DNA of 64,000 nt from Novipirellula herctigrandis (GTDB taxonomy: Bacteria; Planctomycetota; Planctomycetia; Pirellulales; Pirellulaceae): NCBI GenBank assembly GCA_007859835.1, contig SJPJ01000001.1:4128623-4192622 (forward strand), read 5' to 3'. Both the position numbers and the translations under genes were made by a program. Of this stretch, positions 1 through 64,000 are shown one piece after another. The notes under the pieces are model-generated. The model had not been told where the DNA came from. It did not search any database and saw only the letters and a list, made by a program, of their open reading frames with translations. Position 1 is the stretch's first letter. Every line of letters starts with the position of its first letter.

Positions 1-96
1 ATCCAATTCACCTGCCCAAAGCGGAGAAACCGATGCAATTGCGCCGGTAACAAACGAAAGCTGCTGAAGAAATCCACGACGGTTTGAGGGGATCAT
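1..96 (-). CDS. Partial CDS: N-terminus of a Tat-exported protein
   Basis: An open frame runs leftwards from an ATG at 94-96 to the window edge, giving 32 residues. It begins MIPSNRRGFLQQL and continues with a hydrophobic stretch ending in small residues (SPLWAGE). The twin-arginine RRGFLQ motif and short h-region are what planctomycete Tat-exported DUF1501, oxidoreductase or sulfatase-type proteins look like, but the mature part is outside the window, so the product cannot be named. No clear Shine-Dalgarno site is seen. It is divergent from the thioredoxin-protease gene, across an AT-rich gap of about 270 bp that must hold both promoters. Confidence 0.6.
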   Translation of the reverse strand, partial: MIPSNRRGFLQQLSFVTGAIASVSPLWAGELD

Positions 97-363
97 AGAA
101 ATGTTTCCCGGTAGGAGTAGCGACAAAAGGGAGGGAACAACCTTTATATCAGCCTCCATTTGCGAAACAACAATTTCTAGAAAAACTGCCGTGAAACTGA
201 AAAAAAACTCAAGTTCGGTCCTCTAAAACACCATTGCCCTTGCCATCACAGTGCCATTTCACGCACGATGGTCGACGCTAAGGGAACGACGTGATCGGGC
301 AAGGAAGCGCGAGACAACCCATCGTTCCACCAAACTCCACAAACGTCCATGGAGGGACGATTC

Positions 364-1734
364 GTGAAGAAGGCTTTATTCGCTGTGGCGATAGTGTTTG
401 CAATTGCTGTTTCGGATGCACCGAGTGCATCGGCAGCCAACGCGATCTTGATTGATTTCTCATCTGCACATTGCCCACCTTGCAGGGCGATGCAACCGAT
501 CATCAGCCGCCTCGAACAATCGGGCGTTCCAGTACGTCACGTCAACGTGGAAACCGAGCAAGACCTTGCTCGACGCTACGGCATCCGCCAAACACCAACC
601 TTTGTTGTCGTTTCCGATGGCAAAGAAGTCACGCGATTGGTCGGCATGCAATCTTTACAGGATCTGCAATCGGCACTGGCAACCAATCCCGGTGGCCCCT
701 TGGTTCCAACCCGATCACAAGCAAAATCATTTGAACAATTCCCATCGCCTCAGACTCGCTTGGCACCAATGGGCGCGTTTGCCCCATCCAATCAAACACT
801 CACTGCAGCGTCGACCATGGGCGCATCACCGTCGGTAGAAACGATGCCAAGCATCCGCTTGGCAGATGCTGTCGAACGAGCCCAAGCCGCAACCGTTCGG
901 CTGCGTGTCCACGACGGACGAGGCTACGGTGCTGGCACAGGAACCATTGTTGATACCCATGGCGAAGAAGCACTTGTATTGACTTGCGGCCATTTGTTCC
1001 GTGAAACCAAAGGACAGGGTAAAATCGAAGTAGACCTGTTTGTCGGTGGCGAAACTCGCACGGTACTCGGCCAAGTCATCGATTATGATGCCGAGGACCG
1101 TGACATCGCGTTGGTCGCAATTCGCCCTGGTTTTCCCATTGAACCGGTCCAAGTTATCACATCCGGAACCCAGGTCAGTACGGGGCAAACCGCGTTCAGC
1201 TTTGGTTGTGATCGTGGCGACGACCCTTCACGACGAGACACCCGTATCACCGGCGTTGACAAGTACAACCAACACCTAGGCGTTTCGAATCTTGAAATTC
1301 AAGGAGCACCGATCGATGGCCGAAGCGGTGGCGGTCTATTTGACGAACAAGGACGTTTGATCGGCGTTTGCAATGCAGCAGACTACAAGGGCGATGTCGG
1401 CATCTATGCTGGCCCTGGTACCGTTCATTGGCAATTCGACCGAGTGAACCTAGCCCATCTATATAGCCCCAAAGCAGACCCGATAGCAGCACAAACTTCG
1501 GGACAAGGGCAATCAGCACCACCAGAGCGTATGGTCAGTTTGCCCAACGACTCCGTCATGCCTGCTGGGCTTCCCCTATCAGCGATGCAGCCGTCGGCAA
1601 TCGCAGAGAACTCCGATCAAGAAGTGATCGTGATTGTCCGGGACCGAAGAAATCCAGCGAATCAATCGCAAGTGATGACGGTCGCGGAGCCGACCGCCGA
1701 ATTCATGCAGATGATCGAACGTTACGCTCGATAG
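364..1734 (+). CDS. Secreted thioredoxin-like / trypsin-like serine protease fusion
   Basis: A signal peptide (KKALF...SASA, about 24 residues) is followed by a thioredoxin fold with CPPC at residues 37-40 and the cis-Pro loop TPTF. A Pro/Ser-rich linker leads to a chymotrypsin-type domain. The triad is visible as H210 (CGHLF), D247 (DRDIAL) and S321 (GRSGGG). The last 90 residues are low complexity. I place the start at GTG 364 because GGAGGG sits 7 bases upstream at 351-356; the ATG at 349 would overlap that site. The predicted product is a periplasmic or surface protein combining disulfide/redox chemistry with proteolysis, perhaps in envelope protein quality control. Substrate is unknown. 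The domain order is seen in the sequence; the role is inferred. Confidence 0.85.
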   Translation: MKKALFAVAIVFAIAVSDAPSASAANAILIDFSSAHCPPCRAMQPIISRLEQSGVPVRHVNVETEQDLARRYGIRQTPTFVVVSDGKEVTRLVGMQSLQDLQSALATNPGGPLVPTRSQAKSFEQFPSPQTRLAPMGAFAPSNQTLTAASTMGASPSVETMPSIRLADAVERAQAATVRLRVHDGRGYGAGTGTIVDTHGEEALVLTCGHLFRETKGQGKIEVDLFVGGETRTVLGQVIDYDAEDRDIALVAIRPGFPIEPVQVITSGTQVSTGQTAFSFGCDRGDDPSRRDTRITGVDKYNQHLGVSNLEIQGAPIDGRSGGGLFDEQGRLIGVCNAADYKGDVGIYAGPGTVHWQFDRVNLAHLYSPKADPIAAQTSGQGQSAPPERMVSLPNDSVMPAGLPLSAMQPSAIAENSDQEVIVIVRDRRNPANQSQVMTVAEPTAEFMQMIERYAR

Positions 1735-1758
1735 GCTGAGAGGCGACGCCCTGTATGG

Positions 1759-1774
1759 GGTCGCAACAGCGACC
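1759..1774. other. Perfect 6-bp inverted repeat between convergent genes
   Basis: GGTCGC, a 4-base loop and GCGACC lie just after the protease stop and downstream of rplU on the other strand. It could be a weak hairpin terminator for either gene, but no T-run follows on either strand. The rest of the 178-bp gap shows no gene. Confidence 0.3.
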
Positions 1775-1912
1775 AAAGCGATCAACATGTCATTGGCCAA
1801 AGAAGGCATGTCCACCTCATGACCGTAGCGACGGCGAGCTTGTATTCATCACTCGCCTTACGACTGAGTGCCAAACCATCTTGGGGCAATCAGTAATCCG
1901 AAGGACGCTCAA

Positions 1913-2221
1913 CTACGCGATCGATTCGATCTTAACGCGAGTATGAATTTGGCGATGTCCTGTGCGACTCTTGCTGTGCTTGCGTCGACGGAACTTTTGG
2001 ACGTAAATCTTCTTGTCCTTCTTGGGCCCAATCACCGAAGCGGTCACGGTCACGCCATCCACCGTTGGCGAACCGAGTTTCAACCCATCACTGCCGCTGA
2101 TTGCGAGTACCTTATCAAAGGTAATTTCCGAGCCTTGGGAAAGGTCACGAAAGTCGATATCGACCTCCATACCTGGTTCAACACGATATTGGCGGCCACC
2201 ATCAACAACGATAGCGTACAT
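1913..2221 (-). CDS. rplU: 50S ribosomal protein L21 (bL21)
   Basis: The 102-residue product starts MYAIVVDGGRQYRV and has the L21 core with the basic KFRRRKHSKSRTGHRQ segment near the C-terminus, matching bL21 over its whole length. It binds 23S rRNA in the large subunit. In most bacteria rpmA (L27) follows directly, often with obg; here the 178 bp downstream contain no L27-like frame and the next gene is convergent, so rplU stands alone. Upstream, 118 bp separate it from trkH on the same strand, enough for its own promoter. Confidence 0.95.
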   Translation of the reverse strand: MYAIVVDGGRQYRVEPGMEVDIDFRDLSQGSEITFDKVLAISGSDGLKLGSPTVDGVTVTASVIGPKKDKKIYVQKFRRRKHSKSRTGHRQIHTRVKIESIA

Positions 2222-2339
2222 ATTTATACTCTTAAGATTCTGTCAGTAAGCGGTTAATCGAGCGGCGTAGTCTATCGACCAAGCCCGCTCAAGTACAGGC
2301 CTCGAGCCGAAATTGCCTGTCGAAAGTGACCAAAAATTG

Positions 2340-4049
2340 TCAAATACGTCGCCAAAAACTGGGAAAAATCAGCACAAGGACACTAAAAACCTCGACTCGG
2401 CCCAGCATCATTAACCAAACGAACAGCAGTTTCGCTCCCTGACTGAACCGCGAATAGTTCTGGGTTGCCCCCACGACCCCCAATCCGGGGCCGATGTTAT
2501 TGAGCGTTGCCGCGACCGCACTGGCCGAATCGAGCAATTTTTCATCAATCGTCCCTTCGCTCATCAATTCTGAAATCTCTTCCTTCGATTCCTCGATTCG
2601 CTCGACCGCCTCTTGGGGTTGAGACGCTTCGAACTCCGTTATCGCCTGCTCCGTGACTACCCCCCAAGTGCTGTTGGGTTCAAACGTGATCAGTAACAGC
2701 CATGAGAGAACGAAGATCGCTAAAATCATCGTGAAATAGACCAAGATGCCGTGTGCCAAATTCGGATCATCCACGGTCACCCCGCCCACTCTCAGCAAAC
2801 GAACCACTCGCGGACGATGAGCCTTTTCGATTTCGTGGCGAAGAATGTTATAGAACAAAACATGGCGAATGACTTTCAAACCGCCACCGGTGCTGCCCGC
2901 ACATCCGCCGACAAACATAAGCAGCAGCAGAATGCCACGCCCAAAATTGTTCCAACCATCAAAATCGGCTGTGCCGTAACCGGTCGTGGTGATGATCGAG
3001 ACAACTTGGAACATTCCGTTACGAACCGAATCACCGATCGAGCCAAACCCAACATCCCCTGACTGCATGCCAAAGAATACGATTCCCGCCGTGACCGCAA
3101 CAATGACACCAACAAAGGTTCGGAATTCCACGTCACGAAACAACTTGCTCGGTCCACCAATCAGCGTCAGATAAAGCAGCGTAAAGTTGGTCCCCGCCAA
3201 GATCATGAACACGATGGTTGTGTATTCGATCGTTTGGCTGTCAAACCTACCGAGACTGCGGTTGTAGGTACTGAACCCACCGGTCGCCATTGTCCCAAAG
3301 GCGTGACAAAGTGAGTCAAATAGCGACATCCCTTCGACCAAATACACGACGGTCAAAATGGCGTTGAGTGCAATGTAAATGGCGGCGAAAACCAACGCGG
3401 TGTGCTGCATCCGCGGCATGCTGCCCTCTTTGGTTGGCCCCGGCATTTCGGCTCGCATCATCGCTTTGCCCGCTGAACCTTGCCCCAGAATGGCGACGAA
3501 TAAGACCACGATCCCAAGTCCACCAAGGAAGTGGGTCCATGACCGCCAAAACAGAATGCAATGGGGAACAAGCCCCGGTGTTTCCAGATCTGATAGCACG
3601 GTTGCCCCGGTCGTGCTAAAACCCGATTGCGATTCAAACATTGATTCAATGAACGTAATCGGCTCACCACTCGCGATTTGCGTTCCACTCAAATAGAAAG
3701 GAAGCGCCCCGAGGACCGTCGCCAATACCCAGCTCAATCCGACAATCGCCATCGCCTCTTTCTGATAAAGGGGGCCGCCGCGATGACGTCTGCCAATCAT
3801 CCAAAGAATCGCCCCGACGACGACACTGATCGCCATGCTCTGAAGCAATCCCGTTACCGCCGCCGTTTCCACCGCAGTGGCCGCGGGTAAGTAAGTCCGG
3901 TCCGCCATTGCAGGAAACGCGAACGGCAAGGCAAAGCTCATCGAGCCGCCAATCAGCATGCAAATGGTGCCGAGCACCCGGAACAGAAGCGGATAATTCA
4001 AAGCAACTTCGTAGAGACGCGAAACGAAAATGAGTGTGACTGGCCGCAC
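2340..4049 (-). CDS. trkH: TrkH/KtrB-type potassium uptake channel subunit
   Basis: This 569-residue multi-spanning membrane protein has the four pore loops of the SKT superfamily: STTGA, ATGGFS, TTTGYG and NNIGPG. Each carries the selectivity-filter glycine, so it should move K+ (possibly with H+ or Na+) inwards. It is longer than a typical TrkH. The extra length is mainly a hydrophilic Glu-rich insert at about 467-510 (AVERIEESKEEISELM), immediately before the fourth pore loop. No trkA/ktrA regulator lies in the window. The start is GTG at 4047-4049. The gene follows the glutamate-synthase-like genes on the same strand after about 200 bp. Confidence 0.93.
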   Translation of the reverse strand: MRPVTLIFVSRLYEVALNYPLLFRVLGTICMLIGGSMSFALPFAFPAMADRTYLPAATAVETAAVTGLLQSMAISVVVGAILWMIGRRHRGGPLYQKEAMAIVGLSWVLATVLGALPFYLSGTQIASGEPITFIESMFESQSGFSTTGATVLSDLETPGLVPHCILFWRSWTHFLGGLGIVVLFVAILGQGSAGKAMMRAEMPGPTKEGSMPRMQHTALVFAAIYIALNAILTVVYLVEGMSLFDSLCHAFGTMATGGFSTYNRSLGRFDSQTIEYTTIVFMILAGTNFTLLYLTLIGGPSKLFRDVEFRTFVGVIVAVTAGIVFFGMQSGDVGFGSIGDSVRNGMFQVVSIITTTGYGTADFDGWNNFGRGILLLLMFVGGCAGSTGGGLKVIRHVLFYNILRHEIEKAHRPRVVRLLRVGGVTVDDPNLAHGILVYFTMILAIFVLSWLLLITFEPNSTWGVVTEQAITEFEASQPQEAVERIEESKEEISELMSEGTIDEKLLDSASAVAATLNNIGPGLGVVGATQNYSRFSQGAKLLFVWLMMLGRVEVFSVLVLIFPSFWRRI

Positions 4050-4251
4050 AGCTTAGCGACATATCCTACCATTTCGTAGTGCGGTGCGATCTCAAGCGAA
4101 GCCGGCTACCGCTCCGTTTGCGTTCGCCCGCTCCCGTTGGCCGCTAGAATCGTGTCATGATCACATCAATTTCAGCGACAACCGATGTAGCGCCGCACCT
4201 GGCACCAAGCTTTTCATAACCTATTGTGATACGTTTCTTATCCGCCAAAGC

Positions 4252-5364
4252 CTAGCCGAGTGCCAAAACACCAAGCGTTTTCGCCCACGTCGCACTGAGG
4301 CTGCCCAGCCGTTCATTGTTTGCAACGCTCTGAAGCGACTCGAACAACCCTTCAACACGCTGGATTCGCTCACCAAGTTTACCTTTGGCGAATTCACCCC
4401 AACGCGGATCATATTGATGGGAGGTCGGGGAAGAGTAACTTAATGTCGCATCCTTGCCGGTCATGTGTGTCTCGTGAATGAGTTCGTTACACCATGAATC
4501 TACGGCGACCGCCGACGCCCCCAAAGCAATGAGCTTGACGGCATCATCGGGTGACACTTTCCCGGGAACCACCCACAGCGGAACCGTATTGGCTTTGGCT
4601 GCGTCCATCACATAACGTGCCCGGCGGGTCAATGCGGCTAATTCGAGTCCCTCAAGCGATATTTCATCGAGTCGCAGAATAATGCCATCGGGATGAGTGG
4701 CAACGATCGCAGGCAATTCCTTTTCCAATCGGTAAGGCCCCAATGAAATGAAGACTGCCGCAGAATCCACGAGTCGACGAAGTTGCTCGACTTTGGTTTC
4801 GAGGTGTTCGATCGACACAACATCGGGCGGAAAGGTCGCCGCGGGAACCCAGCTGCCGCCCGCAACAGGCGATGTCGTCGGCGTCGCTTCCCATCGTTGT
4901 ATTTGCGATGGCGAATAGGCAAATCGTCCGGATACGTCTCGCTGTATTGATAGCCGAAGATCCACGACGGATGAGCCGTCAAAGTCCCCGACGGTCAAAC
5001 CGTAGCGTTCCGAGCGATAAGGCAACATACGTGGATAGCTGCGATGCACCGTCGTGTCTTCTCCGTCAACCGACTCTGAATCTCGGCCGCTATGGAAAAC
5101 GGGCTCACAATCAGGCCCCGCCAAGTCGCTCCGCAATGCAGCAACCAACACGCCAAGTTCACCAACACCGACGGCTAGGTTGTCCGCTTGATCGGCTGTC
5201 ACTTCGTGCCACGGCGGATCGTACCAAAACAGCGGCAAAGGCAGCGGAACCGACGCCCCAAATTTCCGACGTATCTCACTACGCACGGGATTGAGGCTCC
5301 CACCGGTCCAAGGTGTGTTGGTCGGCGGCGGCAATAGATGCAATGGAGAGAGTCGCTGTTTCAT
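4252..5364 (-). CDS. Stand-alone glutamate synthase FMN-domain protein (GlxD-like)
   Basis: The 370-residue protein resembles the FMN-binding (beta/alpha)8 domain of the glutamate synthase large subunit. The recognisable C-terminal part reads LWVVPGKVSPDDAVKLIALG followed by ASAVAVDSW, equivalent to the phosphate-binding strand-loop of GltB. The Cys cluster that binds 3Fe-4S in GltB (CPVG region) is not visible. The frame is open upstream to 5463, but that part overlaps the preceding gene; the ATG at 5364 lies 4 bases after that gene's TAA and gives a sensible N-terminus (MKQRLSPLHLL). It is probably co-translated with the GXGXG protein. By analogy with rhizobial GlxC-GlxD, the pair may act in transfer of ammonia or amino groups, but the amidotransferase partner is absent. 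Confidence 0.7.
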   Translation of the reverse strand: MKQRLSPLHLLPPPTNTPWTGGSLNPVRSEIRRKFGASVPLPLPLFWYDPPWHEVTADQADNLAVGVGELGVLVAALRSDLAGPDCEPVFHSGRDSESVDGEDTTVHRSYPRMLPYRSERYGLTVGDFDGSSVVDLRLSIQRDVSGRFAYSPSQIQRWEATPTTSPVAGGSWVPAATFPPDVVSIEHLETKVEQLRRLVDSAAVFISLGPYRLEKELPAIVATHPDGIILRLDEISLEGLELAALTRRARYVMDAAKANTVPLWVVPGKVSPDDAVKLIALGASAVAVDSWCNELIHETHMTGKDATLSYSSPTSHQYDPRWGEFAKGKLGERIQRVEGLFESLQSVANNERLGSLSATWAKTLGVLALG

Positions 5365-5368
5365 CGTT

Positions 5369-6133
5369 TTAACGCCAATTGGGCACCACTTCGCCGCGCT
5401 GCGTTGCTTCGGCTCGCAACATTGCTTCGGGAACGATTCGTCGAAACTCCTTCGCATCGCCACGAATCGATGCGTTAATCAGCAGCAACCCCAAACGCAG
5501 CTCTTCTCGTTTTCGCAGCGGGGCTTCGGTGACACCATCGGCCAAACTCTTGACATTGCCTCGAATGAAGACTGTCACATTGTTCATTGCGTCACCCAGC
5601 CGGCTGCCTGCATCGCCACCGATTACGATCATTCCTCCGAGTGCACCGACGCCTGCTTCGTCCCCTACATTACCACGCACGAAGATACTGCCTGAACGCA
5701 TCCCCGCACCACATCGGTCACCGGCCAAACCGAAGATTGCAAGTGTGCCACCGGTCATTGCAACGCCCGCCCCCGCACCCGCATTGCCGCTAATTCGCAC
5801 CGCGCCGCTACTCATCCCCTCAGCCACTCCGTGCCCCGCGTTACCACTCAGCCGAATGTCGGCTTGGCGGTTGTAGGCGAAAGAGTAGTCGCCTAAATGC
5901 CCTTCAACATGGATACGAACCGGATGATTTAATCGCATCATCGCAGCATGCTGGCCGCTCGCACCAAGGACTTGAATTTTGGTTAACTCTTCGTCCGATT
6001 CGCTAGCGGGCACCTTTGTGATTTGTTGACAAAGTTCCTCGTCGGACAAATCAACCATCGAGAAAGCATGCGTCACCCCATTCGACATGAACGCCGAATC
6101 TCTTAACGGGGAACTTGGATCTTTGGACGGCAT
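5369..6133 (-). CDS. GXGXG-motif protein (glutamate synthase domain 3 / GlxC / FwdC-like)
   Basis: The 254-residue protein has a central right-handed beta-helix made of repeated Gly-rich turns (GNAGHGVAEG, GNAGAGAGVAM, GDRCGAGM, GNVGDEAGVGALGG, GDAGSRLGDA). This is the fold of GltB domain 3 and of formylmethanofuran dehydrogenase subunit C. Rhizobial GlxC is the closest architecture I can name; FwdC-like function in C1 metabolism is the alternative, but no other formyltransferase/hydrolase subunit is nearby. It sits between gdh and the FMN-domain gene on the same strand, favouring nitrogen metabolism. Two 18-bp direct repeats lie immediately upstream of the start codon. Confidence 0.75.
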   Translation of the reverse strand: MPSKDPSSPLRDSAFMSNGVTHAFSMVDLSDEELCQQITKVPASESDEELTKIQVLGASGQHAAMMRLNHPVRIHVEGHLGDYSFAYNRQADIRLSGNAGHGVAEGMSSGAVRISGNAGAGAGVAMTGGTLAIFGLAGDRCGAGMRSGSIFVRGNVGDEAGVGALGGMIVIGGDAGSRLGDAMNNVTVFIRGNVKSLADGVTEAPLRKREELRLGLLLINASIRGDAKEFRRIVPEAMLRAEATQRGEVVPNWR

Positions 6134-6135
6134 GG

Positions 6136-6171
6136 TGATCTGATTGCGGTTGTTGATCTGATTGCGGTTGG
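6136..6171. repeat. Two 18-bp direct repeats at a translation start
   Basis: Units 6136-6153 and 6154-6171 differ only at the last base (TGATCTGATTGCGGTTGT/G). They occupy the leader of the minus-strand GXGXG gene, ending 2 bases from its ATG, where a ribosome-binding site would be expected. Confidence 0.9.
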
Positions 6172-6266
6172 TGGAATCGCGGCACGAAAAGGAAACGCCG
6201 CTCGGTTATTGTATCATCGAACAATCGATTGAGGTAATTCCAAAACGACTCATCCGCCCACGGCTA

Positions 6267-7508
6267 TCAAATCATTCCCGCCAACTCGGTCGCCCGATGC
6301 ACCCGCGCGATGCCAATCATGTAGGCGGCCGTCCGCAACGAAACATTGTGTTTTTTCGCAGTTTCCCATATTGTTTCAAACGCTTCATTCATCGTGTGGT
6401 CAAGTTCCTGGCGGACCCGATCGAGTGACCAACGGTAATGCTGACGGTTTTGAACCCACTCAAAATAGCTGACCGTTACTCCGCCTGCATTGGCTAGGAT
6501 ATCGGGCAGTACGATCACACCACGCTCCTGTAGCACGATGTCTGCTTGCGGCAAAATCGGGCCATTCGCAGCTTCGATGATCACCTTGGCACGAATATCG
6601 TCAACATTTTCTTCGGTGATCACGCCTCCAAGCGCTGCCGGAATCAAGACCGAAACGTCCTCGAGGTTTAGCAACGCATCCCGCGGAAGTACCTCGCATG
6701 GCTCAAAACCTTCGATGAACCCCTTGGGGTGTTTCATCGTGTGACGCAACAATTCCCGCACCTCCAATCCCTCCGGATTGTAATAGGTACCGGTGACGTC
6801 GCTGACCGCGACGATTGGAAATTGAGCTTCGCTTAGAAATTTTGCTGCATGTGTTCCCACATTTCCGAATCCTTGGATGGCAATGTTTGTGGCTTCCGGT
6901 TTCATCCCAAGCCGACGAACGAGTTTGACGGTCAATGTTCCGACGCCACGACCGGTTGCTTCTTCTCGCCCGCGTGCTCCGTATTCTTCGACCGGCTTTC
7001 CGGTAATCACAGCGGGATTGAACCCGTGATACTTTTCCCATTGATTGCGAAACCAAGACATCACCAGATGATCGGTCCCCATGTCAGGAGCAGGAATGTC
7101 AGAATCAGGACCTACGACATCATGAATTTGGTCCACAAAGGCACGCGTTAATCGTTCGATTTCTCGTTCGGATAGCCGAGTAGGATCCACTCCGATCCCG
7201 CCCTTTGCACCACCATAGGGCAGATTCACCACAGCCGTTTTCCAAGTCATCAAACAGGCAAGCGAACGTACTTCGTCGAGGTCTACTTTTGGATGAAATC
7301 GCAAACCACCTTTCATCGGCCCACGCGCGCTATCATGCTGAACGCGGAAACCAACGAAGTTGGCTAATTGCCCATTGTCCATTTCGATCGAAACTTGGAC
7401 TTGGATTTCGCGATTCGGCATCAGCAACGCTTCACGCATGGCAGGGTCAATTTTCAAGTGCTCTGCCGCGGCATCAAAAAAGATTTGGGTTGCTTCGAAC
7501 GCTCGCAT
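6267..7508 (-). CDS. gdhA: Glutamate dehydrogenase (Glu/Leu/Phe/Val dehydrogenase family)
   Basis: The 413-residue protein is a full-length hexameric-type GDH. It carries GPMKGGLRFHP and PYGGAKGGIGVDP (substrate and catalytic lysines), PDMGT, the NAD(P)-binding GFGNVGTHAAKFL and the C-terminal PDILANAGGVTVSYFEW. It interconverts glutamate and 2-oxoglutarate plus ammonium. Cofactor preference cannot be read with certainty. It is the first gene of a minus-strand nitrogen set followed by the GXGXG and FMN glutamate-synthase-like genes, which suggests a shared role in ammonium or glutamate handling. The start is ATG at 7506-7508. Confidence 0.96.
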   Translation of the reverse strand: MRAFEATQIFFDAAAEHLKIDPAMREALLMPNREIQVQVSIEMDNGQLANFVGFRVQHDSARGPMKGGLRFHPKVDLDEVRSLACLMTWKTAVVNLPYGGAKGGIGVDPTRLSEREIERLTRAFVDQIHDVVGPDSDIPAPDMGTDHLVMSWFRNQWEKYHGFNPAVITGKPVEEYGARGREEATGRGVGTLTVKLVRRLGMKPEATNIAIQGFGNVGTHAAKFLSEAQFPIVAVSDVTGTYYNPEGLEVRELLRHTMKHPKGFIEGFEPCEVLPRDALLNLEDVSVLIPAALGGVITEENVDDIRAKVIIEAANGPILPQADIVLQERGVIVLPDILANAGGVTVSYFEWVQNRQHYRWSLDRVRQELDHTMNEAFETIWETAKKHNVSLRTAAYMIGIARVHRATELAGMI

Positions 7509-7642
7509 CTATCGGTCACTCCAATGATGAAGAAAAAAACATCATGCAATAGAATAGCACGACTGGAAGTCCCCCTAAGAGCAGCGACAGATGTCAGCCC
7601 TTTCCTGCAATCCCGTTTCGTGCAATACCTTACAGTGCAATC

Positions 7643-9223
7643 CTACGCCGAGCGTCGGACTTCGTGCACCGGTGCGATATTGGAAATGCTTCGTATCCAT
7701 TTAGCTATTTCCGCACGACTGGGGGCTTTGGCTCCGCGCAGGTAACGCCGTCCCGCCGAGGTGGTGGAATAGCGAAGCACCTCTTGATGCAAGAAACTGA
7801 TGTCGCACTTTGCCAAATCCGCAGCATTTCGACAACCTGCGCCAGCCAACATTTGCACATCGCGGGCTCGCAAACCAGGGACCTCGCACATCAGCGTCGT
7901 CTGCGTTTGCCATAATGCGACGGTTTCGTCAGTAATCCAATAGGTCGCAAGCTGCTTGGCAACCACTTCGGCAGACGCGTCGAGAAACTCACCGACCAAG
8001 TGGATCCCGATCGCCTCGAATCGAGCAGCCGTTTTGGGGCCAATCGACGGGGCATCGACCAACGCATCTCGCCGCGAAAGACTTCCAAGCTGCGGCGATG
8101 GGCGATTCATCGCAATCGACACAGGATTCCCGCGCTCATCATATCGCACCGAAGTGCCGGTGGTCTGGGCCGCTTCGGACGCGTCGACATCGACATCTGC
8201 AAACGGATCGACATCTGCAAACGGATTGTCGGAATCCGCCGCCGTCACGGCAATCTTCGTTTCCGTCGACTCCAATTGCCGCTTGCGTTGGGCCTTCCAA
8301 CGAAGCTCGTCGCGGTGCACCTTGACTACACGGTGAACCACATCAACATCACTAGGCAAATGCTCGCGAACGTCGCCGGTGCGTTGGTACTCACCAAATA
8401 GCTTTTCAATCTTGATCTTTTGAACTTTCGATTCAATTCGGCGAAGCCACAAACGAGTTGGCACCTTGATCGTCGACATCAGCATCGGCAGTGTTAGTGA
8501 TCCAGTGGGCAAAGGCTTTGCACGAAGCGACTCCGCATCGAGCGAGGCTCGCTCGAGCACGCGAGCCCACCCCGTAATCGCCAATCCAAAAAGCTCGCTG
8601 AGCATCGCATGGGTGTCATGGTCAAAACCGGCCTGCGGGTCTTTCACGCCCTCATCCAATCGATAGTGATCAATCAAGAATTGGTACTTTCGGTTGGCAA
8701 AACGGGCTCCATGCAAAATGGCTTCTCCGAGCCATCCGGGATGGTCCGACATCTGGAAAACGACTCGAAGCTCATCATCGACCCAATTTTGATAGATCGA
8801 GTGGTACGATTTTGTGACGCTCCATTCAATCGGTCGATGCAACACCTTTTCACGTTCGCATTGGGCCGTGTGCAGCGGCATCATCGGGTCCGTGAAGTAA
8901 TGACTAAGTACGCCAGCCGCATGAGCCGCGTCGCGGAAGCGATCCGTTCGCAGGTATTTCATCAGTCGGTCATACCATTGATGAGCCACTCTCGGGGCGC
9001 CGCCCCAATAGCCATCGTTCACATGGACGACATGGTTTTGAAAATCACGGAACCGAGTATCGGGGTCTTTTGCGCCCGTTAAATATCGGTCATGGTGCTG
9101 AAGCAGTAGGTTCGATAATCGTTGGCCGCTGTCGGTTTGAACAAGGGGAAGGGCATCGATTGCAAAATAGTGATGCGTACTTCGGCAGTGAGCCGCTCGC
9201 AAAATCGAAAGCAGTGGTTTCAT
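7643..9223 (-). CDS. Zinc-dependent phospholipase C-like domain fused to DUF4332
   Basis: The N-terminal 240 residues show the helical Zn-phospholipase C/S1-P1 type metal site: an early HHYFAID, a central HAAGVLSHYFTDPMMPLHTAQ-type block (HxxxDxxxPxH) and a later HYR and HDTH. After a basic, charged linker comes a C-terminal helix-hairpin-helix DUF4332 module with the two typical half-repeats (PSIGPKTAARFEAIGI and VPGLRARDVQMLAGAG). The linker contains an in-frame DPFADV duplication. No signal peptide is evident, so it may be cytoplasmic. The start is ATG 9223, directly preceded by an in-frame GTG. Substrate is unknown; DUF4332 hints at binding of nucleic acid or another protein. Confidence 0.75.
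   Translation of the reverse strand: MKPLLSILRAAHCRSTHHYFAIDALPLVQTDSGQRLSNLLLQHHDRYLTGAKDPDTRFRDFQNHVVHVNDGYWGGAPRVAHQWYDRLMKYLRTDRFRDAAHAAGVLSHYFTDPMMPLHTAQCEREKVLHRPIEWSVTKSYHSIYQNWVDDELRVVFQMSDHPGWLGEAILHGARFANRKYQFLIDHYRLDEGVKDPQAGFDHDTHAMLSELFGLAITGWARVLERASLDAESLRAKPLPTGSLTLPMLMSTIKVPTRLWLRRIESKVQKIKIEKLFGEYQRTGDVREHLPSDVDVVHRVVKVHRDELRWKAQRKRQLESTETKIAVTAADSDNPFADVDPFADVDVDASEAAQTTGTSVRYDERGNPVSIAMNRPSPQLGSLSRRDALVDAPSIGPKTAARFEAIGIHLVGEFLDASAEVVAKQLATYWITDETVALWQTQTTLMCEVPGLRARDVQMLAGAGCRNAADLAKCDISFLHQEVLRYSTTSAGRRYLRGAKAPSRAEIAKWIRSISNIAPVHEVRRSA
8191..8226. repeat. In-frame 2 x 18-bp tandem repeat
   Basis: Perfect units CGACATCTGCAAACGGAT at 8191-8208 and 8209-8226, with a partial third on the left. 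They encode the hexapeptide DPFADV twice in the linker of the phospholipase-like/DUF4332 protein. Confidence 0.93.
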
Positions 9224-9365
9224 CACGTCACGAACCGTTGGCGTTTAGAGAGTCTTTCATCAGGACGGAGTAGCCGCACCGGCCCAAGTCTGCCATCTTT
9301 TTCGCCACGACGGCAAGAGAGATCCGGGAATCGACTCGTCTCGTTTGCCCCCCCGTTAGCTTTGC

Positions 9366-9426
9366 CACCGATTACTTTGCCACCGACTTACTTTGTCACC
9401 GACTTACTTTGTCACCGACTTACTCG
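9366..9426. repeat. About four copies of a 15-16 bp repeat spanning a stop codon
   Basis: The unit is CACCGACTTACTTTGT. Copies lie at 9366-9380 (15 bp variant), 9381-9396, 9397-9412 and 9413-9426 (partial). The last copy contains the TAA stop (9420-9422) of the minus-strand TIGR03790 gene, so each further copy carries another TAA. Confidence 0.92.
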
Positions 9427-11486
9427 ATGACAGTTCGCTCGCCTCGCACTTTTGCAACCACTTCGCCGTCGACGTCGGCAAAGCTAGCAATGGCTTGCAA
9501 CCTGAGCGGGCCGTCGCCGAGTTTGCTCAGGTCGATCGACGAGGTGCCGCTATCGCCTTGGATCATGACGAGCGACTGGTCAAAACAGAATATTTCCACC
9601 GACTGGGCTTCTTTACACAACACAGAAACGTCGGCTTTTCCCGCTTCGGTCACTTCCACCTTTAGAACGGGGGCATCGTATCGCCCGGGCGCACGAAAGG
9701 TTTTCGCGTATCGCATCATCGGCTCGGTAGGATCTTTTCCGACAACCGCCAACGTGATCTGTAACTCACCCGAGAGTTTGTCGGGGAATCGGAGGTTGTA
9801 ATTCGCGAGCGCCGGCGCAGCCTGAACGAGTTTCCCATTGACAAACAACTCCGCGTGGTGAGCCTGAGCGGTGGGGGATTCGGTTTCTTTCGCGCTCCGC
9901 CGAATTCCCACCACGTTGATCAACTCAGCCTTAGAGCCAACCGTTGACTTCATCGCCATCTCGACTTGATCGATTGGTGGACGAGCAAACGGTTGACACA
10001 ATGGATCGCCGACGATCAAGGTTTGATACGGCGAGGTAATTGACAAATAAAACGCTTCGATTGCGGTCACGCCATCCGCATAATATCCATACATCATCGG
10101 ATGCGGAAACTTGAATTGCAGCGAATAGGGCTCTGCAACGGAGCCACTACTCATCGCCGCCCCGGCATGCAGCAGGGCATTCAACTTAGTTTGTGAGGCG
10201 GTGTGGTAATTGGCCCCATGACTGGTCAAGTTATCGGCAATCGCGCCGGGCACAAATTTCCACCGACGTGTTAGCAAGTCAAACGTCGCCACACCAAGCA
10301 TTAGTCCACACACATTGACGGAGTCTTTTGGTAATGCGCCATGAACAATCTTTGCCATTTCACCTTGATTGCTCAGATAAACCAGCGTATTTGCGATCCC
10401 CGGAAGCCTTGTCTTGGTTCGCACATCGCCCGTGAGCGTGAATAGGTATTCGCCATCCGGATAGGTTCGATCGGCGGTAGCACTCCGTTGAAGCACTTCG
10501 ACGGCGCGATCGATCGTGCTGCCGTGTGCATGGACCGTACCAAGCATGCAACTTAACAAGAACGAGATCCCACCATCTTTGACGGGAACCGCTTCACCGG
10601 ATGCCATCCATCCACGTAGACTCGAAAAGCCAACCGGGCTTTGCATGCTAAGCGGCGCGGCGTTCATCGCCTTCACCGCCGATGCGATTGGCTCGTCTTC
10701 AATGAGAGCAGAGAGAAGTTTGGTTTCTTTCAGGTAGCGAGCATAATCCCATCCACCTGCGATCGCTTTTCGCAACATCTCCGCTGCAGCCTGGGGATCG
10801 TCGGCGGCAGAGTAAGCTTCGGCGGATTTAATCGCCAATGCAGTAAGGGTTGGATGCGTTTCAAAAAGGGCCTTCAGCGACTCGGCGGACGCTTTCGCAG
10901 TGTCACTTTCCAAACCTTCGATGGCACTATCGTACTGCTCGGCCTCTTCGCCCGAGAAAGGATTGCGAAAGGTTCGTTGAAACGTTCCACGCGCATAGAG
11001 GTTGGATTCCCAGCCCAAATAGCCCGCTTCGTCGGCAAGAATGAAGCGATAAAAGAATGTCAAACCGGTTAACGATGCGGTACCACTTTGGTACTTCTTT
11101 GCCGCCGTGTCGGTGAGCCGAGCGGTGTGCTCTTTCACCGTCACCGAAGTGGGAAACCCTGCCGAATAGGCGATCACCTTTGCTTGCCCGGCAAGCCCGC
11201 GTTTGTCAATCGTCTCAAGCAGTGGCATCAGAATCTTGGACTTGAAATCACCCAATTCAATCGTCAACCGCTTTGGCACATCCTCTAGAAAGATGACGTT
11301 TCCAGTTGGAATGTCGCGAAGTTCACAATAATAATTAGCCAATGTCCTCGATTCGGTTGACCCGGAATTGACGACGACAATCACATTTTCGGGGACGATA
11401 CCCGCCGACGCTTGCGGAACATTTAAAATGCCCCAATAGACGATAAAAAAAACTAGCAAGCTGGCTTGCGGGCGTAAAAATCGCAA
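9420..11486 (-). CDS. TIGR03790-family secreted protein
   Basis: The 688-residue protein starts with a signal peptide (MRFLRPQASLLVFFIVYWGI...ASAG) followed by NVIVVVNSGSTESRTLANYY, the hallmark of the TIGR03790 family common in planctomycetes and acidobacteria. The middle has a TPR-like stretch (SAEAYSAADDPQAAAEML), and HPMMYGYYADG with IVGDPLCQPFA matches the conserved C-terminal part of the family. A beta-rich tail (about 570-688) ends the protein. The function is unknown; surface or periplasmic location is inferred from the signal. The start is TTG 11486 with GAGG about 8 bases upstream. The stop lies inside a tandem repeat. Confidence 0.8.
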   Translation of the reverse strand: MRFLRPQASLLVFFIVYWGILNVPQASAGIVPENVIVVVNSGSTESRTLANYYCELRDIPTGNVIFLEDVPKRLTIELGDFKSKILMPLLETIDKRGLAGQAKVIAYSAGFPTSVTVKEHTARLTDTAAKKYQSGTASLTGLTFFYRFILADEAGYLGWESNLYARGTFQRTFRNPFSGEEAEQYDSAIEGLESDTAKASAESLKALFETHPTLTALAIKSAEAYSAADDPQAAAEMLRKAIAGGWDYARYLKETKLLSALIEDEPIASAVKAMNAAPLSMQSPVGFSSLRGWMASGEAVPVKDGGISFLLSCMLGTVHAHGSTIDRAVEVLQRSATADRTYPDGEYLFTLTGDVRTKTRLPGIANTLVYLSNQGEMAKIVHGALPKDSVNVCGLMLGVATFDLLTRRWKFVPGAIADNLTSHGANYHTASQTKLNALLHAGAAMSSGSVAEPYSLQFKFPHPMMYGYYADGVTAIEAFYLSITSPYQTLIVGDPLCQPFARPPIDQVEMAMKSTVGSKAELINVVGIRRSAKETESPTAQAHHAELFVNGKLVQAAPALANYNLRFPDKLSGELQITLAVVGKDPTEPMMRYAKTFRAPGRYDAPVLKVEVTEAGKADVSVLCKEAQSVEIFCFDQSLVMIQGDSGTSSIDLSKLGDGPLRLQAIASFADVDGEVVAKVRGERTVIE

Positions 11487-11609
11487 AAAAAGGTCCTCAA
11501 CTTCGAGTGGATCAACGGTTCTTCAATGTAATCGAAACTGGCCCGATTGTCTGTCGCTGCCCTTTCGCATCAACAGCCAATACGGATAATTCTATAGCTG
11601 CTGTCAAAT

Positions 11610-12308
11610 ATGTTGGCTCTATCAAAGGTGCGTCCCAAGTTGAACGAAACGAAACCCCAATCGCTAATTGATCCATCGTTCTTGTTTCGGTTCGAAGTTC
11701 GGTTGACTCAAGACGATCTGGCTTGGACCACCAAAGGTTTGTCACTTCCTGAGAGCTGCCGTCTGCCTTCGTTCGGTGCTCTTGCTGATCGAAATGTGTT
11801 CGCAGATGTACGGATGGCTTGGAACGCATCCGGATTGGGCATTCAAGTCAGCGTAGCGGGAAAGCGTCAATTGCCGTGGTGCCGTGATTCGCGGCTTGAC
11901 GACAGCGACGGATTCCACCTCTGGATTGATACACGTTGCAGTCCTGGGATTCACCGCGCGACTCAGTTTTGTCATCGCTTTCTTTGGATGCCGGCTGGTG
12001 GTGGACCGAAACGAGAGACCCCGGTCGCGGCCTGGATTCCGATTAACCGAGCCAGAGCGAATCCGAAACCGGTTGCACCCGATGCACTGAAGATCGCCGC
12101 AAGCCCTCGTCACGACGGTTATCAAATGTCGGGCTTTGTTCCTGCCAAAGCACTCACGGGATACGACCCAGTCGACCAACCTCGGATCAGTTTGTATTAC
12201 GCAGTGATTGACCGTGAATTGGGGTGGCAAACGTTGACACTCGGCCCCGAATATCCTGTCTTGGAAGATCCGAGTTTGTGGGGCGAGGGCGAACTCAGTC
12301 GCGCATGA
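11610..12308 (+). CDS. CBM9-like conserved planctomycete protein
   Basis: This 232-residue protein has an all-beta pattern like carbohydrate-binding module family 9. It has an opening DPSFLFRFE, VRMAWNASGLGIQVSV, a DGFHLWIDTR block and a C-terminal ISLYYAVIDRELGWQTLTLG with a short acidic end. No signal peptide is visible. Such proteins are widespread but uncharacterised in planctomycetes; polysaccharide binding is a family-level guess. It is divergent from the TIGR03790 gene and convergent with the membrane protein gene. A long opposite frame over the same bases lacks any recognisable domain and was left out. Confidence 0.65.
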   Translation: MLALSKVRPKLNETKPQSLIDPSFLFRFEVRLTQDDLAWTTKGLSLPESCRLPSFGALADRNVFADVRMAWNASGLGIQVSVAGKRQLPWCRDSRLDDSDGFHLWIDTRCSPGIHRATQFCHRFLWMPAGGGPKRETPVAAWIPINRARANPKPVAPDALKIAASPRHDGYQMSGFVPAKALTGYDPVDQPRISLYYAVIDRELGWQTLTLGPEYPVLEDPSLWGEGELSRA

Positions 12309-12444
12309 GCCCAATGCGATGATGTTGGAATCGATATTTTTGGGTGATGGTGTTCTGGCTGTTTCCAATGAATTGCCCGGGTCGCTGGCTCGCTCACAAA
12401 CGAAACGGCAAACGCCATCAACAGGCAAAACAACGCTCGTCGAA

Positions 12445-12489
12445 TGTAGCCCACTGAAATGTAGCCCCGTGAACTGTAGCCCCGTGAAC
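12445..12489. repeat. 3 x 15-bp tandem repeat beyond a gene end
   Basis: Units TGTAGCCCACTGAAA, TGTAGCCCCGTGAAC and TGTAGCCCCGTGAAC lie at 12445-12459, 12460-12474 and 12475-12489. They sit a few bases past the stop of the minus-strand membrane-protein gene, in the gap between convergent genes. Confidence 0.9.
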
Positions 12490-12494
12490 TGTCA

Positions 12495-13229
12495 CTACAT
12501 CATGCCACCGCCACCCATCTGACCGCCGGGGGATGGCGAAAATGGATCCGGAAACACATTTGCCGGGGCGACCGTCGACGCGGCAAACATCCAAACGCCC
12601 AATGTGATGGCCAATAGAATGATGGCCAATCGTTTTCGCTGCCATGTAAACACCAACACCATTGACGCGGCCGTTAGTGATTGAGAAAACGCCACGATGA
12701 CGCCCCAATGTGATGGTGGTTGTAGTGACAAACGCTGCCATCCAAAACAAGCCATCGCGATGCCAAGCGTTACCCAAAACAGGTCGACGAGCTCGATTTG
12801 GCGACGGTGTTTGGATTGCACCAAGAAGCCATTGACCAACGGACGCAGCGAAATCGCGATCGCAAATGTCAGCGTCCATTGGAAAAGAAGTTCGTCGAAC
12901 CAGTAAAGCCGTTTCGTGCCATGCTGCATCAAGGAATCGAACACGTTGTGCGCTCCCGCTGCGTGGGGTCCGAGAAAGCCAAACAAGATAACAAGTAATG
13001 CTAAGAGCCCATGCCAACCTTTGATGCCGTACCAAGTGGCATAGACGATCATGACGTGTGCTACCAACGTGTAACCGGTGGCGAGCCCCAGCGAGAAAAA
13101 GGCAAGCGCAGCGTCAGTTTCTCTCAACGGAACCGGCTCGGTCGGATCGATGGACCAGAACCAAAGGGTTGCATGTAGCACTAAAAAGAGCGTGACCAGT
13201 TGCAATGCGACCGGCCAACGAATCGTCAT
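12495..13229 (-). CDS. Multi-spanning membrane protein of unknown function
   Basis: About 244 residues with roughly seven hydrophobic helices (first VALQLVTLFLVLHATLWFW, last LAIILLAITLGVWMFAAST) and a Gly/Met-rich C-terminus (GGQMGGGGMM). The pattern HNVFDSLMQHGTKRLYWFDEL lies in a loop or helix end. I do not recognise the family. The frame is open to an ATG at 13313, adding 28 mostly non-hydrophobic residues; I prefer ATG 13229 because MTIRWPVALQLV is a natural membrane-protein start. It is divergent from the AsmA-like gene. Confidence 0.6.
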   Translation of the reverse strand: MTIRWPVALQLVTLFLVLHATLWFWSIDPTEPVPLRETDAALAFFSLGLATGYTLVAHVMIVYATWYGIKGWHGLLALLVILFGFLGPHAAGAHNVFDSLMQHGTKRLYWFDELLFQWTLTFAIAISLRPLVNGFLVQSKHRRQIELVDLFWVTLGIAMACFGWQRLSLQPPSHWGVIVAFSQSLTAASMVLVFTWQRKRLAIILLAITLGVWMFAASTVAPANVFPDPFSPSPGGQMGGGGMM

Positions 13230-13475
13230 CAAAGCGGCAGAGCGAGTTCGGTTCAAATTCAACGCCACAAACAGATGAGTTGCCAGGAATCCTGGCGCGA
13301 GTGCAGGCGTCATCCTCTTCTGCGAGAGGTGACTACCTCAAATCTAGCAGAATATGCATCGCCGATGCTATCAAAACCCGCTGTAAATCTGTCTTGGGTT
13401 CGCCGGTCGTTTCTGGTTACACTCCACACTTGCCTCTCTTCTCATATTTGTGTGGTCCGCGGCAAGGATGTTTCC

Positions 13476-16400
13476 GTGAAGACAGACGATTCCTACCTCG
13501 ATCGAATCGAGCGAACCGAAAAACAACAAACATTGCGCCGCCGCGAAAATCAAAGTCGGCGCCGGCGTTATTACATGCTCGGCAGCATTTTACTAGTCGC
13601 ATTTCTATTTTTAGCCGGCCCGAGTTTGGTCAGCCATTCACCGATGGGGCGATCGATCATCGCTAGCACTGCCGATGGTTTTGGCATCGATGCCTCAGCG
13701 AGCTCACTTCGCGTTGGGTGGATCACGCCGCTACGAATCAACGATTTGTCGATTACCGGACGCGAAGCAGGCAGTACGGTCACGATCGAGCAGCTCGACA
13801 CCGAATTGACGATCCTCGATTTGCTTCAAGGTGAAACCAATCACCTCGGAGCCGTCTCGCTGCGCGGTGTCGATGCTGCTTGCGAAATGCAAAATGGACG
13901 ATGCTCGATTGAAGATGACCTGAAGCACTTTTTTGACCAACCCAGTAGCGGCCAAACGACCACAGGCACAATCAACCTTCACGACCTTACCGTAAGAGTC
14001 AAAGAGACGGCCAATGACCAAACATGGACGTTATCTCAGGCAAACACAGAAGTCGAGCTATTGGCGACTTCCATACAAAGCAAATTCAGTGGAGTTTTGA
14101 GCGAACCACGCGGCAGCGAGGGGTCACTCCAAGGAACGATTGAATTTGGATCGGGCAACAAAGCGGACGATTCCGCATGGCATCTGGATCTGACTAGCGA
14201 TTCGCTACCGCTTTCGGTTGTCTCTCTGGTACGTCGTCGCATCACGGATTTGGCGGATCATATTCCTGCCGAAGTGCGTGGCGACGCGACGGGCGCCATC
14301 GAAGTTTATGGAAGCGTCGACGGATCCATTGATGCGGTCGTGCGGCAATTTCAAGTTCGCAACTTGGCTGCTGCAAGCCCCTCTCAGAATTTGCGGCGAT
14401 GGAACAACCAACTGGCGACCCTGGATGGCCGTTTGCGGATACTCGGCAATCGAGTTATCGGCGAAGGCTTGGTGGCAACAACGGACTTTGCACGCGTAAC
14501 GCTCAATGGTGCTTTTTCCCGATCGATTACTTTGGTCGGTGCGAGCGACAATCCGGTTCGATGGCTTGATGCGCTCGAAGGTGCCGCGACGGCGGAAGTC
14601 GACTTAGCGTCGTTCGAACGAGCAATGCCAGGCGTATTGCCACTTCGACAAGAAGCGGAATTGGTATCAGGCCGAGTGATTGCATCGATCGAGTCGTTAC
14701 CGTCACACGAACTTCGCCGTCGCAGCTTGAGTATTCGCAGCGATTCGATTCGAGCGCGTTCAAGTGGCCGCCCAGTGATGCTAGAACCAATTGATCTTTC
14801 CGCGATCGTTTCGAGCGATCAAAACCAAATTCGTGCCGAGCGATTTGATCTAAAGAGCAGCTTTGCATCGGCGTCGGGACACGGAGATTTACGTAGTGGC
14901 GAGACCAATATTGATGTCGACTTTGGGCGTTTGGTCACCATGCTGCGGCCGATTATCGACATTTCGGATTCGGCGTTTGCCGGATCGGCACAAGGAAAAA
15001 TCCAATGGAATTCATCGGGCCAAAACGAATGGCGATTGGTTGGATTTGCCGATGCCCGCGAATTATTGCTGAGCTTTCCGAGTGGCAACCAACTTCGCCA
15101 TCCATCGCTGCGACTCGACGTCGACGCGGTGGGAACGTGGAACGGTCAGAACCTTGATCTATTGTCGGTGGCCAATGCAAAACTGTCTAGCGCAGGCTTG
15201 AACATCCGAGCAGAATTGGTTCAAGGGATTCGAAACCCTTCCACAAAAACGGCTTTGCCAATTCGTATCCAAGGGGAAGGCCGCCTGGAAACGCTCGCCG
15301 GAACACTTGGACCATGGCTGCCGAAAAACCTGCATGACATTGACGGTGGTTTCACCATGAACGCTCGCGCCGAAGTGTCGGTCGCGTCGGGCATCGGTCG
15401 GTTGACCGCAGCTACCACTGAATTGACTCAGCCGCGCGTTGCGTACGGAGATCGCTATTTTTCGCAGCCGAATGTTAGAATGCAATTCGATGGCGAATAC
15501 GATTGGACGAGTTCCGACATGCAGTGCCGCTCCATGACGGTCACAGGCGATGCGTTCTCGGCAGCTGTTCAAGGCGAAATAACCGAACAGTCGACCGACC
15601 TCGAAATCGCATGGCGAGCAATTCTTGAACGGATCCAAGGGAGCGTCAAAAGTCGCATTGTCTCACGACCAGGTGCCACGATCACGCAAGTCGGTTACCA
15701 AACCGGCCCACCTCCAAAAACCGAAGATTGGTTGGTGATGGGAGATTGCAATGGACGCTTTATCATCACGGGAAACGACCAATCGTACAACGTCGATACC
15801 GAATTTAATGGACAACGCGTCGCGCTGGTTCAACCCCCAAAAGCAAGTGCGGTTTCGCAGATGATGGGACCAATACCCAATCGACCATCCAGCTATGGCC
15901 AACCGCTGGGAGCCGCGCAAGTGGTTTGGTCAGAACCGAATCTGAAGATCAATGGCGTATTAAAGGTCGCCCCCACCGCGGGCGAGGTCGTCACCGATTC
16001 AATCAAGATTGCTTCGGATTGGTTCGCCAGCAGTTTGACGGGGCATGCCAATTGGAATGAAATGCAAACGGATTTGTCCGTAAAGGGACCGGCAAGAATC
16101 AAGATGGACGAAGTGGCGAAGCGACTGAGCCAATTGACTGGGACCACGATCCTTGCCGAAGGTATTCAAGAGACGCCGATTCAAATCAACGTCAATAGAA
16201 AGTCGGATGGGCACATCGCGATAACGGTCGCCGGCGATTTGGGCTGGGATTCAGCGGAAGTGGCTGGAGTCAAAATTGGCCACTCCACAGTTCCCGTTCG
16301 TCTTACGGAGACGACGGTGTTCGTTTCGCCGTCAACGATTCCCGTTGGCGATGGAAGACTAAACTTAGCGGGCGAAGTCAACTACCGACCGGGTCCCCTT

Positions 16401-17081
16401 TGGATGCGCGTGGAACCGGGACGGATTGCAGAATCGATCCGCGTCACCCCCGAAATGACCGATCGATGGCTCAAGTATCTCGCACCATTGGCGTCCGAAG
16501 CATCGCGCATTGACGGAACACTCGGTGCCGAACTTGACGAAGCGATCATCGTGATCGACAACCCCCAACAAAGTCGTGTGGTGGGGCGATTGAATATTGA
16601 ATCGGTCAATATGAATGCGGGGCCACTAGGAAACCAAATCATCGGTGGCCTACAGCAATTGAAGGCGCTTTCACAAGCATCGCTTCCACAAACCGCCCCC
16701 AATCAATCATCAACCTTGATTCGCATGCCTGCACAAACGGTTGACTTCATGGTCGACCACGGCGTCGTCACTCACCGACGGCTATTTTTAGACATTGACC
16801 GAGCGACGGTGATTACCAGTGGCAACGTATCGTTCGATGGCCGAATGGATTTGGACGCTCAAGTGCCCTTGGACGCTCGCTGGTTAGGTAGCGATTTGCA
16901 AGGACTGGCTGGCCAACCCGTGACGTTACCAATCGATGGAACGTTATCACGGCCTAGCCTTGATTCATCCGGAGTTCGCAAAGTAGTCACGCAATTGGGA
17001 ATCCAAGCGGTTCAAAGTAACGCCGAGAACTACCTGCAAAAACAACTTGGAAAAAGTATCGACAAACTCTTTGGTCGGTAA
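13476..17081 (+). CDS. Large AsmA-like membrane-anchored protein
   Basis: The 1,201-residue protein has a basic N-terminus (RRRENQSRRRRYY), one membrane helix (about 33-52) and a very long periplasmic beta-rich region. The C-terminal 250 residues have the AsmA/TamB look (INVNRKSDGHIAITVAGDLG, NLAGEVNYRPGPLWMRVEPG, VTSGNVSFDGRMDLDAQVPL-like segments). Proteins of this type form lipid-conducting bridges or affect outer-membrane assembly. I choose GTG 13476 because AAGGA lies 7 bases upstream; the frame is open further left but that part is Arg/Ser/Cys-rich and overlaps the divergent gene. It is monocistronic as far as can be seen. Confidence 0.7.
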   Translation: MKTDDSYLDRIERTEKQQTLRRRENQSRRRRYYMLGSILLVAFLFLAGPSLVSHSPMGRSIIASTADGFGIDASASSLRVGWITPLRINDLSITGREAGSTVTIEQLDTELTILDLLQGETNHLGAVSLRGVDAACEMQNGRCSIEDDLKHFFDQPSSGQTTTGTINLHDLTVRVKETANDQTWTLSQANTEVELLATSIQSKFSGVLSEPRGSEGSLQGTIEFGSGNKADDSAWHLDLTSDSLPLSVVSLVRRRITDLADHIPAEVRGDATGAIEVYGSVDGSIDAVVRQFQVRNLAAASPSQNLRRWNNQLATLDGRLRILGNRVIGEGLVATTDFARVTLNGAFSRSITLVGASDNPVRWLDALEGAATAEVDLASFERAMPGVLPLRQEAELVSGRVIASIESLPSHELRRRSLSIRSDSIRARSSGRPVMLEPIDLSAIVSSDQNQIRAERFDLKSSFASASGHGDLRSGETNIDVDFGRLVTMLRPIIDISDSAFAGSAQGKIQWNSSGQNEWRLVGFADARELLLSFPSGNQLRHPSLRLDVDAVGTWNGQNLDLLSVANAKLSSAGLNIRAELVQGIRNPSTKTALPIRIQGEGRLETLAGTLGPWLPKNLHDIDGGFTMNARAEVSVASGIGRLTAATTELTQPRVAYGDRYFSQPNVRMQFDGEYDWTSSDMQCRSMTVTGDAFSAAVQGEITEQSTDLEIAWRAILERIQGSVKSRIVSRPGATITQVGYQTGPPPKTEDWLVMGDCNGRFIITGNDQSYNVDTEFNGQRVALVQPPKASAVSQMMGPIPNRPSSYGQPLGAAQVVWSEPNLKINGVLKVAPTAGEVVTDSIKIASDWFASSLTGHANWNEMQTDLSVKGPARIKMDEVAKRLSQLTGTTILAEGIQETPIQINVNRKSDGHIAITVAGDLGWDSAEVAGVKIGHSTVPVRLTETTVFVSPSTIPVGDGRLNLAGEVNYRPGPLWMRVEPGRIAESIRVTPEMTDRWLKYLAPLASEASRIDGTLGAELDEAIIVIDNPQQSRVVGRLNIESVNMNAGPLGNQIIGGLQQLKALSQASLPQTAPNQSSTLIRMPAQTVDFMVDHGVVTHRRLFLDIDRATVITSGNVSFDGRMDLDAQVPLDARWLGSDLQGLAGQPVTLPIDGTLSRPSLDSSGVRKVVTQLGIQAVQSNAENYLQKQLGKSIDKLFGR

Positions 17082-17096
17082 ATAAAACGATTATTG

Positions 17097-18044
17097 CTAC
17101 GATCCGAACGTGATCGAAACAATGCCTTCGGCCGAAGGCGGAACGGGTTTAAACGCTTTAGAAAAAACACTGGTTAGATGCTCGGCCGTTGTATTCCATC
17201 CAATCACCGTCAAGCCGAACCGCTTCACGGTATCGGGTGCCGTTTTTTCGGAAAGCGAATCGAAGACCGACTCGACCAACACCAACCCTTGCCCAAAATC
17301 GACAACCCCTTTCAATCGCAAGAGGCTCCCTTGGACACTTGCGATAGCATCGTAAAACCGATCACGATCGACAAAACGCCCCGGCACCGAACAACTCGCC
17401 AACTCTTCAGGCGGCGATATAGCCGGTGGCGTTTGACAAGCACGATGTTCGAGGGATTCAATCAGCGACCATTTTAGCTGACCTTCGACCGTTCGCCACT
17501 GAGCCGCCCTTGGATTCATGTCGGACAATATTTCCGACAATCGATCCACGTGTTCCTGGCAAGGAGCCAAATCGACCTTGTTGATCAAAATCGCGTCAGC
17601 CGCAGTCACTTGTGCCGATGCTGATTTTAAGTTGGGAAGGATTTTTGTGAAGTTCATGAAGTCGACCATGCAAACGTTGGCCCTGACTTCAAAGCGATGC
17701 TCATCTGCTCCAATATCCAGCCACTTATAAAGATCGCTCGTATGGGCAATCCCCGTCGCTTCGGCAATCACCAATTCGGGCTTCACCTCACTAGCAATGC
17801 GTCGCAACGTCTTTTCGAAATCCGTTTGAATGCAGGCACAAAACAGACTGCCCCGATTGAGTTCAAAAATACCGTCATTCACATGATCAATCAGTTGCCC
17901 ATCAACACCAAGGCTGCCGAATTCATTGATAATCAGCGCTACGCGTTTGGATTTCAATTCGGACTGAGACAACAAGTGATTCAGAAGCGTCGTCTTACCC
18001 GACCCTAGATAGCCGGTTAACAGATAAACGGGAATCGTAATCAT
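17097..18044 (-). CDS. CobW/COG0523-family GTPase with altered cysteine motif
   Basis: The 315-residue protein has Walker A GYLGSGKT (residues 11-18), NEFGSLGVDG, EATGIAH and the GTP-specificity motif NKVD, all typical of the CobW/YeiR/UreG-like metallochaperone branch. The metal-binding CxCC of the family is changed: the position reads GSLFCAC (C69 and C71), so only one canonical Cys remains plus a new one. Its ATG overlaps the TGA of the UroD-thioredoxin gene (ATGA), implying translational coupling. A role in delivering a metal or cofactor to that protein is inferred. Its 3' end is convergent with the AsmA-like gene, 15 bp away. Confidence 0.88.
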   Translation of the reverse strand: MITIPVYLLTGYLGSGKTTLLNHLLSQSELKSKRVALIINEFGSLGVDGQLIDHVNDGIFELNRGSLFCACIQTDFEKTLRRIASEVKPELVIAEATGIAHTSDLYKWLDIGADEHRFEVRANVCMVDFMNFTKILPNLKSASAQVTAADAILINKVDLAPCQEHVDRLSEILSDMNPRAAQWRTVEGQLKWSLIESLEHRACQTPPAISPPEELASCSVPGRFVDRDRFYDAIASVQGSLLRLKGVVDFGQGLVLVESVFDSLSEKTAPDTVKRFGLTVIGWNTTAEHLTSVFSKAFKPVPPSAEGIVSITFGS

Positions 18045-19690
18045 TGTAGCGACTTAATCCATTCCTTAATGACTGCGACTTCCGGCACCTCACGAGTCGA
18101 TTGAACTCGGTATTTCGCCGTTACAATCGCCGGCGTCTGAGACAGTGGAATTCCAAAGCTACGTATTTCAAACTCATCCGTCACCACCGAAACATTCACG
18201 TCGGCACCCAATTCCATGACCGCGCGATCGACTTGCTGTCGAGTCGGTTCGCACGCTTCCTCGGTATCGCCGAGCACATAGACCGATGCTCGCTGACTTT
18301 GGATTCGATCCCGCATTTTTTGATTGATCCGCTTTTGAATTGCCGCGATCAATTCGTCACGCGGCGGAATTTGTGACACAAAAGTGATTTGGCCATCAAT
18401 GCAAATGGTAGGAACATTCTTCACCATCAAACTGGTCATAAAGACAATCTCTTCCCGATACTTGATTTTGTGTTCGCGCCACTGAACAATCCCCTCAAAT
18501 TCGGGCGTGATTTTTTGAACCGCTTCGACCATATATTGACATGGGGCACATGCTTCGGAGTCGAGTGTTATGATGTCGACAATCACTTTGTCGGTCAGCC
18601 CGTACTGCGACATGTCAAAGATGTCATCGAGCGAACGAGTCTCAGCCAACGTCGCGACCGTTTCTTGTCGATAGGGATCAATAACGAGCTTTCCAATCGC
18701 CTCCAAATTCTCAGGTGGCGTGTCGTACGCAATGTCGCATCCCGGCGCTAAGACAAAACCGTGGTTCTCGCCAATCGTCAAACACTGTACCGCGTTCTTC
18801 TCCGCATCTTCGGGTTTACCCAATAGCAACACGGTGGTGAGTTGAAGATTTCCGCCGAAACTAACATGGTGCTTTCGGCTAACGTCGCGAACAAAATCGA
18901 GCGGAATATTCTCATCGACACAAAGATTGTGTGCCCCCGTTTTGCACATTGATTCAACATTTTGCTGTGCATGACCACAAACGAAGAACGACCCGAGAGC
19001 ATCCTTTTCACGAATAAAATCAAACACTGGCTTGGCGTATGGTGTGACGAATTGGGCAAATTGGTCAGGGCCGATTTGGCTCGTCATCGGATCAACGACG
19101 GCGATCACATCACAACCGGCATCGAGGTAATAACTTGACATTGCAACACCAACGTCGCTGCAAAAGCTGAGAAGTTTTTCGACATCTTCAGGGTCGTCAA
19201 ACATCCGCATAAAAATGTCGGTCCCGAGCAAATGTAGCGCAAGAGTAAATGGACCGGTGATCAACCCATACAACGCTAGATCAGGATGTTCGGCGCGAAG
19301 CCGGCGTGCTACTTCAAGTACGAGCGGGATGCGACCGGCGTCAACATCGGGGACCTGCAACTCGCCGAGTGTCACTCCTTCGACAAGTGGGTGCGAGCTT
19401 ACGGATGGAGGAGTTTCCTCCGCCCAATTTAGTCCACAACCCAGCGTCTCCGCTTCAATTTGCAGATCGAAAGCAACGGGGATTCCATCGGGGCGATACC
19501 GCGAGATGGCTAGATTCAACCCCTTATGCATTGCTTCGGTGCTTCGCAGATAATCCGAAGTCGGCATAGGAATAAGTGCCGCAGCATGGCAACCGACAAA
19601 AGGAACCCATGGGGCACGAGCCGTTTTTTCACCAAGGAATGCAGCACGCACAAGCTCGATTCCATGAATGTTTTCGGAAGTCTCCGGCAT
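18041..19690 (-). CDS. UroD/MtaA-like methyltransferase domain fused to two thioredoxin folds
   Basis: Residues 1-345 form a uroporphyrinogen-decarboxylase-family barrel of the corrinoid-methyltransferase (MtaA/CmuA) kind: VAFDLQIEAETLG, ITGPFTLA, a Cys at 238 (FVCGH) and APGCDI with C318 followed by TPPENLEAI. These two Cys match the zinc ligands of MtaA; the usual His two residues before the first is Phe236, with His240 nearby. From about 365 comes a thioredoxin fold with CAPC (381-384) and cis-Pro VPTI, then a second thioredoxin-like module (about 468-549, single C480, QTPAIV). No signal peptide. The overlapping CobW GTPase suggests a metal-dependent enzyme with built-in redox control; the reaction is unknown. 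Confidence 0.8.
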   Translation of the reverse strand: MPETSENIHGIELVRAAFLGEKTARAPWVPFVGCHAAALIPMPTSDYLRSTEAMHKGLNLAISRYRPDGIPVAFDLQIEAETLGCGLNWAEETPPSVSSHPLVEGVTLGELQVPDVDAGRIPLVLEVARRLRAEHPDLALYGLITGPFTLALHLLGTDIFMRMFDDPEDVEKLLSFCSDVGVAMSSYYLDAGCDVIAVVDPMTSQIGPDQFAQFVTPYAKPVFDFIREKDALGSFFVCGHAQQNVESMCKTGAHNLCVDENIPLDFVRDVSRKHHVSFGGNLQLTTVLLLGKPEDAEKNAVQCLTIGENHGFVLAPGCDIAYDTPPENLEAIGKLVIDPYRQETVATLAETRSLDDIFDMSQYGLTDKVIVDIITLDSEACAPCQYMVEAVQKITPEFEGIVQWREHKIKYREEIVFMTSLMVKNVPTICIDGQITFVSQIPPRDELIAAIQKRINQKMRDRIQSQRASVYVLGDTEEACEPTRQQVDRAVMELGADVNVSVVTDEFEIRSFGIPLSQTPAIVTAKYRVQSTREVPEVAVIKEWIKSLQ

Positions 19691-19787
19691 GATTTAATGT
19701 TCCGCGAAATAGAAGGTAAAAGGATCCAATGGTGGGAAGCTTTGCTGCCTTGAGTCTACCAACTTTCGACGAAACGGTCGACTTGCG

Positions 19788-20909
19788 TCAACTGCCAACG
19801 AGGCGATCGTAAAACGTGCGGGCGCGGCTTGGGTCGTCGGTTCCCTCAATCACCGCACGGCCGTCGGCGAAGAGTGTCAAACGAAGGCTGGCTTGCCGTG
19901 GTTCACTTACCCACTGAAGCCGAACAAAAAAACGCGTTTGCTGGACTTTGCCTTGACTTTGCCAGCGTTCAGCGAGCGATTGCAAATCAACACGAATCTT
20001 TGAACCCGGCGTGATCTGGACAGCGTTGCGACCGCACAGCACGATCGTTGAACCGCCGGCGGATCCCGAAGTGGCGGATCCCGAAGTGGCGTCGAGAAAA
20101 TCGTAAACACGCTCTTTGCACGCCTGGCAAGATTCACTTAACGCAGGATCGATCGCCAATTCACGAATCCGGTTTTGCCAAAAGTCAAAGGACCAAACCT
20201 TGCTGTGAACGGAATCTTGGTTTCCCGAAAGCCACTTGATCGCCTCGATTGCCTGCAAACTGGCGATCGCGTGCGTTGCGGCGCCAATCACGCCGGCGGT
20301 GTCGCATGTAGCAACCGAGGCGGGGGGAGGTGGTTGTGGCACCAAGCATCGAAAACAGGGGCTTCCCGCTCCCGAAAACAATCGAACCTGTCCTGATGCA
20401 CCGACACAACCACCATGGACCCACGCGGTGGTGTTTTTGAGCGACCAATCGTTAAGCAAAAAACGGATAGCAAAGTTATCGGCCGCATCGATTACTAAAT
20501 CAGACCCTTGAAGAAGCGAATCGATATTGTCGGCGGTGACATCGGCGACAAGTGGTTCGATGGCGACTTTCGAGTTAATGCTCTCCAATCGCTCGGCAGC
20601 CGCTTGAGCCTTGGCGCGTCCCTGTGTCGCGTCAGATTCGTCAAACAGGGATTGCCGTTGCAGGTTGGTCCATTCAACAATATCACGATCGATCAACCGC
20701 AAGTGTCCGACCCCGGCACGAGCGAGGATCTCGCAGGCGACGGTGCCGAGCGCACCACATCCCAAGACACTGACGGTCGATTGCGATATCATGCTCTGGC
20801 CCGATACACCAACAGGCCCAAATTGAACCTGACGCGCATATCGACCATTTGCATCCCCTGTACCGGAGTGTCGATCATCTGTGATTTGATCGTCGTTAGA
20901 ACCCTGCAT
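19788..20909 (-). CDS. ThiF/MoeB/HesA-family adenylyltransferase (E1-like)
   Basis: The 373-residue protein has the E1 nucleotide-binding fold (VLGCGALGTVACEIL, LRLIDRDIVEWTNLQRQ) and the DAADNFAIRFLLN segment. It also has two CxxC pairs (CFRC and CQAC) for structural zinc and GVIGAATHAIASLQAIEAIK. It should adenylate the C-terminus of a ubiquitin-like sulfur carrier (ThiS/MoaD type) for thiamin, molybdopterin or thiolation, but no carrier or rhodanese is nearby. The C-terminal 100 residues are beta-rich and not a rhodanese. An in-frame 15-bp duplication gives SGSATSGSA in the linker. It is divergent from epmA with only 34 bp between starts. Confidence 0.85.
   Translation of the reverse strand: MQGSNDDQITDDRHSGTGDANGRYARQVQFGPVGVSGQSMISQSTVSVLGCGALGTVACEILARAGVGHLRLIDRDIVEWTNLQRQSLFDESDATQGRAKAQAAAERLESINSKVAIEPLVADVTADNIDSLLQGSDLVIDAADNFAIRFLLNDWSLKNTTAWVHGGCVGASGQVRLFSGAGSPCFRCLVPQPPPPASVATCDTAGVIGAATHAIASLQAIEAIKWLSGNQDSVHSKVWSFDFWQNRIRELAIDPALSESCQACKERVYDFLDATSGSATSGSAGGSTIVLCGRNAVQITPGSKIRVDLQSLAERWQSQGKVQQTRFFVRLQWVSEPRQASLRLTLFADGRAVIEGTDDPSRARTFYDRLVGS
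20061..20090. repeat. In-frame 2 x 15-bp tandem repeat
   Basis: Perfect units GGATCCCGAAGTGGC at 20061-20075 and 20076-20090. They lie in the interdomain linker of the ThiF-type protein and encode a duplicated Ser/Ala/Thr/Gly pentapeptide. Confidence 0.93.
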
Positions 20910-20943
20910 TCTTACTCGCTTTTCGTCTCGTTAATTCAATTCC

Positions 20944-21918
20944 ATGCGTTCTTACCAAGTACCCGACATTACGTTGCTTCGCCAGCGCGCGGCTTTACTC
21001 CGGTGCATCCGCACGTTTTTTGACGACCGTGGTTTCTTCGAAGTTCAACCACCCTGTTTGGCGAGCGACTGTGTTGTCGACCCCTATATAGATCCAATCA
21101 CGATTGACGCAGACCAGTTTTTGATTCCCAGCCTCGATTTGCCACCTAGATTTTATCTGCAAACGTCGCCCGAGTTGTCGATGAAGCGAATGTTGTCCGC
21201 TGGGGCACCTTCTATCTATAGCGTTATGCCCGTGTTTCGTGCAGGGGAGCGAGGGGAACAACACAACATCGAATTCACGATGTTGGAGTGGTATGACGTC
21301 GGCGCCAATATGGAATCAGGCATCGAGACACTTGGCACATTGGTGGCCACAGTGCTCGGAGCGACTCGGTTTGACTGCGTGACTTATCGAACGGTTTTCC
21401 AGGCCAAGCTCGGTTTCGATCCGATTTCGATTCCGCTTAACTCACTCGCATCGAAGGCTTCCGAAGTGGACCACGAGTTGTCGATTCAACTCCGTGATGA
21501 CCGCGACGCGTTACTGGATTTGTTGTTCACGCACAAAATTCAACCAGAATTGGGAATCGACGTTCCAATCATTGTCAAACAATATCCGCTAAGCCAAGCT
21601 GCACTGGCGCGAGTATGTGAAAAGGATCCGCAATGTGCCGCGAGGTTTGAGCTTTTTTCTGACGGCGTCGAATTGGCTAACGGTTATGACGAATTGCTCG
21701 ATGCCGATGTACTACTCGACCGGTCCCGCGTAACGAACCATCGCCGCGTGGAAAGTGGACGTCAACCGATTCCGATTGAAACTAGTTTAGTCGCCGCGAT
21801 GCGAAAAGGAATGCCCCCATCAACGGGCGTGGCGATGGGAGTGGACCGCCTGCTAATGGTAAAGACGAAAACCAAATCAATCGATAAAGTCCATCCATTT
21901 CCTATTGAACGGTCTTGA
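20944..21918 (+). CDS. epmA: EF-P (R)-beta-lysine ligase EpmA (PoxA/GenX)
   Basis: The 324-residue protein is a truncated class II lysyl-tRNA synthetase without the anticodon-binding domain, the hallmark of EpmA. Motif 2 reads VFRAGERGEQHNIEFTMLEW, then FELFSDGVELANGYDEL and the final GVAMGVDRLLMV (motif 3). It attaches beta-lysine to elongation factor P so that ribosomes pass polyproline stretches. Neither efp nor the EpmB aminomutase is in the window. The start is ATG 20944, 34 bp from the divergent ThiF gene. Confidence 0.93.
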   Translation: MRSYQVPDITLLRQRAALLRCIRTFFDDRGFFEVQPPCLASDCVVDPYIDPITIDADQFLIPSLDLPPRFYLQTSPELSMKRMLSAGAPSIYSVMPVFRAGERGEQHNIEFTMLEWYDVGANMESGIETLGTLVATVLGATRFDCVTYRTVFQAKLGFDPISIPLNSLASKASEVDHELSIQLRDDRDALLDLLFTHKIQPELGIDVPIIVKQYPLSQAALARVCEKDPQCAARFELFSDGVELANGYDELLDADVLLDRSRVTNHRRVESGRQPIPIETSLVAAMRKGMPPSTGVAMGVDRLLMVKTKTKSIDKVHPFPIERS

Positions 21919-22047
21919 GTCATATAACTTGTCAGGCGTTTTGACTATTCAGGCGGATTTCGTTAGCACAATCCCATTATCAGCCCCATAGTTCCATTGC
22001 AGCGGTTAAAATGAATCGTCTCTTCACCACTATTGAGAGAAGTCGTT

Positions 22048-22527
22048 ATGAACCAAGATCGAACTTCGACTAGGCGATTAGCCGTCAATGCAGCGTTTCT
22101 ACGAGACATCAAAGATGATAGCCATCATTTGAAGGTGTTGCTAGAAAAAATTAGCCCGATGGTTTCGCATGAAAAAATTGCTGGCAATCATTGGCTAGAA
22201 TTGATCAATTTGCTGTCCGAACTTCGGGACCAATTGGCTCTCCATTTTTCGCTCGAAGAAGCTTATGGCTATTTTGAAGAAGCAGTCGATACGGCTCCCG
22301 AGTTAAGCACCAAAGCGGAATCGCTTCGCAGTGAGCACTCTGAATTGTTCGAATCGATCCGACACTTAGTCGAATCGGCGGCAGAACTTCAACCCGACCA
22401 AGAAGAAAAAATTGCTCGGCTTCTGAAACGCTACAATGCATTCATCCGAGCATTCCAGACCCACGAAGAACTGGAATTAAATTTGATTCTTGAAGCACTT
22501 GAAAGTGACCTCGGCGTTTGCGATTGA
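22048..22527 (+). CDS. Hemerythrin-like HHE-domain protein
   Basis: A 159-residue all-helical protein with candidate di-iron ligands in the expected order: H26/H27, H66 with E70/E71 (LHFSLEE), H97 (SEHSEL) and H139 with E140/E141 (THEELE). Such proteins bind O2, NO or redox-sense with a di-iron centre. I choose ATG 22048 with GAGAGAAG a few bases upstream over the in-frame TTG at 22033. Its stop is 2 bp from the stop of convergent sthA, which suggests but does not prove a shared oxidative or redox context. Confidence 0.75.
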   Translation: MNQDRTSTRRLAVNAAFLRDIKDDSHHLKVLLEKISPMVSHEKIAGNHWLELINLLSELRDQLALHFSLEEAYGYFEEAVDTAPELSTKAESLRSEHSELFESIRHLVESAAELQPDQEEKIARLLKRYNAFIRAFQTHEELELNLILEALESDLGVCD

Positions 22528-22529
22528 TT

Positions 22530-23921
22530 CTAGAACAATCGATTCATTCCATTGAGAGCTGCGACTCGGTACGCCTCGGCCATCGTGGGATAATTGAATG
22601 TTGTTTCGGTAAAGTACTCTAACGTGTTTCGCCCTTCGGGTTGGCTCATGATCGCTTGACCAATGTGGACGATTTCGGATGCGTTGGCACCAAAACAATG
22701 AACCCCGAGAATCTCGAGTGTATCTCGGTGAAATAGGATCTTAAGCATGCCGGTGGTTTCACCTGTAATCTGGGCACGGGCGAGTGAACGGAACAGACTG
22801 TGGCCAACTTCGTAAGGAACCTTGGCAGCAGTTAATTCTCGTTCGGTCTTTCCAACCGAACTAATCTCGGGACTGGTATAGATCCCGGTCGGTATGTCGT
22901 TGATCCGCAAATTGCCGTCGATTTTCCCAAGCATGTGCATCGCTGCGGCCCGGCCTTGGGTATACGCGGCGCTCGCGAGCGCCGGAAAACCGATTACATC
23001 CCCCACCGCGTATATGTGCGGCACCGAAGTCTGGAATTGCTCGTCAACCTCCAATTGCCCGCGACTGTTCGCTTCCAATGGTATCGTTTCCAGCCCCAAC
23101 TCATCCGTGTTGCCCGTCCGACCGTTGGCCCAAAGGAGCGTGTCCGTTTTGAGTCGTTTACCGCTGACCAGATGCAACACGACGCCGTCGTCGGTTCCTT
23201 CAATCCGCTCCATTTCTTCGTTGTGACGAAGAATGACTCCTTGGTCACGGAGATGATATGCCAGCGCATCGATGATCTCGTCATCAAGAAATTCGAGCAG
23301 CTTTGCGCGAGTGTTGATCAAGTTGACTTTGATGCCCATATTTCGAAACATGGACGCGTACTCCGTGCCAATGACTCCCGCACCGTAAATAGCCATCGAG
23401 CCAGGTTGCGGAGGCATATTCAAAACGGTGTCGCTGTCAAAAATCCGTGGATGATCGAAATCGACTCCCTCGGGATGAAATGGACGCGACCCGGTTGCGA
23501 TCACAAAATGCTTAGCTCGGATTGGATCACAGCCGCCAATCGTGATAGTGTGCTGGTCAAGGAATCGAGCGTTGCCACGGAGCACCGGAACATTGTTTCG
23601 CTCGTAAAACGATTGACGCATCGACACTTGTTTGGCAATGATCGCTTGGGTGCCACGCTGTAATTGGGCAAGCGACGGGCTGACATGAACACCCAATTCT
23701 TGGAAAATAGGGCTTTGCAGCGTCTTCATCGTCGAAGTGATCGTATAGCGAAGCGCTTTACTAGGGATGGTGCCCCAATGGGTACAACCACCGCCAATTT
23801 GCGTATATCTTTCCGCAACGGCGACTCGCATCCCGCCTTTGGTTGCCTGCATCGCCGCTCCTTCGCCGCCGGGGCCGGAGCCGAGAACAAGAAGGTCATA
23901 GTCGAATTGTGAATCGTTCAT
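22530..23921 (-). CDS. sthA: Soluble pyridine nucleotide transhydrogenase
   Basis: A 463-residue flavoprotein of the pyridine nucleotide-disulfide oxidoreductase family. It has FAD-binding GSGPGGE (14-20), [16 protein letters not shown] in which only the first redox Cys is kept (C46; the second is T51), the NAD site [13 protein letters not shown] and the C-terminal dimer domain. Loss of the second Cys together with the CTHWGTIP signature is diagnostic for SthA rather than lipoamide dehydrogenase. It interconverts NADPH and NADH, balancing pools used for example by the nearby glutamate dehydrogenase. The start is ATG at 23919-23921. Confidence 0.94.
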
Positions 23922-24006
23922 AACGGGTCGTTTGGGGATGTCGTTTCTCGTGGATGATCCAGCGGAACCAAATCGCTTTTAATTACTGAATAAGGAATGT
24001 TGTACG

Positions 24007-24843
24007 ATGTTAATCGCGTGCGTCCAGACCGATATTGCGTTTGCTGATTTTGACAAAAACCGCCGCCAGCTTGTCCAATGGATGCATCAAACGGGCGAAA
24101 AGGGGGCCAACTTGGTCGTTATGCCCGAATGTATGCTGAGCGGATATGCATACGAAAGCCGTACCGAAGCAATCGAACAAGCGATCTCGGTCCATCATCC
24201 CGTTTTCTCGGAAATTGGCGAAATCGCAAAACAGTACGATATGCATGTGACTTTTGGTTTTCTCGAAAAAGATGACGATCACCTGTTTAATTCGGTAGTA
24301 ATGATTGGCCCAGCCGGGATTGCCGGTCAATATCGCAAGATTCATTTGCCGCATTTGGGGGTCGACCGGTTTGTCGATCGCGGCGACTTTGCTTACCAGC
24401 CATTTTCCGCAGGTCCGGCAAAGGTTGGACTCGCAATTTGCTACGACTCCTCGTTTCCCGAACCAATGCGTGTGCTTGCCCTTGAGGGCGCGGACATTAT
24501 CGCATTGGGTACCAATTGGCCTAGCGCCGCCCAGCGGACCGCCGAAATTGTACCGCCCGCCAGAAGCATGGAGAATCATATTTTCTTCGCAGCGGCGAAC
24601 CGAATCGGCAGCGAAGGTGGGTTCGAATTCTGTGGACACAGCTCCATATGCGGCCCGGATGGGGTCATTTTGGCACAAAGCCATGACGCTCAACCGACGA
24701 TTTTGTACGCCGACGTCGACTTGGAACAAGCCCGAAATAAGCGAATCGAACGCACTCCCGGAGCTCACGTGATCGACCGCTTCCAAGATCGATGCCCCCG
24801 CTTCTACGGGGCCATCACCAAAAAGACGACCAACAACGGTTGA
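24007..24843 (+). CDS. Carbon-nitrogen hydrolase (nitrilase superfamily)
   Basis: The 278-residue protein has the Glu-Lys-Cys triad as E41 (MPECML), K111 (YRKIHLP) and C145 (ICYDSSFPE), with the N-terminal VQTDIAF strand typical of the family. It hydrolyses an amide or carbamoyl substrate, but the branch cannot be fixed from sequence alone. AAGGA lies about 10 bases upstream of ATG 24007. The stop codon is inside a 13-bp tandem duplication and a T-rich hairpin follows. It appears monocistronic. Confidence 0.88.
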   Translation: MLIACVQTDIAFADFDKNRRQLVQWMHQTGEKGANLVVMPECMLSGYAYESRTEAIEQAISVHHPVFSEIGEIAKQYDMHVTFGFLEKDDDHLFNSVVMIGPAGIAGQYRKIHLPHLGVDRFVDRGDFAYQPFSAGPAKVGLAICYDSSFPEPMRVLALEGADIIALGTNWPSAAQRTAEIVPPARSMENHIFFAAANRIGSEGGFEFCGHSSICGPDGVILAQSHDAQPTILYADVDLEQARNKRIERTPGAHVIDRFQDRCPRFYGAITKKTTNNG

Positions 24844-24858
24844 CCACAACGGTTGTAA
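24833..24858. repeat. 13-bp tandem duplication across a stop codon
   Basis: ACAACGGTTGACC (24833-24845) is followed at once by ACAACGGTTGTAA (24846-24858). The TGA of the nitrilase-family gene (24841-24843) is in the first copy. Confidence 0.75.
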
Positions 24859-24871
24859 TAATCGTCAAGTA

Positions 24872-24926
24872 GCGATTTTCACACACTCAAAAAAATCGCC
24901 GTACAATATTTGGCGAGAATTTTTTT
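24872..24926 (+). terminator. Probable terminator with two alternative hairpins
   Basis: GCGATTTT (24872-24879) can pair with AAAATCGC (24892-24899). Alternatively TCGCC (24896-24900) pairs with GGCGA (24912-24916), which is followed by a run of seven T (24920-24926). The second fits an intrinsic terminator for the nitrilase gene; the first overlaps it and would prevent it from forming. Confidence 0.5.
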
Positions 24927-24983
24927 ATTGACCGGGGATCAAGTGCTTCGCAGCCAAGGTCAATAAGTCGACAAGTGGTGGTC

Positions 24984-27776
24984 TTAGAGAAACAACTCTT
25001 TTTGATGCACAATCGTCGTCGGAGTTTGGTCCTGCTCAATGGCGCTGACGATATGCCGGTATCCTTTCTCGTTTTTGACGTACACTGCTTCGCCTGGACT
25101 GACATGCGCATTCCAATACTGCCGATAAATTTCGACCGTGTCTCGCTTCGAGGCCATCATGCTCGGAACGGCGTGCAACATAACCCGCGTTCGAACGCGC
25201 CGTTCAAATAGCCGGCTAAACATCGACGGCAACAACCGCCGCACGAAGCTATCTTTGGGGACATCCACAAACCGCTGGATCACGTAACGCGGGTCTGCCA
25301 ACGGTGAAAGCGTCTCGCGCATTGCCACCGCAAATAAGTTGGCTTCATCGGCTGTTCCGTGTTCCAGGTAAACTCGAACGTACCCACCGCTACGATTTGA
25401 AATACGAACCGATCCACTTGAAGAAACAAGACCTGTTTCGCACAGTCCCCCGAGCACCGAACAGCTAATTTCCTGCACCAATGAATCGAGCGTCCAAAAC
25501 TTTTTACTCTTTGGAAACGGTGGGTAGCCATGCGTGAAGTTGCTTCGCCGCGAGGCGATCTCAACCGCCTGAATGGGTTCATTGCTATACGGTTTTCCGA
25601 CTCGCCATAAATCATACGCTTCACGACGTCGAGCGGATCGATGGAGCATATTCGAGTTAAGTTCGTCAATACGGTTATCGACTAATTCGGGTTTCATATC
25701 GGTGAACGCGGGATCGACGTGCCCCACCCCTTTTTCAATCGCCCCGTCATCGCAAATGCCATAGATCGTTTTATGTTTGCGAATAAAACGGTGGTAGTCG
25801 TCAAGCCCTTTGGTGAACTCTGGCGCAATGCACACAACGTCCCAATTATTCGCAACCTTTCGCGGTTCATCGGGATCAAGCCGAATTGACCGGCCTCGCA
25901 ATTGATTGACAGTCATCGACGTCGTAACGGTCGAAAGATCAATCAGAACATTGACCTTGTTTGCATCCCAACCTTCACCGAGCAAACCGCGTGTACCGAC
26001 CAAGCATCGTGTAAAACCTTGCTGGAACAGTTCCGTGATCATTTCAACATAAACTCTCGGGCACCAATCTCTTCCTCGGCCCGTGATTTCGTGAAAGGTG
26101 CCTTGCGGTGTGCTAGACAAATCAACCGAGACCGATCGTTCCGCCATCCATCGGTTTGACTCGTCCAACAAACGCACTACCAAGTCCGCATCAGCAAGCA
26201 CCGTCGAACCTGTCAGCAGCACTGGATCAAGTTGGTTGGTCGCGGGGTGATCCAGTAACGTTCGAAACGCCGCAACAGCCCCCCCAGCTTCTTCATCCAA
26301 TAGATGTGCAATGTCGGCTGAAATAGCGGAGGACTTTTCAAAATCGGCGATCACCACCGCACGCGTCTTCGCTCCAAGCGTTTCCATTTCCTGTTTGAGA
26401 ATGGAAACGACCGCCTCGGTTTTACTACGAGTGTACGCAATCACGCGTGACACTGGCGACGCACACGCACGCACCCCCGTGTCAGTGATTTGGATTCCAA
26501 GCATCCGCAATCGATCCACTGCGTTACGTGCAAGGGCATGGTCTGCTTGGTGTGGTGAACGGCGTAGGTAATGGCGTGTGTAACGATCAATGACAGTGAC
26601 CAACAAGGTTTCGTCGTCCATTGGTTGGTCGTCATTTTCGAGTGCCAACAATGGCGGCACACCGGCTGGAACTTCAACACCACGTGACTGCAAGAACGAG
26701 ACAGCTGCTGTCGCAAAGTTTGGATCCCGAGCATAGAAACGACGCCAATCCTTCGCTTGCCCAATTGGCAATTGTCGGTCCCGCAATACGCGCACGAGCC
26801 ACTCGATGAGCGACTCGCGAGGGCGAATCGCTTCGAGCGACTCCGTTGTCTCTCGCGGTTGGCACAACGCCTCGATCAAGGAATCGAATTGCGTGTCTGC
26901 GCTAGCGACAAAATCGAGCTCCTTTTCATTGGGCCGTACAAAAAAAGCCAAGTCTTGGTAGGGCGCTAAGAATCCATCTTTGACAACTGCAGGAACCGGG
27001 ACTTCGTAGTCCACTTCCCCAAAAAAACGATCGTATCGTTCGACCGCCTCTGGTTTTCGACCTTCGCGATCGGGTGGCGTGGCGGTCAGTCCCAAAACAA
27101 TCGGATCTCCGAGGTATTCACTTGCTTCCGCCAAGACGCTTCCCCAATGCCCCATCAGATGGTGACATTCATCGAGGATCAACAACCCAACACCAAATTC
27201 TCGGAGGCGAACTAGTGCATCGATACATCGATCATGCAAGAGGGTCATCGCCAACCCTCCGGCAGCATCCTCTTCGCGAATTTTTTTCCGATAGTGTGCC
27301 AGCCGTTCGTTGAAGAAATCTTGATTGTGCTGGCGTAGGCCTTCGATCCAAACTTCGGCTTCAACGACATCTTTTGCTTGGCCTTTTTCCAACAACCTTG
27401 CCATCCACAAATCGATCGCCCGCTGTTGAAAGTGCTCTGTGGCTCGTCCCGGCATGGTAACGGCTTGATAGGTCAGCGACGTGAGCAGACCGGGCAACTT
27501 CGCCGACGTGCTAACCAACGACTGCAAATCCTCCACATCGTGGCGCTGAAACAAACTCGTTCGCGCGGCCCATTGAGCCTGGATCGCTGAATTGGGAGAC
27601 AAGACCAACGCGGGCTGACGAACCAACTCGGCCCAGATATAGAGCCCAATGACGGTCTTTCCACTTCCGGGTGGTGCGACCACATGGAGTCGACGTTTGC
27701 CTTGGGCCAAATGCTCTCGCGCGATTTCGGCAACTTCCAGTTGACTCGGGCGAAGTTGCCCGCGAAAGCTTAGCAC
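24984..27776 (-). CDS. SF2 DEAD/DEAH-type helicase with unassigned C-terminal region
   Basis: A 930-residue protein. The N-terminal motor has Walker A APPGSGKT (34-41), the DECHHL box (202-207) and TATPP (231-235). A RecA-2 half shows VSRVIAYTRSKTEAV, LVGTRGLLGEGWD and motif VI QLRGRSIRLDP. Between them are long insertions, and the last 230 residues (after about 700) match nothing I know. The layout resembles type III restriction or DNA-repair helicases without a nuclease. The GTG start overlaps the DUF58 gene by 7 bases, so it is probably the last gene of the MoxR-DUF58 operon, an unusual partner. Function is unknown; DNA or RNA remodelling under MoxR control is inferred. Confidence 0.82.
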   Translation of the reverse strand: MLSFRGQLRPSQLEVAEIAREHLAQGKRRLHVVAPPGSGKTVIGLYIWAELVRQPALVLSPNSAIQAQWAARTSLFQRHDVEDLQSLVSTSAKLPGLLTSLTYQAVTMPGRATEHFQQRAIDLWMARLLEKGQAKDVVEAEVWIEGLRQHNQDFFNERLAHYRKKIREEDAAGGLAMTLLHDRCIDALVRLREFGVGLLILDECHHLMGHWGSVLAEASEYLGDPIVLGLTATPPDREGRKPEAVERYDRFFGEVDYEVPVPAVVKDGFLAPYQDLAFFVRPNEKELDFVASADTQFDSLIEALCQPRETTESLEAIRPRESLIEWLVRVLRDRQLPIGQAKDWRRFYARDPNFATAAVSFLQSRGVEVPAGVPPLLALENDDQPMDDETLLVTVIDRYTRHYLRRSPHQADHALARNAVDRLRMLGIQITDTGVRACASPVSRVIAYTRSKTEAVVSILKQEMETLGAKTRAVVIADFEKSSAISADIAHLLDEEAGGAVAAFRTLLDHPATNQLDPVLLTGSTVLADADLVVRLLDESNRWMAERSVSVDLSSTPQGTFHEITGRGRDWCPRVYVEMITELFQQGFTRCLVGTRGLLGEGWDANKVNVLIDLSTVTTSMTVNQLRGRSIRLDPDEPRKVANNWDVVCIAPEFTKGLDDYHRFIRKHKTIYGICDDGAIEKGVGHVDPAFTDMKPELVDNRIDELNSNMLHRSARRREAYDLWRVGKPYSNEPIQAVEIASRRSNFTHGYPPFPKSKKFWTLDSLVQEISCSVLGGLCETGLVSSSGSVRISNRSGGYVRVYLEHGTADEANLFAVAMRETLSPLADPRYVIQRFVDVPKDSFVRRLLPSMFSRLFERRVRTRVMLHAVPSMMASKRDTVEIYRQYWNAHVSPGEAVYVKNEKGYRHIVSAIEQDQTPTTIVHQKELFL

Positions 27777-29221
27777 CGCTCGCCTTTTAGCTCGTCGGTC
27801 GATTCGTGCAACGGCGAGCCCAATAGCAAGCCTTGTTGGCGGGGTCCAACCTTGTGGGGGCCTCGTTCGTGACGGCCTCGTTCGTGACGGCCTCGTTCGT
27901 GACGGCCTCGTTCGTGGGGGCCTCGTTCGTGAGCGTTGTCGACTCGCAAAATTTTCGACGCTGCCGAGTGCAATTCAGCCGAGAAATGGCTTCGCGATGT
28001 TAGCACCAAAAACGGCGTGCCTGGCATCATTTGTACGACTTCGTCACATGCTTTGTCCGCATCCGATATTGAGGTGTTCTTGGCTTGAGCCAATCTTATC
28101 AAGAGTGTTTCTAAATCACTCGAGTGACTCGATGATCGGCTCTGTTCCTGCAAACGTTCGGGGTCTTCGCCTGTAATGATCATTTGAACCCCAATCCCGC
28201 GTTGGCGAAGTTCCGTGATCGCTGTCGCCGCCAACGACAAAACACGCTCCACACCTTCATCGCGATCTTGCGCAATGGCATGCTTGTTTTTCACATCGGT
28301 CTCGGGAGCCGTGTCGACCAACATCACCGCAGTACGAACGCCTGGTGATCGAAACTCTCGGACAATTGGTTTTCCCAAACGAGCCCAGGAAGCGAAATCC
28401 CAACGTCGTACGGGCATCCCCGTTTCGTATTCTCGGCTGCCAAAATAATCGCAGGCTTCAGCGGTTTTAAATTGACGCGCCCAATTCGACAAATCCGACA
28501 ATTGCCCACCGGCTACCGCATCGTCTCCTTCGGCCAACAACCGCGGTGTCACTGCGATAGTTGTACTACTCGGGAAAACAGTCGTCGACTCATACAAACA
28601 AAACGGGAAGAGTGATTTAACACGCACACGAGGCAACTTTTGAATACCGCGATAAGAATACGCGATCGAGGCTTCAATTGATACGCGCTCACGAGGTCCA
28701 ATCAACGACACCGCCACTTCGTCCGATTTCACTTCATAGGTTCGGTATTTTGATTGGGATCGCGAGTGTTTCCGACTAAACAAAGTCCGTTTTCGAAATA
28801 GAGATCGTGTTTCTCTGGAGTCAAATCCAACGAGCAATTGCAGTGCAGGCAAAGGACGCCGGTTCTTTAAATGCATTCGCAGTGGTACCGCTTGCCCCGC
28901 TTCGACACTTCGCGGCAAGGAAAATCCGATTGCTAACTTTGGCATTAGAAAGCGATTGACGACTAATCCAATCGCCATCGCGGAAACGCATCCAGCGAAT
29001 AAGCCGATCCATGGATAGCCCCATAAAATATTGAGCGTCACAATGCCAATGAGCAGCAAGGAAACCGATGCGGCAGTGGCCGAGCGTCGAATCGCCAGCG
29101 CCGTTCGAATTGGCGAAACAATCACCGCCAACAGAAAACGCAGCAATTTACCGAAGTAGAACCATCCACGATTCGGTTTCTCGTTGCTTGCGATGGTCGT
29201 GGTTCCCAACTCGGCACTCAC
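27770..29221 (-). CDS. DUF58-domain membrane protein
   Basis: The 483-residue protein has two N-terminal membrane helices (about 48-85), a beta-rich region, then the DUF58 core FGSREYETGMPVRRWDFASWARLGKPIVREF and a von Willebrand A-like part (VMLVDTAPETDVK...). Together with MoxR ATPases these proteins form a family linked to complex maturation and envelope stress. The C-terminal tail carries five imperfect copies of a pentapeptide rich in H, E, R and G (15-bp DNA units). GTG start overlaps the MoxR stop (GTGA) and the stop overlaps the helicase start, so the three genes are tightly coupled. Confidence 0.88.
   Translation of the reverse strand: MSAELGTTTIASNEKPNRGWFYFGKLLRFLLAVIVSPIRTALAIRRSATAASVSLLLIGIVTLNILWGYPWIGLFAGCVSAMAIGLVVNRFLMPKLAIGFSLPRSVEAGQAVPLRMHLKNRRPLPALQLLVGFDSRETRSLFRKRTLFSRKHSRSQSKYRTYEVKSDEVAVSLIGPRERVSIEASIAYSYRGIQKLPRVRVKSLFPFCLYESTTVFPSSTTIAVTPRLLAEGDDAVAGGQLSDLSNWARQFKTAEACDYFGSREYETGMPVRRWDFASWARLGKPIVREFRSPGVRTAVMLVDTAPETDVKNKHAIAQDRDEGVERVLSLAATAITELRQRGIGVQMIITGEDPERLQEQSRSSSHSSDLETLLIRLAQAKNTSISDADKACDEVVQMMPGTPFLVLTSRSHFSAELHSAASKILRVDNAHERGPHERGRHERGRHERGRHERGPHKVGPRQQGLLLGSPLHESTDELKGERC
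27861..27935. repeat. 5 x 15-bp in-frame tandem repeat in the DUF58 gene
   Basis: Three perfect CCTCGTTCGTGACGG units at 27861-27905 are followed by two variants (27906-27920, 27921-27935). They encode HERGR/HERGP-type pentapeptides in the C-terminal tail. Confidence 0.95.
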
Positions 29222-30186
29222 GTCGGCACCTCGATTGTGTGCAGCAAATCTTGGATCGTTTGTGTCGTTTCCATCGACGTTTGCAGTGCGTTGCGCGGCG
29301 ACACTCGGTGTGACAGAATCGAAGGAGCCAACACTTGGATGTCATCCGGCAAGACGAAGTCGCGTCCTAGCAGAACCGCCCGAGCTTGTGCGGCCCGCAA
29401 TAGCATTTTCGATCCTCGCGGACTGCAACCCACTCGCAACCGAGTGTCGGTACGAGTCGCCGCTGCAATCGCAACAATATAGGCCGCCGCCTTACGATCG
29501 ACCTTCACGTTGCGAACAAACGATTGCAAAGCGAGCAACTCTTCCTGGCTCATCACCGGAGTTAATTCTTCGGCAGGATCGTTTGAGGACTGTTCCAGCA
29601 GTAACGCAATTTCACTTTCTGAATCCGGATAATCCATCGACAATCGCATCAAAAAACGGTCAAGCTGGGATTCGGGTAGCAGAAAGGTTCCTTCGAAGCC
29701 CGACGGGTTTTGAGTCGCCAAGACAATGAAGGGTCGTTTCAGTGAGTAGCGAGTTCCATCGATCGTGACTTGTGATTCAGCCATCGCCTCAAGCAGCGCG
29801 CTTTGAGTTCGTGGTGATGCACGGTTGATCTCATCGGCGATCAGCAAATTGCTAAAAACCGGTCCCGCTCGAAACTCGAAGGTTCCCGATGACGGCTTGA
29901 AAACGCTACTGCCAAGAATATCTGCGGGCAAAAGGTCGGGCGTGCACTGAATTCGCTGAAATTCGAGGTGAATCAAGCGGGCAAGTGATTTCGCAAGCGT
30001 GGTTTTACCGACGCCCGGAACGTCTTCAAGCAGCACCGAGCCTTCTGCCAATAGAGCCGTCAGCACGGCATCAATCACGTCACTTTTCCCCAAAATCACC
30101 GATTGAAGCGATTGACGAACCAAATCGATTTTTGCCAACAAGGCATCGGGACGAGCAGGATGAGTGGATGGGTTTGGCAAGGACAT
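29218..30186 (-). CDS. MoxR-family AAA+ ATPase
   Basis: 322 residues with Walker A PGVGKTT (57-63), Walker B LLIADEINRASP, sensor-1 ATQNP and the arginine-containing ESQLDRFLMRL, the usual MoxR layout. It likely works as a chaperone-like ATPase with the downstream DUF58 protein. The frame is open to 30327, but the extra 47 residues are unlike MoxR N-termini; ATG 30186 (MSLPNPSTHP) is the better start. Its TGA overlaps the DUF58 GTG. First gene of the three-gene set. Confidence 0.9.
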   Translation of the reverse strand: MSLPNPSTHPARPDALLAKIDLVRQSLQSVILGKSDVIDAVLTALLAEGSVLLEDVPGVGKTTLAKSLARLIHLEFQRIQCTPDLLPADILGSSVFKPSSGTFEFRAGPVFSNLLIADEINRASPRTQSALLEAMAESQVTIDGTRYSLKRPFIVLATQNPSGFEGTFLLPESQLDRFLMRLSMDYPDSESEIALLLEQSSNDPAEELTPVMSQEELLALQSFVRNVKVDRKAAAYIVAIAAATRTDTRLRVGCSPRGSKMLLRAAQARAVLLGRDFVLPDDIQVLAPSILSHRVSPRNALQTSMETTQTIQDLLHTIEVPT

Positions 30187-30794
30187 CAATATCACTGGCA
30201 AATTGGGGTGAAAGAAAAATGAGGGATTGCCTCCATCCGACCAACGGAACCACACCTTTTCCAACGAGCCATCGCACTCGTAGCGGGCACGAATGTCGTT
30301 CTCACTGTGGGCTCCTTCAGGCCGCAATCACTGTCCTCATCACCATTGTAGCCGAAGGGGTACCTCCATGTGGCAACAACCAATTTTGGCACGACATGCC
30401 TTGGTGTGACGCGCCTAATGGGTGGCGACAACTTCGCTTACTGCGCGAACCGGGGGCGAGTAGTAATCGACTCGCTATCCGATGTTGCATCTCTATCGCA
30501 ACAGTGGTTTTCTCGTGCGGATGCTTCTTCGCCGGCTTACGTATCTAACGATAGGCAAGCGATGCCTGGGGAAGCAATCAAGTGGCACGATCCTGGCCCA
30601 CCCAATCCTTGACTGAGCGGCAACATACAAAACATTGAATCGGATCGAGTTGTAGGTGAAGAAGAAACCTCGTTGGCTTCACGGCCTAAGGTCTGACGGC
30701 CAATATATTTGGTGGTCGAACAAGGCCGATTGTCTAAATGACGCTAGTCATGGTTTGCTCGCTCGCTTGGAAACCATCCTTGGAATCATGCGTG
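30187..30794. other. 608-bp gap with no convincing gene; possible decayed frame
   Basis: A plus-strand frame at 30370-30612 contains LMGGDNFAYCANRGRVVID, loosely like the N-terminus of metallo-beta-lactamase-fold hydrolases. A different frame just upstream gives MWQQPILARHALV, so a frameshifted remnant is possible. The C-terminal half has no domain character. A further small frame at 30656-30841 looks random. The MoxR promoter must be at the left side of this gap. Confidence 0.2.
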
Positions 30795-31373
30795 CTAACG
30801 AAGACGACTCGCAAAGGCGACCGCCTCCTCGAATGACTTGACGCTCACAAAATCAACATGAATATCTTTGGCCAGACACTCAAAATGCACCCCTCGGCTA
30901 ACAAGTGAGTTCATGCCAAGAAAAGTGATGATAAAATGCCGAGGCTGAGCATCCGTCGACGAAGTCAAGGGCTCCCAACGACGGAGCCAATTTGAATGAG
31001 AGACCTCAAAAATCTCGCAACAATCCAATGCATCGATGTCAACGGTATGATCGACGAAGGATTCTGAACCGCCATGCCGCGTCTTATGCGTTAGCAGCCC
31101 CTCAAACTCAATCAATGCAGTACCAAATTCGACCGAGTCTTCGGTTCGCTGCTCTGCCTCAAAGGTGACGAACGTTCGATCATTCACTTCAAAAATGACA
31201 ACTCCACATGAATTCAACTGCGGTCGAACACCGACATCGAGTTTTTGAACATGATCGAAATCGGAGATTTCCTGAGCATTGGATGCACAAGGAAACGAGT
31301 TCACTGTCGCTGCGATCGTCCACACCGACGCATTTTTGAGAAGCAAGCGACGAGATCGATTTAGTTTTGTCAT
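30795..31373 (-). CDS. Secreted protein of unknown function
   Basis: A 192-residue protein with a basic Tat-like N-terminus (NRSRRLLLKNASVWTIAATV) and a cleavage region ending SNAQE, then a beta-rich body (GVVIFEVNDRTFVTFEAEQR, IEFEGLLTHKTRHGG). I do not recognise a family. It is the last of five minus-strand genes from DUF6916 to here, 53 bp after the PEP-CTERM gene, and may belong to the same transcript. Confidence 0.6.
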   Translation of the reverse strand: MTKLNRSRRLLLKNASVWTIAATVNSFPCASNAQEISDFDHVQKLDVGVRPQLNSCGVVIFEVNDRTFVTFEAEQRTEDSVEFGTALIEFEGLLTHKTRHGGSESFVDHTVDIDALDCCEIFEVSHSNWLRRWEPLTSSTDAQPRHFIITFLGMNSLVSRGVHFECLAKDIHVDFVSVKSFEEAVAFASRLR

Positions 31374-31426
31374 CAGTGGCGTCTTAACAGAGTGAGGTTA
31401 CATTTCGTGAAAACGACATTAAATGT

Positions 31427-32197
31427 TTAGGACTTAGCCTGCTTTCTTCGCCGACTCGTCCAAACAAATCCAGTCACCAACAAGCAAGCCAACGACGAGG
31501 GTTCGGGGACAGATGAAATGCCTCGAACGGCTAAGTTGTCAAATGCAAATTCAGAACCACCGTCGGTGCTTGTAACGACGACTTCGAGCAGTAAGTTGGC
31601 CCCATCGCCGACGATGACAAGATCATTGAAGGCTGTAAAGGTAGACGTTGGCATGAAACCATCACCAATCCCATCGAAGTCGGTATCCTGACGAACAATG
31701 TTGTTTGTTACGTCACCGCCAGGCTCCACCGCTTCAAACGCGAGCAAGTTTTGAGTCGGACCAGCGTCGATCGTCGCACGGACCAGAACACTTTCCTCGT
31801 CATCATACGTGGGTATAGCAGCCCCATTACCGCCAACAGCAAAGAGCCCATCAAACGTCAAACTCTCAAAGTTGCTGATATTGATATTGAAGCTTAACGT
31901 AGCAGTACTCGGTCTTGTCGCCCCGTCATCAATGTCCTCGGCAGCAAAATAATTATTGCCCCCGAATCCGCTGTAAGCGTCAATCGGATCCGAAACTCCG
32001 TTGAGAGGCGTGATCGTAAAATAGTCGTTACTGCCGTCATGGAATAAGGCGGAGGACGATGAAAAGTGAACCGTGTTGTCTTCAAAGTCTTCCAACATCA
32101 AGGTTACGGGTGCCGCCTGGGAAAGGTCGCATGTCAAAAAACCTTCGGTGAATATTAGTAGAGTTAAGAATGTAGCCATCAACAATTTTCGAAACAT
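31427..32197 (-). CDS. PEP-CTERM sorting-signal protein
   Basis: About 256 residues: a signal peptide (MFRKLLMATFLTLLIFTEGF), a jelly-roll-like extracellular beta domain with several acidic Asp-rich loops (DTDFDGIGDGF), and a C-terminal SSVPEPSSLACLLVTGFVW followed by SRRRKQ. That is the PEP motif, membrane helix and basic tail recognised by an exosortase. Such proteins are exported and often associate with exopolysaccharide. I choose ATG 32197 because GAGAGG lies about 8 bases upstream; an in-frame start at 32224 would overlap the GNAT gene. No exosortase gene is in the window. Confidence 0.85.
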   Translation of the reverse strand: MFRKLLMATFLTLLIFTEGFLTCDLSQAAPVTLMLEDFEDNTVHFSSSSALFHDGSNDYFTITPLNGVSDPIDAYSGFGGNNYFAAEDIDDGATRPSTATLSFNINISNFESLTFDGLFAVGGNGAAIPTYDDEESVLVRATIDAGPTQNLLAFEAVEPGGDVTNNIVRQDTDFDGIGDGFMPTSTFTAFNDLVIVGDGANLLLEVVVTSTDGGSEFAFDNLAVRGISSVPEPSSLACLLVTGFVWTSRRRKQAKS

Positions 32198-32220
32198 CAA
32201 AAATACCTCTCTGTAAGCGG

Positions 32221-32769
32221 TCATGGTGAGTAAGAGTGAACAGGACGGAAAGTTTTTTCGGCAAACGCAAGAGCCGATTGGTTTTCGATCGGATGCTCCA
32301 TCAACTGATGCGTGGGAATCTCACCGATCTTCTGAAACCCAAGCCTGTCGTAGAACCGAATTTGGCGACTGAATAGTTCAACGTGAATCCGAATCGGCTT
32401 TCGCTCGACCCACCCCCGATCAATGACGGCCCGGACGATAGCCGTGCCAAAGCCTCTCGATTGAAACTCAGGCAATAACGCGATGTCTAGAATCCGTATT
32501 TCATCGTACCGATGATCCACATAAAGCCGTCCAATCTTCGAATGTCTCGACCCAACATCGCCAAGCAGAACAACGGAATAATCGGCATTCGGAAATGCTT
32601 CGTGATAATAGTTGTGCTGTGCCTGAAACTGCATCCTTAGAAAGTGGAGAGTTTGGCTCGGCGAAAGCTCAGCCTGCATTACATCGGGCCGGGTACCACA
32701 AAAGACCGCGAATAGAAACTCGTGGTCCGCTCGTTGAATTCGCTGCAATCGTAACGATCGATGATCCAT
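32221..32769 (-). CDS. GNAT-family N-acetyltransferase
   Basis: 182 residues with the GNAT core: IRILDIALLPEFQSRGFGTAI containing the acetyl-CoA loop (QSRGFGT), a preceding beta strand (KIGRLYVD) and the C-terminal FYDRLGFQKIG. It lies 23 bp downstream of the tail-collar gene and just before the PEP-CTERM gene, so its substrate may be one of these proteins or an amino sugar of a surface polymer. That link is inferred. Confidence 0.85.
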   Translation of the reverse strand: MDHRSLRLQRIQRADHEFLFAVFCGTRPDVMQAELSPSQTLHFLRMQFQAQHNYYHEAFPNADYSVVLLGDVGSRHSKIGRLYVDHRYDEIRILDIALLPEFQSRGFGTAIVRAVIDRGWVERKPIRIHVELFSRQIRFYDRLGFQKIGEIPTHQLMEHPIENQSALAFAEKTFRPVHSYSP

Positions 32770-32792
32770 CGTGTCGCCTAATCAGAAAAACC

Positions 32793-33311
32793 CTAGCTGC
32801 GTGACGGAAAAATCCCTTGAAGGGCAATACAAAAATTGACCGTTAAGCGTGGTCCACGAATGTCGAAGGCGCTGCCGTTTCCAGTCGCATCCGTCGTCAT
32901 GCCGCCCATCTTGTCATCCTTTGATGGAGAGTAGACATCTTCGTTGGATGGACCTGGGTAAGCACCTTGCGGATTGTCGGTACTCCCCTCATCCGTGTTG
33001 CAATCGACTCGGAAATTATGAGAATGCGACGGCAATTGCTGCACCGTCAGTTGATGTGTCACAGCCCCATTGCGACCGCCAATTGGCGCGTTTGGAAGCC
33101 CAGGACCCTGTCCTTGATGCTCCGGTGCGCGTCCGCGCAAATCAGGCAACTGAAAAGTCGTTCGTCCATCACCACCGTAGATAGTTCCCAGCAGAGAGAA
33201 GAGTGCGGAATTCTGAGATATTGGAAGCGTTTGACCATCACACTGAGCCCAACCGCGAGGCGGAAAGTTAAATCCAAACATCTGTATTTGCCCTAGATAA
33301 GGTTCTGACAT
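32793..33311 (-). CDS. Phage tail-collar domain protein (microcystin-dependent-protein type)
   Basis: 172 residues beginning MSEPYLGQIQMFGFNFPPRGW, followed by CDGQTLPISQNSALFSLLGT, YGGDGRTTFQLPDLRGR and the C-terminal NFCIALQGIFPSR. This is the collar domain found in short-tail-fibre and MdpB-like bacterial proteins. No phage structural genes occur here, so it is a domesticated collar protein rather than a prophage part. It sits between DUF6916 and GNAT genes, a conserved-looking arrangement. Confidence 0.9.
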   Translation of the reverse strand: MSEPYLGQIQMFGFNFPPRGWAQCDGQTLPISQNSALFSLLGTIYGGDGRTTFQLPDLRGRAPEHQGQGPGLPNAPIGGRNGAVTHQLTVQQLPSHSHNFRVDCNTDEGSTDNPQGAYPGPSNEDVYSPSKDDKMGGMTTDATGNGSAFDIRGPRLTVNFCIALQGIFPSRS

Positions 33312-33332
33312 GCGGGTTTCTCCTGTAAGTAG

Positions 33333-33674
33333 CTAAGCAAAAATGGACTCGTAGTGAGATGGGACGCAAGTGCTTTTCAACCCATCGGTTTGAACTTGAA
33401 CGGGATTGATGGAGAGAGGAAGCTCGCCCAACTGATGATGTTCAACACAATGGATTCCTGTCCCCAGGGAAAACGCGTCGGTGGCCTCGAACAACAATGA
33501 AAATGGCGCTCGCAAAGGACCTTTAGATGAGCCCAACGCCGTGGATGCATTGGGATAGCGAAGTACTTCGACCAGTTTTAATTGCCACCCACCGTTCACT
33601 AAAAACACGTCTCCAACCAAAGGCAAGAACGTCTCGTAGCGGACTGCGGATAGTTTTTCAAACGCCAATGCCAT
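33333..33674 (-). CDS. DUF6916-like small protein
   Basis: A 113-residue protein starting MALAFEKLSAVRYETFLP and containing FSLLFEATDAFSLGTGIHCVEHHQLGELPLSINPV. This pattern is what I associate with DUF6916 proteins encoded next to collar-domain genes. No signal peptide. First gene of the probable five-gene operon; 21 bp separate it from the collar gene. Function is unknown, possibly an assembly or modification partner of the collar protein. Confidence 0.7.
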   Translation of the reverse strand: MALAFEKLSAVRYETFLPLVGDVFLVNGGWQLKLVEVLRYPNASTALGSSKGPLRAPFSLLFEATDAFSLGTGIHCVEHHQLGELPLSINPVQVQTDGLKSTCVPSHYESIFA

Positions 33675-34242
33675 CGCGTGTCTCTAGGTAACTCTTCTTA
33701 ATTGACGACTGACCGTGATGAAGCGTGAAAAGTGCGTTGGCGTCATCTCTGAATCTCGGGATCCCTGAGACTGGCAAATCACTTCACTCGCAAACCCCGA
33801 CTTCCACCCCAACACCCACAGAAGTAAACGCACTCCACACCCCCTCTGGTGGATACTTGGCGACTATATTAATGGGGGTCATGAAATCAACTTTCTTGGA
33901 AAATTAGTCTCCGAGCCGATCTGGCTTAAGATCCACGTGTGATCGCCAAAAAATGGGTACAAGGCTAACGAAATACGCAAATAACTGGCTTACATTGGCT
34001 AGGATGGACACTTAGCCTAGAGGTATTCGAATTTACCCCCAAAGGACCACATGTACTCAGATAGACAACACGTTGAACTCTAAACCAAGCTTGTCGGTTT
34101 CCTTTCGCCTTTCCTTGCTTGAGAAACAGCCATCACATTCGCGATAACCGGCAAAGCTTGCCAGTTTTACTCAACCCGCATGACTGGAATGGTCGAAAAA
34201 TGATACGTACAGGGACCTTTTCAGGCCCCAGAAATCGTTTTG
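33675..34242. other. Divergent intergenic region (about 570 bp)
   Basis: It separates the minus-strand DUF6916 operon from the plus-strand BBP7 gene and should hold both promoters. A small inverted repeat GGCAA-AGC-TTGCC lies at 34150-34162, about 80 bases before the BBP7 start, and could be an operator or hairpin. Short frames here have no domain features and I do not call a gene. Confidence 0.3.
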
Positions 34243-35868
34243 ATGGTTCCAAACGCCGGAAATACCGCGATGAGATTGCCACGCGCCCACGACGCACAAA
34301 CCACCCTTTGGCTCGCTCTGCTGGCCATGTTTGCAAGCGTCACAATCAACATCCTGCCCGCAAACGGCCAAGTGCGCACGAAAAAACCGGATCGCGGGGT
34401 CTATCAACCTCCTATGGTCACTCCGTCGAAAAGAACAAAATCGACCGAGGATTTCCTCGTCGATGCGTCTGTGACAGAGGCGTCCGGTGTCAACGCCATC
34501 GAAGGATTGCCTCAGGATGAAGAGGTTCAGTTACTGCGTCGCGAAGCGTCCATCAAGCAAGTCGGTCATAGCGAAGATGCACTTCAATCTTGGCCAATGC
34601 CAGCGCAGTATCTACCAAGTGACGGTAATGTCATTTACCACGACGCTTATCAGAGCAATGTCATTGATGGCGAATATACCGAGGGCGAATATTACGAATC
34701 CGATTCTATTCATGAGCCCAATTGTGGATGCGACTCGTGCGATAGCTATGGATGTGATTCCTATGGCCAATGTGGTCCGGGATCGTGGACGAATGCGAGA
34801 CTTGGCTTTACTCCGGATCGTTGGTTTGGCTCCATCGAATTGTTGTTGATGTTTCGCAGCGGAGACACCTTGCCACCTCTACTAACCACGGGTCCAACAA
34901 CCAGTCCCAATCCGGGTCAAATCGGAGCCGCAGGGACGAGCGTACTTGTCGGCAACAGCAGCGTGCTGAACGAAATGACTGCTGGCGGACGATTGCAACT
35001 TGGCACCTGGCTTGATGATTGCCATTTGCGCAGCATGGTGTTTCGTGGTTGGCTAACGGGCGACGAGACGTTTAACTTTGAAACGGATCAAAGCCGCACT
35101 CCCGTCATCACGCGACCGTTTTTCAATGTCACCACGGGCGAAGCGGCGAGCCAAGACACGCAAGTCATCGCGACACCGGATTTTACCACCGTCGGCGTTG
35201 CTACGGTCCACGCGGCGAACGAAGTCCACGGTGCCGACATTTCAATTCGCCAACAAGCCTATTCTCGATTCGGTGGCACAGTTGACGTATTGTACGGCTA
35301 CCAATACATGCGAATGAATGACAGCCTACGAACCTTTAGCACTTCAACGGCAGGGGCCAGCAACGCATTGCCACTTGGGTCAGTGATCTCGATTACGGAT
35401 TCGTTCGAAGCGGAAAACGAATTCCACGGTGGACAACTTGGTTTCGCAAGCCGCTACCGCGAAGGATGCTGGTCATTTCGCAGTTTGTGGAAAGTGGCAT
35501 TTGGCCAACTCACACGGCGATCCGCATTGTCCGGCCGTACCGAAATCAGCAATGTCACAACCGTGGTTGACCCCAACGGTTTGTTGGTACGCAGCACCAA
35601 TGACGGGACGGAAACCGATCACACTTTTGGCTGGGTTCCCGAATTGGACTTGTCGCTTGGATGGCACCAATTTCCACAATTCGATGTGACCGTGGGGTAC
35701 CATATCATCGCGATGACCGATGCCGTTCAAGTGTCGGGATTGATCGATCCCCAATTGGCATCCAACTTGGCGGATCCCGTCGACGATCCGCTACGTCCAT
35801 CGCGGCAATTGAGCGACAAAACCTTCTACGTCCATGGAATTCATTTTGGACTCGAGTACGTTTTTTAA
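34243..35868 (+). CDS. BBP7-family outer-membrane beta-barrel protein
   Basis: 541 residues with a signal peptide (LWLALLAMFASVTINILPANGQ), a disordered N-terminal region and a Cys/Asp-rich segment (NCGCDSCDSYGCDSYGQCG). A C-terminal beta barrel follows, with alternating strands (RWFGSIELLLMF, FGGTVDVLYGYQYMRM) and a final FGLEYVF. This is the BBP7 family that is expanded in planctomycetes. It should sit in the outer membrane; the cargo is unknown. ATG 34270 is an alternative start closer to the h-region. Confidence 0.8.
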   Translation: MVPNAGNTAMRLPRAHDAQTTLWLALLAMFASVTINILPANGQVRTKKPDRGVYQPPMVTPSKRTKSTEDFLVDASVTEASGVNAIEGLPQDEEVQLLRREASIKQVGHSEDALQSWPMPAQYLPSDGNVIYHDAYQSNVIDGEYTEGEYYESDSIHEPNCGCDSCDSYGCDSYGQCGPGSWTNARLGFTPDRWFGSIELLLMFRSGDTLPPLLTTGPTTSPNPGQIGAAGTSVLVGNSSVLNEMTAGGRLQLGTWLDDCHLRSMVFRGWLTGDETFNFETDQSRTPVITRPFFNVTTGEAASQDTQVIATPDFTTVGVATVHAANEVHGADISIRQQAYSRFGGTVDVLYGYQYMRMNDSLRTFSTSTAGASNALPLGSVISITDSFEAENEFHGGQLGFASRYREGCWSFRSLWKVAFGQLTRRSALSGRTEISNVTTVVDPNGLLVRSTNDGTETDHTFGWVPELDLSLGWHQFPQFDVTVGYHIIAMTDAVQVSGLIDPQLASNLADPVDDPLRPSRQLSDKTFYVHGIHFGLEYVF

Positions 35869-35877
35869 CCGTTGGCT

Positions 35878-36984
35878 TTACTCTGCAAAGACCTTCAACA
35901 ATTCTTCGGCCCATTGCTCCCAACCCTCGGCGGCCGTTTCAAAGTCAACGTGCATCCATCGCACCGGAGTTGACGGCAGCACGCGTGGCGTAAATTTGCT
36001 CGTCTGCGAAATCGGCAACTGGCTACTATCACCCATCGCCAAACGATCTTCGGTCGTTGGTGAAACCACATAGTCAGCCAAACGATCCGCGGCAGCTCGA
36101 TGCGGTGCATTCTTCAAAATCGCGACGGTGTTTGGAATCCGCAACGTACCCGGTTGGTCAGGCAATTGATCGGGAAAGACGATTGCTACGGGGCGTCCCA
36201 AATCCTTTTCGATAATCGCATCATCGGTGTCGGTTAATCCCCACGCTACCGTTCCAGCGGAAATCGCCAAGGCGACTTGTTTGTTGCCAGACAAGACAAC
36301 GGCGTTCTGTTTCATTCGACGAAGTTGATCGAGCGTTTCGCTGCGTCCGTTGATCTCTCGCAGGACGGCAAAATGGGTCGCCGTGGTTCCAAACAGCGGC
36401 CTGGCAAACGCACATTGGCCTTTCCATTTTGGATCCTCAAGATCGGAAACCGACGACGGATAATCGTTCGCATCGGGAACCAATTGAGTATTCACGATCA
36501 ACACTCGCGCCCGCGCGGCGAACCCGCACCACGATCCGTCGCTGGCGATCATGTCGGCGGGCCATCCACCTTCAACATCCCATGACCTTGGTTCTAAAAG
36601 CCCCAATTTCTGAAGCCGAACGGTGTGCATAATTTCGTTATTCCAAAATAGATCGCAGACCGGCGAGTCTTTTTCGGCAATGATGCGGTTGACTAACCCC
36701 ACGGTTTTGGTCGATTCTACATCAAACTTCGCGACCACGCTCACTTCGCCTTGGGTCGACCGCTGGAAAGCGTCGAGGATCGGTGTGGCGAATCCTTCGT
36801 CAAGTGCCGAGTAGACGACGACGTCACTTTCGGATCGCTGCACGCAACCGCTTGAGGATGACAAAACGACCATCATCAAAATCAACGCCCTGAAAATCGG
36901 CGCCCTGAAAATCGGCGCCCTGAAAATCGGCGCCCTGAAAATCGGCGCCCTGAAAATCGGCGCCCTGAAAATCGGCATCGCCAT
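35878..36984 (-). CDS. ABC-transporter substrate-binding lipoprotein, iron(III)-type
   Basis: The mature part resembles FbpA/FutA-class ferric-binding proteins: VVVYSALDEGFATPILDAF, FDVESTKTVGLVNRI, WNNEIMHTVRLQ, the central ARARVLIVNTQLV and ANTVAILKNAPH-like C-lobe. A lipobox (SSSSGC) is present. The signal peptide is abnormal: between its start (MAMPI) and the h-region lie five FRAPI units and one FRALI, encoded by 15-bp repeats, giving about 30 extra residues with an Arg every five positions. No permease or ATPase gene is adjacent. I start at ATG 36984; longer starts would overlap the divergent protease gene. Confidence 0.83.
   Translation of the reverse strand: MAMPIFRAPIFRAPIFRAPIFRAPIFRAPIFRALILMMVVLSSSSGCVQRSESDVVVYSALDEGFATPILDAFQRSTQGEVSVVAKFDVESTKTVGLVNRIIAEKDSPVCDLFWNNEIMHTVRLQKLGLLEPRSWDVEGGWPADMIASDGSWCGFAARARVLIVNTQLVPDANDYPSSVSDLEDPKWKGQCAFARPLFGTTATHFAVLREINGRSETLDQLRRMKQNAVVLSGNKQVALAISAGTVAWGLTDTDDAIIEKDLGRPVAIVFPDQLPDQPGTLRIPNTVAILKNAPHRAAADRLADYVVSPTTEDRLAMGDSSQLPISQTSKFTPRVLPSTPVRWMHVDFETAAEGWEQWAEELLKVFAE
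36881..36970. repeat. 6 x 15-bp tandem repeat in a lipoprotein signal peptide
   Basis: Unit ATCGGCGCCCTGAAA is perfect five times (36896-36970) and once with two substitutions (36881-36895). Read on the minus strand it encodes FRAPI units. Period 15 keeps the frame, so copy-number changes would lengthen or shorten the signal peptide without disrupting the protein. Confidence 0.97.
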
Positions 36985-37013
36985 GAAACGGAAAAACAGA
37001 TTAAACTGAGGGG

Positions 37014-38315
37014 ATGAACGCTGCACGGACTCTACACTTTCTAATTGGGCTTTGGACCGGTTTGGCAATTTGCCACTTTGCGGTCGCTGGTGATTTCGCG
37101 AAATATTCCGGTAAGCATATCACGTTGACAACCGATATCGAGTCCGATGAGGAAGCGAGCCGACTTGTCGAGTCCTTCGATGCTGTAGTTCCGCAGTGGG
37201 AAGAATTCTTTGACTTGCCAAATTCCGGTCAAACGAATTGGCAGATCGAAGCCTTTGTGATGCGTGACAAATCAGCATTTATCGAAGCGGGGCTGATCAG
37301 CGGCCGCATTCCGGAATTTTCGCAAGGCTACGCATTGGGAAACACCGTTTGGGTGGTTGCTCAACCGAGCGAGTACTACACACGGCATTTGCTTCTTCAC
37401 GAGGGAGTTCATGCCTTGGCGATCGATCGATTCGACGGCACCGGCCCCTCGTGGTTCGCCGAAGGGACCGCCGAAGTCCTTTCGACCCACCGCTTCGTTG
37501 GAAGTGATGCCCGAGTGGGTGGGGTCCCAGTGGACCGTGAATCGGTTCCCTATTGGGGACGGTTGAAAGTCATGTCGGAGCGACGAACCGAGGGGGATAT
37601 CCCTGCGATTGAAACGGTGATGCGATATCCGGCGGACTTGAAAGCGGACCCCGAGGCATACGGTTGGAGCTGGGCAGCAGTGATGTTGTTGTCCGAGTAC
37701 CCTGAGTACCGGAGTGTCTACCAAGCGGCGGCTCGCGAAGGGCGTGACAATAGCTCGCAGTTCACTCGCCAGCTCTATCAACGCTTGTTTCCACAGTGGC
37801 CCGCCGTGGTAGCTCGGTGGCGGTTGATGTGCAACCAACTCGACTATGGATACAATTGGGATGCTAACCGTGTTGCCATCGACGTTTCCGATCCACTTTG
37901 GAACGGGGCGAAGAGATCCTTCCCGGTCGATGCGTCGCAAGGTTGGCAGTCGTCAGGTGTTCGCATTCCAGCCTCGACGACGTTTCAAGTCAGCGCGAGC
38001 GGGCGATGCACAATTGCCAACCATAGCAACGCCCAACGCAGTAACACCACACGCAGTACAAATGAATGGATCAGCGAACCACCAGGCGTGACGATTCGAT
38101 ACGTTAACGGTAAACCACTCGGACAACTTTTGGCGTGCTTGGTTCCAACGAAACGTTCCGGTGGGGCGACATACGCTCCGCTAAAGATCGTCCCGATCAA
38201 TTCGGAAACTCAACTCAAGTGCACTACCGAAAGCTGGCTGGTGTTTCAGATCAACGACGCCACAAGCGATCGATCAGACAACAGCGGTAGTTACCAGGTC
38301 CAACTCGCTCGCTAA
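37014..38315 (+). CDS. Secreted gluzincin-type metallopeptidase (DUF1570-like)
   Basis: 433 residues with signal peptide (TLHFLIGLWTGLAICHFAVA), then a peptidase-MA-type domain with HEGVH (H129, E130, H133) and downstream WFAEGTAEVL supplying the third zinc ligand Glu. The C-terminal 150 residues are beta-rich and could bind a substrate. It resembles planctomycete DUF1570 proteins. It is divergent from the substrate-binding lipoprotein gene; only 29 bp separate the two starts, so any promoters must overlap the coding ends. Confidence 0.78.
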   Translation: MNAARTLHFLIGLWTGLAICHFAVAGDFAKYSGKHITLTTDIESDEEASRLVESFDAVVPQWEEFFDLPNSGQTNWQIEAFVMRDKSAFIEAGLISGRIPEFSQGYALGNTVWVVAQPSEYYTRHLLLHEGVHALAIDRFDGTGPSWFAEGTAEVLSTHRFVGSDARVGGVPVDRESVPYWGRLKVMSERRTEGDIPAIETVMRYPADLKADPEAYGWSWAAVMLLSEYPEYRSVYQAAAREGRDNSSQFTRQLYQRLFPQWPAVVARWRLMCNQLDYGYNWDANRVAIDVSDPLWNGAKRSFPVDASQGWQSSGVRIPASTTFQVSASGRCTIANHSNAQRSNTTRSTNEWISEPPGVTIRYVNGKPLGQLLACLVPTKRSGGATYAPLKIVPINSETQLKCTTESWLVFQINDATSDRSDNSGSYQVQLAR

Positions 38316-38384
38316 AGCATGCTCATCATTGACGTGGGATCATCGCAGGCTAGGTCCAGGCCTAAATCAGACCTAGAACCGCTA

Positions 38385-39830
38385 CTAGAACTTGTACCGT
38401 AGCGTCCAATCAAACAACACCGCTTTACCAGGTTCGGTGGGAGCGTTTGGTTGGTACACGTAACCGGGCTCATCGGTTCGGTTGTGATAATCCGTTCGCC
38501 ACGACGAGACCTCAAAACCGGTAGTCAAGTCATCAGTAACCTTGTAAAAGATGTTCGTATAGATCACTTGGTTCTTCGTTCGGCCAAGCAAACTGTCGTT
38601 GTCATCGGGATCGTCGATCGAGTAGCCCATATGCGCCGTCGCCTTTTTGGTAAGCACGTATGACAATTCACCCCATCCACCGGTGGTATCGATCGGCACG
38701 CGTAAACAGGGACACACACCTTGCCCAATCCCGCCGAGTAGATTGCTAAGGTTGGCTCCGGTAAAGAACTCACCCTGAAAACTCAATCGCTCGGTCAGCG
38801 GAATCTTGGCATCGATGTTTGCAGACCATGTTTCAATTCGGACATCGTCCTCAGGGCCAAGTGCGGGATTGGCGACATGACCGGTAGAAAAATCGAAGCC
38901 TGTTTCACCGATGTGACCGGATAGGCCAAACGCCAACGTTTGGCCACCTGCGGCGATGTTGCCAAACGTGATTGCGGAGCGACCTTGTACCATCGGCCAA
39001 TTCCCCGTTTCTCGCGTTACACCGACGGCGTTAGCACCACTCGCCAAGTCTTGAATGATGTTCTGGGCAACCGCTCCTTGAAGCGTCCATGTGGTGTTGC
39101 TACCGAGATCGAAATAGCGTTCGATGCGAGCTTGGGTCCGCCGGAAACCGATGTTGCCTGCTGCCCAATTGACGGGGAAACTGACCGTGTTTGGCAACAG
39201 TGGAGAAACGACATCCCACGTTTGGCCTACCAAAAACCGTGCGTTATCGTTCTTGGCTTCCCAATAGGCGTGGCGAAGCCGAACGTCTGGCTGGTTGTCG
39301 GTGACAAAGTTTCCGAGAAAGTCGACTTCAATTTTTGCACCACTACGGAAGCATGCAATATCCGGCCCAAACACATCGACGCCTATTCGACTACGGCGCG
39401 CATCAAATTCTAACGCCGATTCTCCTTGCTGTTCTTCGGACGCAATCCAAAGAGCGAACCGGCCGGGAACCGTTCGACCCGTGGAAAAAGCGGCATCGGC
39501 CCATATCGTTCCGTAAGGGACGAATCTGAATTTTCCAACCTTTAGACCGTCCGGTTCCGGTTTGCACTTCGGCGCGCACACGGGAGTGTAGCTCGCTTGT
39601 TGCACGCCCGGTTGCATCTGCTCGGCATTTTGAGTGTTCCAAGTGTGAATCGACTCAGCGGAAAGCAAATCAATCCACTCGTCCCGTTCAGCGGCCTCGG
39701 CCTCGGTTTCAGTTGGCAAAGTAAGACGAGGGGTTCCTTGCCCCAATACTGAACGTGCGCCCAACAACCCTGTGAATATCAAGGTGGTGGCGGTCAGTCC
39801 AGTAACCCCTCGTCGAAGTAGCCTCTTCAT
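38385..39830 (-). CDS. DcaP-like outer-membrane porin
   Basis: 481 residues: signal peptide (RGVTGLTATTLIFTGLLGARSVLG), a short helical/coiled N-terminal part, then a beta barrel with the DcaP signature YGTIWADAAFSTGR, RSRIGVDVFGPD and GAKIEVDFLGNF. It also has FLVGQTWDVVSPLLPN and the aromatic C-terminus FDWTLRYKF. Predicted trimeric outer-membrane channel for small organic solutes. Monocistronic, start ATG at 39828-39830. Confidence 0.85.
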   Translation of the reverse strand: MKRLLRRGVTGLTATTLIFTGLLGARSVLGQGTPRLTLPTETEAEAAERDEWIDLLSAESIHTWNTQNAEQMQPGVQQASYTPVCAPKCKPEPDGLKVGKFRFVPYGTIWADAAFSTGRTVPGRFALWIASEEQQGESALEFDARRSRIGVDVFGPDIACFRSGAKIEVDFLGNFVTDNQPDVRLRHAYWEAKNDNARFLVGQTWDVVSPLLPNTVSFPVNWAAGNIGFRRTQARIERYFDLGSNTTWTLQGAVAQNIIQDLASGANAVGVTRETGNWPMVQGRSAITFGNIAAGGQTLAFGLSGHIGETGFDFSTGHVANPALGPEDDVRIETWSANIDAKIPLTERLSFQGEFFTGANLSNLLGGIGQGVCPCLRVPIDTTGGWGELSYVLTKKATAHMGYSIDDPDDNDSLLGRTKNQVIYTNIFYKVTDDLTTGFEVSSWRTDYHNRTDEPGYVYQPNAPTEPGKAVLFDWTLRYKF

Positions 39831-40173
39831 TAGTTAGTCTCGTTAAAGCAGAAATGGATGGTCCTACCGTCGGATCGCAACGGTTACCTAGGATTACTAA
39901 TTCGGCGCGATCCAAGTTGGAAAACCCGCATTTGCCGTATTGCCCGCAAACTCAACCCAATGCGTCCTCGATTGTGCATTTCAAAGGTCCTGGGAACACT
40001 TTTGATCGAGCTTTCCTAATACAATTGGGGGGGTACGCCTTGTCCATTTCCTTTTATTGTCAAGGTGCTACTATTGATTACGGTTTACCTTCCAAGCATC
40101 CCTCCCCATTAGCGTCATTCCTACCTTGCCGACACTTGGTCTTCTGGAATCGCGCTGCCACGAAAAAGCACCG
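39831..40173. other. Divergent intergenic region (343 bp)
   Basis: Carries the promoters of the porin and of the DUF1592 gene. On the plus strand TTGTCA (40057-40062), 16 bases, TACGGT (40079-40084) is a plausible sigma-70-type pair about 90 bases before ATG 40174. No coding region is seen. Confidence 0.25.
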
Positions 40174-42504
40174 ATGTTGCTCCCTTCCGCTCGACCGCTT
40201 TTCAGTCTGTCATCAACACTCTTGTTGGCCTTGATCCTGATACCGTCCTATTCGGTCTGTGCTGAGGACACCGAGTTTGGATTGGGAACCAAGATCTATT
40301 CCCAGGGCTGCGCGGAGTGCCATGGGGAACAGGGCGAGGGAGTTCAAAGTGAATACGCCGCCGCTCTCATTGGCGATGCGTCGATAGGAGAGTTGGCTGA
40401 GGTCATTAGCGACACGATGCCCGAACAGGATCCCGATCTTTGCGTGGGCGAAGATGCGGTTGCCGTTGCCCGTTACATCCATCACGCGTTTTACGGCGAA
40501 GCCGCCCGGCTACGGAACCGCCCTCCCAAACTTGCTTTGGCTCGATTGACCGGTGAACAACTGCGTCAAAGTTTGGCCGACCTTTACGGTTCCTTTGCTG
40601 GGAACACTTGGGCTCACGAAGACCATGGCGTCAATGCGATCTATTTTGATGGGGACAGGTGGAATGACAAGAAAAGGAAAATCGAGCGAGTCGACTCGGT
40701 GATTGATTTTGATTTCGGTCACGACAGCCCAGGAGAGGGAATCGAACCTGAATCATTCTATATCCACTGGACCGGAACCCTGAAAGCAGACCGCACCGGT
40801 GATTACGAGCTTGTACTTCGCAGCACCTGTTCTTGCACGCTCGATTTTGGCCACACTCAGCGAAAGTTGATCGACAACCATGTTCAATCGGAAGGACGTA
40901 CTGAGTTTCGCAAACGGATTCGTTTGACCGCAGGCCGAGGCTACCCGTTTGAACTTTCGTTTATCCAAAGAGAACGAAAAACGGACCAACCGCCTGCGTT
41001 GGTTTCGTTTTGCTGGGTTCCACCAGGAGGTGTAGAAGAGGTTATCCCGCAGCGTAATTTGTTAGCCACCAGTTTTCCGCCAGCGTTTTCGTTACAGACA
41101 AAGTTGCCTCCGGATGACAGTAGCTATGGCTACGAACGGGGCACTCAAATCAGCCGCATTTGGGACGACTCAACCACGCAAGCAGCGGTTGAGTTTTCAC
41201 AATTCGCGGGAGATGAACTTTGGCCACTGTATCAACAAAAACACAAAAAGGATTCCAACGAGAATCGTGCGAAGCTAAGGACGTTTCTCGGTGAGCTAGC
41301 CGAGACCGCCTTTCGGGGCTCGCTTGATGAGATCGCTCGCAAGCTCTACATCGATGAACAAGTCGACGCGACCGAGGATGATAGGGAAGCGATTCGCCGC
41401 GTTTGCTTGTTGGCCCTTAAGTCACCGCGGTTCCTTTACCCAACGCTCGATTCGAATCAAACTGCTTCACGACGCGTCGCAAACCGCTTGGCATTGGTTC
41501 TTTATGATTCGCTTCCTGTCGATGATTGGCTCTTAGCGAAAATCCAAAAGGACGAACTTGCAACCGAAGCACAGGCCAACCAAACGGCTTGGAGTATGGT
41601 GAGCGACTACCGCACGCAAGGCAAAATGCGATCGTTCCTGTACCATTGGTTCCACGTTGGCGGGACCGATGAAATCCCCAAAGACAGCGAAGCCTATCCC
41701 GGGTTCGATCAAGCCGTCGTCAGCGACTTACGAGCTTCGTTCAATGCGTTTGTAGATGAGGTCGTATGGAGCGAAACGAGTGATTTTCGTCAATTTTTCA
41801 TAGCGGATTGGACCTTCACGACGGACCGCTTGGCTACCTTCTATGGCGATGCATGGAAACCGGTTGAAGCCGAAGGGCCACCACTAAGGCGAAGTGTCAG
41901 CGATGCGAAAGTCCGCATGGGAGTGCTGAACCATCCGCTAGTGATGAGCTCACTTTCGTACTACAAAACGACATCACCGATCCACCGCGGCGTGTTTTTG
42001 AACCGCTACATTTTGGGCCGAACCCTACGCCCGCCGAATGCCGCTTTCGCCCCACTTAACCCTGACTTGCATCCGCAATTGACGACTCGAGAACGGGTCT
42101 CGTTGCAGACCGAGGACGTAAATTGCCAAGTATGTCACGAACGAATTAATGCCCTTGGTTTTACCCTCGAAAACTTCGATGCAGTCGGTCGTTGGCGAGA
42201 GACAGAGAATGATCGTCCGGTCAATGCCAGCGGAAATTACTTGACGCGCGACAGCAAAACGGTCACCTTTGAAGGTGCGTCGGACTTGGCAAATTACTTG
42301 GCCAAAAGCGATGATTGCCACAAGGCCTTTGTCGAAGCGGCTTTCGAATACTTTGTCAAACAACCTGTCACCGCCTATGGCAGCGATACGTTGGACCGCC
42401 TCACAGATAAATTCCGAAACAGCGGCTTTAAGGTCCGAGACCTCCTTGTCGCAATCGCAGCGACTGCGGCGACGGAACCGTTAAAGACTCAAGAAGAAGC
42501 TTGA
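40174..42504 (+). CDS. DUF1592/DUF1588/DUF1585 cytochrome c-type protein with PA14-like domain
   Basis: 776 residues: signal peptide (SSTLLLALILIPSYSVCA), an N-terminal heme-binding CAECH within GAECHGEQGEG-type context, then DUF1587/PA14-like beta module (FYIHWTGTLKADRTGDYELV). The DUF1592 block follows (RLALVLYDSLPVDDWL), then DUF1588 (HRGVFLNRYILGRTLRPP), a second CQVCH heme motif and DUF1585 (GFTLENFDAVGRWRETE). It is the electron-transfer partner class that is always paired with DUF1552 proteins in planctomycetes. ATG 40174 is chosen over 40126 because it gives a normal signal peptide. The substrate is unknown. Confidence 0.88.
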   Translation: MLLPSARPLFSLSSTLLLALILIPSYSVCAEDTEFGLGTKIYSQGCAECHGEQGEGVQSEYAAALIGDASIGELAEVISDTMPEQDPDLCVGEDAVAVARYIHHAFYGEAARLRNRPPKLALARLTGEQLRQSLADLYGSFAGNTWAHEDHGVNAIYFDGDRWNDKKRKIERVDSVIDFDFGHDSPGEGIEPESFYIHWTGTLKADRTGDYELVLRSTCSCTLDFGHTQRKLIDNHVQSEGRTEFRKRIRLTAGRGYPFELSFIQRERKTDQPPALVSFCWVPPGGVEEVIPQRNLLATSFPPAFSLQTKLPPDDSSYGYERGTQISRIWDDSTTQAAVEFSQFAGDELWPLYQQKHKKDSNENRAKLRTFLGELAETAFRGSLDEIARKLYIDEQVDATEDDREAIRRVCLLALKSPRFLYPTLDSNQTASRRVANRLALVLYDSLPVDDWLLAKIQKDELATEAQANQTAWSMVSDYRTQGKMRSFLYHWFHVGGTDEIPKDSEAYPGFDQAVVSDLRASFNAFVDEVVWSETSDFRQFFIADWTFTTDRLATFYGDAWKPVEAEGPPLRRSVSDAKVRMGVLNHPLVMSSLSYYKTTSPIHRGVFLNRYILGRTLRPPNAAFAPLNPDLHPQLTTRERVSLQTEDVNCQVCHERINALGFTLENFDAVGRWRETENDRPVNASGNYLTRDSKTVTFEGASDLANYLAKSDDCHKAFVEAAFEYFVKQPVTAYGSDTLDRLTDKFRNSGFKVRDLLVAIAATAATEPLKTQEEA

Positions 42505-42548
42505 ACATCTAACCCGTTAAATGTTGAATCCGAAGCATTGAAGTGATC

Positions 42549-43901
42549 ATGAATCCACAGCCCCCATCAAGACGCGACTTTTTGAAGAAACTCGGCGTTG
42601 GCTATGCAGCAGGGCAATTCCTATTCGGATTGCCTAGCCTTGGCTGGGCCGCATCGCAATCACGCAAGCAACGGATCGTTTTCCTGTTTAGCCCCAACGG
42701 CGTGATCCCAAAGCATTTCTGGCCCGACAACCAAGGACGCGATTTTGACGTCAAGCGAATCCTCGAGCCGCTCGCCAGTTTCAAAGATCAACTGATGACC
42801 CTGCATGGCGTGTGCAACAAAATCCAAGGGGATGGCGATGGGCACATGCGAGGAATCGGCTGCCTGTTGACAGGTGTAGAGTTGTTCCCTGGCGATATCC
42901 AAGGCGGATCGGACACGCCCGCCGGATGGTCGATGGGAATTTCGATTGACCAACATTTGAAAAACAAATTTCAAAGCGACCCAGAAAAACAAACGCGATT
43001 CGGTTCGCTTGAGTTCGGCGTGATGGTACCGGATCGTGCGGACACATGGACACGCATGTCGTATGCAGGTGCCAATCAACCGATGGCACCAATTAGCGAT
43101 CCGTATCAGATGTTTGACAAACTGTACGGGCAAGCAAAAAACCGCCAATTGCTTGCGAGCGTATTGGATGATTTGAGCGAAGACTTCAAGCGAGTAGAAA
43201 ATCTGATTAGCAGCGAAGATTGTCACATTCTCAAAGAACATGTCGAGATGGTCCGAGCGGTTGAAAAAGAACTGAAGACTGAATTGGCCCAATCCCAGAA
43301 GGCTGAAGAGTCCCAAACGACTGACCTCGGCCACGCTGTTCCTGAAATGCCACCGAACGTGGAAACCGAAAACGACAATATGCCTCAGATTGCAAAAATG
43401 CAGATCGAACTATTGGTCAACAGTTTCGCGTCCGACTTCTCTCGGATCGCCACTTACCAGATCACCAATAGCGTCGGAAACGCAAGAATGAAATGGCTTG
43501 GCATCGATGAAGGACACCACGGTTTGTCGCATGAACCCGATAGCAACGAAAAGGCCTACGAGGAGTTGATCAAGATTAACACGTGGTACGCCGAGCAAGT
43601 CGCCTACTTGGCCAAGCGGCTTAGTGAAGTACCCGAGCCCGGTGGCAGCGGATCACTTCTGGACAACACCACGATCGTGTGGACAAACGAGCTTGGCAAA
43701 GGAAACTCGCACACTCGCGACAACATTCCTTTCGTGATGGTCGGTAGCGGCTTGGGATGGGACATGGGCCGAGCGATGAAGTTCGACCGAGTCGCCCACA
43801 ACCGATTGTTGCTGAGCATCACCGAAGCGATGGGCTACCCAGAAAAGAAATTCGGCAATCCGGACTATTGCGGCGATGGGCCGTTAACCGGATTGTTGTA
43901 A
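42549..43901 (+). CDS. Tat-exported DUF1552 protein
   Basis: 450 residues with a Tat signal ([20 protein letters not shown]) and the DUF1552 body: [36 protein letters not shown] and a C-terminal [23 protein letters not shown]1552 belongs to the alkaline-phosphatase-like/sulfatase-like fold group. It follows the DUF1592 gene by 44 bp, the standard pair. An upstream in-frame GTG at 42543 adds two residues only. Confidence 0.9.
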
Positions 43902-43941
43902 AAACGCTCGACTTTGTTGGCGCCGGCATTCTGGGTTTCGA

Positions 43942-43975
43942 CGGAGCCGCAAATACCACGGAGCCGCAAATACCA
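43942..43975. repeat. 17-bp tandem repeat between convergent genes
   Basis: CGGAGCCGCAAATACCA at 43942-43958 and 43959-43975, with a partial third copy (CAGAGCCGC). It lies about 40 bp after the DUF1552 stop and before the rplL terminator. Confidence 0.92.
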
Positions 43976-44048
43976 CAGAGCCGCGCACAGTCGCAAATCA
44001 CATCAAGTGTCCAACCGCCTCCCCCTCGAATCCTATACAAACACGACA

Positions 44049-44079
44049 AAAAGCCCTGGTGAAAAACACCAGGGCTTTT
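44049..44079 (-). terminator. Intrinsic terminator of the L1-L10-L12 transcript
   Basis: A 13-bp perfect stem (AAAAGCCCTGGTG / CACCAGGGCTTTT) with a 5-base A/T loop lies 34 bp after the rplL stop. On the minus strand it is followed by TTTTTGTCG-type sequence. On the plus strand it also ends in TTTTG, so it may stop DUF1552 transcription too. Confidence 0.92.
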
Positions 44080-44113
44080 GTGTATGGAAAGGAGTGGCTA
44101 TCACGCGTTCGAA

Positions 44114-44527
44114 CTATTTCAGTTCAACGGTACCGCCTGCTTCTTCGACTTCGGCCTTAACCTTCTCCGCATCTTCCTTCGATACGGCTTCCTTCAAGGT
44201 GGCTGGACAGCCTTCGACCATCTTCTTGGCTTCCATCAGCGAAGCACCGGTCAGGTTCTTAACAACCTTCACAACGTTCAACTTCTTATCGCCGAAACCG
44301 GTCAAGACAACGTCGAATTCGGTTTGCTCAACCGCATCAGCCCCACCGGCACCATCACCAGCAGCAGCCATCACAACGCCACCACCGGCGGCTGGCTCGA
44401 TGCCATGCACGTCCTTCAGGTAGTCGCTAAGCTCTTTGGCTTGCTTCAGGGTCATGTTGGCGATCTTGTCGCCGAGTTCTTTCGCATCGGCGCTGAATTC
44501 TGCGACTGCAGTGCCTTCTTCGGACAT
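44114..44527 (-). CDS. rplL: 50S ribosomal protein L7/L12 (bL12)
   Basis: 137 residues: N-terminal dimerisation helices (TLKQAKELSDYLKDVHGIEP), an Ala/Gly-rich hinge (AAGGGVVMAAAGDGAGG) and the C-terminal EFDVVLTGFGDKKLNVVKVV with KKMVEGCPATLKE. It recruits translation factors. Last gene of the rplA-rplJ-rplL set; rpoB, its usual downstream neighbour, is absent and a strong terminator follows. Confidence 0.96.
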   Translation of the reverse strand: MSEEGTAVAEFSADAKELGDKIANMTLKQAKELSDYLKDVHGIEPAAGGGVVMAAAGDGAGGADAVEQTEFDVVLTGFGDKKLNVVKVVKNLTGASLMEAKKMVEGCPATLKEAVSKEDAEKVKAEVEEAGGTVELK

Positions 44528-44584
44528 TTCTAATACCTCAAAAACAGTTGGTGATTTGCTACGTAACGCTTAACAAAAGAGCAA

Positions 44585-45109
44585 CTACTCGTCGCCTTCT
44601 GAAATTTTCTTAATTTGACTGTTGAGCTTCTTACCGGGCCCGAGCAGTGCAGCCGACAACTGAGCTCCAGGTCCAAGGATCTGGCCCACCAGCATCGAGA
44701 TTTGTTCTTCGCGGCTTGGCCATTTGCTAACTTCCTTTAGCTTCGCCGCATCAAGCTTCTCGCCGTCCATGACCCCGCCATTGGCGGAGAATTCCTCGTA
44801 CTTCTCGCTGTCCTTATCAAGACGAACGACCTCTTTTACTAGAGAGACGAAATCACTCGCCCCCCAACAGATTGCGACTTGGCCCTTGGCATCTTCAAAT
44901 GCAGGTGCCAACGAAGAGCCCTTAATCGCTCGTCGCGCGAGAGAATTTTTGACGACTAGCATGCGAATTTGTTTCGCATCCAATTCGCCGCGAAGTTCGT
45001 TGGTGGCATTGGCGTCCAAACCGACATAGTTGACTAGCACAGCGTCTTCGACGCCTTCTAGTTCACGCTGAATGTCGCGTGTTACCAATTCTTTGACAAA
45101 TTTACTCAT
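44585..45109 (-). CDS. rplJ: 50S ribosomal protein L10 (uL10)
   Basis: 174 residues starting MSKFVKELVTRDIQRELEGV with YVGLDANATNELRGELDAKQ, VVKNSLARRAIKG and the C-terminal L12-binding helix (LSAALLGPGKKLNSQIKKI). Anchors the L12 stalk. 57 bp upstream of rplL; the 96-bp gap after rplA could carry the autoregulatory L10 leader, but I could not fold one convincingly. Confidence 0.95.
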   Translation of the reverse strand: MSKFVKELVTRDIQRELEGVEDAVLVNYVGLDANATNELRGELDAKQIRMLVVKNSLARRAIKGSSLAPAFEDAKGQVAICWGASDFVSLVKEVVRLDKDSEKYEEFSANGGVMDGEKLDAAKLKEVSKWPSREEQISMLVGQILGPGAQLSAALLGPGKKLNSQIKKISEGDE

Positions 45110-45205
45110 CGTATAAGTTCACTTAGGTGCGATCGATTTGGGTGTTTGGGAATCACTTCGATTGACTACGTGCATGGCCACCCGTGGATGACCAAGCCAG
45201 CCTCT

Positions 45206-45883
45206 TTACAACGCGATCCTTACACTTGGGCTCATCGTCGCACAAATGGCAACGCCCTTGACGTAGGTGCCCTTGACCGTATTGGGTTTCATTCCGATGA
45301 CGAAATCAAGGAATGCAGTGATGTTTTCAGTTAGCTTCGGAGCGTCGAAGCTCAATTTGCCGACCATTGCATGGACGTTTCCGCCCTTGTCGTTGCGGAA
45401 TTCAACCTTACCAGCCTTGTATTCACCAACGACCTTTGCGACGTCCGGTGTAACGGTTCCCGCTCGGGGACTCGGCATCAAACCGCGAGGACCAAGGACA
45501 CGACCAAGTGGCCCCACTTGGCCCATCATGTCGGGAGCGGCGATACAGACATCAAAGTCCGTCCAGCCGTCTTTGATCTTCTTCGCCAGGTCTTCTTGGC
45601 CAACTTCGTCCGCACCAGCTTCTTCGGCGGCTTTCGCTGCGTCGCCTTTGGCGAACACAACCACTCGTTGGGTCTTGCCAATTCCGTTAGGCAAAACAAT
45701 GCTGCCGCGGATGATCTGGTCCGCTTGATTTGGATCAACGCCCAAACGCATGTGAATTTCGACCGTTTGGTCAAATTTGGTCGCATCGTATTTCTTTAGC
45801 GTCTCGACTGCCTCTTGGAGGGGCAGGAGCTTAGCGGGCTGCTTCTCGAGTGCCGCGCGGTAACGCTTTGATTTTTTTCCCAT
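45206..45883 (-). CDS. rplA: 50S ribosomal protein L1 (uL1)
   Basis: 225 residues with [54 protein letters not shown] and a C-terminal [20 protein letters not shown]-like end, all diagnostic. Forms the L1 stalk and usually autoregulates the L11-L1 operon. No rplK precedes it; the next gene upstream is on the other strand. Confidence 0.97.
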
Positions 45884-46182
45884 ATCTGGTCACGACTTAG
45901 GTGGTTGTCGGGTGGTTTGGCGAGTCTCACTCTGTCCCGAGTAAAACCGAAAGACGCTTTCGATTTGCCTCGGCGGCAAGCTCTCCCACTTATTTTTATC
46001 GCAAGCAGTAGTGTTGCGAAGCGGGAGAATGTCGCCAATCCGGTGCGAGTCGTCAACGGCAAACCATCCCCTTTGGCACACTTTTTTGTAAGATTCTCAA
46101 GGAACCGCTTCATTTGGCACGCGTAAACGATCGATCTAGCCCCCGCAGACGATCAAACGAACCACAAACGATCAAAACGGAT

Positions 46183-46602
46183 ATGAACGAGCCAGCAAAC
46201 AAAGCAGCGAATCATTTGGCGAAATCCAATTTGGCAAAATCCAAGTGCGTCCCCTGTGAAGGCGGGGTACCGCCGTTGGATCGCCCGTCGATCGACACCA
46301 TGATCCAGTCTTTCTCACACTGGGGTTTGTCCGAAGACGGGAAATCGATTCAGCGCAAGATCAACTGCAAAACCTTCGCAAAAGCAATCGAACAGATTCG
46401 GGAGATCGCGAGCATAGCGGAGTCCCAACAGCATCATCCGAATCTCCACTTAACCGGCTATCGCTACCTTCAGGTCGAATGGACGACTCACGCGATTGGC
46501 GGGCTTAGCGAAAATGACTTTGTCATGGCTGCCAAGATCGACCAATTACTCGACGACACATCAGTTCACGGAAAGCATTGCAGGAAACCGTCTCATGATT
46601 GA
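46183..46602 (+). CDS. Pterin-4a-carbinolamine dehydratase
   Basis: 139 residues. The family signature is HHPNLHLTGYRYLQVEWTTH (H84, H85, H103) followed by AIGGLSENDFVMAAKID; the N-terminal KCVPCEGGVPPL segment is also usual. It dehydrates 4a-hydroxytetrahydropterin and regenerates the cofactor of aromatic amino acid hydroxylases. No hydroxylase is adjacent. I choose ATG 46183; a start at 46114 would add a low-complexity tail. A 15-bp duplication gives LAKSNLAKSK in the N-terminus. Overlaps the next gene by 8 bases. Confidence 0.9.
   Translation: MNEPANKAANHLAKSNLAKSKCVPCEGGVPPLDRPSIDTMIQSFSHWGLSEDGKSIQRKINCKTFAKAIEQIREIASIAESQQHHPNLHLTGYRYLQVEWTTHAIGGLSENDFVMAAKIDQLLDDTSVHGKHCRKPSHD
46215..46244. 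repeat. In-frame 2 x 15-bp tandem repeat
   Basis: TTTGGCGAAATCCAA (46215-46229) and TTTGGCAAAATCCAA (46230-46244) differ at one base and encode LAKSN/LAKSK near the N-terminus of the dehydratase. Confidence 0.9.
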
Positions 46603-46927
46603 AATCGCCCGGCACCGCGCCCTGGCACTCCTGTCGGAATGCACCGGCGACGACATTTGGAGCGTTCAACACTGCCGTGAACGCCGCGTTCCTCAACGTT
46701 GGATCGAAGAATTGACCGACAACTATGAATCAGGCTTCCAAAGTAACAGCCAGACAATTTACGTAAAAAACCAACTGACAAACCAATACCAAGGGATTCG
46801 AGATGTCGATTTAGCGATGCGAATCGCCCAGACACTCGGCCTCGACGTTAACCGCGTGACGGCCACGGCAAGCAGCCGGCGCCACATTGTCACAGCGATC
46901 AAAGAAGCGGTGATGGATGGCGATTAA
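46595..46927 (+). CDS. Small conserved-looking protein of unknown function
   Basis: 110 residues beginning MIEIARHRALALLSECTGDD with EELTDNYESGFQSNSQTIY and a basic C-terminus ending in AIKEAVMDGD. Predicted mixed alpha/beta, no signal or membrane helix. I do not recognise it. Its ATG lies within the last codons of the dehydratase gene (8-base overlap), with AGGAAA upstream, so it is probably translated from the same message. Confidence 0.6.
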   Translation: MIEIARHRALALLSECTGDDIWSVQHCRERRVPQRWIEELTDNYESGFQSNSQTIYVKNQLTNQYQGIRDVDLAMRIAQTLGLDVNRVTATASSRRHIVTAIKEAVMDGD

Positions 46928-47017
46928 CCAATTCGGTTCACAAGCCAACGGGCGACCTTTGGCGATTCCCGCAAATCGAAAAAGCCGCCAAGTAGGGCAA
47001 AGCAAGACAAAAGAGGC

Positions 47018-47047
47018 TTGCCGAAACCGCTTGTCCCCTGTCATAAT
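47018..47047 (+). promoter_or_regulatory. Candidate sigma-70-type promoter for rpmG
   Basis: TTGCCG (47018-47023), 18 bases, CATAAT (47042-47047), about 80 bases before the rpmG ATG. Both boxes match the consensus at four or five of six positions. Confidence 0.4.
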
Positions 47048-47053
47048 CGCGGG

Positions 47054-47069
47054 TTGCCCGAAAGGGCAA
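47054..47069 (+). other. GNRA-tetraloop hairpin in the rpmG leader
   Basis: TTGCCC-GAAA-GGGCAA forms a perfect 6-bp stem with a GAAA loop just after the candidate promoter, in the 5' untranslated region of rpmG. Confidence 0.5.
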
Positions 47070-47125
47070 ACACCCCGAAATGAACACACGTTTAGTGCAC
47101 CAATAAGCTTAGAGAGCAGATTCCG

Positions 47126-47293
47126 ATGGCCGGCCGAAGTAAGAAAAAAGCAGAAACCATTTTCTTGGTATGCGAAGAAACCCAAGACTACAACTACACG
47201 CTTCAACGTAAACCGGGGGGCGAAAAGCTCCGTTTAAAGAAGTACAGTCCTCGACTGCGCAAGCACACTTGGCACACCGAAAAGAAGAAGTAG
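47126..47293 (+). CDS. rpmG: 50S ribosomal protein L33 (bL33)
   Basis: A 55-residue product: MAGRSKKKAETIFLVCEETQ, then DYNYTLQRKPGGEKLRLKKY and SPRLRKHTWHTEKKK. The EKLRLKKYxPRxRKHTxH block is the L33 signature. It looks derived from the zinc-ribbon (C+) form, but three of the four Cys are replaced and only C16 remains, so it should not bind zinc. It is not adjacent to secE/nusG. GAGAG lies about 10 bases upstream of the ATG. Confidence 0.93.
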   Translation: MAGRSKKKAETIFLVCEETQDYNYTLQRKPGGEKLRLKKYSPRLRKHTWHTEKKK

Positions 47294-47425
47294 TTCGAAA
47301 CAGTGGCTTCCGGTCACCGCTCTTGGCGATAGCGTCTGCGGAGTCGATGACGCCTTTTGCGAGCACGCCTGTTGCAATGGTGTCGGCATCGTTACCGCCT
47401 CTCTTTTCTTTCACGGAGTTCATGG

Positions 47426-49213
47426 ATGCAGCGTCGATGGCGGATCATTCCTCATGATGGCTCGCGCGTCGATCAACTCGTGCGCACCGCCCGCTTACCA
47501 GCCGTCGTCGCTCAATTATTGGTAAGCCGCGGCATCTATCTTGCCGACGACGCTGCTGCGTTCATGTCGACGAAGCTGACCAACCTTCGCGACCCCCGTG
47601 AACTGCCAGGGGTTGTCGAAGCAACGAAGATCATCGCACCGGCAATTGAAGCGAAACAGCCCATCACGATCTATGGCGACTACGACGCCGATGGCATGAC
47701 CGGCACAGCGATTCTGGTCAACGGACTGCGATTGATGGGAGCCGATGTTAGCTATCACGTCCCCAACCGACTCGAAGATGGCTACGGACTCGGTGAGGAG
47801 GCAATTCGCAAGCTCGCCGATCGTGGCAAGAAACTCATCATCTCGGTCGACTGCGGAATCACCAGCCGCGAACATGCAAAGCTTTGTCGTGATTTAGACA
47901 TCAAGCTCATCATCACCGATCACCATACGATTGACGGTGACCTTCCTTGCGCCGATGCGATCGTCCACCCGCGGCTTCCTGGCACCACCTATCCGTTCGG
48001 CGAACTTTGCGGTGCGGGTGTCGCGTTCAAATTGGCTTGGGCATTGTGCCAACAAGTTTGCGGTAGCGACAAAGTCACCGATCCGATGCGCCGCTACCTA
48101 ATGCAATCACTATCGCTGGCGGCAATCGGAACGGTCGCTGACGTCGTTCCACTGCTGGACGAAAATCGCGTGTTGGTCGAGCACGGATTAAAAACGCTCC
48201 AAGCCACACCACTGCCAGGCTTGGCGGAGTTGATGAAAGTCACCAAGTTAGACCAATCCGCATCCATCACTTCGGACAGTATCGCGTTCACCCTAGCACC
48301 ACGACTGAACGCCGCTGGACGACTCGGCCAAGCCCAATTGGCCGTGGAGCTATTGACCACGCCTGGCGGAGAGCGTGCGGTGTCGCTAGCCCAGTACATC
48401 CACTCGCTCAATAGCGATCGCGACACGTTGCAGCGGAGCGTCACGCTTGCGGCACAAAAGCAAGCCAAAGAAGAATTCGACCCAACCAACGACGCGGCGT
48501 TGGTACTCGCCGGTGTCGGTTGGCACGCCGGGGTAATCGGTGTCGTCGCTGGCCGGTTGGCGGAAAAGTATGCCAAGCCCGTGTTCATCCTATCGCTCGA
48601 CTCCACCGGTAAACCCGAAGCGGTCGGATCGGGCCGCGCAGGCGGAACGGATATCAATTTGCACGAAGCGCTTAGCGAATGCAGCGAGCGCTTGGTTCGC
48701 TTCGGAGGCCACAAAGCCGCCGCCGGGCTAACGATTCTCGAAGACCAAATCGATTCCTTTCGCGGAGACTTTTGCGAAGCGGTCGCTCGCCAATGGCAAG
48801 AACGGCAAGTTGAACCGGAGATTGTGATTGACGCCGAAGCGTCGCTTGGTCAGTTGAATCTCGAAACAGCCAAGCATATCGAAATGCTGGCGCCATTCGG
48901 TGCCGGCAATCCTCGTCCAATTTTATTTTGCGGTGGGATCGAACTTGATGAACCAGCAAGACGCATGGGCGGCGGCGACCGTCACTTAAGCGTCAAGTTG
49001 AAACAAGGGACTAAAACCGTCCGAGGCGTTGCGTTTGGAGCGGGTGATTGGTGCGAGGTCCTGAACGAAATCAAGGGCCCGATCGAAATCGCTTATCGCC
49101 CAGTGATCAACGAATTCCGCGGCTTCCGCAAAGTAGAAATTCATTTGGTTGACTGGCGAATTTCGGCAACCCAAGGACGTCCGACCAAAACTTCCAAGGC
49201 AGTCACCACATAG
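47426..49213 (+). CDS. recJ: Single-stranded-DNA exonuclease RecJ
   Basis: 595 residues with the DHH phosphoesterase motifs: YGDYDADGMTGTA (motif I), VDCGITS (II), DHHTIDGD (III) and the DHHA1 part with GSGRAGGTDINLHEAL and FGGHKAAAGL. A C-terminal OB-like domain follows (LAPFGAGNPRPILFCG). It degrades ssDNA 5' to 3' in recombination and mismatch repair. ATG 47426 is chosen for GGAG 8 bases upstream; the earlier in-frame ATG gives an unconvincing extension. Confidence 0.95.
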   Translation: MQRRWRIIPHDGSRVDQLVRTARLPAVVAQLLVSRGIYLADDAAAFMSTKLTNLRDPRELPGVVEATKIIAPAIEAKQPITIYGDYDADGMTGTAILVNGLRLMGADVSYHVPNRLEDGYGLGEEAIRKLADRGKKLIISVDCGITSREHAKLCRDLDIKLIITDHHTIDGDLPCADAIVHPRLPGTTYPFGELCGAGVAFKLAWALCQQVCGSDKVTDPMRRYLMQSLSLAAIGTVADVVPLLDENRVLVEHGLKTLQATPLPGLAELMKVTKLDQSASITSDSIAFTLAPRLNAAGRLGQAQLAVELLTTPGGERAVSLAQYIHSLNSDRDTLQRSVTLAAQKQAKEEFDPTNDAALVLAGVGWHAGVIGVVAGRLAEKYAKPVFILSLDSTGKPEAVGSGRAGGTDINLHEALSECSERLVRFGGHKAAAGLTILEDQIDSFRGDFCEAVARQWQERQVEPEIVIDAEASLGQLNLETAKHIEMLAPFGAGNPRPILFCGGIELDEPARRMGGGDRHLSVKLKQGTKTVRGVAFGAGDWCEVLNEIKGPIEIAYRPVINEFRGFRKVEIHLVDWRISATQGRPTKTSKAVTT

Positions 49214-49650
49214 CCCCCTCGGGTCCGAACGAGCATAGCTTGATCGCACGTTCAGTGCGTTTTGGGCCACGCGAGCGTTCTCTCTACGCCTGGAAACGCC
49301 CTCCCTCCGCCAGGAAACGGACGACGCGATGCAACCTGCTGCCTAAACGAGCATCGCTCGGCCCCAGTCCACCGATGCCAAAAACCTTCTGGCAAGACCG
49401 GACGTTACCCGCTGATTCGCAATTCGTCACTCTTCGTCAGCCCACCAACGACAATAACCCAGCTCAACGACAACCTGAGAGACATAGGAAATCGCTAACG
49501 ACGAGATTACCAGCCTTGTATACCTGCAGCAGATTGCGGGTTAACATAGTTCTGTAAGAAACGTCAATGGTGACGCTTGCTGTTCCGGGGTTACCCCGGG
49601 CGGACACTCCACCAAGGCATGATCAAACAAGCTCTTGCGAGGCAGGAAAG
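49214..49650. other. Intergenic region (437 bp) with leader hairpin
   Basis: No gene is supported; short frames here are Arg/Pro-rich and lack features. A strong hairpin CCGGGG-TTA-CCCCGG (49585-49599) lies in the presumed oad leader about 50 bases before oadG, and TTGCGG-15-TAAGAA upstream could be a promoter. Confidence 0.3.
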
Positions 49651-49872
49651 ATGGAACAATTGATGATTGCGTTTATCGGGATGACAGGCGTCTACGTTTT
49701 CCTGTCCGTACTGGTTGGGGCGATTGAGTTGATCACGCATCTTTTTCCACCATCGGAAAAGCAGCCGGTTTCTGCCGGCGATACTCTGTCATCCCCACAG
49801 AGGTCCGACAAGCAGGTTGTCGCAGTCATTCAAGCAGCAGTCACTGCATTCGAAGCTGACCGTCGCAGCTAG
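49651..49872 (+). CDS. oadG: Oxaloacetate decarboxylase gamma-type subunit
   Basis: 73 residues: one membrane helix (FIGMTGVYVFLSVLVGAIEL) and a short hydrophilic tail with many charged residues, the OadG layout. It anchors the alpha subunit to the membrane beta subunit and may bind zinc, although no His cluster is visible. ATG 49651 has AGGAA about 5 bases upstream. It precedes oadA by 42 bp and starts the operon. Confidence 0.8.
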   Translation: MEQLMIAFIGMTGVYVFLSVLVGAIELITHLFPPSEKQPVSAGDTLSSPQRSDKQVVAVIQAAVTAFEADRRS

Positions 49873-49914
49873 CTCGACCACCGTAGGCTCCCCTCACCAT
49901 AGGATTCACACTCG

Positions 49915-51708
49915 ATGTCCGACAAAGTTATTCAAGTTACCGATGTCATTCTTCGCGACGCACATCAAAGTTTGATGGCTACCCGCATGGCGATGGAGGA
50001 TATGGTCCCGGCCCTGCACGATTTGGATCAAGCGGGCTATTGGTCATTGGAGTGTTGGGGTGGCGCCACTTTCGACAGTTGCATCCGGTTTCTTAATGAG
50101 GATCCCTGGGAACGGCTTCGTACTTTCAAAGAGCATTTGAAGAATACCAAAACACAGATGCTGCTTCGCGCCCAGAACTTACTTGGCTATCGACACTATG
50201 CCGATGACACAGTCGACCGCTTCGTCGATAAGGCTGCTGAAAACGGGATGGATGTGTTCCGTGTCTTCGACGCACTGAATGACCCTCGGAACCTGAAGCG
50301 GGCAATGGACGCGGTCAGGAAAACAGGCAAGCACGCCCAAGGATGCATCAGCTACACCGTCAGCCCGGTCCACACAAATGCGAAGTACGCTGAACTATCG
50401 ATGCGGCTCCAAGAATTGGGAGCGGATTCGATCTGTATCAAGGACATGGCTGCACTGATCAAACCGCAAGCAGCCTATGATTTAGTGAAAGCGATCAAAC
50501 AGGCTTGCGGCGACGAAATGGCGGTCCACTTGCACGTTCATGCCACTACCGGTGTGACGATGGTCTCTCTGATGAAAGCGATTGAAGCGGGATGTGACCA
50601 AGTCGATACGAGCCTCAGTGCGATGAGCTTGGGCACAGGCCACAACCCGACTGAAAGTTTTGTCGAGATGCTTGAGGGAACCGGATACACCACGAACATT
50701 GATTTGGCCGCAGTTGCCCGTGCGAACAAGCATTTCCAAAAAGTGAAGGGTCGCTACAGCGAGTTCTACACCAAATTCACGGGCGTGAAGACCGATATTT
50801 TCCAAAGCCAGATCCCCGGCGGCATGCTCTCGAACATGGAAAGCCAACTCAAGGCACAAGGCGCCGGCGACCGGTTAGACGAGGTCCTCGAAGAAGTGCC
50901 GAGAGTCAAAAAAGACGCCGGCTATCCGCCACTCGTGACGCCATCGTCTCAGATCGTTGGGACGCAAGCGGTCTTCAACGTGATGATGGGCAAGTACAAA
51001 AAGTTGACCGGCGAATTTGCGGACTTGATGCTTGGCTACTACGGCAAGACCAGTGGCGAATACAACCCTGAGGTTGTCAAAATCGCTCAAGCACAAACTG
51101 GCAAGGATCCCATCACGTGCCGCCCCGCCGATTTACTTGACAATGAATGGGACAAGCTGAAAGGCGAGGCGGAGTCGCTAGAAGGATTCAATGGCTCCGA
51201 CGAAGACGTACTGACCAACGCACTGTTTCCTCAGGTTGCACCGAAGTTCTTCAAGACTCGCAGTGAAGGACCTAAGAACCTAGGCAAGGACCCGCAAGCC
51301 GCTGCTGCCGAAAAACCAGCCGCACCTGCCGTCGCCGCAGCCAGCCCCGCCGCGAAAAGTGGGCCTCGCAACTACACCGTAACCGTTGACGGCAGCGCAT
51401 TCGAGGTCACCGTTAGCGAAGGCGGCGCCGTTACAAACGCCTCGCCCGTCGCCTCCAACGCGGCACAAGCACCTGCTGCCGCATCCGGGTCCACCGGCGA
51501 AGCGGTTAAGGCAACCCTTGCCGGTAACGTCATTAAATTGGTCAAAGGTGTCGGCGACAGTGTGGCCACCGACGAAACGGTGATGACGCTTGAGGCAATG
51601 AAAATGGAAACCGAAGTTGTCGCTCCCAAGTCCGGCACGATCGCGGCGATACATGTAAAGGAAGGGGATGCCATCGCAGTGGGCGATACGTTGTACACGC
51701 TTCGCTAA
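49915..51708 (+). CDS. oadA: Biotin-containing carboxyltransferase (oxaloacetate decarboxylase alpha / pyruvate carboxylase B)
   Basis: 597 residues: HMGL-like barrel starting [13 protein letters not shown] with the metal-binding HLHVHATTG; a PYC/OADA domain; an Ala/Pro-rich linker ([17 protein letters not shown]); and a biotinyl domain with [10 protein letters not shown]563 being the biotinylated lysine 35 residues from the end. With OadB and OadG it forms a membrane complex that decarboxylates oxaloacetate and pumps Na+. Reverse use (carboxylation) is possible. Confidence 0.93.
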
Positions 51709-51773
51709 ATTCCTTAGCGAAGTCCACACCGCCCAGAGCTCGATTTTTCGAAGCGAAGGGACTATCGAAAACC

Positions 51774-53492
51774 ATGCCCTTCAAAAAACTCGTATCGCAA
51801 AAGAACATCATGCGCCCCATCTCGATTTTCTTCGTCTTGTTATGGTCAACCGTGCTGCAAGCGGCCGATTTCGCGCCGAGTGCACCACTCGTACCAAACG
51901 AAATGCTTCAGCCGAGTGATAGTTATAGCCTCATCTACCTTCCCGGCGACTATTCCTTGGCATGCGATCTGATCCACGAACTGAACGCGATGGGCGATCC
52001 GCAATTTCGCGTGCCGAGCATACGCGACCTTGATCCCACGCAACCGTCCCAAGATGGCGAACTTTGGAAACCCATTTTCGATGCTTTTGCAGAAGCAACC
52101 GGTCAGGACCTCCAAGAAATTGATGTCGATGATGCCGTGCCCTTTGAGTTCCCGTTGTTTACTCATACGGTCGAGAGCAAGGGAATGATGAAGCCGAGCG
52201 GATCACTCGTAATGGTGATTCCGAACCAAGGAAAATCCGTAGCAAATGAATTTCAATATCGCCTCGATTCACTTTATCAGGCCCGTGGCTATTCCTCGGT
52301 GCCACGACCAAAACGCATCGCCGAAAGCGAAGGCCTTGGATCGATGCTGAGCAGCGGATTGAGCAAGCTTTGGAATTCCAGCGGCGTGGCACAGATCGGT
52401 TGGAGCTTTGGAAACTACTTGATGGTCGGCGTCGCTTTGGTGCTGATCTATCTCGGGATTGCAAAGGGCTTCGAGCCGTTGCTTTTGGTTCCGATTGCAA
52501 TGGGATGTATCTTCGTCAATTGCATCGGTGCCAACATGGTGACTCCGGCCAGTCCGGTTGGTAACGACGGCGGCCTGCTCTATTACTTTTTTTTCTATGG
52601 GATCACGACAGGAATCTTTCCACTATTGATCTTTCTCGGGGTCGGAGCCCTAACCGATTTCGGCCCGCTGCTCGCCAACCCATGGAGTGCATTGCTTGGA
52701 GCGGCAGCCCAGTTCGGCATCTTCGGTACATTCTTGGTCGCCGCTTCGGTTGGTTTGTTTACGATGCAAGAGGCCGGTGCGATCGCGATCATCGGTGGCG
52801 CCGATGGGCCGACATCAATCTACGTGGCAAGCAAGTTGGCCCCCGATTTACTCGGTGCCATCGCTGTGGCTGCCTATAGCTACATGGCTTTGGTCCCAAT
52901 TATTCAGCCGCCGATCATGAAGCTGCTCACCAATGACGACGAGCGGAAAATCATGATGGAACAGCGACGACCGGTCAGCAAAAATGCAAAAATCCTGTTT
53001 CCCATCGTCGTCATTCTGCTTTGCCTGCTGGCACTTCCCGACGCGTTACCCCTGATCGGCATGTTGATGTTCGGCAATCTCCTGCGAGAAAGCGGTGTAA
53101 CCGAGCGATTGTCCAAGACGGCTCAGAACGAATTGATCAACCTTGTCACCATCGCCCTCGGTTTGGCGGTGGGAACGAAGCTATCCGCCGATGCGTTTTT
53201 GAACCCACGTACGCTGATGATTGTGGTACTTGGCTGCGCCGCGTTTATGGTCGGCACAGCGGCCGGCGTTCTCATGGCAAAAATCATGAACAAAGTATCG
53301 GGTGGTCGTATCAATCCTCTGATCGGCTCGGCCGGCGTTTCGGCGGTTCCGATGGCAGCACGCGTGTCCCAGGTCGTCGGTGCGCAATACAATCGCCAAA
53401 ACTTGTTGCTGATGCATGCGATGGGGCCAAACGTCGCCGGCGTTATCGGCTCCGCGGTCGCCGCTGGGATTCTGATTTCATTGCTCGGATAG
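51774..53492 (+). CDS. oadB: Sodium-pump decarboxylase beta subunit with extra N-terminal domain
   Basis: 572 residues. Residues 205-572 are Oad[21 protein letters not shown] followed by [40 protein letters not shown] and the C-terminal [15 protein letters not shown]. In front is a signal-like helix ([18 protein letters not shown]) and about 155 residues (31-185) with no OadB homology, presumably outside the cytoplasmic membrane. OadB normally has about 380-430 residues. ATG 51810 is an alternative start. The stop codon lies inside a 17-bp tandem repeat. 65 bp after oadA. Confidence 0.9.
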
Positions 53493-53527
53493 CTTCATTG
53501 CTCGGATAGCTTCATTGCTCGGATAGC
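53477..53527. repeat. 3 x 17-bp perfect tandem repeat across the oadB stop
   Basis: TTCATTGCTCGGATAGC repeats three times (53477-53493, 53494-53510, 53511-53527). The TAG of oadB (53490-53492) is in the first copy; later copies are outside the gene. Confidence 0.97.
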
Positions 53528-53648
53528 ATAGCGCGGATGGACAAGAAAGACGGCCAAGGCACGAATTGAAACGACTTGAAAACGGCCGCGCTTGAACTAA
53601 GCTCAGAAGCCGATCGGTTTCTGCTTCGCCACAGGAAGAGGCTCGGCC

Positions 53649-54173
53649 TTGACGCACACTTCTGACTTTATTCCATCTATCTCGGCTTCGGTTGCTGATT
53701 GGGAACGTGAACGGCCAACAAGCTTCTATGATCCGCCTCGGCGACTGCTTCGCTCGATTCGCCAATTCCAACGACTCCAAGACAAACATGGGCCGATCGC
53801 TTGGCTGCGGCGACACTTGACGATTGCCTCGCATCACCTTTGGTCAGTCATCACGGCAACCGACATTCCAGTGAACTGCAAAATTGAGGGGGGGCTAATT
53901 TTGGCTCACCCAACGGGCGTGGTCATTCACCCCGATGCAACACTTGGAGTCAATTGTTGGATCGCTTCGTGTGTGACCATCGGAAATGGGCCCTCAGGCG
54001 CACCTAAAATTGGCGGGCATGTTGATATCGGCACCGGAGCGAAGATCCTCGGCGGTATCACGATTGGCGACCACGCAAAAATCGGCGCGAACGCGGTGGT
54101 GATCACGGACGTGCCTGAAGGATCAACCGCCGTTGGCGTGCCAGCAAAAATGCTTCCGGCGGACTCGGCTTGA
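53649..54173 (+). CDS. Serine O-acetyltransferase-type hexapeptide-repeat protein
   Basis: 174 residues with a helical N-terminus and a left-handed beta helix: GGLILAHPTGVVIHPDATLG, CVTIGNGPSGAPKIGG, GAKILGGITIGDHAKIGANA and VPEGSTAVGVPAKM. Matches short CysE-like serine acetyltransferases; in an EPS cluster it might instead acetylate a sugar. The start is TTG 53649 with AGAGG upstream. It ends 3 bp before the next gene. Confidence 0.82.
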   Translation: MTHTSDFIPSISASVADWERERPTSFYDPPRRLLRSIRQFQRLQDKHGPIAWLRRHLTIASHHLWSVITATDIPVNCKIEGGLILAHPTGVVIHPDATLGVNCWIASCVTIGNGPSGAPKIGGHVDIGTGAKILGGITIGDHAKIGANAVVITDVPEGSTAVGVPAKMLPADSA

Positions 54174-54176
54174 TAG

Positions 54177-55607
54177 ATGAACGAGAAACAGATGAAACTG
54201 CTGGTCGGCATCGTCAACTACGGCACCGCCAACGATCACTATCTCGAACGAGTACTGAGCGATTTGCGAAGCATTTCAATCGATAAGGATATCGTCTTGT
54301 TCTGCGATCGCCCAAAAGATTTTGGTAGCGATGTGGAGGTCCGGATCGGCGTTCCCGACGAAGGACCGCTGTACATGCCACTGTTGCCACGCCGCTTGTT
54401 CGCGGAAAAGGCGGGTCAATACGATGTCTATATCGGTCTTGAAGACGACACGCCGATCGAAGAACGCCATGTGCGGGCATTTGTGGAAGCGTCCAACCAA
54501 TGCGACGAAAAAACCATGCCTGGCTTTTTACGCTGGGAGCATTGGCCCGATGGTTCGGTTCATATCGATACCGTTCATCGCAATTTTTCGTGGGATCCAT
54601 TTAGTCCCACGCGATTCGGCGATTGGGTTTTCGCTGAGCTAACCAATCTGCAAGCGGCCGTGCTAATGTTTACTCAAAAACATCTAGATTGCGCGATGGC
54701 GTCACCGCATTTTTGCGATATTTTTTCGCCCACTCGAGTCTTCCAATTGATCGAAAGGGCGTCGACGCAACTGTTCGAAGAATGCGGGCTTCGTCGAGTG
54801 ATTCCTGTCAGCCATATCGACGACTTCTTGTTTCCTCATCTCGCAAACCGTTTTCACAAACAACGAATTGGATTGAGACGAGCTTTGTTTGATGCGCAAA
54901 TCAAAGCATTGATCGAAACCGCAGACGGAAAAAAAACACCCCAAAAATTGCTCGAACCGTTCACCGCTTTAGCATCGCCTACTTGGGATAAAAACTTTGA
55001 TGAAACCGAAGAGGAAGTGTTCTTAGAACCGTCGGACGGTGCGGCGCGCGAGATGCTATGGCTCGGTGCGAGCGGATCCGACGCCGAACACGCCCTCGTG
55101 AAATCGGGCCACAATGTCACCGGGATTCCTCTCGACAGTATCGTATCAGCGTCGGCCGAATCGATCGGTGTCAAAGTCACATCGGCTTCTTGGAGCGAGG
55201 CAAAAAAGGAACTTCACGAAAAATCGTTTGATGTGATTTGTGTCGCCCATATGCTCGAACGACTCGAAGATCCGGTTGGACTTTTAGAGTGGCTTGATCG
55301 CTGCCTCACCGATGGCGGATCGATCGTCGCGACAGTTCCAAACTTTGACTGCTGGTGGAATTATCCCGACACCTCGAAATCGATGAAATCGCAAACGGGC
55401 TTTGAGAGTCCGTGGACTTACAATCAAACAGGCCTGCATTTTACGACACCTAGGCTTGTGAGGGACTGGTTCCGTGATGCAGGTTTCGATGCATCGATCG
55501 AGTTGCGACTTACCGATGGTTGCAAGCGATATCACTGGATGACACTCGGACTAGCGAAAAAGCAATTTAGCCGCGAAATGGTGATCCGGGCGACTTCGCG
55601 ACGATAG
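54177..55607 (+). CDS. Glycosyltransferase-like domain fused to SAM methyltransferase
   Basis: 476 residues. Residues 1-230 look like a GT-A-type glycosyltransferase region (LLVGIVNYGTANDHYLERVL, IGLEDDTPIEERHVRAFVEA with an acidic DD pair). From about 290 comes a class I methyltransferase: EMLWLGASGSDAEHALVKSG, FDVICVAHMLERLEDPVGLL and DGGSIVATVPNFDCWWN. The first glycine motif is weak (LGASGSD). Likely modifies a polysaccharide building block. Translationally close to the acetyltransferase gene and convergent with the flippase gene (13 bp). Confidence 0.7.
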   Translation: MNEKQMKLLVGIVNYGTANDHYLERVLSDLRSISIDKDIVLFCDRPKDFGSDVEVRIGVPDEGPLYMPLLPRRLFAEKAGQYDVYIGLEDDTPIEERHVRAFVEASNQCDEKTMPGFLRWEHWPDGSVHIDTVHRNFSWDPFSPTRFGDWVFAELTNLQAAVLMFTQKHLDCAMASPHFCDIFSPTRVFQLIERASTQLFEECGLRRVIPVSHIDDFLFPHLANRFHKQRIGLRRALFDAQIKALIETADGKKTPQKLLEPFTALASPTWDKNFDETEEEVFLEPSDGAAREMLWLGASGSDAEHALVKSGHNVTGIPLDSIVSASAESIGVKVTSASWSEAKKELHEKSFDVICVAHMLERLEDPVGLLEWLDRCLTDGGSIVATVPNFDCWWNYPDTSKSMKSQTGFESPWTYNQTGLHFTTPRLVRDWFRDAGFDASIELRLTDGCKRYHWMTLGLAKKQFSREMVIRATSRR

Positions 55608-55620
55608 TTGCTTGCCACTT

Positions 55621-57060
55621 CTAGGACGCGGTTGCTACCTCTCGTTTTCCTCGCCCCTCGCTATGGTAGACAGCGAAAAGGGTCAACGCACTGATCAGAA
55701 CCACTAACGCTGCAATCGCCCAGAATGACGTCCCGAAGTAATAAATCGCGATCACTGAGGCGATCGATGCCAACGTGTAACCAATCTCTTGGACCGGCAA
55801 AAAGAGACCTTGCTTCCATAGTTGCCATGCGATTAACGCATGCTCAGGAACACAGCCGAGTGTAAAACCGGCAATAAACCCTTCCAAACCGTAATAATGA
55901 AAGCCCGCAATGCTAAGCGGGATGGTTGCAAGAAAGCGAAGGATCTTCCCAAATGCCATCGACTGGACATCCCCGACTGCTTTCAGTGTTTGAACCGACA
56001 CTGTCACCAAGATGCCAATCCAAGTCGACAGGACAAGCCATTGGCACAAAGCACCAGCGCTTTGGTATTCCGCACCATAGAGATGGTCGAACAACAACGG
56101 TGCAGTCGCAAAGACCCCCGTATTGAGAATCAATCCAAAACCCAGAATACGGCCTCGTGCCGGAGCCAATTCGAGACGTAGTGTCTCGCGCGTTTCGCGA
56201 GCCATTTTCGCAAGCAGTGGGAACAACACATAGTCGCCGATGTGGGTGATTAAGTTGACGGGCAAAATTGCGATCGTCGCGGCGATGCTATACAGGCCGA
56301 GTACTTCAAGGCTGCCGAGTTTTCCCAAAACGATACGATCAATCTGCATCGCGAAAAAACCGGCGGCCGTACAAACGAAAATCCACTTGCCAAAATGAAA
56401 TAGTTCCCACGCATATTCACGATGCCATCGGAATCGGTGCTTGATCACACTAGGTAGTAGATAACTGCTTATTGCTCGCAGCAACGAACCCGCCAGGGTG
56501 CCTATCACTAGCGCCCAAATATTGGGATAGAACCAAGCGATTGTGCAAGTAATGATCGTCCCAAGCAGTTGGCTCAAGACGTTGTAACTAATCATCGCCG
56601 TCGGTTTTAGCCGACGCTGTGCGGTCATCACGCCGGTCGACGAGAAGCCTTCGATTGCCACACTCATGCCGACAATCGGAATCAGAATCGTGAGCATCGG
56701 TTCGCCATAGAACCACGCGACCGCTGGGGCGGCGATCCAGCACGCGCCCCATATCAACACACCTCGGGCCGCTTGAGCGGTCCATGCGGTCCGCAAAAAA
56801 TCGGGGTCGTCCCCTTTTTCGTGATGCACCACCGCTGGGGCGAGTCCAACATCGGAAAGCAAAACAAGTCCGATAATCGCAATCGTCACAAGTGCCATCA
56901 ATCCGAACACATCGGGTATGACCAAGCGCGAAAGCACGAGGTTGCTACCAAGTCTCAGGATGAGGCTAGCACCAAAGAGACCAACCGTTGTCAGCGAAGC
57001 GAAAGTCGCCGGACTGTTGCGTATCCGCGAGAAAAACAGGTTGAAATAATGTGAAAACAC
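55621..57060 (-). CDS. Oligosaccharide flippase (Wzx/polysaccharide-export family)
   Basis: 479 residues with about 12-14 membrane helices. It starts FSRIRNSPATFASLTTVGLF and contains RLGSNLVLSRLVIPDVFGLMA, the conserved N-terminal part of Wzx/RfbX-like flippases. The C-terminus is hydrophilic (SEGRGKREVATAS). Predicted to move lipid-linked sugars across the membrane. Start is GTG at 57058-57060. It is the only minus-strand gene of the cluster; overlapping inverted repeats lie in its leader. Confidence 0.85.
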   Translation of the reverse strand: MFSHYFNLFFSRIRNSPATFASLTTVGLFGASLILRLGSNLVLSRLVIPDVFGLMALVTIAIIGLVLLSDVGLAPAVVHHEKGDDPDFLRTAWTAQAARGVLIWGACWIAAPAVAWFYGEPMLTILIPIVGMSVAIEGFSSTGVMTAQRRLKPTAMISYNVLSQLLGTIITCTIAWFYPNIWALVIGTLAGSLLRAISSYLLPSVIKHRFRWHREYAWELFHFGKWIFVCTAAGFFAMQIDRIVLGKLGSLEVLGLYSIAATIAILPVNLITHIGDYVLFPLLAKMARETRETLRLELAPARGRILGFGLILNTGVFATAPLLFDHLYGAEYQSAGALCQWLVLSTWIGILVTVSVQTLKAVGDVQSMAFGKILRFLATIPLSIAGFHYYGLEGFIAGFTLGCVPEHALIAWQLWKQGLFLPVQEIGYTLASIASVIAIYYFGTSFWAIAALVVLISALTLFAVYHSEGRGKREVATAS

Positions 57061-57399
57061 GTGTCGAAGTCGATTCCAAACGCTGCAAAAGTACGGGGTC
57101 AGATACCTGATGAAAGAATGGCACGAGACTACTAGACCAACGTGCCACGTCTAGGCCTATCTGTCGAAAGACGTGTCATTTGGGGCTCCAAGGCGCGACC
57201 AACCGCCATTGTAGGGTTACAAGTCATTTCATCAGACCAATTAGGGACATCTGATCGTTATGTCCTTTAATCCCATCCTCGAGGTGACTAAAGTTACATC
57301 AAGTTTCGACTTTTTCATCGCCCCCCAACTCGGTGATTCGGGATAATTTTCGCTTAAATATCATGATGAATTTGCATGGTGGGGATCGCGTGTTGAAAG
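57061..57399. other. Divergent EPS intergenic region with chained inverted repeats
   Basis: 339 bp without a gene. Three 6-bp perfect inverted repeats overlap each other: GGCACG/CGTGCC (57120-57125, 57141-57146), CTAGAC/GTCTAG (57132-57137, 57149-57154) and CACGTC/GACGTG (57146-57151, 57170-57175). They lie 60-115 bases before the flippase start and form mutually exclusive hairpins. Confidence 0.5.
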
Positions 57400-58968
57400 T
57401 TGAAAAGCGACGAGGAATGCGTTGCTAGATTGAGCAGGGACGAACAGGAATCCACATTTTCCGAGGATTTCGCTAGCGGCCCCAAGCTTCAGTCACCATC
57501 GTTTTTCGCAGGTTTTTGTGGCATGATTTTAGTTATATCCGGTATGGTCGCTGCGTTTATGCTGGCGATCGCGACGATTTCGTCGCCCGGTCAAGCCGCG
57601 CGCGTCGGGTGGGCACTGACGATGCTGGTGCCTCCTTGGATTTGTCGGTACGTGGGGGCAACTGAAATCAATAGCCAAACCGTCGTCGCAGGATTGGCGG
57701 TGGTGGTCATCTTTTTACGTCCATCCCGCTTCAAATTTCCGGTCTTCAGTTGGTTTGACTTAGTACCGTTGGCATTGATGGCATCGTCGGCGATTAGCAT
57801 CGCTTACAACGATTCGCTCGGTCCAACCACGGTGGCAAAATTGGCGTTCTTGTGGGTCTCCCCCTACGTTCTTGGTCGATTGATGGTGACTGGTCCCGAG
57901 GACCTGCGCGAGCTGATTCCAATTGCTGCGGCGCTAACAACCCTTTTGGCTATGGCTTTCGTTTTCGAATGCGTGACTGGTCTCAATGTATGGAACGCCG
58001 TGTTACAACACCAAGGTTCTCTTCAGAGCCAATCGGGACAGCGTTTTGGGTTGACCCGAGCCGAGGGGCCATTTAGCCATCCAATCAGTGCGGGACTCTT
58101 TTTGGCGATAAGCTCGCCTTGGGTATTCACGCGAACTTATCAGGCAATTTATCAGGGGTGCTCTAAGTTTTGGCTTCTGGCTCCGTTTATGGTGGCGGCA
58201 GGAGTCGGTGCAACGCTTTCCCGAGGACCATTTATGGTTTTTTTGAGTGTGATTGGTGGCTTCGCGTTCTACTACTATCGCCCCATTCGAATTCCCATCG
58301 TCTACACGGGAATTATTGCAATAGCAATGGCTGCGGTCATGTTACCATCACTGGTTGAAATGGGTGAATCAGTCGAGTCATCTAATGACATCCGAGAAAT
58401 TGAAATCCAAGGAAAGACGTACGTCTATTCTGGAAGCCGACATCGTTACTTGCTGTTCCCGGTCTATCAAGAAGCGATTGCAGATGCGGGCTGGCTTGGG
58501 TTTGGCTCCTGGGGAACGTCCGCCAAACACATCAGCTATATCCACCCTGACCTACGACGTCTATTTGGTTCGATCGACAACCAATACTTACTGCATTACC
58601 TAAATACGGGAGTGGTGGGAACCACCACTTTCTTTATTATGCTTGTTTGGCTCTTCGTGATATTTGGACGATATGCGGGACAACTAAAGGGTGAAACCGA
58701 ATTCTTTACGGTCGCATCATTCTCCGCTGTCTTAGGCACATCGGTAATCTTGCTGACAGTATGGCTCGCTTCGGAATTTAGTTTTGTTTTTCTATTGAAT
58801 ATTGGCCTGATCGCTGGTCTGCTAGGGTACGCGCGCGGGCTAACCGAAACAGCGCCAAAACGAGTTCAATTGTTTGGCCGCCCCTTGCCCTCTTTCGATG
58901 CGAATGGAAAAGCACAGAGTCTTCCAAACGCCGCTGATCAAACCTTTGACAAAAAGGGGTTCAACTGA
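57400..58968 (+). CDS. O-antigen ligase/Wzy-like polymerase
   Basis: 522 residues with roughly 12 membrane helices and a large extracytoplasmic loop (about 315-375) that includes GSRHRYLLFPVYQEAIADAG followed by WLGFGSW, the typical Wzy/WaaL region. RAEGPFSHPISAG lies before it. Probably polymerises or ligates exopolysaccharide repeats. The start is TTG 57400 in my reading; a stronger upstream start was not found. Cytoplasmic tail of about 35 residues. Confidence 0.8.
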   Translation: MKSDEECVARLSRDEQESTFSEDFASGPKLQSPSFFAGFCGMILVISGMVAAFMLAIATISSPGQAARVGWALTMLVPPWICRYVGATEINSQTVVAGLAVVVIFLRPSRFKFPVFSWFDLVPLALMASSAISIAYNDSLGPTTVAKLAFLWVSPYVLGRLMVTGPEDLRELIPIAAALTTLLAMAFVFECVTGLNVWNAVLQHQGSLQSQSGQRFGLTRAEGPFSHPISAGLFLAISSPWVFTRTYQAIYQGCSKFWLLAPFMVAAGVGATLSRGPFMVFLSVIGGFAFYYYRPIRIPIVYTGIIAIAMAAVMLPSLVEMGESVESSNDIREIEIQGKTYVYSGSRHRYLLFPVYQEAIADAGWLGFGSWGTSAKHISYIHPDLRRLFGSIDNQYLLHYLNTGVVGTTTFFIMLVWLFVIFGRYAGQLKGETEFFTVASFSAVLGTSVILLTVWLASEFSFVFLLNIGLIAGLLGYARGLTETAPKRVQLFGRPLPSFDANGKAQSLPNAADQTFDKKGFN

Positions 58969-59181
58969 TTTGCTTCTATCGAATCTAACCCGAATGATAG
59001 TACTCGGTAAGCAGGAAGTTTTCACAACCAAATTTGTGTCCCTCAACGCTATTTTCCTATTGAATTAAATTCCTACAACACTGAGTTAACAGCACTTTCA
59101 TCGCCCGGCGGCTAGCGAATCGGAATGCGGAATTTTCGTGTTCGACACGCTTATTGGTAGGATGAAAAGGAAACCAAGCTT

Positions 59182-61302
59182 ATGTTAAGTATCCCCCCCA
59201 ATGTAAACGAGCATTCAAGTGATGCTATTCAAAATGCATTGAGTCGCTCATACCACGCACAGTCTTCGCGACATGGCGGCGCGATGGATTCAGATTTGTT
59301 CAGCCAGTTCATGCGTCGGTCGATCAAGTGGGTGATTCTCGCGACGGTGATAGGGTTAGCAATGGCATGGTATGTCGCAACACATTTCGCGAAAGACACC
59401 TACTATTTCACGGGCCAACTTCGATTGGAACCGAGTTCAGTAGGCTTTCCATTTCTTGTGGCTCCATCCACCGTTGACTACACCCGCTATGTCGATTCGC
59501 CTCAAACCATCCGCACTCTGCACAAAGAGTTTGATATTCAAGGGGATGAGTCAGCGACGGCCGATTCAATCACCGTCGAAGCCTATCAAGGCTCGAGTGA
59601 TATGATGATCGAAATGCAAGGTGAATCACCAGAGAAGGTGAAAGCGATCCTAAATGAATTGCTTGTCCTCGTCAGCGAACAGTCCCGAGAGATACGCGAT
59701 GTGGCCATCGAAAAACACCTCGCACAATTCAAGCTGCGCACCGATGCGTTAGAGGACCAGGAAAAGGAAGCCGAACAGAAATACGATGCATTGTGCAAGA
59801 AGTATAATACTCATGATTTAGAAGCGCAGTTCAAAGCGAACGAAAACGACCGAGCGGCAACCAACGGCTTGGTCGCACACCGCACAATCGTATGCAACCT
59901 GCTTCGTGAAACGATCGATGACATAAAGCAAACAATCGTGGAGGCACGCGGCGGAAATATCCCCAGGGATGAGCAGGACCTGCTTGACGAGGAAGTCAAG
60001 CAAAGTATCGATACTTCCCGGCACGCGATCTTGCAAGACAAGTTGGTTGATCATCGCCAGCGTGAGGCCGCTCGGGTAAAACTATCAGCCAAGCAAAGCG
60101 AACTCCAACGTCTCAAGACGCTGCTCGCACGCGACCTTGTCACTCAGGCAGAAGTCCAAGAAGTCGAAAGCCAAGTAGAACTTCTAACGCTCGAGTCAAA
60201 TGGCGACGAGACGATCAATCGGCTTGAAGGATCGATTTCAAAAATTCGCGATAAGATGGACTCCAACGACTACCTTGCCTCATCTGCTCGGGCGAAGTAC
60301 TTAGCGAGACTTGCTGACAAGTTGGAAAACAAACAGCAAGCATTGGCGATCGCAGAAAATGAACTGCGAGACTTCAGTGCTCACTTGAAATATATGGAAG
60401 CCGAGTACGAGAGATTGGTCGATGTGACACCGAAAATCCGAGATTTCAAAGACGAAATGGATGGGTTTAACCAACAACGCCAAATTTTGCGGCAAGAAAC
60501 CGATGCCATCAAACAACTCTTGGCAACGGATGGACATACATTGACCGTCAACAGCGAAGCCTACCCGTCGATGCATTCGGTAAAAAATAACCAGAAGAAA
60601 ATGTTGGTCGCCGGCTTTGGCGCCGGATCACTTCTGCTGCTGATCCCCGGTTTTTTGATTGAATTATTCCGCATCACACCGAGCAAGTACGAACGTTTGG
60701 CGAGCAAGCATGGTTTGCCCATTATTGGCCGCATCGATCGTAAGTCCGCGAGTCGATTCACGGGCGGAACGACCTCGCGAGTATTGGCATCGAGAATCCA
60801 GCGTTTGAATTTGCCCGTGGGTTCGTCCATTGCATTGGTATCCACTGGACGACAGCCTTGTCCAACAGGAATGCTCTACGGTGCGGCGAGTCAATTGGCC
60901 GAGGAAGGCAGTCGCGTTTTGATTGTCGAAACCATTGGCAAAACCGGCTTGGTTCCGCTTCCTGGTGAACATACTACCGAACAAGTTCAAGAACAGACTT
61001 TGGAACATGGAACCACCGGCCCGGTGGACCGCCTGATCATCAATGATCCGTCACTGCTATGCAATGCGATGAGCAACCAAGTTTGGGACGAATTGTCGGC
61101 AAGCATCCGTGCCTATCGCTATGTCCTAATCGGTGGGGTTAGCTCCCAAGACCCGTCGGTGGCAAGTTTGGTTTCAGCGGGCGCCGACGCCGTAGTCGTG
61201 GTCTCGCTCGAGCGTGATGCCGCATCATTGGAATCGACGAATTTGATCAACGACCTAATTGACTTCGATGCACGCTTCCTAGGTGCGGTTATTTCGACCT
61301 AA
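59182..61302 (+). CDS. Wzc/Wzz-like chain-length protein with degenerate kinase domain
   Basis: 706 residues: a Wzz-type N-terminus with membrane helix 48-66, a long coiled-coil region (about 180-460), a second membrane helix (about 476-498), then a BY-kinase-like domain. The P-loop equivalent is STGRQPCPTGM (554-564), lacking GxGKS/T; VLIVET replaces the VLLIDxD motif and YVLIGGVSSQ the third motif. No Tyr-rich tail. It should still act as a copolymerase controlling chain length, but not as an active kinase. Between the Wzy-like gene and the GT2 gene. Confidence 0.83.
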   Translation: MLSIPPNVNEHSSDAIQNALSRSYHAQSSRHGGAMDSDLFSQFMRRSIKWVILATVIGLAMAWYVATHFAKDTYYFTGQLRLEPSSVGFPFLVAPSTVDYTRYVDSPQTIRTLHKEFDIQGDESATADSITVEAYQGSSDMMIEMQGESPEKVKAILNELLVLVSEQSREIRDVAIEKHLAQFKLRTDALEDQEKEAEQKYDALCKKYNTHDLEAQFKANENDRAATNGLVAHRTIVCNLLRETIDDIKQTIVEARGGNIPRDEQDLLDEEVKQSIDTSRHAILQDKLVDHRQREAARVKLSAKQSELQRLKTLLARDLVTQAEVQEVESQVELLTLESNGDETINRLEGSISKIRDKMDSNDYLASSARAKYLARLADKLENKQQALAIAENELRDFSAHLKYMEAEYERLVDVTPKIRDFKDEMDGFNQQRQILRQETDAIKQLLATDGHTLTVNSEAYPSMHSVKNNQKKMLVAGFGAGSLLLLIPGFLIELFRITPSKYERLASKHGLPIIGRIDRKSASRFTGGTTSRVLASRIQRLNLPVGSSIALVSTGRQPCPTGMLYGAASQLAEEGSRVLIVETIGKTGLVPLPGEHTTEQVQEQTLEHGTTGPVDRLIINDPSLLCNAMSNQVWDELSASIRAYRYVLIGGVSSQDPSVASLVSAGADAVVVVSLERDAASLESTNLINDLIDFDARFLGAVIST

Positions 61303-61352
61303 ATACGCTTTTGATAGCTACGTACGTACACCTTGAGATTTATTGGACTTTC

Positions 61353-62639
61353 ATGACGAACATTCAGCTTCTAATGGGTATTTTGGCTTGGATCGCGACG
61401 ATTGCGATTTCAGTGCCACTATGCCTATTATCACTCGAATGTTTGCTCGGGGCCATTTCGCCATCACACAGCCGCATTCGACGCAGTGGAATTCGACGCA
61501 GTGGCGACCGGCTAAAAAAAGACGAAAAAGCATCTCGCCCAAGTGTCGATGTGGTGGTTCCGGCGCATAACGAACAAGAAGGTTTGGCGAGCTCTCTGAA
61601 TTCGCTGTTCGCGTCACTTCGTGATGACGATCGGGTTTATGTGGTCGCAGATAATTGCACCGATGCCACCGCAAGCATCGCCCGAAAGCTTGCTAAATCA
61701 AATGAGTCGCCGGTGCAGTTATATCTGCTCGAACGGTTCGATGATGCCAACCGTGGAAAGGACTATGCATTGCGGTGCGCATTTGATGTGCTCGATGCGG
61801 AAACGCAAGAAGATGCCAACACCGCAAATCGCGTTGTTATGATTGTTGATGCCGATTGCCAAGTCGACGCGGATGCGATCGATCATTTGGCATCACAGGT
61901 CGCGCGTACTGGTCGGCCCGCTCAAGCAAGTTACATGATGCGACAACCGGCGCACTTGCCAGCGACTGCAAGCCGCGTTTTGTTAGAATTTGCCTTCACG
62001 ATCAAAAATCATGTGCGTCCCCTCGGTGTGTCGCGACTCGGAGGTGCTTGCACTCTATTTGGTTCTGGAATGGCGTTTCCAAGGGATTTAGTTAGCCGTT
62101 TGACGGGCCCCGGCGGCCATTTGGTCGAAGACATGCGTTGGACATTTGACATGGTTTTGGCGGGCCGGCCGGTCGGGTTCTGTCCTGATGCGAAGTTGGT
62201 GGCAATGTTCCCAACGTCAACCAAAGCGGCTGATACTCAGCATCGTCGTTGGGAACATGGGCATCTGCAATTGGCGACTTCGCAACTGCCAAGGCTGATC
62301 GGCAGTTGGATGCGAGCCCCGCGATGGTACACCGTCGTCGCAGCGCTCGATTTGATGATCGTCCCACTGTCACTGCTTGTCGCCGCTTCACTCGTGGTCA
62401 GCAGTTTTAACCTGGTGGTTTACTTGACAACATTAAACATTTGGCCCATGGCAATTTTGGCGATCAGCTTAGCGGCAGCCAGTGTCAGTTTAATCGCCGC
62501 TTGGTGTCAACATCGGCCTGGCAATGCGACATTTCGTATGCTGCTAGGCATTCCGGCCTATGCTTTTCGCAAGCTTCCGCTGTATACGAGGTTCCTGTTT
62601 CGCCCTGAGCGTTCGTGGATTCGGACCGACCGGAGTTAG
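61353..62639 (+). CDS. Family 2 glycosyltransferase, membrane-bound
   Basis: About 428 residues: N-terminal helix (LMGILAWIATIAISVPLCLL), a GT-A core with VDVVVPAHNEQEGLASSL, VVADNCTDATASIA, VMIVDADCQVD and the acceptor/processive-type VEDMRWTFDMVLAG and QHRRWEHGH (Q-x-x-R-W). Three membrane helices follow. It resembles processive synthases. The frame extends to a TTG at 61311; ATG 61353 gives the better membrane start. A 15-bp duplication encodes RRSGIRRSG. Confidence 0.87.
   Translation: MTNIQLLMGILAWIATIAISVPLCLLSLECLLGAISPSHSRIRRSGIRRSGDRLKKDEKASRPSVDVVVPAHNEQEGLASSLNSLFASLRDDDRVYVVADNCTDATASIARKLAKSNESPVQLYLLERFDDANRGKDYALRCAFDVLDAETQEDANTANRVVMIVDADCQVDADAIDHLASQVARTGRPAQASYMMRQPAHLPATASRVLLEFAFTIKNHVRPLGVSRLGGACTLFGSGMAFPRDLVSRLTGPGGHLVEDMRWTFDMVLAGRPVGFCPDAKLVAMFPTSTKAADTQHRRWEHGHLQLATSQLPRLIGSWMRAPRWYTVVAALDLMIVPLSLLVAASLVVSSFNLVVYLTTLNIWPMAILAISLAAASVSLIAAWCQHRPGNATFRMLLGIPAYAFRKLPLYTRFLFRPERSWIRTDRS
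61476..61505. repeat. In-frame 2 x 15-bp tandem repeat
   Basis: ATTCGACGCAGTGGA (61476-61490) and ATTCGACGCAGTGGC (61491-61505) encode IRRSG twice in the GT2 protein, in the cytoplasmic stretch after the first membrane helix. Confidence 0.93.
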
Positions 62640-62693
62640 CCAAAGAGCACTGTCAGAATATTCCATTTGTAATTGCAGTTTGACTGATACGCG

Positions 62694-64000
62694 ATGTACC
62701 TAATCCCCACAAACATCCCCATCTTTCGCCGCGGTAGCGAAACGCTGCTTCCGACGGCATGGGCACGGTCATTACGGCTTTTACGGGATTCGCTCGAAGG
62801 CCAATATGGAAGAATAACGATTGTTGCCCCGGCCTTTCCCTCTTGTTGCGAGAGTTGCGTGCCCCCGAGTTCCGTCGAGCGATTCAATGCCGCCGCAGAA
62901 GACATTTGCCTTATTCCTGCCTTCAACGCGAACGCATGTGACCAAAGCAGTACGACTAAGGAATTGCAAAGCTGGGTCAAGACCGTGGCCGATTTAGGCC
63001 GAAACTGTTCCGTGTTGCAGGCCCAGATTGATGAGGGCATGGACCCAAATTTTGCGAATGGTTTTTGTCAGGTATTGGACGAATCAATACCGACGGTGTT
63101 CTTACATAGTACCGCAGCACCTGTTGTTCAACCCTTGCCTAGCAAATCACGATTCAGGCATCATCATTTCCGCTTTCGTCGCCATCGACTCTTTCGCGAT
63201 TGCGTTAAAGTGGCTCGCCACGCCGATTTGAGCCTCTTCGACAGTGAGCAATCAATGCGTCAATATACTGGGTTCACTCGAAATGCAAAACTGTTTCCAG
63301 CTCCTGTGATCTCGACCGCGGACGTTTTAGACGAAGCAAGCCTGAGGAAGCGTCTGAGTGGTGACTCGCTGATTTCATCTCTGCGGCTTGTTTCGAGTAT
63401 TCCCCTGGAACGCCAAAATGGCCTTGGTCATGCGATCGCGATCATTCGTCAAGCCCGATCCAACGGTGCGAATGTCACCTTAGACATCTATGGCGATGGT
63501 CTTCAAAAATCCGAACTTCAGTATCAAATCGCTAAACTTGGCCTGACCAACTCGGTCCGATTGAACGCGCCGCTACAGAATTTAGCGGAAGACCGTTACG
63601 CAAATAATCAACAAGTCGTTGCTCGGCTTAACGACTACGATGCGATGCTCATCACTCCGCTTGGCAGTGATCCGAAAACGGAGACAACCGCAAAAGTGTT
63701 CAATGCGATTTGGCAAGGTTACGCGGCCGGCTTGCCTATCATTGGCTTTGACCAACCGTCGATTCGCCAACAATTGGTACGAAACAAAACAGGCATTCTA
63801 TTGCCCTGTGGCGACATCACAGCCGCAGCAATGCGTATCGCAGAACTTGATCTCCAACGAGGTCAGTTGCACGACATCTCGCTTAATGCCAGGCGTGCTG
63901 CGATTGATCAGTCAATGGAAACTTGGTACTCCCGTCGTGCCGAATGGACTTGCGAGGCCATCCCAAGACCTCATACAGCCTCAAAATCACCCTGCCCAAC
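62694..64000 (+). CDS. Partial CDS: GT-B (family 4-like) glycosyltransferase
   Basis: An open frame from ATG 62694 to the window end gives 435 residues with no stop. The first half has LIPTNIPIFRRGSETLLPTA and a Rossmann-like Cys-rich region; the second has SLRLVSSIPLERQNGLGHAI, NVTLDIYGDGLQKSELQYQI and KVFNAIWQGYAAGLPIIGFD, followed by NKTGILLPCGD. This is the GT4 pattern of a nucleotide-sugar binding domain. It follows the GT2 gene by 54 bp and belongs to the EPS cluster. The 3' end is outside the window. Confidence 0.85.
   Translation, partial: MYLIPTNIPIFRRGSETLLPTAWARSLRLLRDSLEGQYGRITIVAPAFPSCCESCVPPSSVERFNAAAEDICLIPAFNANACDQSSTTKELQSWVKTVADLGRNCSVLQAQIDEGMDPNFANGFCQVLDESIPTVFLHSTAAPVVQPLPSKSRFRHHHFRFRRHRLFRDCVKVARHADLSLFDSEQSMRQYTGFTRNAKLFPAPVISTADVLDEASLRKRLSGDSLISSLRLVSSIPLERQNGLGHAIAIIRQARSNGANVTLDIYGDGLQKSELQYQIAKLGLTNSVRLNAPLQNLAEDRYANNQQVVARLNDYDAMLITPLGSDPKTETTAKVFNAIWQGYAAGLPIIGFDQPSIRQQLVRNKTGILLPCGDITAAAMRIAELDLQRGQLHDISLNARRAAIDQSMETWYSRRAEWTCEAIPRPHTASKSPCP

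Follow-up and report, generated by a model that had tools for sequence, protein, structure and literature searches.

In yeast rad27/FEN1 and Escherichia coli polA mutators, duplications between short direct repeats arise from unprocessed flaps. For the E. coli allele topA R168C, duplications of 2–19 bp have been described in galK, with point mutations not significantly altered; in the part of that account considered here they are said to arise without pre-existing repeats and by an unknown mechanism, and the origin of tandem repeats from repeat-free sequence is likewise described as unknown (PMC6954433). Within the phylum, tandem-repeat behaviour is partly known from lake Planctomycetota, where structural variants abound within populations and noncoding variants, often located at tandem repeats between genes, have been attributed to slippage; unit length, frame analysis and a contrast among related species do not figure in the sections of that work consulted (PMC9426551). 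By the criteria of one survey, as far as its consulted part goes, only 18 bacteria exceeded four satellites per Mb (PMC6749651).

The DNA analyzed here, a stretch of 64 kb (the window; positions 4128623–4192622 of contig C1) from a genome of 9.5 Mb (G000), resembles slipped-strand minisatellites or VNTRs in having perfect short units of varied copy number (two to seven copies were observed) within and between genes. Gene content, genome size and relatives suggest that the genome belongs to the planctomycete family Pirellulaceae. Unlike usual VNTRs with few loci per genome, about 100 short arrays per Mb with a narrow unit size were encountered, as counted by criteria which differ from those of the survey in the part of it considered (PMC6749651). 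Like the duplications of topA R168C as reported in the consulted text, those found here are head-to-tail duplications of non-repetitive local sequence of up to about 20 bp (intergenic periods 10–26, mode 15), and the homology-free share and the size of the duplications are also alike (PMC6954433). They are unlike those of this laboratory allele, with its repeat-independent events and lengths from 2 bp, in occurring in a natural lineage with a mode of 15 bp, often in multiple copies and frequently with an overlap of at least three bases at the junction. A literature search found no report of such a duplication bias in this lineage, and the contrast between species of one genus, the unit size and the frame filter were not encountered in the excerpts consulted from the literature found.

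An initial annotation of the window had listed about a dozen separate loci with head-to-tail repeats, and such repeats were indeed present at all 12 positions, as Tandem Repeats Finder and the copies listed for each position showed (Table 1). Eight arrays passed a strict test, defined as a run of matches of at least one period at periods 11–30, that is, at least two perfect copies, while the remaining four have two copies and failed because of a single base at the edge, a mismatch or an indel of one base. Twenty second-order Markov shuffles of the window yielded one array in total versus the eight observed, and a single first-order shuffle yielded none with a period of at least 12. The annotation had further assigned periods of 15 and 18 to reading frames and periods of 13, 16 and 17 to stop codons or intergenic DNA. 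This holds for the arrays within genes (8189, 20058, 27859, 46214, 61476), for that at 36878 in an open frame before the called start, for those spanning stops (9360, 24828, 53477) and for the intergenic one at 43941; multiples of three are, however, not confined to genes, as the arrays at 12445, in intergenic DNA, and at 6136, in an open frame just before an ATG, both demonstrate. Judged by eye, the 36878 array resembles a putative lipoprotein signal peptide lengthened by repeats. The window also contains a RecJ gene at 47426–49213 with its three Pfam domains.

Table 1. Tandem arrays at the 12 positions of the window, with unit length, copy number, outcome of the strict test and genic context.
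Position	Unit (bp)	Copies	Strict test	Context	Peptide
6136..6170	18	1.9	failed	open frame, 2 bases upstream of ATG of a GXGXG-domain gene (minus)	
8189..8226	18	2.1, perfect	passed	in frame, DUF4332 gene 7643–9223 (minus)	PFADVD PFADVD
9360..9424	16	4.1	passed	over stop codon of minus-strand gene ending 9420	
12445..12492	15	3.2	passed	between genes	
20058..20091	15	2 + 4 bases (GGCG)	passed	in frame, ThiF-family gene	ATSGS
24828..24855	13/14	2, one indel	failed	across stop codon of plus-strand gene ending 24843	
27859..27932	15	4.9	passed	in frame, near C-terminus, DUF58 gene (minus)	(HERGR)n
36878..36976	15	6.6	passed	solute-binding-protein gene (minus), open frame ahead of conserved part	MAMPIF(RAPIF)n...SSSSGC
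43941..43984	17	2.6	passed	between DUF1552 gene and next gene	
46214..46244	15	2.1, one mismatch	failed	short low-scoring ORF	
53477..53527	17	3, perfect	passed	unit = last 13 coding bases + stop codon + one base, OAD_beta gene	
61476..61504	15	1.9	failed	in frame, near N-terminus, glycosyltransferase gene	RRSGI

The genome was sampled in forty evenly spaced stretches of 20 kb on contig C1 (800 kb), which held 84 arrays (105 per Mb; 92 in 864 kb or 106 per Mb with the window) versus a single array in total when each stretch was shuffled once, so that in the window and in the genome sample the density lies well above chance. Intergenic DNA of G000 carried 274 arrays per Mb and coding sequence 65, and about a thousand arrays per genome would be expected if the samples are typical. 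Relatives were represented by one genome per species, with 40–120 kb per genome outside the genus. Within the genus, G001 presented 46 arrays in 280 kb (164 per Mb; 21 in 80 kb selected around a homologous gene, and another 25 in 200 kb elsewhere), as opposed to five in 280 kb of G002 (18 per Mb; three in 80 kb and two in 200 kb sampled in the same way, with none in 42 kb of intergenic DNA). Two species at six to nine times the array density of a third (106 and 164 vs 18 per Mb) constitute a natural experiment within one genus. G014, a member of another genus, had five arrays in a small sample of 60 kb, and 14 other planctomycetes together had 22 in 980 kb: 12 in 120 kb of G030 (nine with a period of 12 bp; three independent places), four in 120 kb of G013, two in 80 kb each of G008 and G021, one in 60 kb each of G059 and G034, and none in G041, G042, G052, G015, G006, G020 and G023 (60 kb each) or G025 (40 kb). 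E. coli K-12 displayed none in 100 kb. When only loci separated by over 200 bases were counted, densities per Mb were 83 in G000, 111 in G001, 83 in G014, 18 in G002 and 0–25 in all others. Binomial rate tests separated G000 from G002 (p = 7e-7), G001 from G002 (p = 2e-9) and G000 from the 14 others (p = 1e-13), under an assumption of independent arrays that is violated by clustering (4 kb bins: mean 0.43, variance 0.83). The excess of arrays is genome-wide and confined to some lineages; the process, first taken to be strain-specific, should therefore be called lineage-specific, with G001 at the same or a higher density, G014 joining in its small sample, and G002 and the 14 others much lower.

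The units are preferentially about 11–21 bp long with a mode of 15 bp. With the strict test the 800 kb of G000 gave the following counts (period:count): 9:10, 10:3, 11:6, 12:11, 13:1, 14:5, 15:26, 16:5, 17:5, 18:12, 19:2, 20:1, 21:5 and few longer, the count at period 9 including chance matches (two in one shuffle of 400 kb). When a 14-base match was required at all spacings in 864 kb, four arrays had periods of 2–10, ten a period of 12, 36 of 15, 17 of 18 and seven of 21, with few beyond, although at periods under 14 two copies do not suffice for this test, which hence understates short units; its mono-base counts, inflated by N runs, were set aside. Intergenic arrays alone were distributed as 10:1, 11:6, 12:2, 13:1, 14:5, 15:9, 16:3, 17:6, 18:3, 19:2, 20:1, 21:2, 22:1, 23:1 and 26:2; without the repeat-rich stretches L037, L089 and L093, 31 intergenic arrays remained, led by periods of 15 bp (eight) and 17 bp (five).

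Selection for frame, as proposed in the initial annotation, was supported. Genes were called with a simple hexamer caller (609 genes, 81% coding) for arrays of period 10–60, and periods divisible by three accounted for 43 of 45 arrays in genes of G000, one of six at stop codons and 16 of 45 in intergenic DNA, class counts being approximate as the caller shortens some starts (the 36878 array was placed outside its gene despite a continuous frame). Genes and intergenic DNA differed strongly (Fisher p = 1e-9), and the intergenic share was compatible with one third (p = 0.75). In-gene periods were 12, 15, 18, 21 and 27; the two arrays that deviated had periods of 10 and 16. Without L037, L089 and L093 and at periods 11–30, multiples of three amounted to 43 of 44 in genes, one of four at stop codons and 13 of 31 in intergenic DNA. 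In G001, called as for the full set of G000, they made up 16 of 19 in genes, 13 of 33 between genes, none of two at stops and the only one at a gene edge. The difference between genes and intergenic DNA in G000 hence points to a process that duplicates irrespective of frame and sequence, though with a size preference, and is then filtered by selection, which seems to retain only copies that leave genes intact.

Synteny was too poor for a comparison by region, and homologous pieces were therefore sought by DNA; a contig scan for relatives returned five distant MAG contigs, which were left out of the comparison. Relatives could be aligned at nine of the 12 places (6136, 9360 and 12445 being left out), and apart from 46214, which was uninformative, the same repeated unit was seen by eye in no relative. 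At 53477, G002 has the gene end once and then its own stop, with 12 of 13 coding bases of the unit identical, and at 20058 the alignment with G001, G015 and G002 shows a gap of 18 columns; at these two sites the extra copies are absent from the relatives and the units are, judged from the aligned sequences, duplicated local sequence. At 8189, 24828, 27859, 36878, 43941 and 61476 the repeated unit was absent from the relatives by eye, in alignments that are poor around these arrays, and arrays were mostly located where sequence conservation ends. An imperfect repeat at 7081, outside the 12 positions, was common to all five genomes aligned. Adjacent copies without mismatches occurred at 24.3 per Mb for periods 14, 16, 17, 19 and 20 and at 55.6 per Mb for periods 15, 18 and 21; for the same period classes the values were 9.3 and 11.6 with one mismatch, and 12.7 and 15.0 with two as compared with 4.6 and 2.7 in the controls. 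In G001 the far-spacing control was itself elevated at zero mismatches (20.2 and 15.5 per Mb), for which longer repeats are the probable reason. As perfect copies outnumber decayed ones, the arrays are either young or constantly remade.

Junctions were studied in 125 arrays of G000 and G001 without L037, L089 and L093, from which arrays with more copies or a unit-like neighbour were left out and 53 clean two-copy arrays kept. Overlaps of at least three bases were present in 22 of these as compared with 2.7 expected without homology, and no overlap in 19 as compared with 29.7 expected; the mean overlap was 3.37 bases in G000 (n = 30, five without overlap) and 1.39 bases in G001 (n = 23, 14 without overlap). 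Homology thus appears to aid the events without being required for many of them, and the two genomes differ in this respect.

We consider it probable that mutation in the lineage of G000 and G001 is biased towards fresh tandem duplications of about 11–21 bp of local non-repetitive sequence, generated by replication misalignment and filtered by frame. While DNA is replicated or a gap repaired, a nascent strand or displaced flap would most likely re-anneal some 15 bases back, with short stretches of homology assisting in many cases, and the segment would be copied twice; once two perfect copies are present, ordinary slippage, a plausible mechanism already named in the initial annotation, would add or remove whole units. 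Selection would then purge out-of-frame events in genes, leaving 12, 15, 18 and 21 bp there and any length in intergenic DNA and at stop codons, arrays would turn over rapidly, and the cause may lie in an inherited alteration of an enzyme of replication or DNA topology. Against such misalignment weigh the arrays without overlap, particularly the 14 of 23 in G001, by which homology is dispensable for many events, and the preference for about 15 bp with hardly any short periods, unlike the prediction of ordinary polymerase slippage.

Homology-free events, frequent here too (19 of 53), are what a TopA variant or altered supercoiling might leave behind, if nicks or stable cleavage complexes were repaired with duplication of the intervening segment. 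In E. coli, topA R168C causes de novo tandem duplications independent of existing repeats, in an overlapping size range, as stated in the text consulted; microhomology, by contrast, is enriched here (22 of 53), whereas that text mentions none for the topA strain (PMC6954433). The TopA active-site motif was found in none of the ORFs of at least 600 bases in the DNA sampled. This explanation is considered unlikely.

Searches for replication and repair genes addressed their presence in the genomes. Slippage through defective mismatch repair found no support: MutS is present in all three members of the genus (MutS_V with 300.8, 300.2 and 296.5 bits in G000, G001 and G002), and an excess of homopolymers or microsatellites was not seen (11 homopolymers of at least nine bases in 800 kb of G000 vs three in 280 kb of G002; four arrays of periods 2–10 in 864 kb with the 14-base match). 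A defect in flap processing through loss of the PolA 5' nuclease domain was likewise discarded, the predicted domain scoring above the family threshold in each of the 40 genomes, which would also set the present case apart from the rad27/FEN1 and polA mutators. ExoVII, RecJ and two DnaE are present in each of G000, G001 and G002, so a loss of RecJ, ExoVII or a DnaE copy does not apply to G000 or G001. A Y-family polymerase (Pol IV/DinB) might fix duplications by extending misaligned ends, and strong Pol IV matches (E 2e-38 or better) in nine of 16 genomes include all three of high density (G000, G001, G014), with G002 yielding a single, weak Y-family match. However, six of 13 low-density genomes (G006, G013, G015, G025, G030, G041) also carry the strong match, and three out of three given nine carriers among 16 has a chance of about 0.15 (calculated by hand, ignoring kinship), so that a decisive role of this polymerase appears rather improbable.

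A tree of four proteins (1900 columns) united G000 and G001 against G002, G015, G013 and G030 with 81% ultrafast bootstrap. If it is right, one gain on the stem of G000 and G001 would suffice and G014 would represent a second gain; if it is wrong, G002 lost the bias or G001 gained it separately. Plain identity over four proteins places G000 nearer to G002 (86.2%) than to G001 (82.6%), genus members being 14–17% distant from G000, and together with the bootstrap of only 81% this weighs against the lineage-wide bias proposed above, as do the lack of a causal gene among those searched and a signal in G014 that consists of five arrays in 60 kb. More tentatively, the lineage might be a natural one with a fixed tandem-duplication mutator, in which a changed replication or topology enzyme makes duplications of 11–21 bp a major class of mutation without sign of a general mismatch-repair defect, and in which many repeats, in-frame peptide repeats included, would be born in this way and turn over fast. 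The arrays suggest how some of the short peptide repeats that lie at gene ends, in weakly conserved regions and in a putative signal peptide may have originated.

The units themselves speak for a process and not for a dispersed element, as the initial annotation had held: a MITE- or REP-like element was rejected, with only three non-local pairs among the 4186 pairs of 92 arrays sharing an 11-mer in the unit (similar arrays within 3 kb of each other excluded), each of the three linking L089 with L093, both of them purine-rich. That arrays might be adaptive contingency loci or functional amino-acid repeats, whose copy number could matter, is suggested by their occurrence in the putative signal peptide, at gene ends and in poorly conserved parts of proteins; the unrelated units, host genes of unrelated kinds, intergenic multiples of three at about one third (16 of 45) and the higher density between genes than within them render this quite improbable. 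Even less credible are staggered double-strand breaks that were filled in and joined by Ku: such end joining would yield homology-free duplications of local sequence, but searches for Ku gave no match in G000, G001 or G002, and of the eight carriers among 40 genomes searched G021, the only one sampled for arrays, has a low density. An assembly artefact can practically be dismissed, for although nine of 92 arrays have an N run at most 500 bases away versus 3.5% of the sequence (seven of 79 versus 2.5% without L037, L089 and L093), 72 of the 79 lie away from such runs, a frame filter is not expected from an assembler, and the separate assembly of G001 has the same pattern.

A preference for hairpin or purine-rich units was rejected as well. 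Units of G000 showed a purine/pyrimidine asymmetry (z 5.1) and contained few hairpins (z -4.6), GC and M/K asymmetry being slightly shifted (z 2.1 each), but neither the asymmetry nor the hairpin signal was detected in units of G001 (z -0.7 and -0.9), and in genes of G000 both were weaker (asymmetry z 0.9, hairpin deficit z -2.3). A piece of an ORF in L089, transposase-like by eye, matched no Pfam family. The stretches L037, L089 and L093 may carry the asymmetry and hairpin signals of G000.

Repeats of different kinds were found in addition to the young arrays, the lineage-specific short tandem duplications with units of about 11–21 bp (mode 15). Within the repeat-rich stretches L037, L089 and L093 of the window's genome, blocks of ~100–400 bases are held in common at 72–99% identity (among the 39 of 49 matches listed), as are purine-rich motifs such as GGAGAGGAAAAGGGG, and these blocks and motifs constitute a dispersed family, separate from the short arrays. 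The imperfect 15 bp repeat of the dehydrogenase gene was present in all five genomes aligned and, in contrast to the young arrays, is an old coding repeat.

Coordinates of the features considered
Feature	Location	Strand	Remark
Imperfect 15 bp repeat, Glu/Leu/Phe/Val dehydrogenase gene	window 7081-7110		alignment of five genomes
Repeat-rich stretches of G000 (window's genome)	L037 1750-14600; L089 3900-16740; L093 12750-16200		common sequence blocks
recJ	window 47426-49213		inside window
Second, weaker MutS-like match of G002 (same genus)	G002:C1:1596772-1597317		one internal stop codon
15 bp array in solute-binding protein gene	window 36878-36990	minus	translation read by eye

Exact arrays with periods of 28, 38, 39 and 56 bp occurred in the sister species (L061-L064, L097-L106), and none of these periods was seen by the same exact-array scan in the sample of the window's genome. 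Clustering was observed in L043, where six consecutive 12 bp arrays of the GGCTCGTCT... type span ~340 bases (12216-12552), and in another planctomycete, G030, with nine grouped 12 bp arrays.

Directly behind recJ lies an imperfect 21 bp tandem repeat (49280-49319). The second MutS-like matches of the window's genome and the sister species carry no internal stop codon, whereas that of the low-density G002 does.

In the solute-binding protein, the portion conserved among relatives begins directly past the array, which would lengthen a putative lipoprotein signal peptide, MAMPIF(RAPIF)n...SSSSGC.
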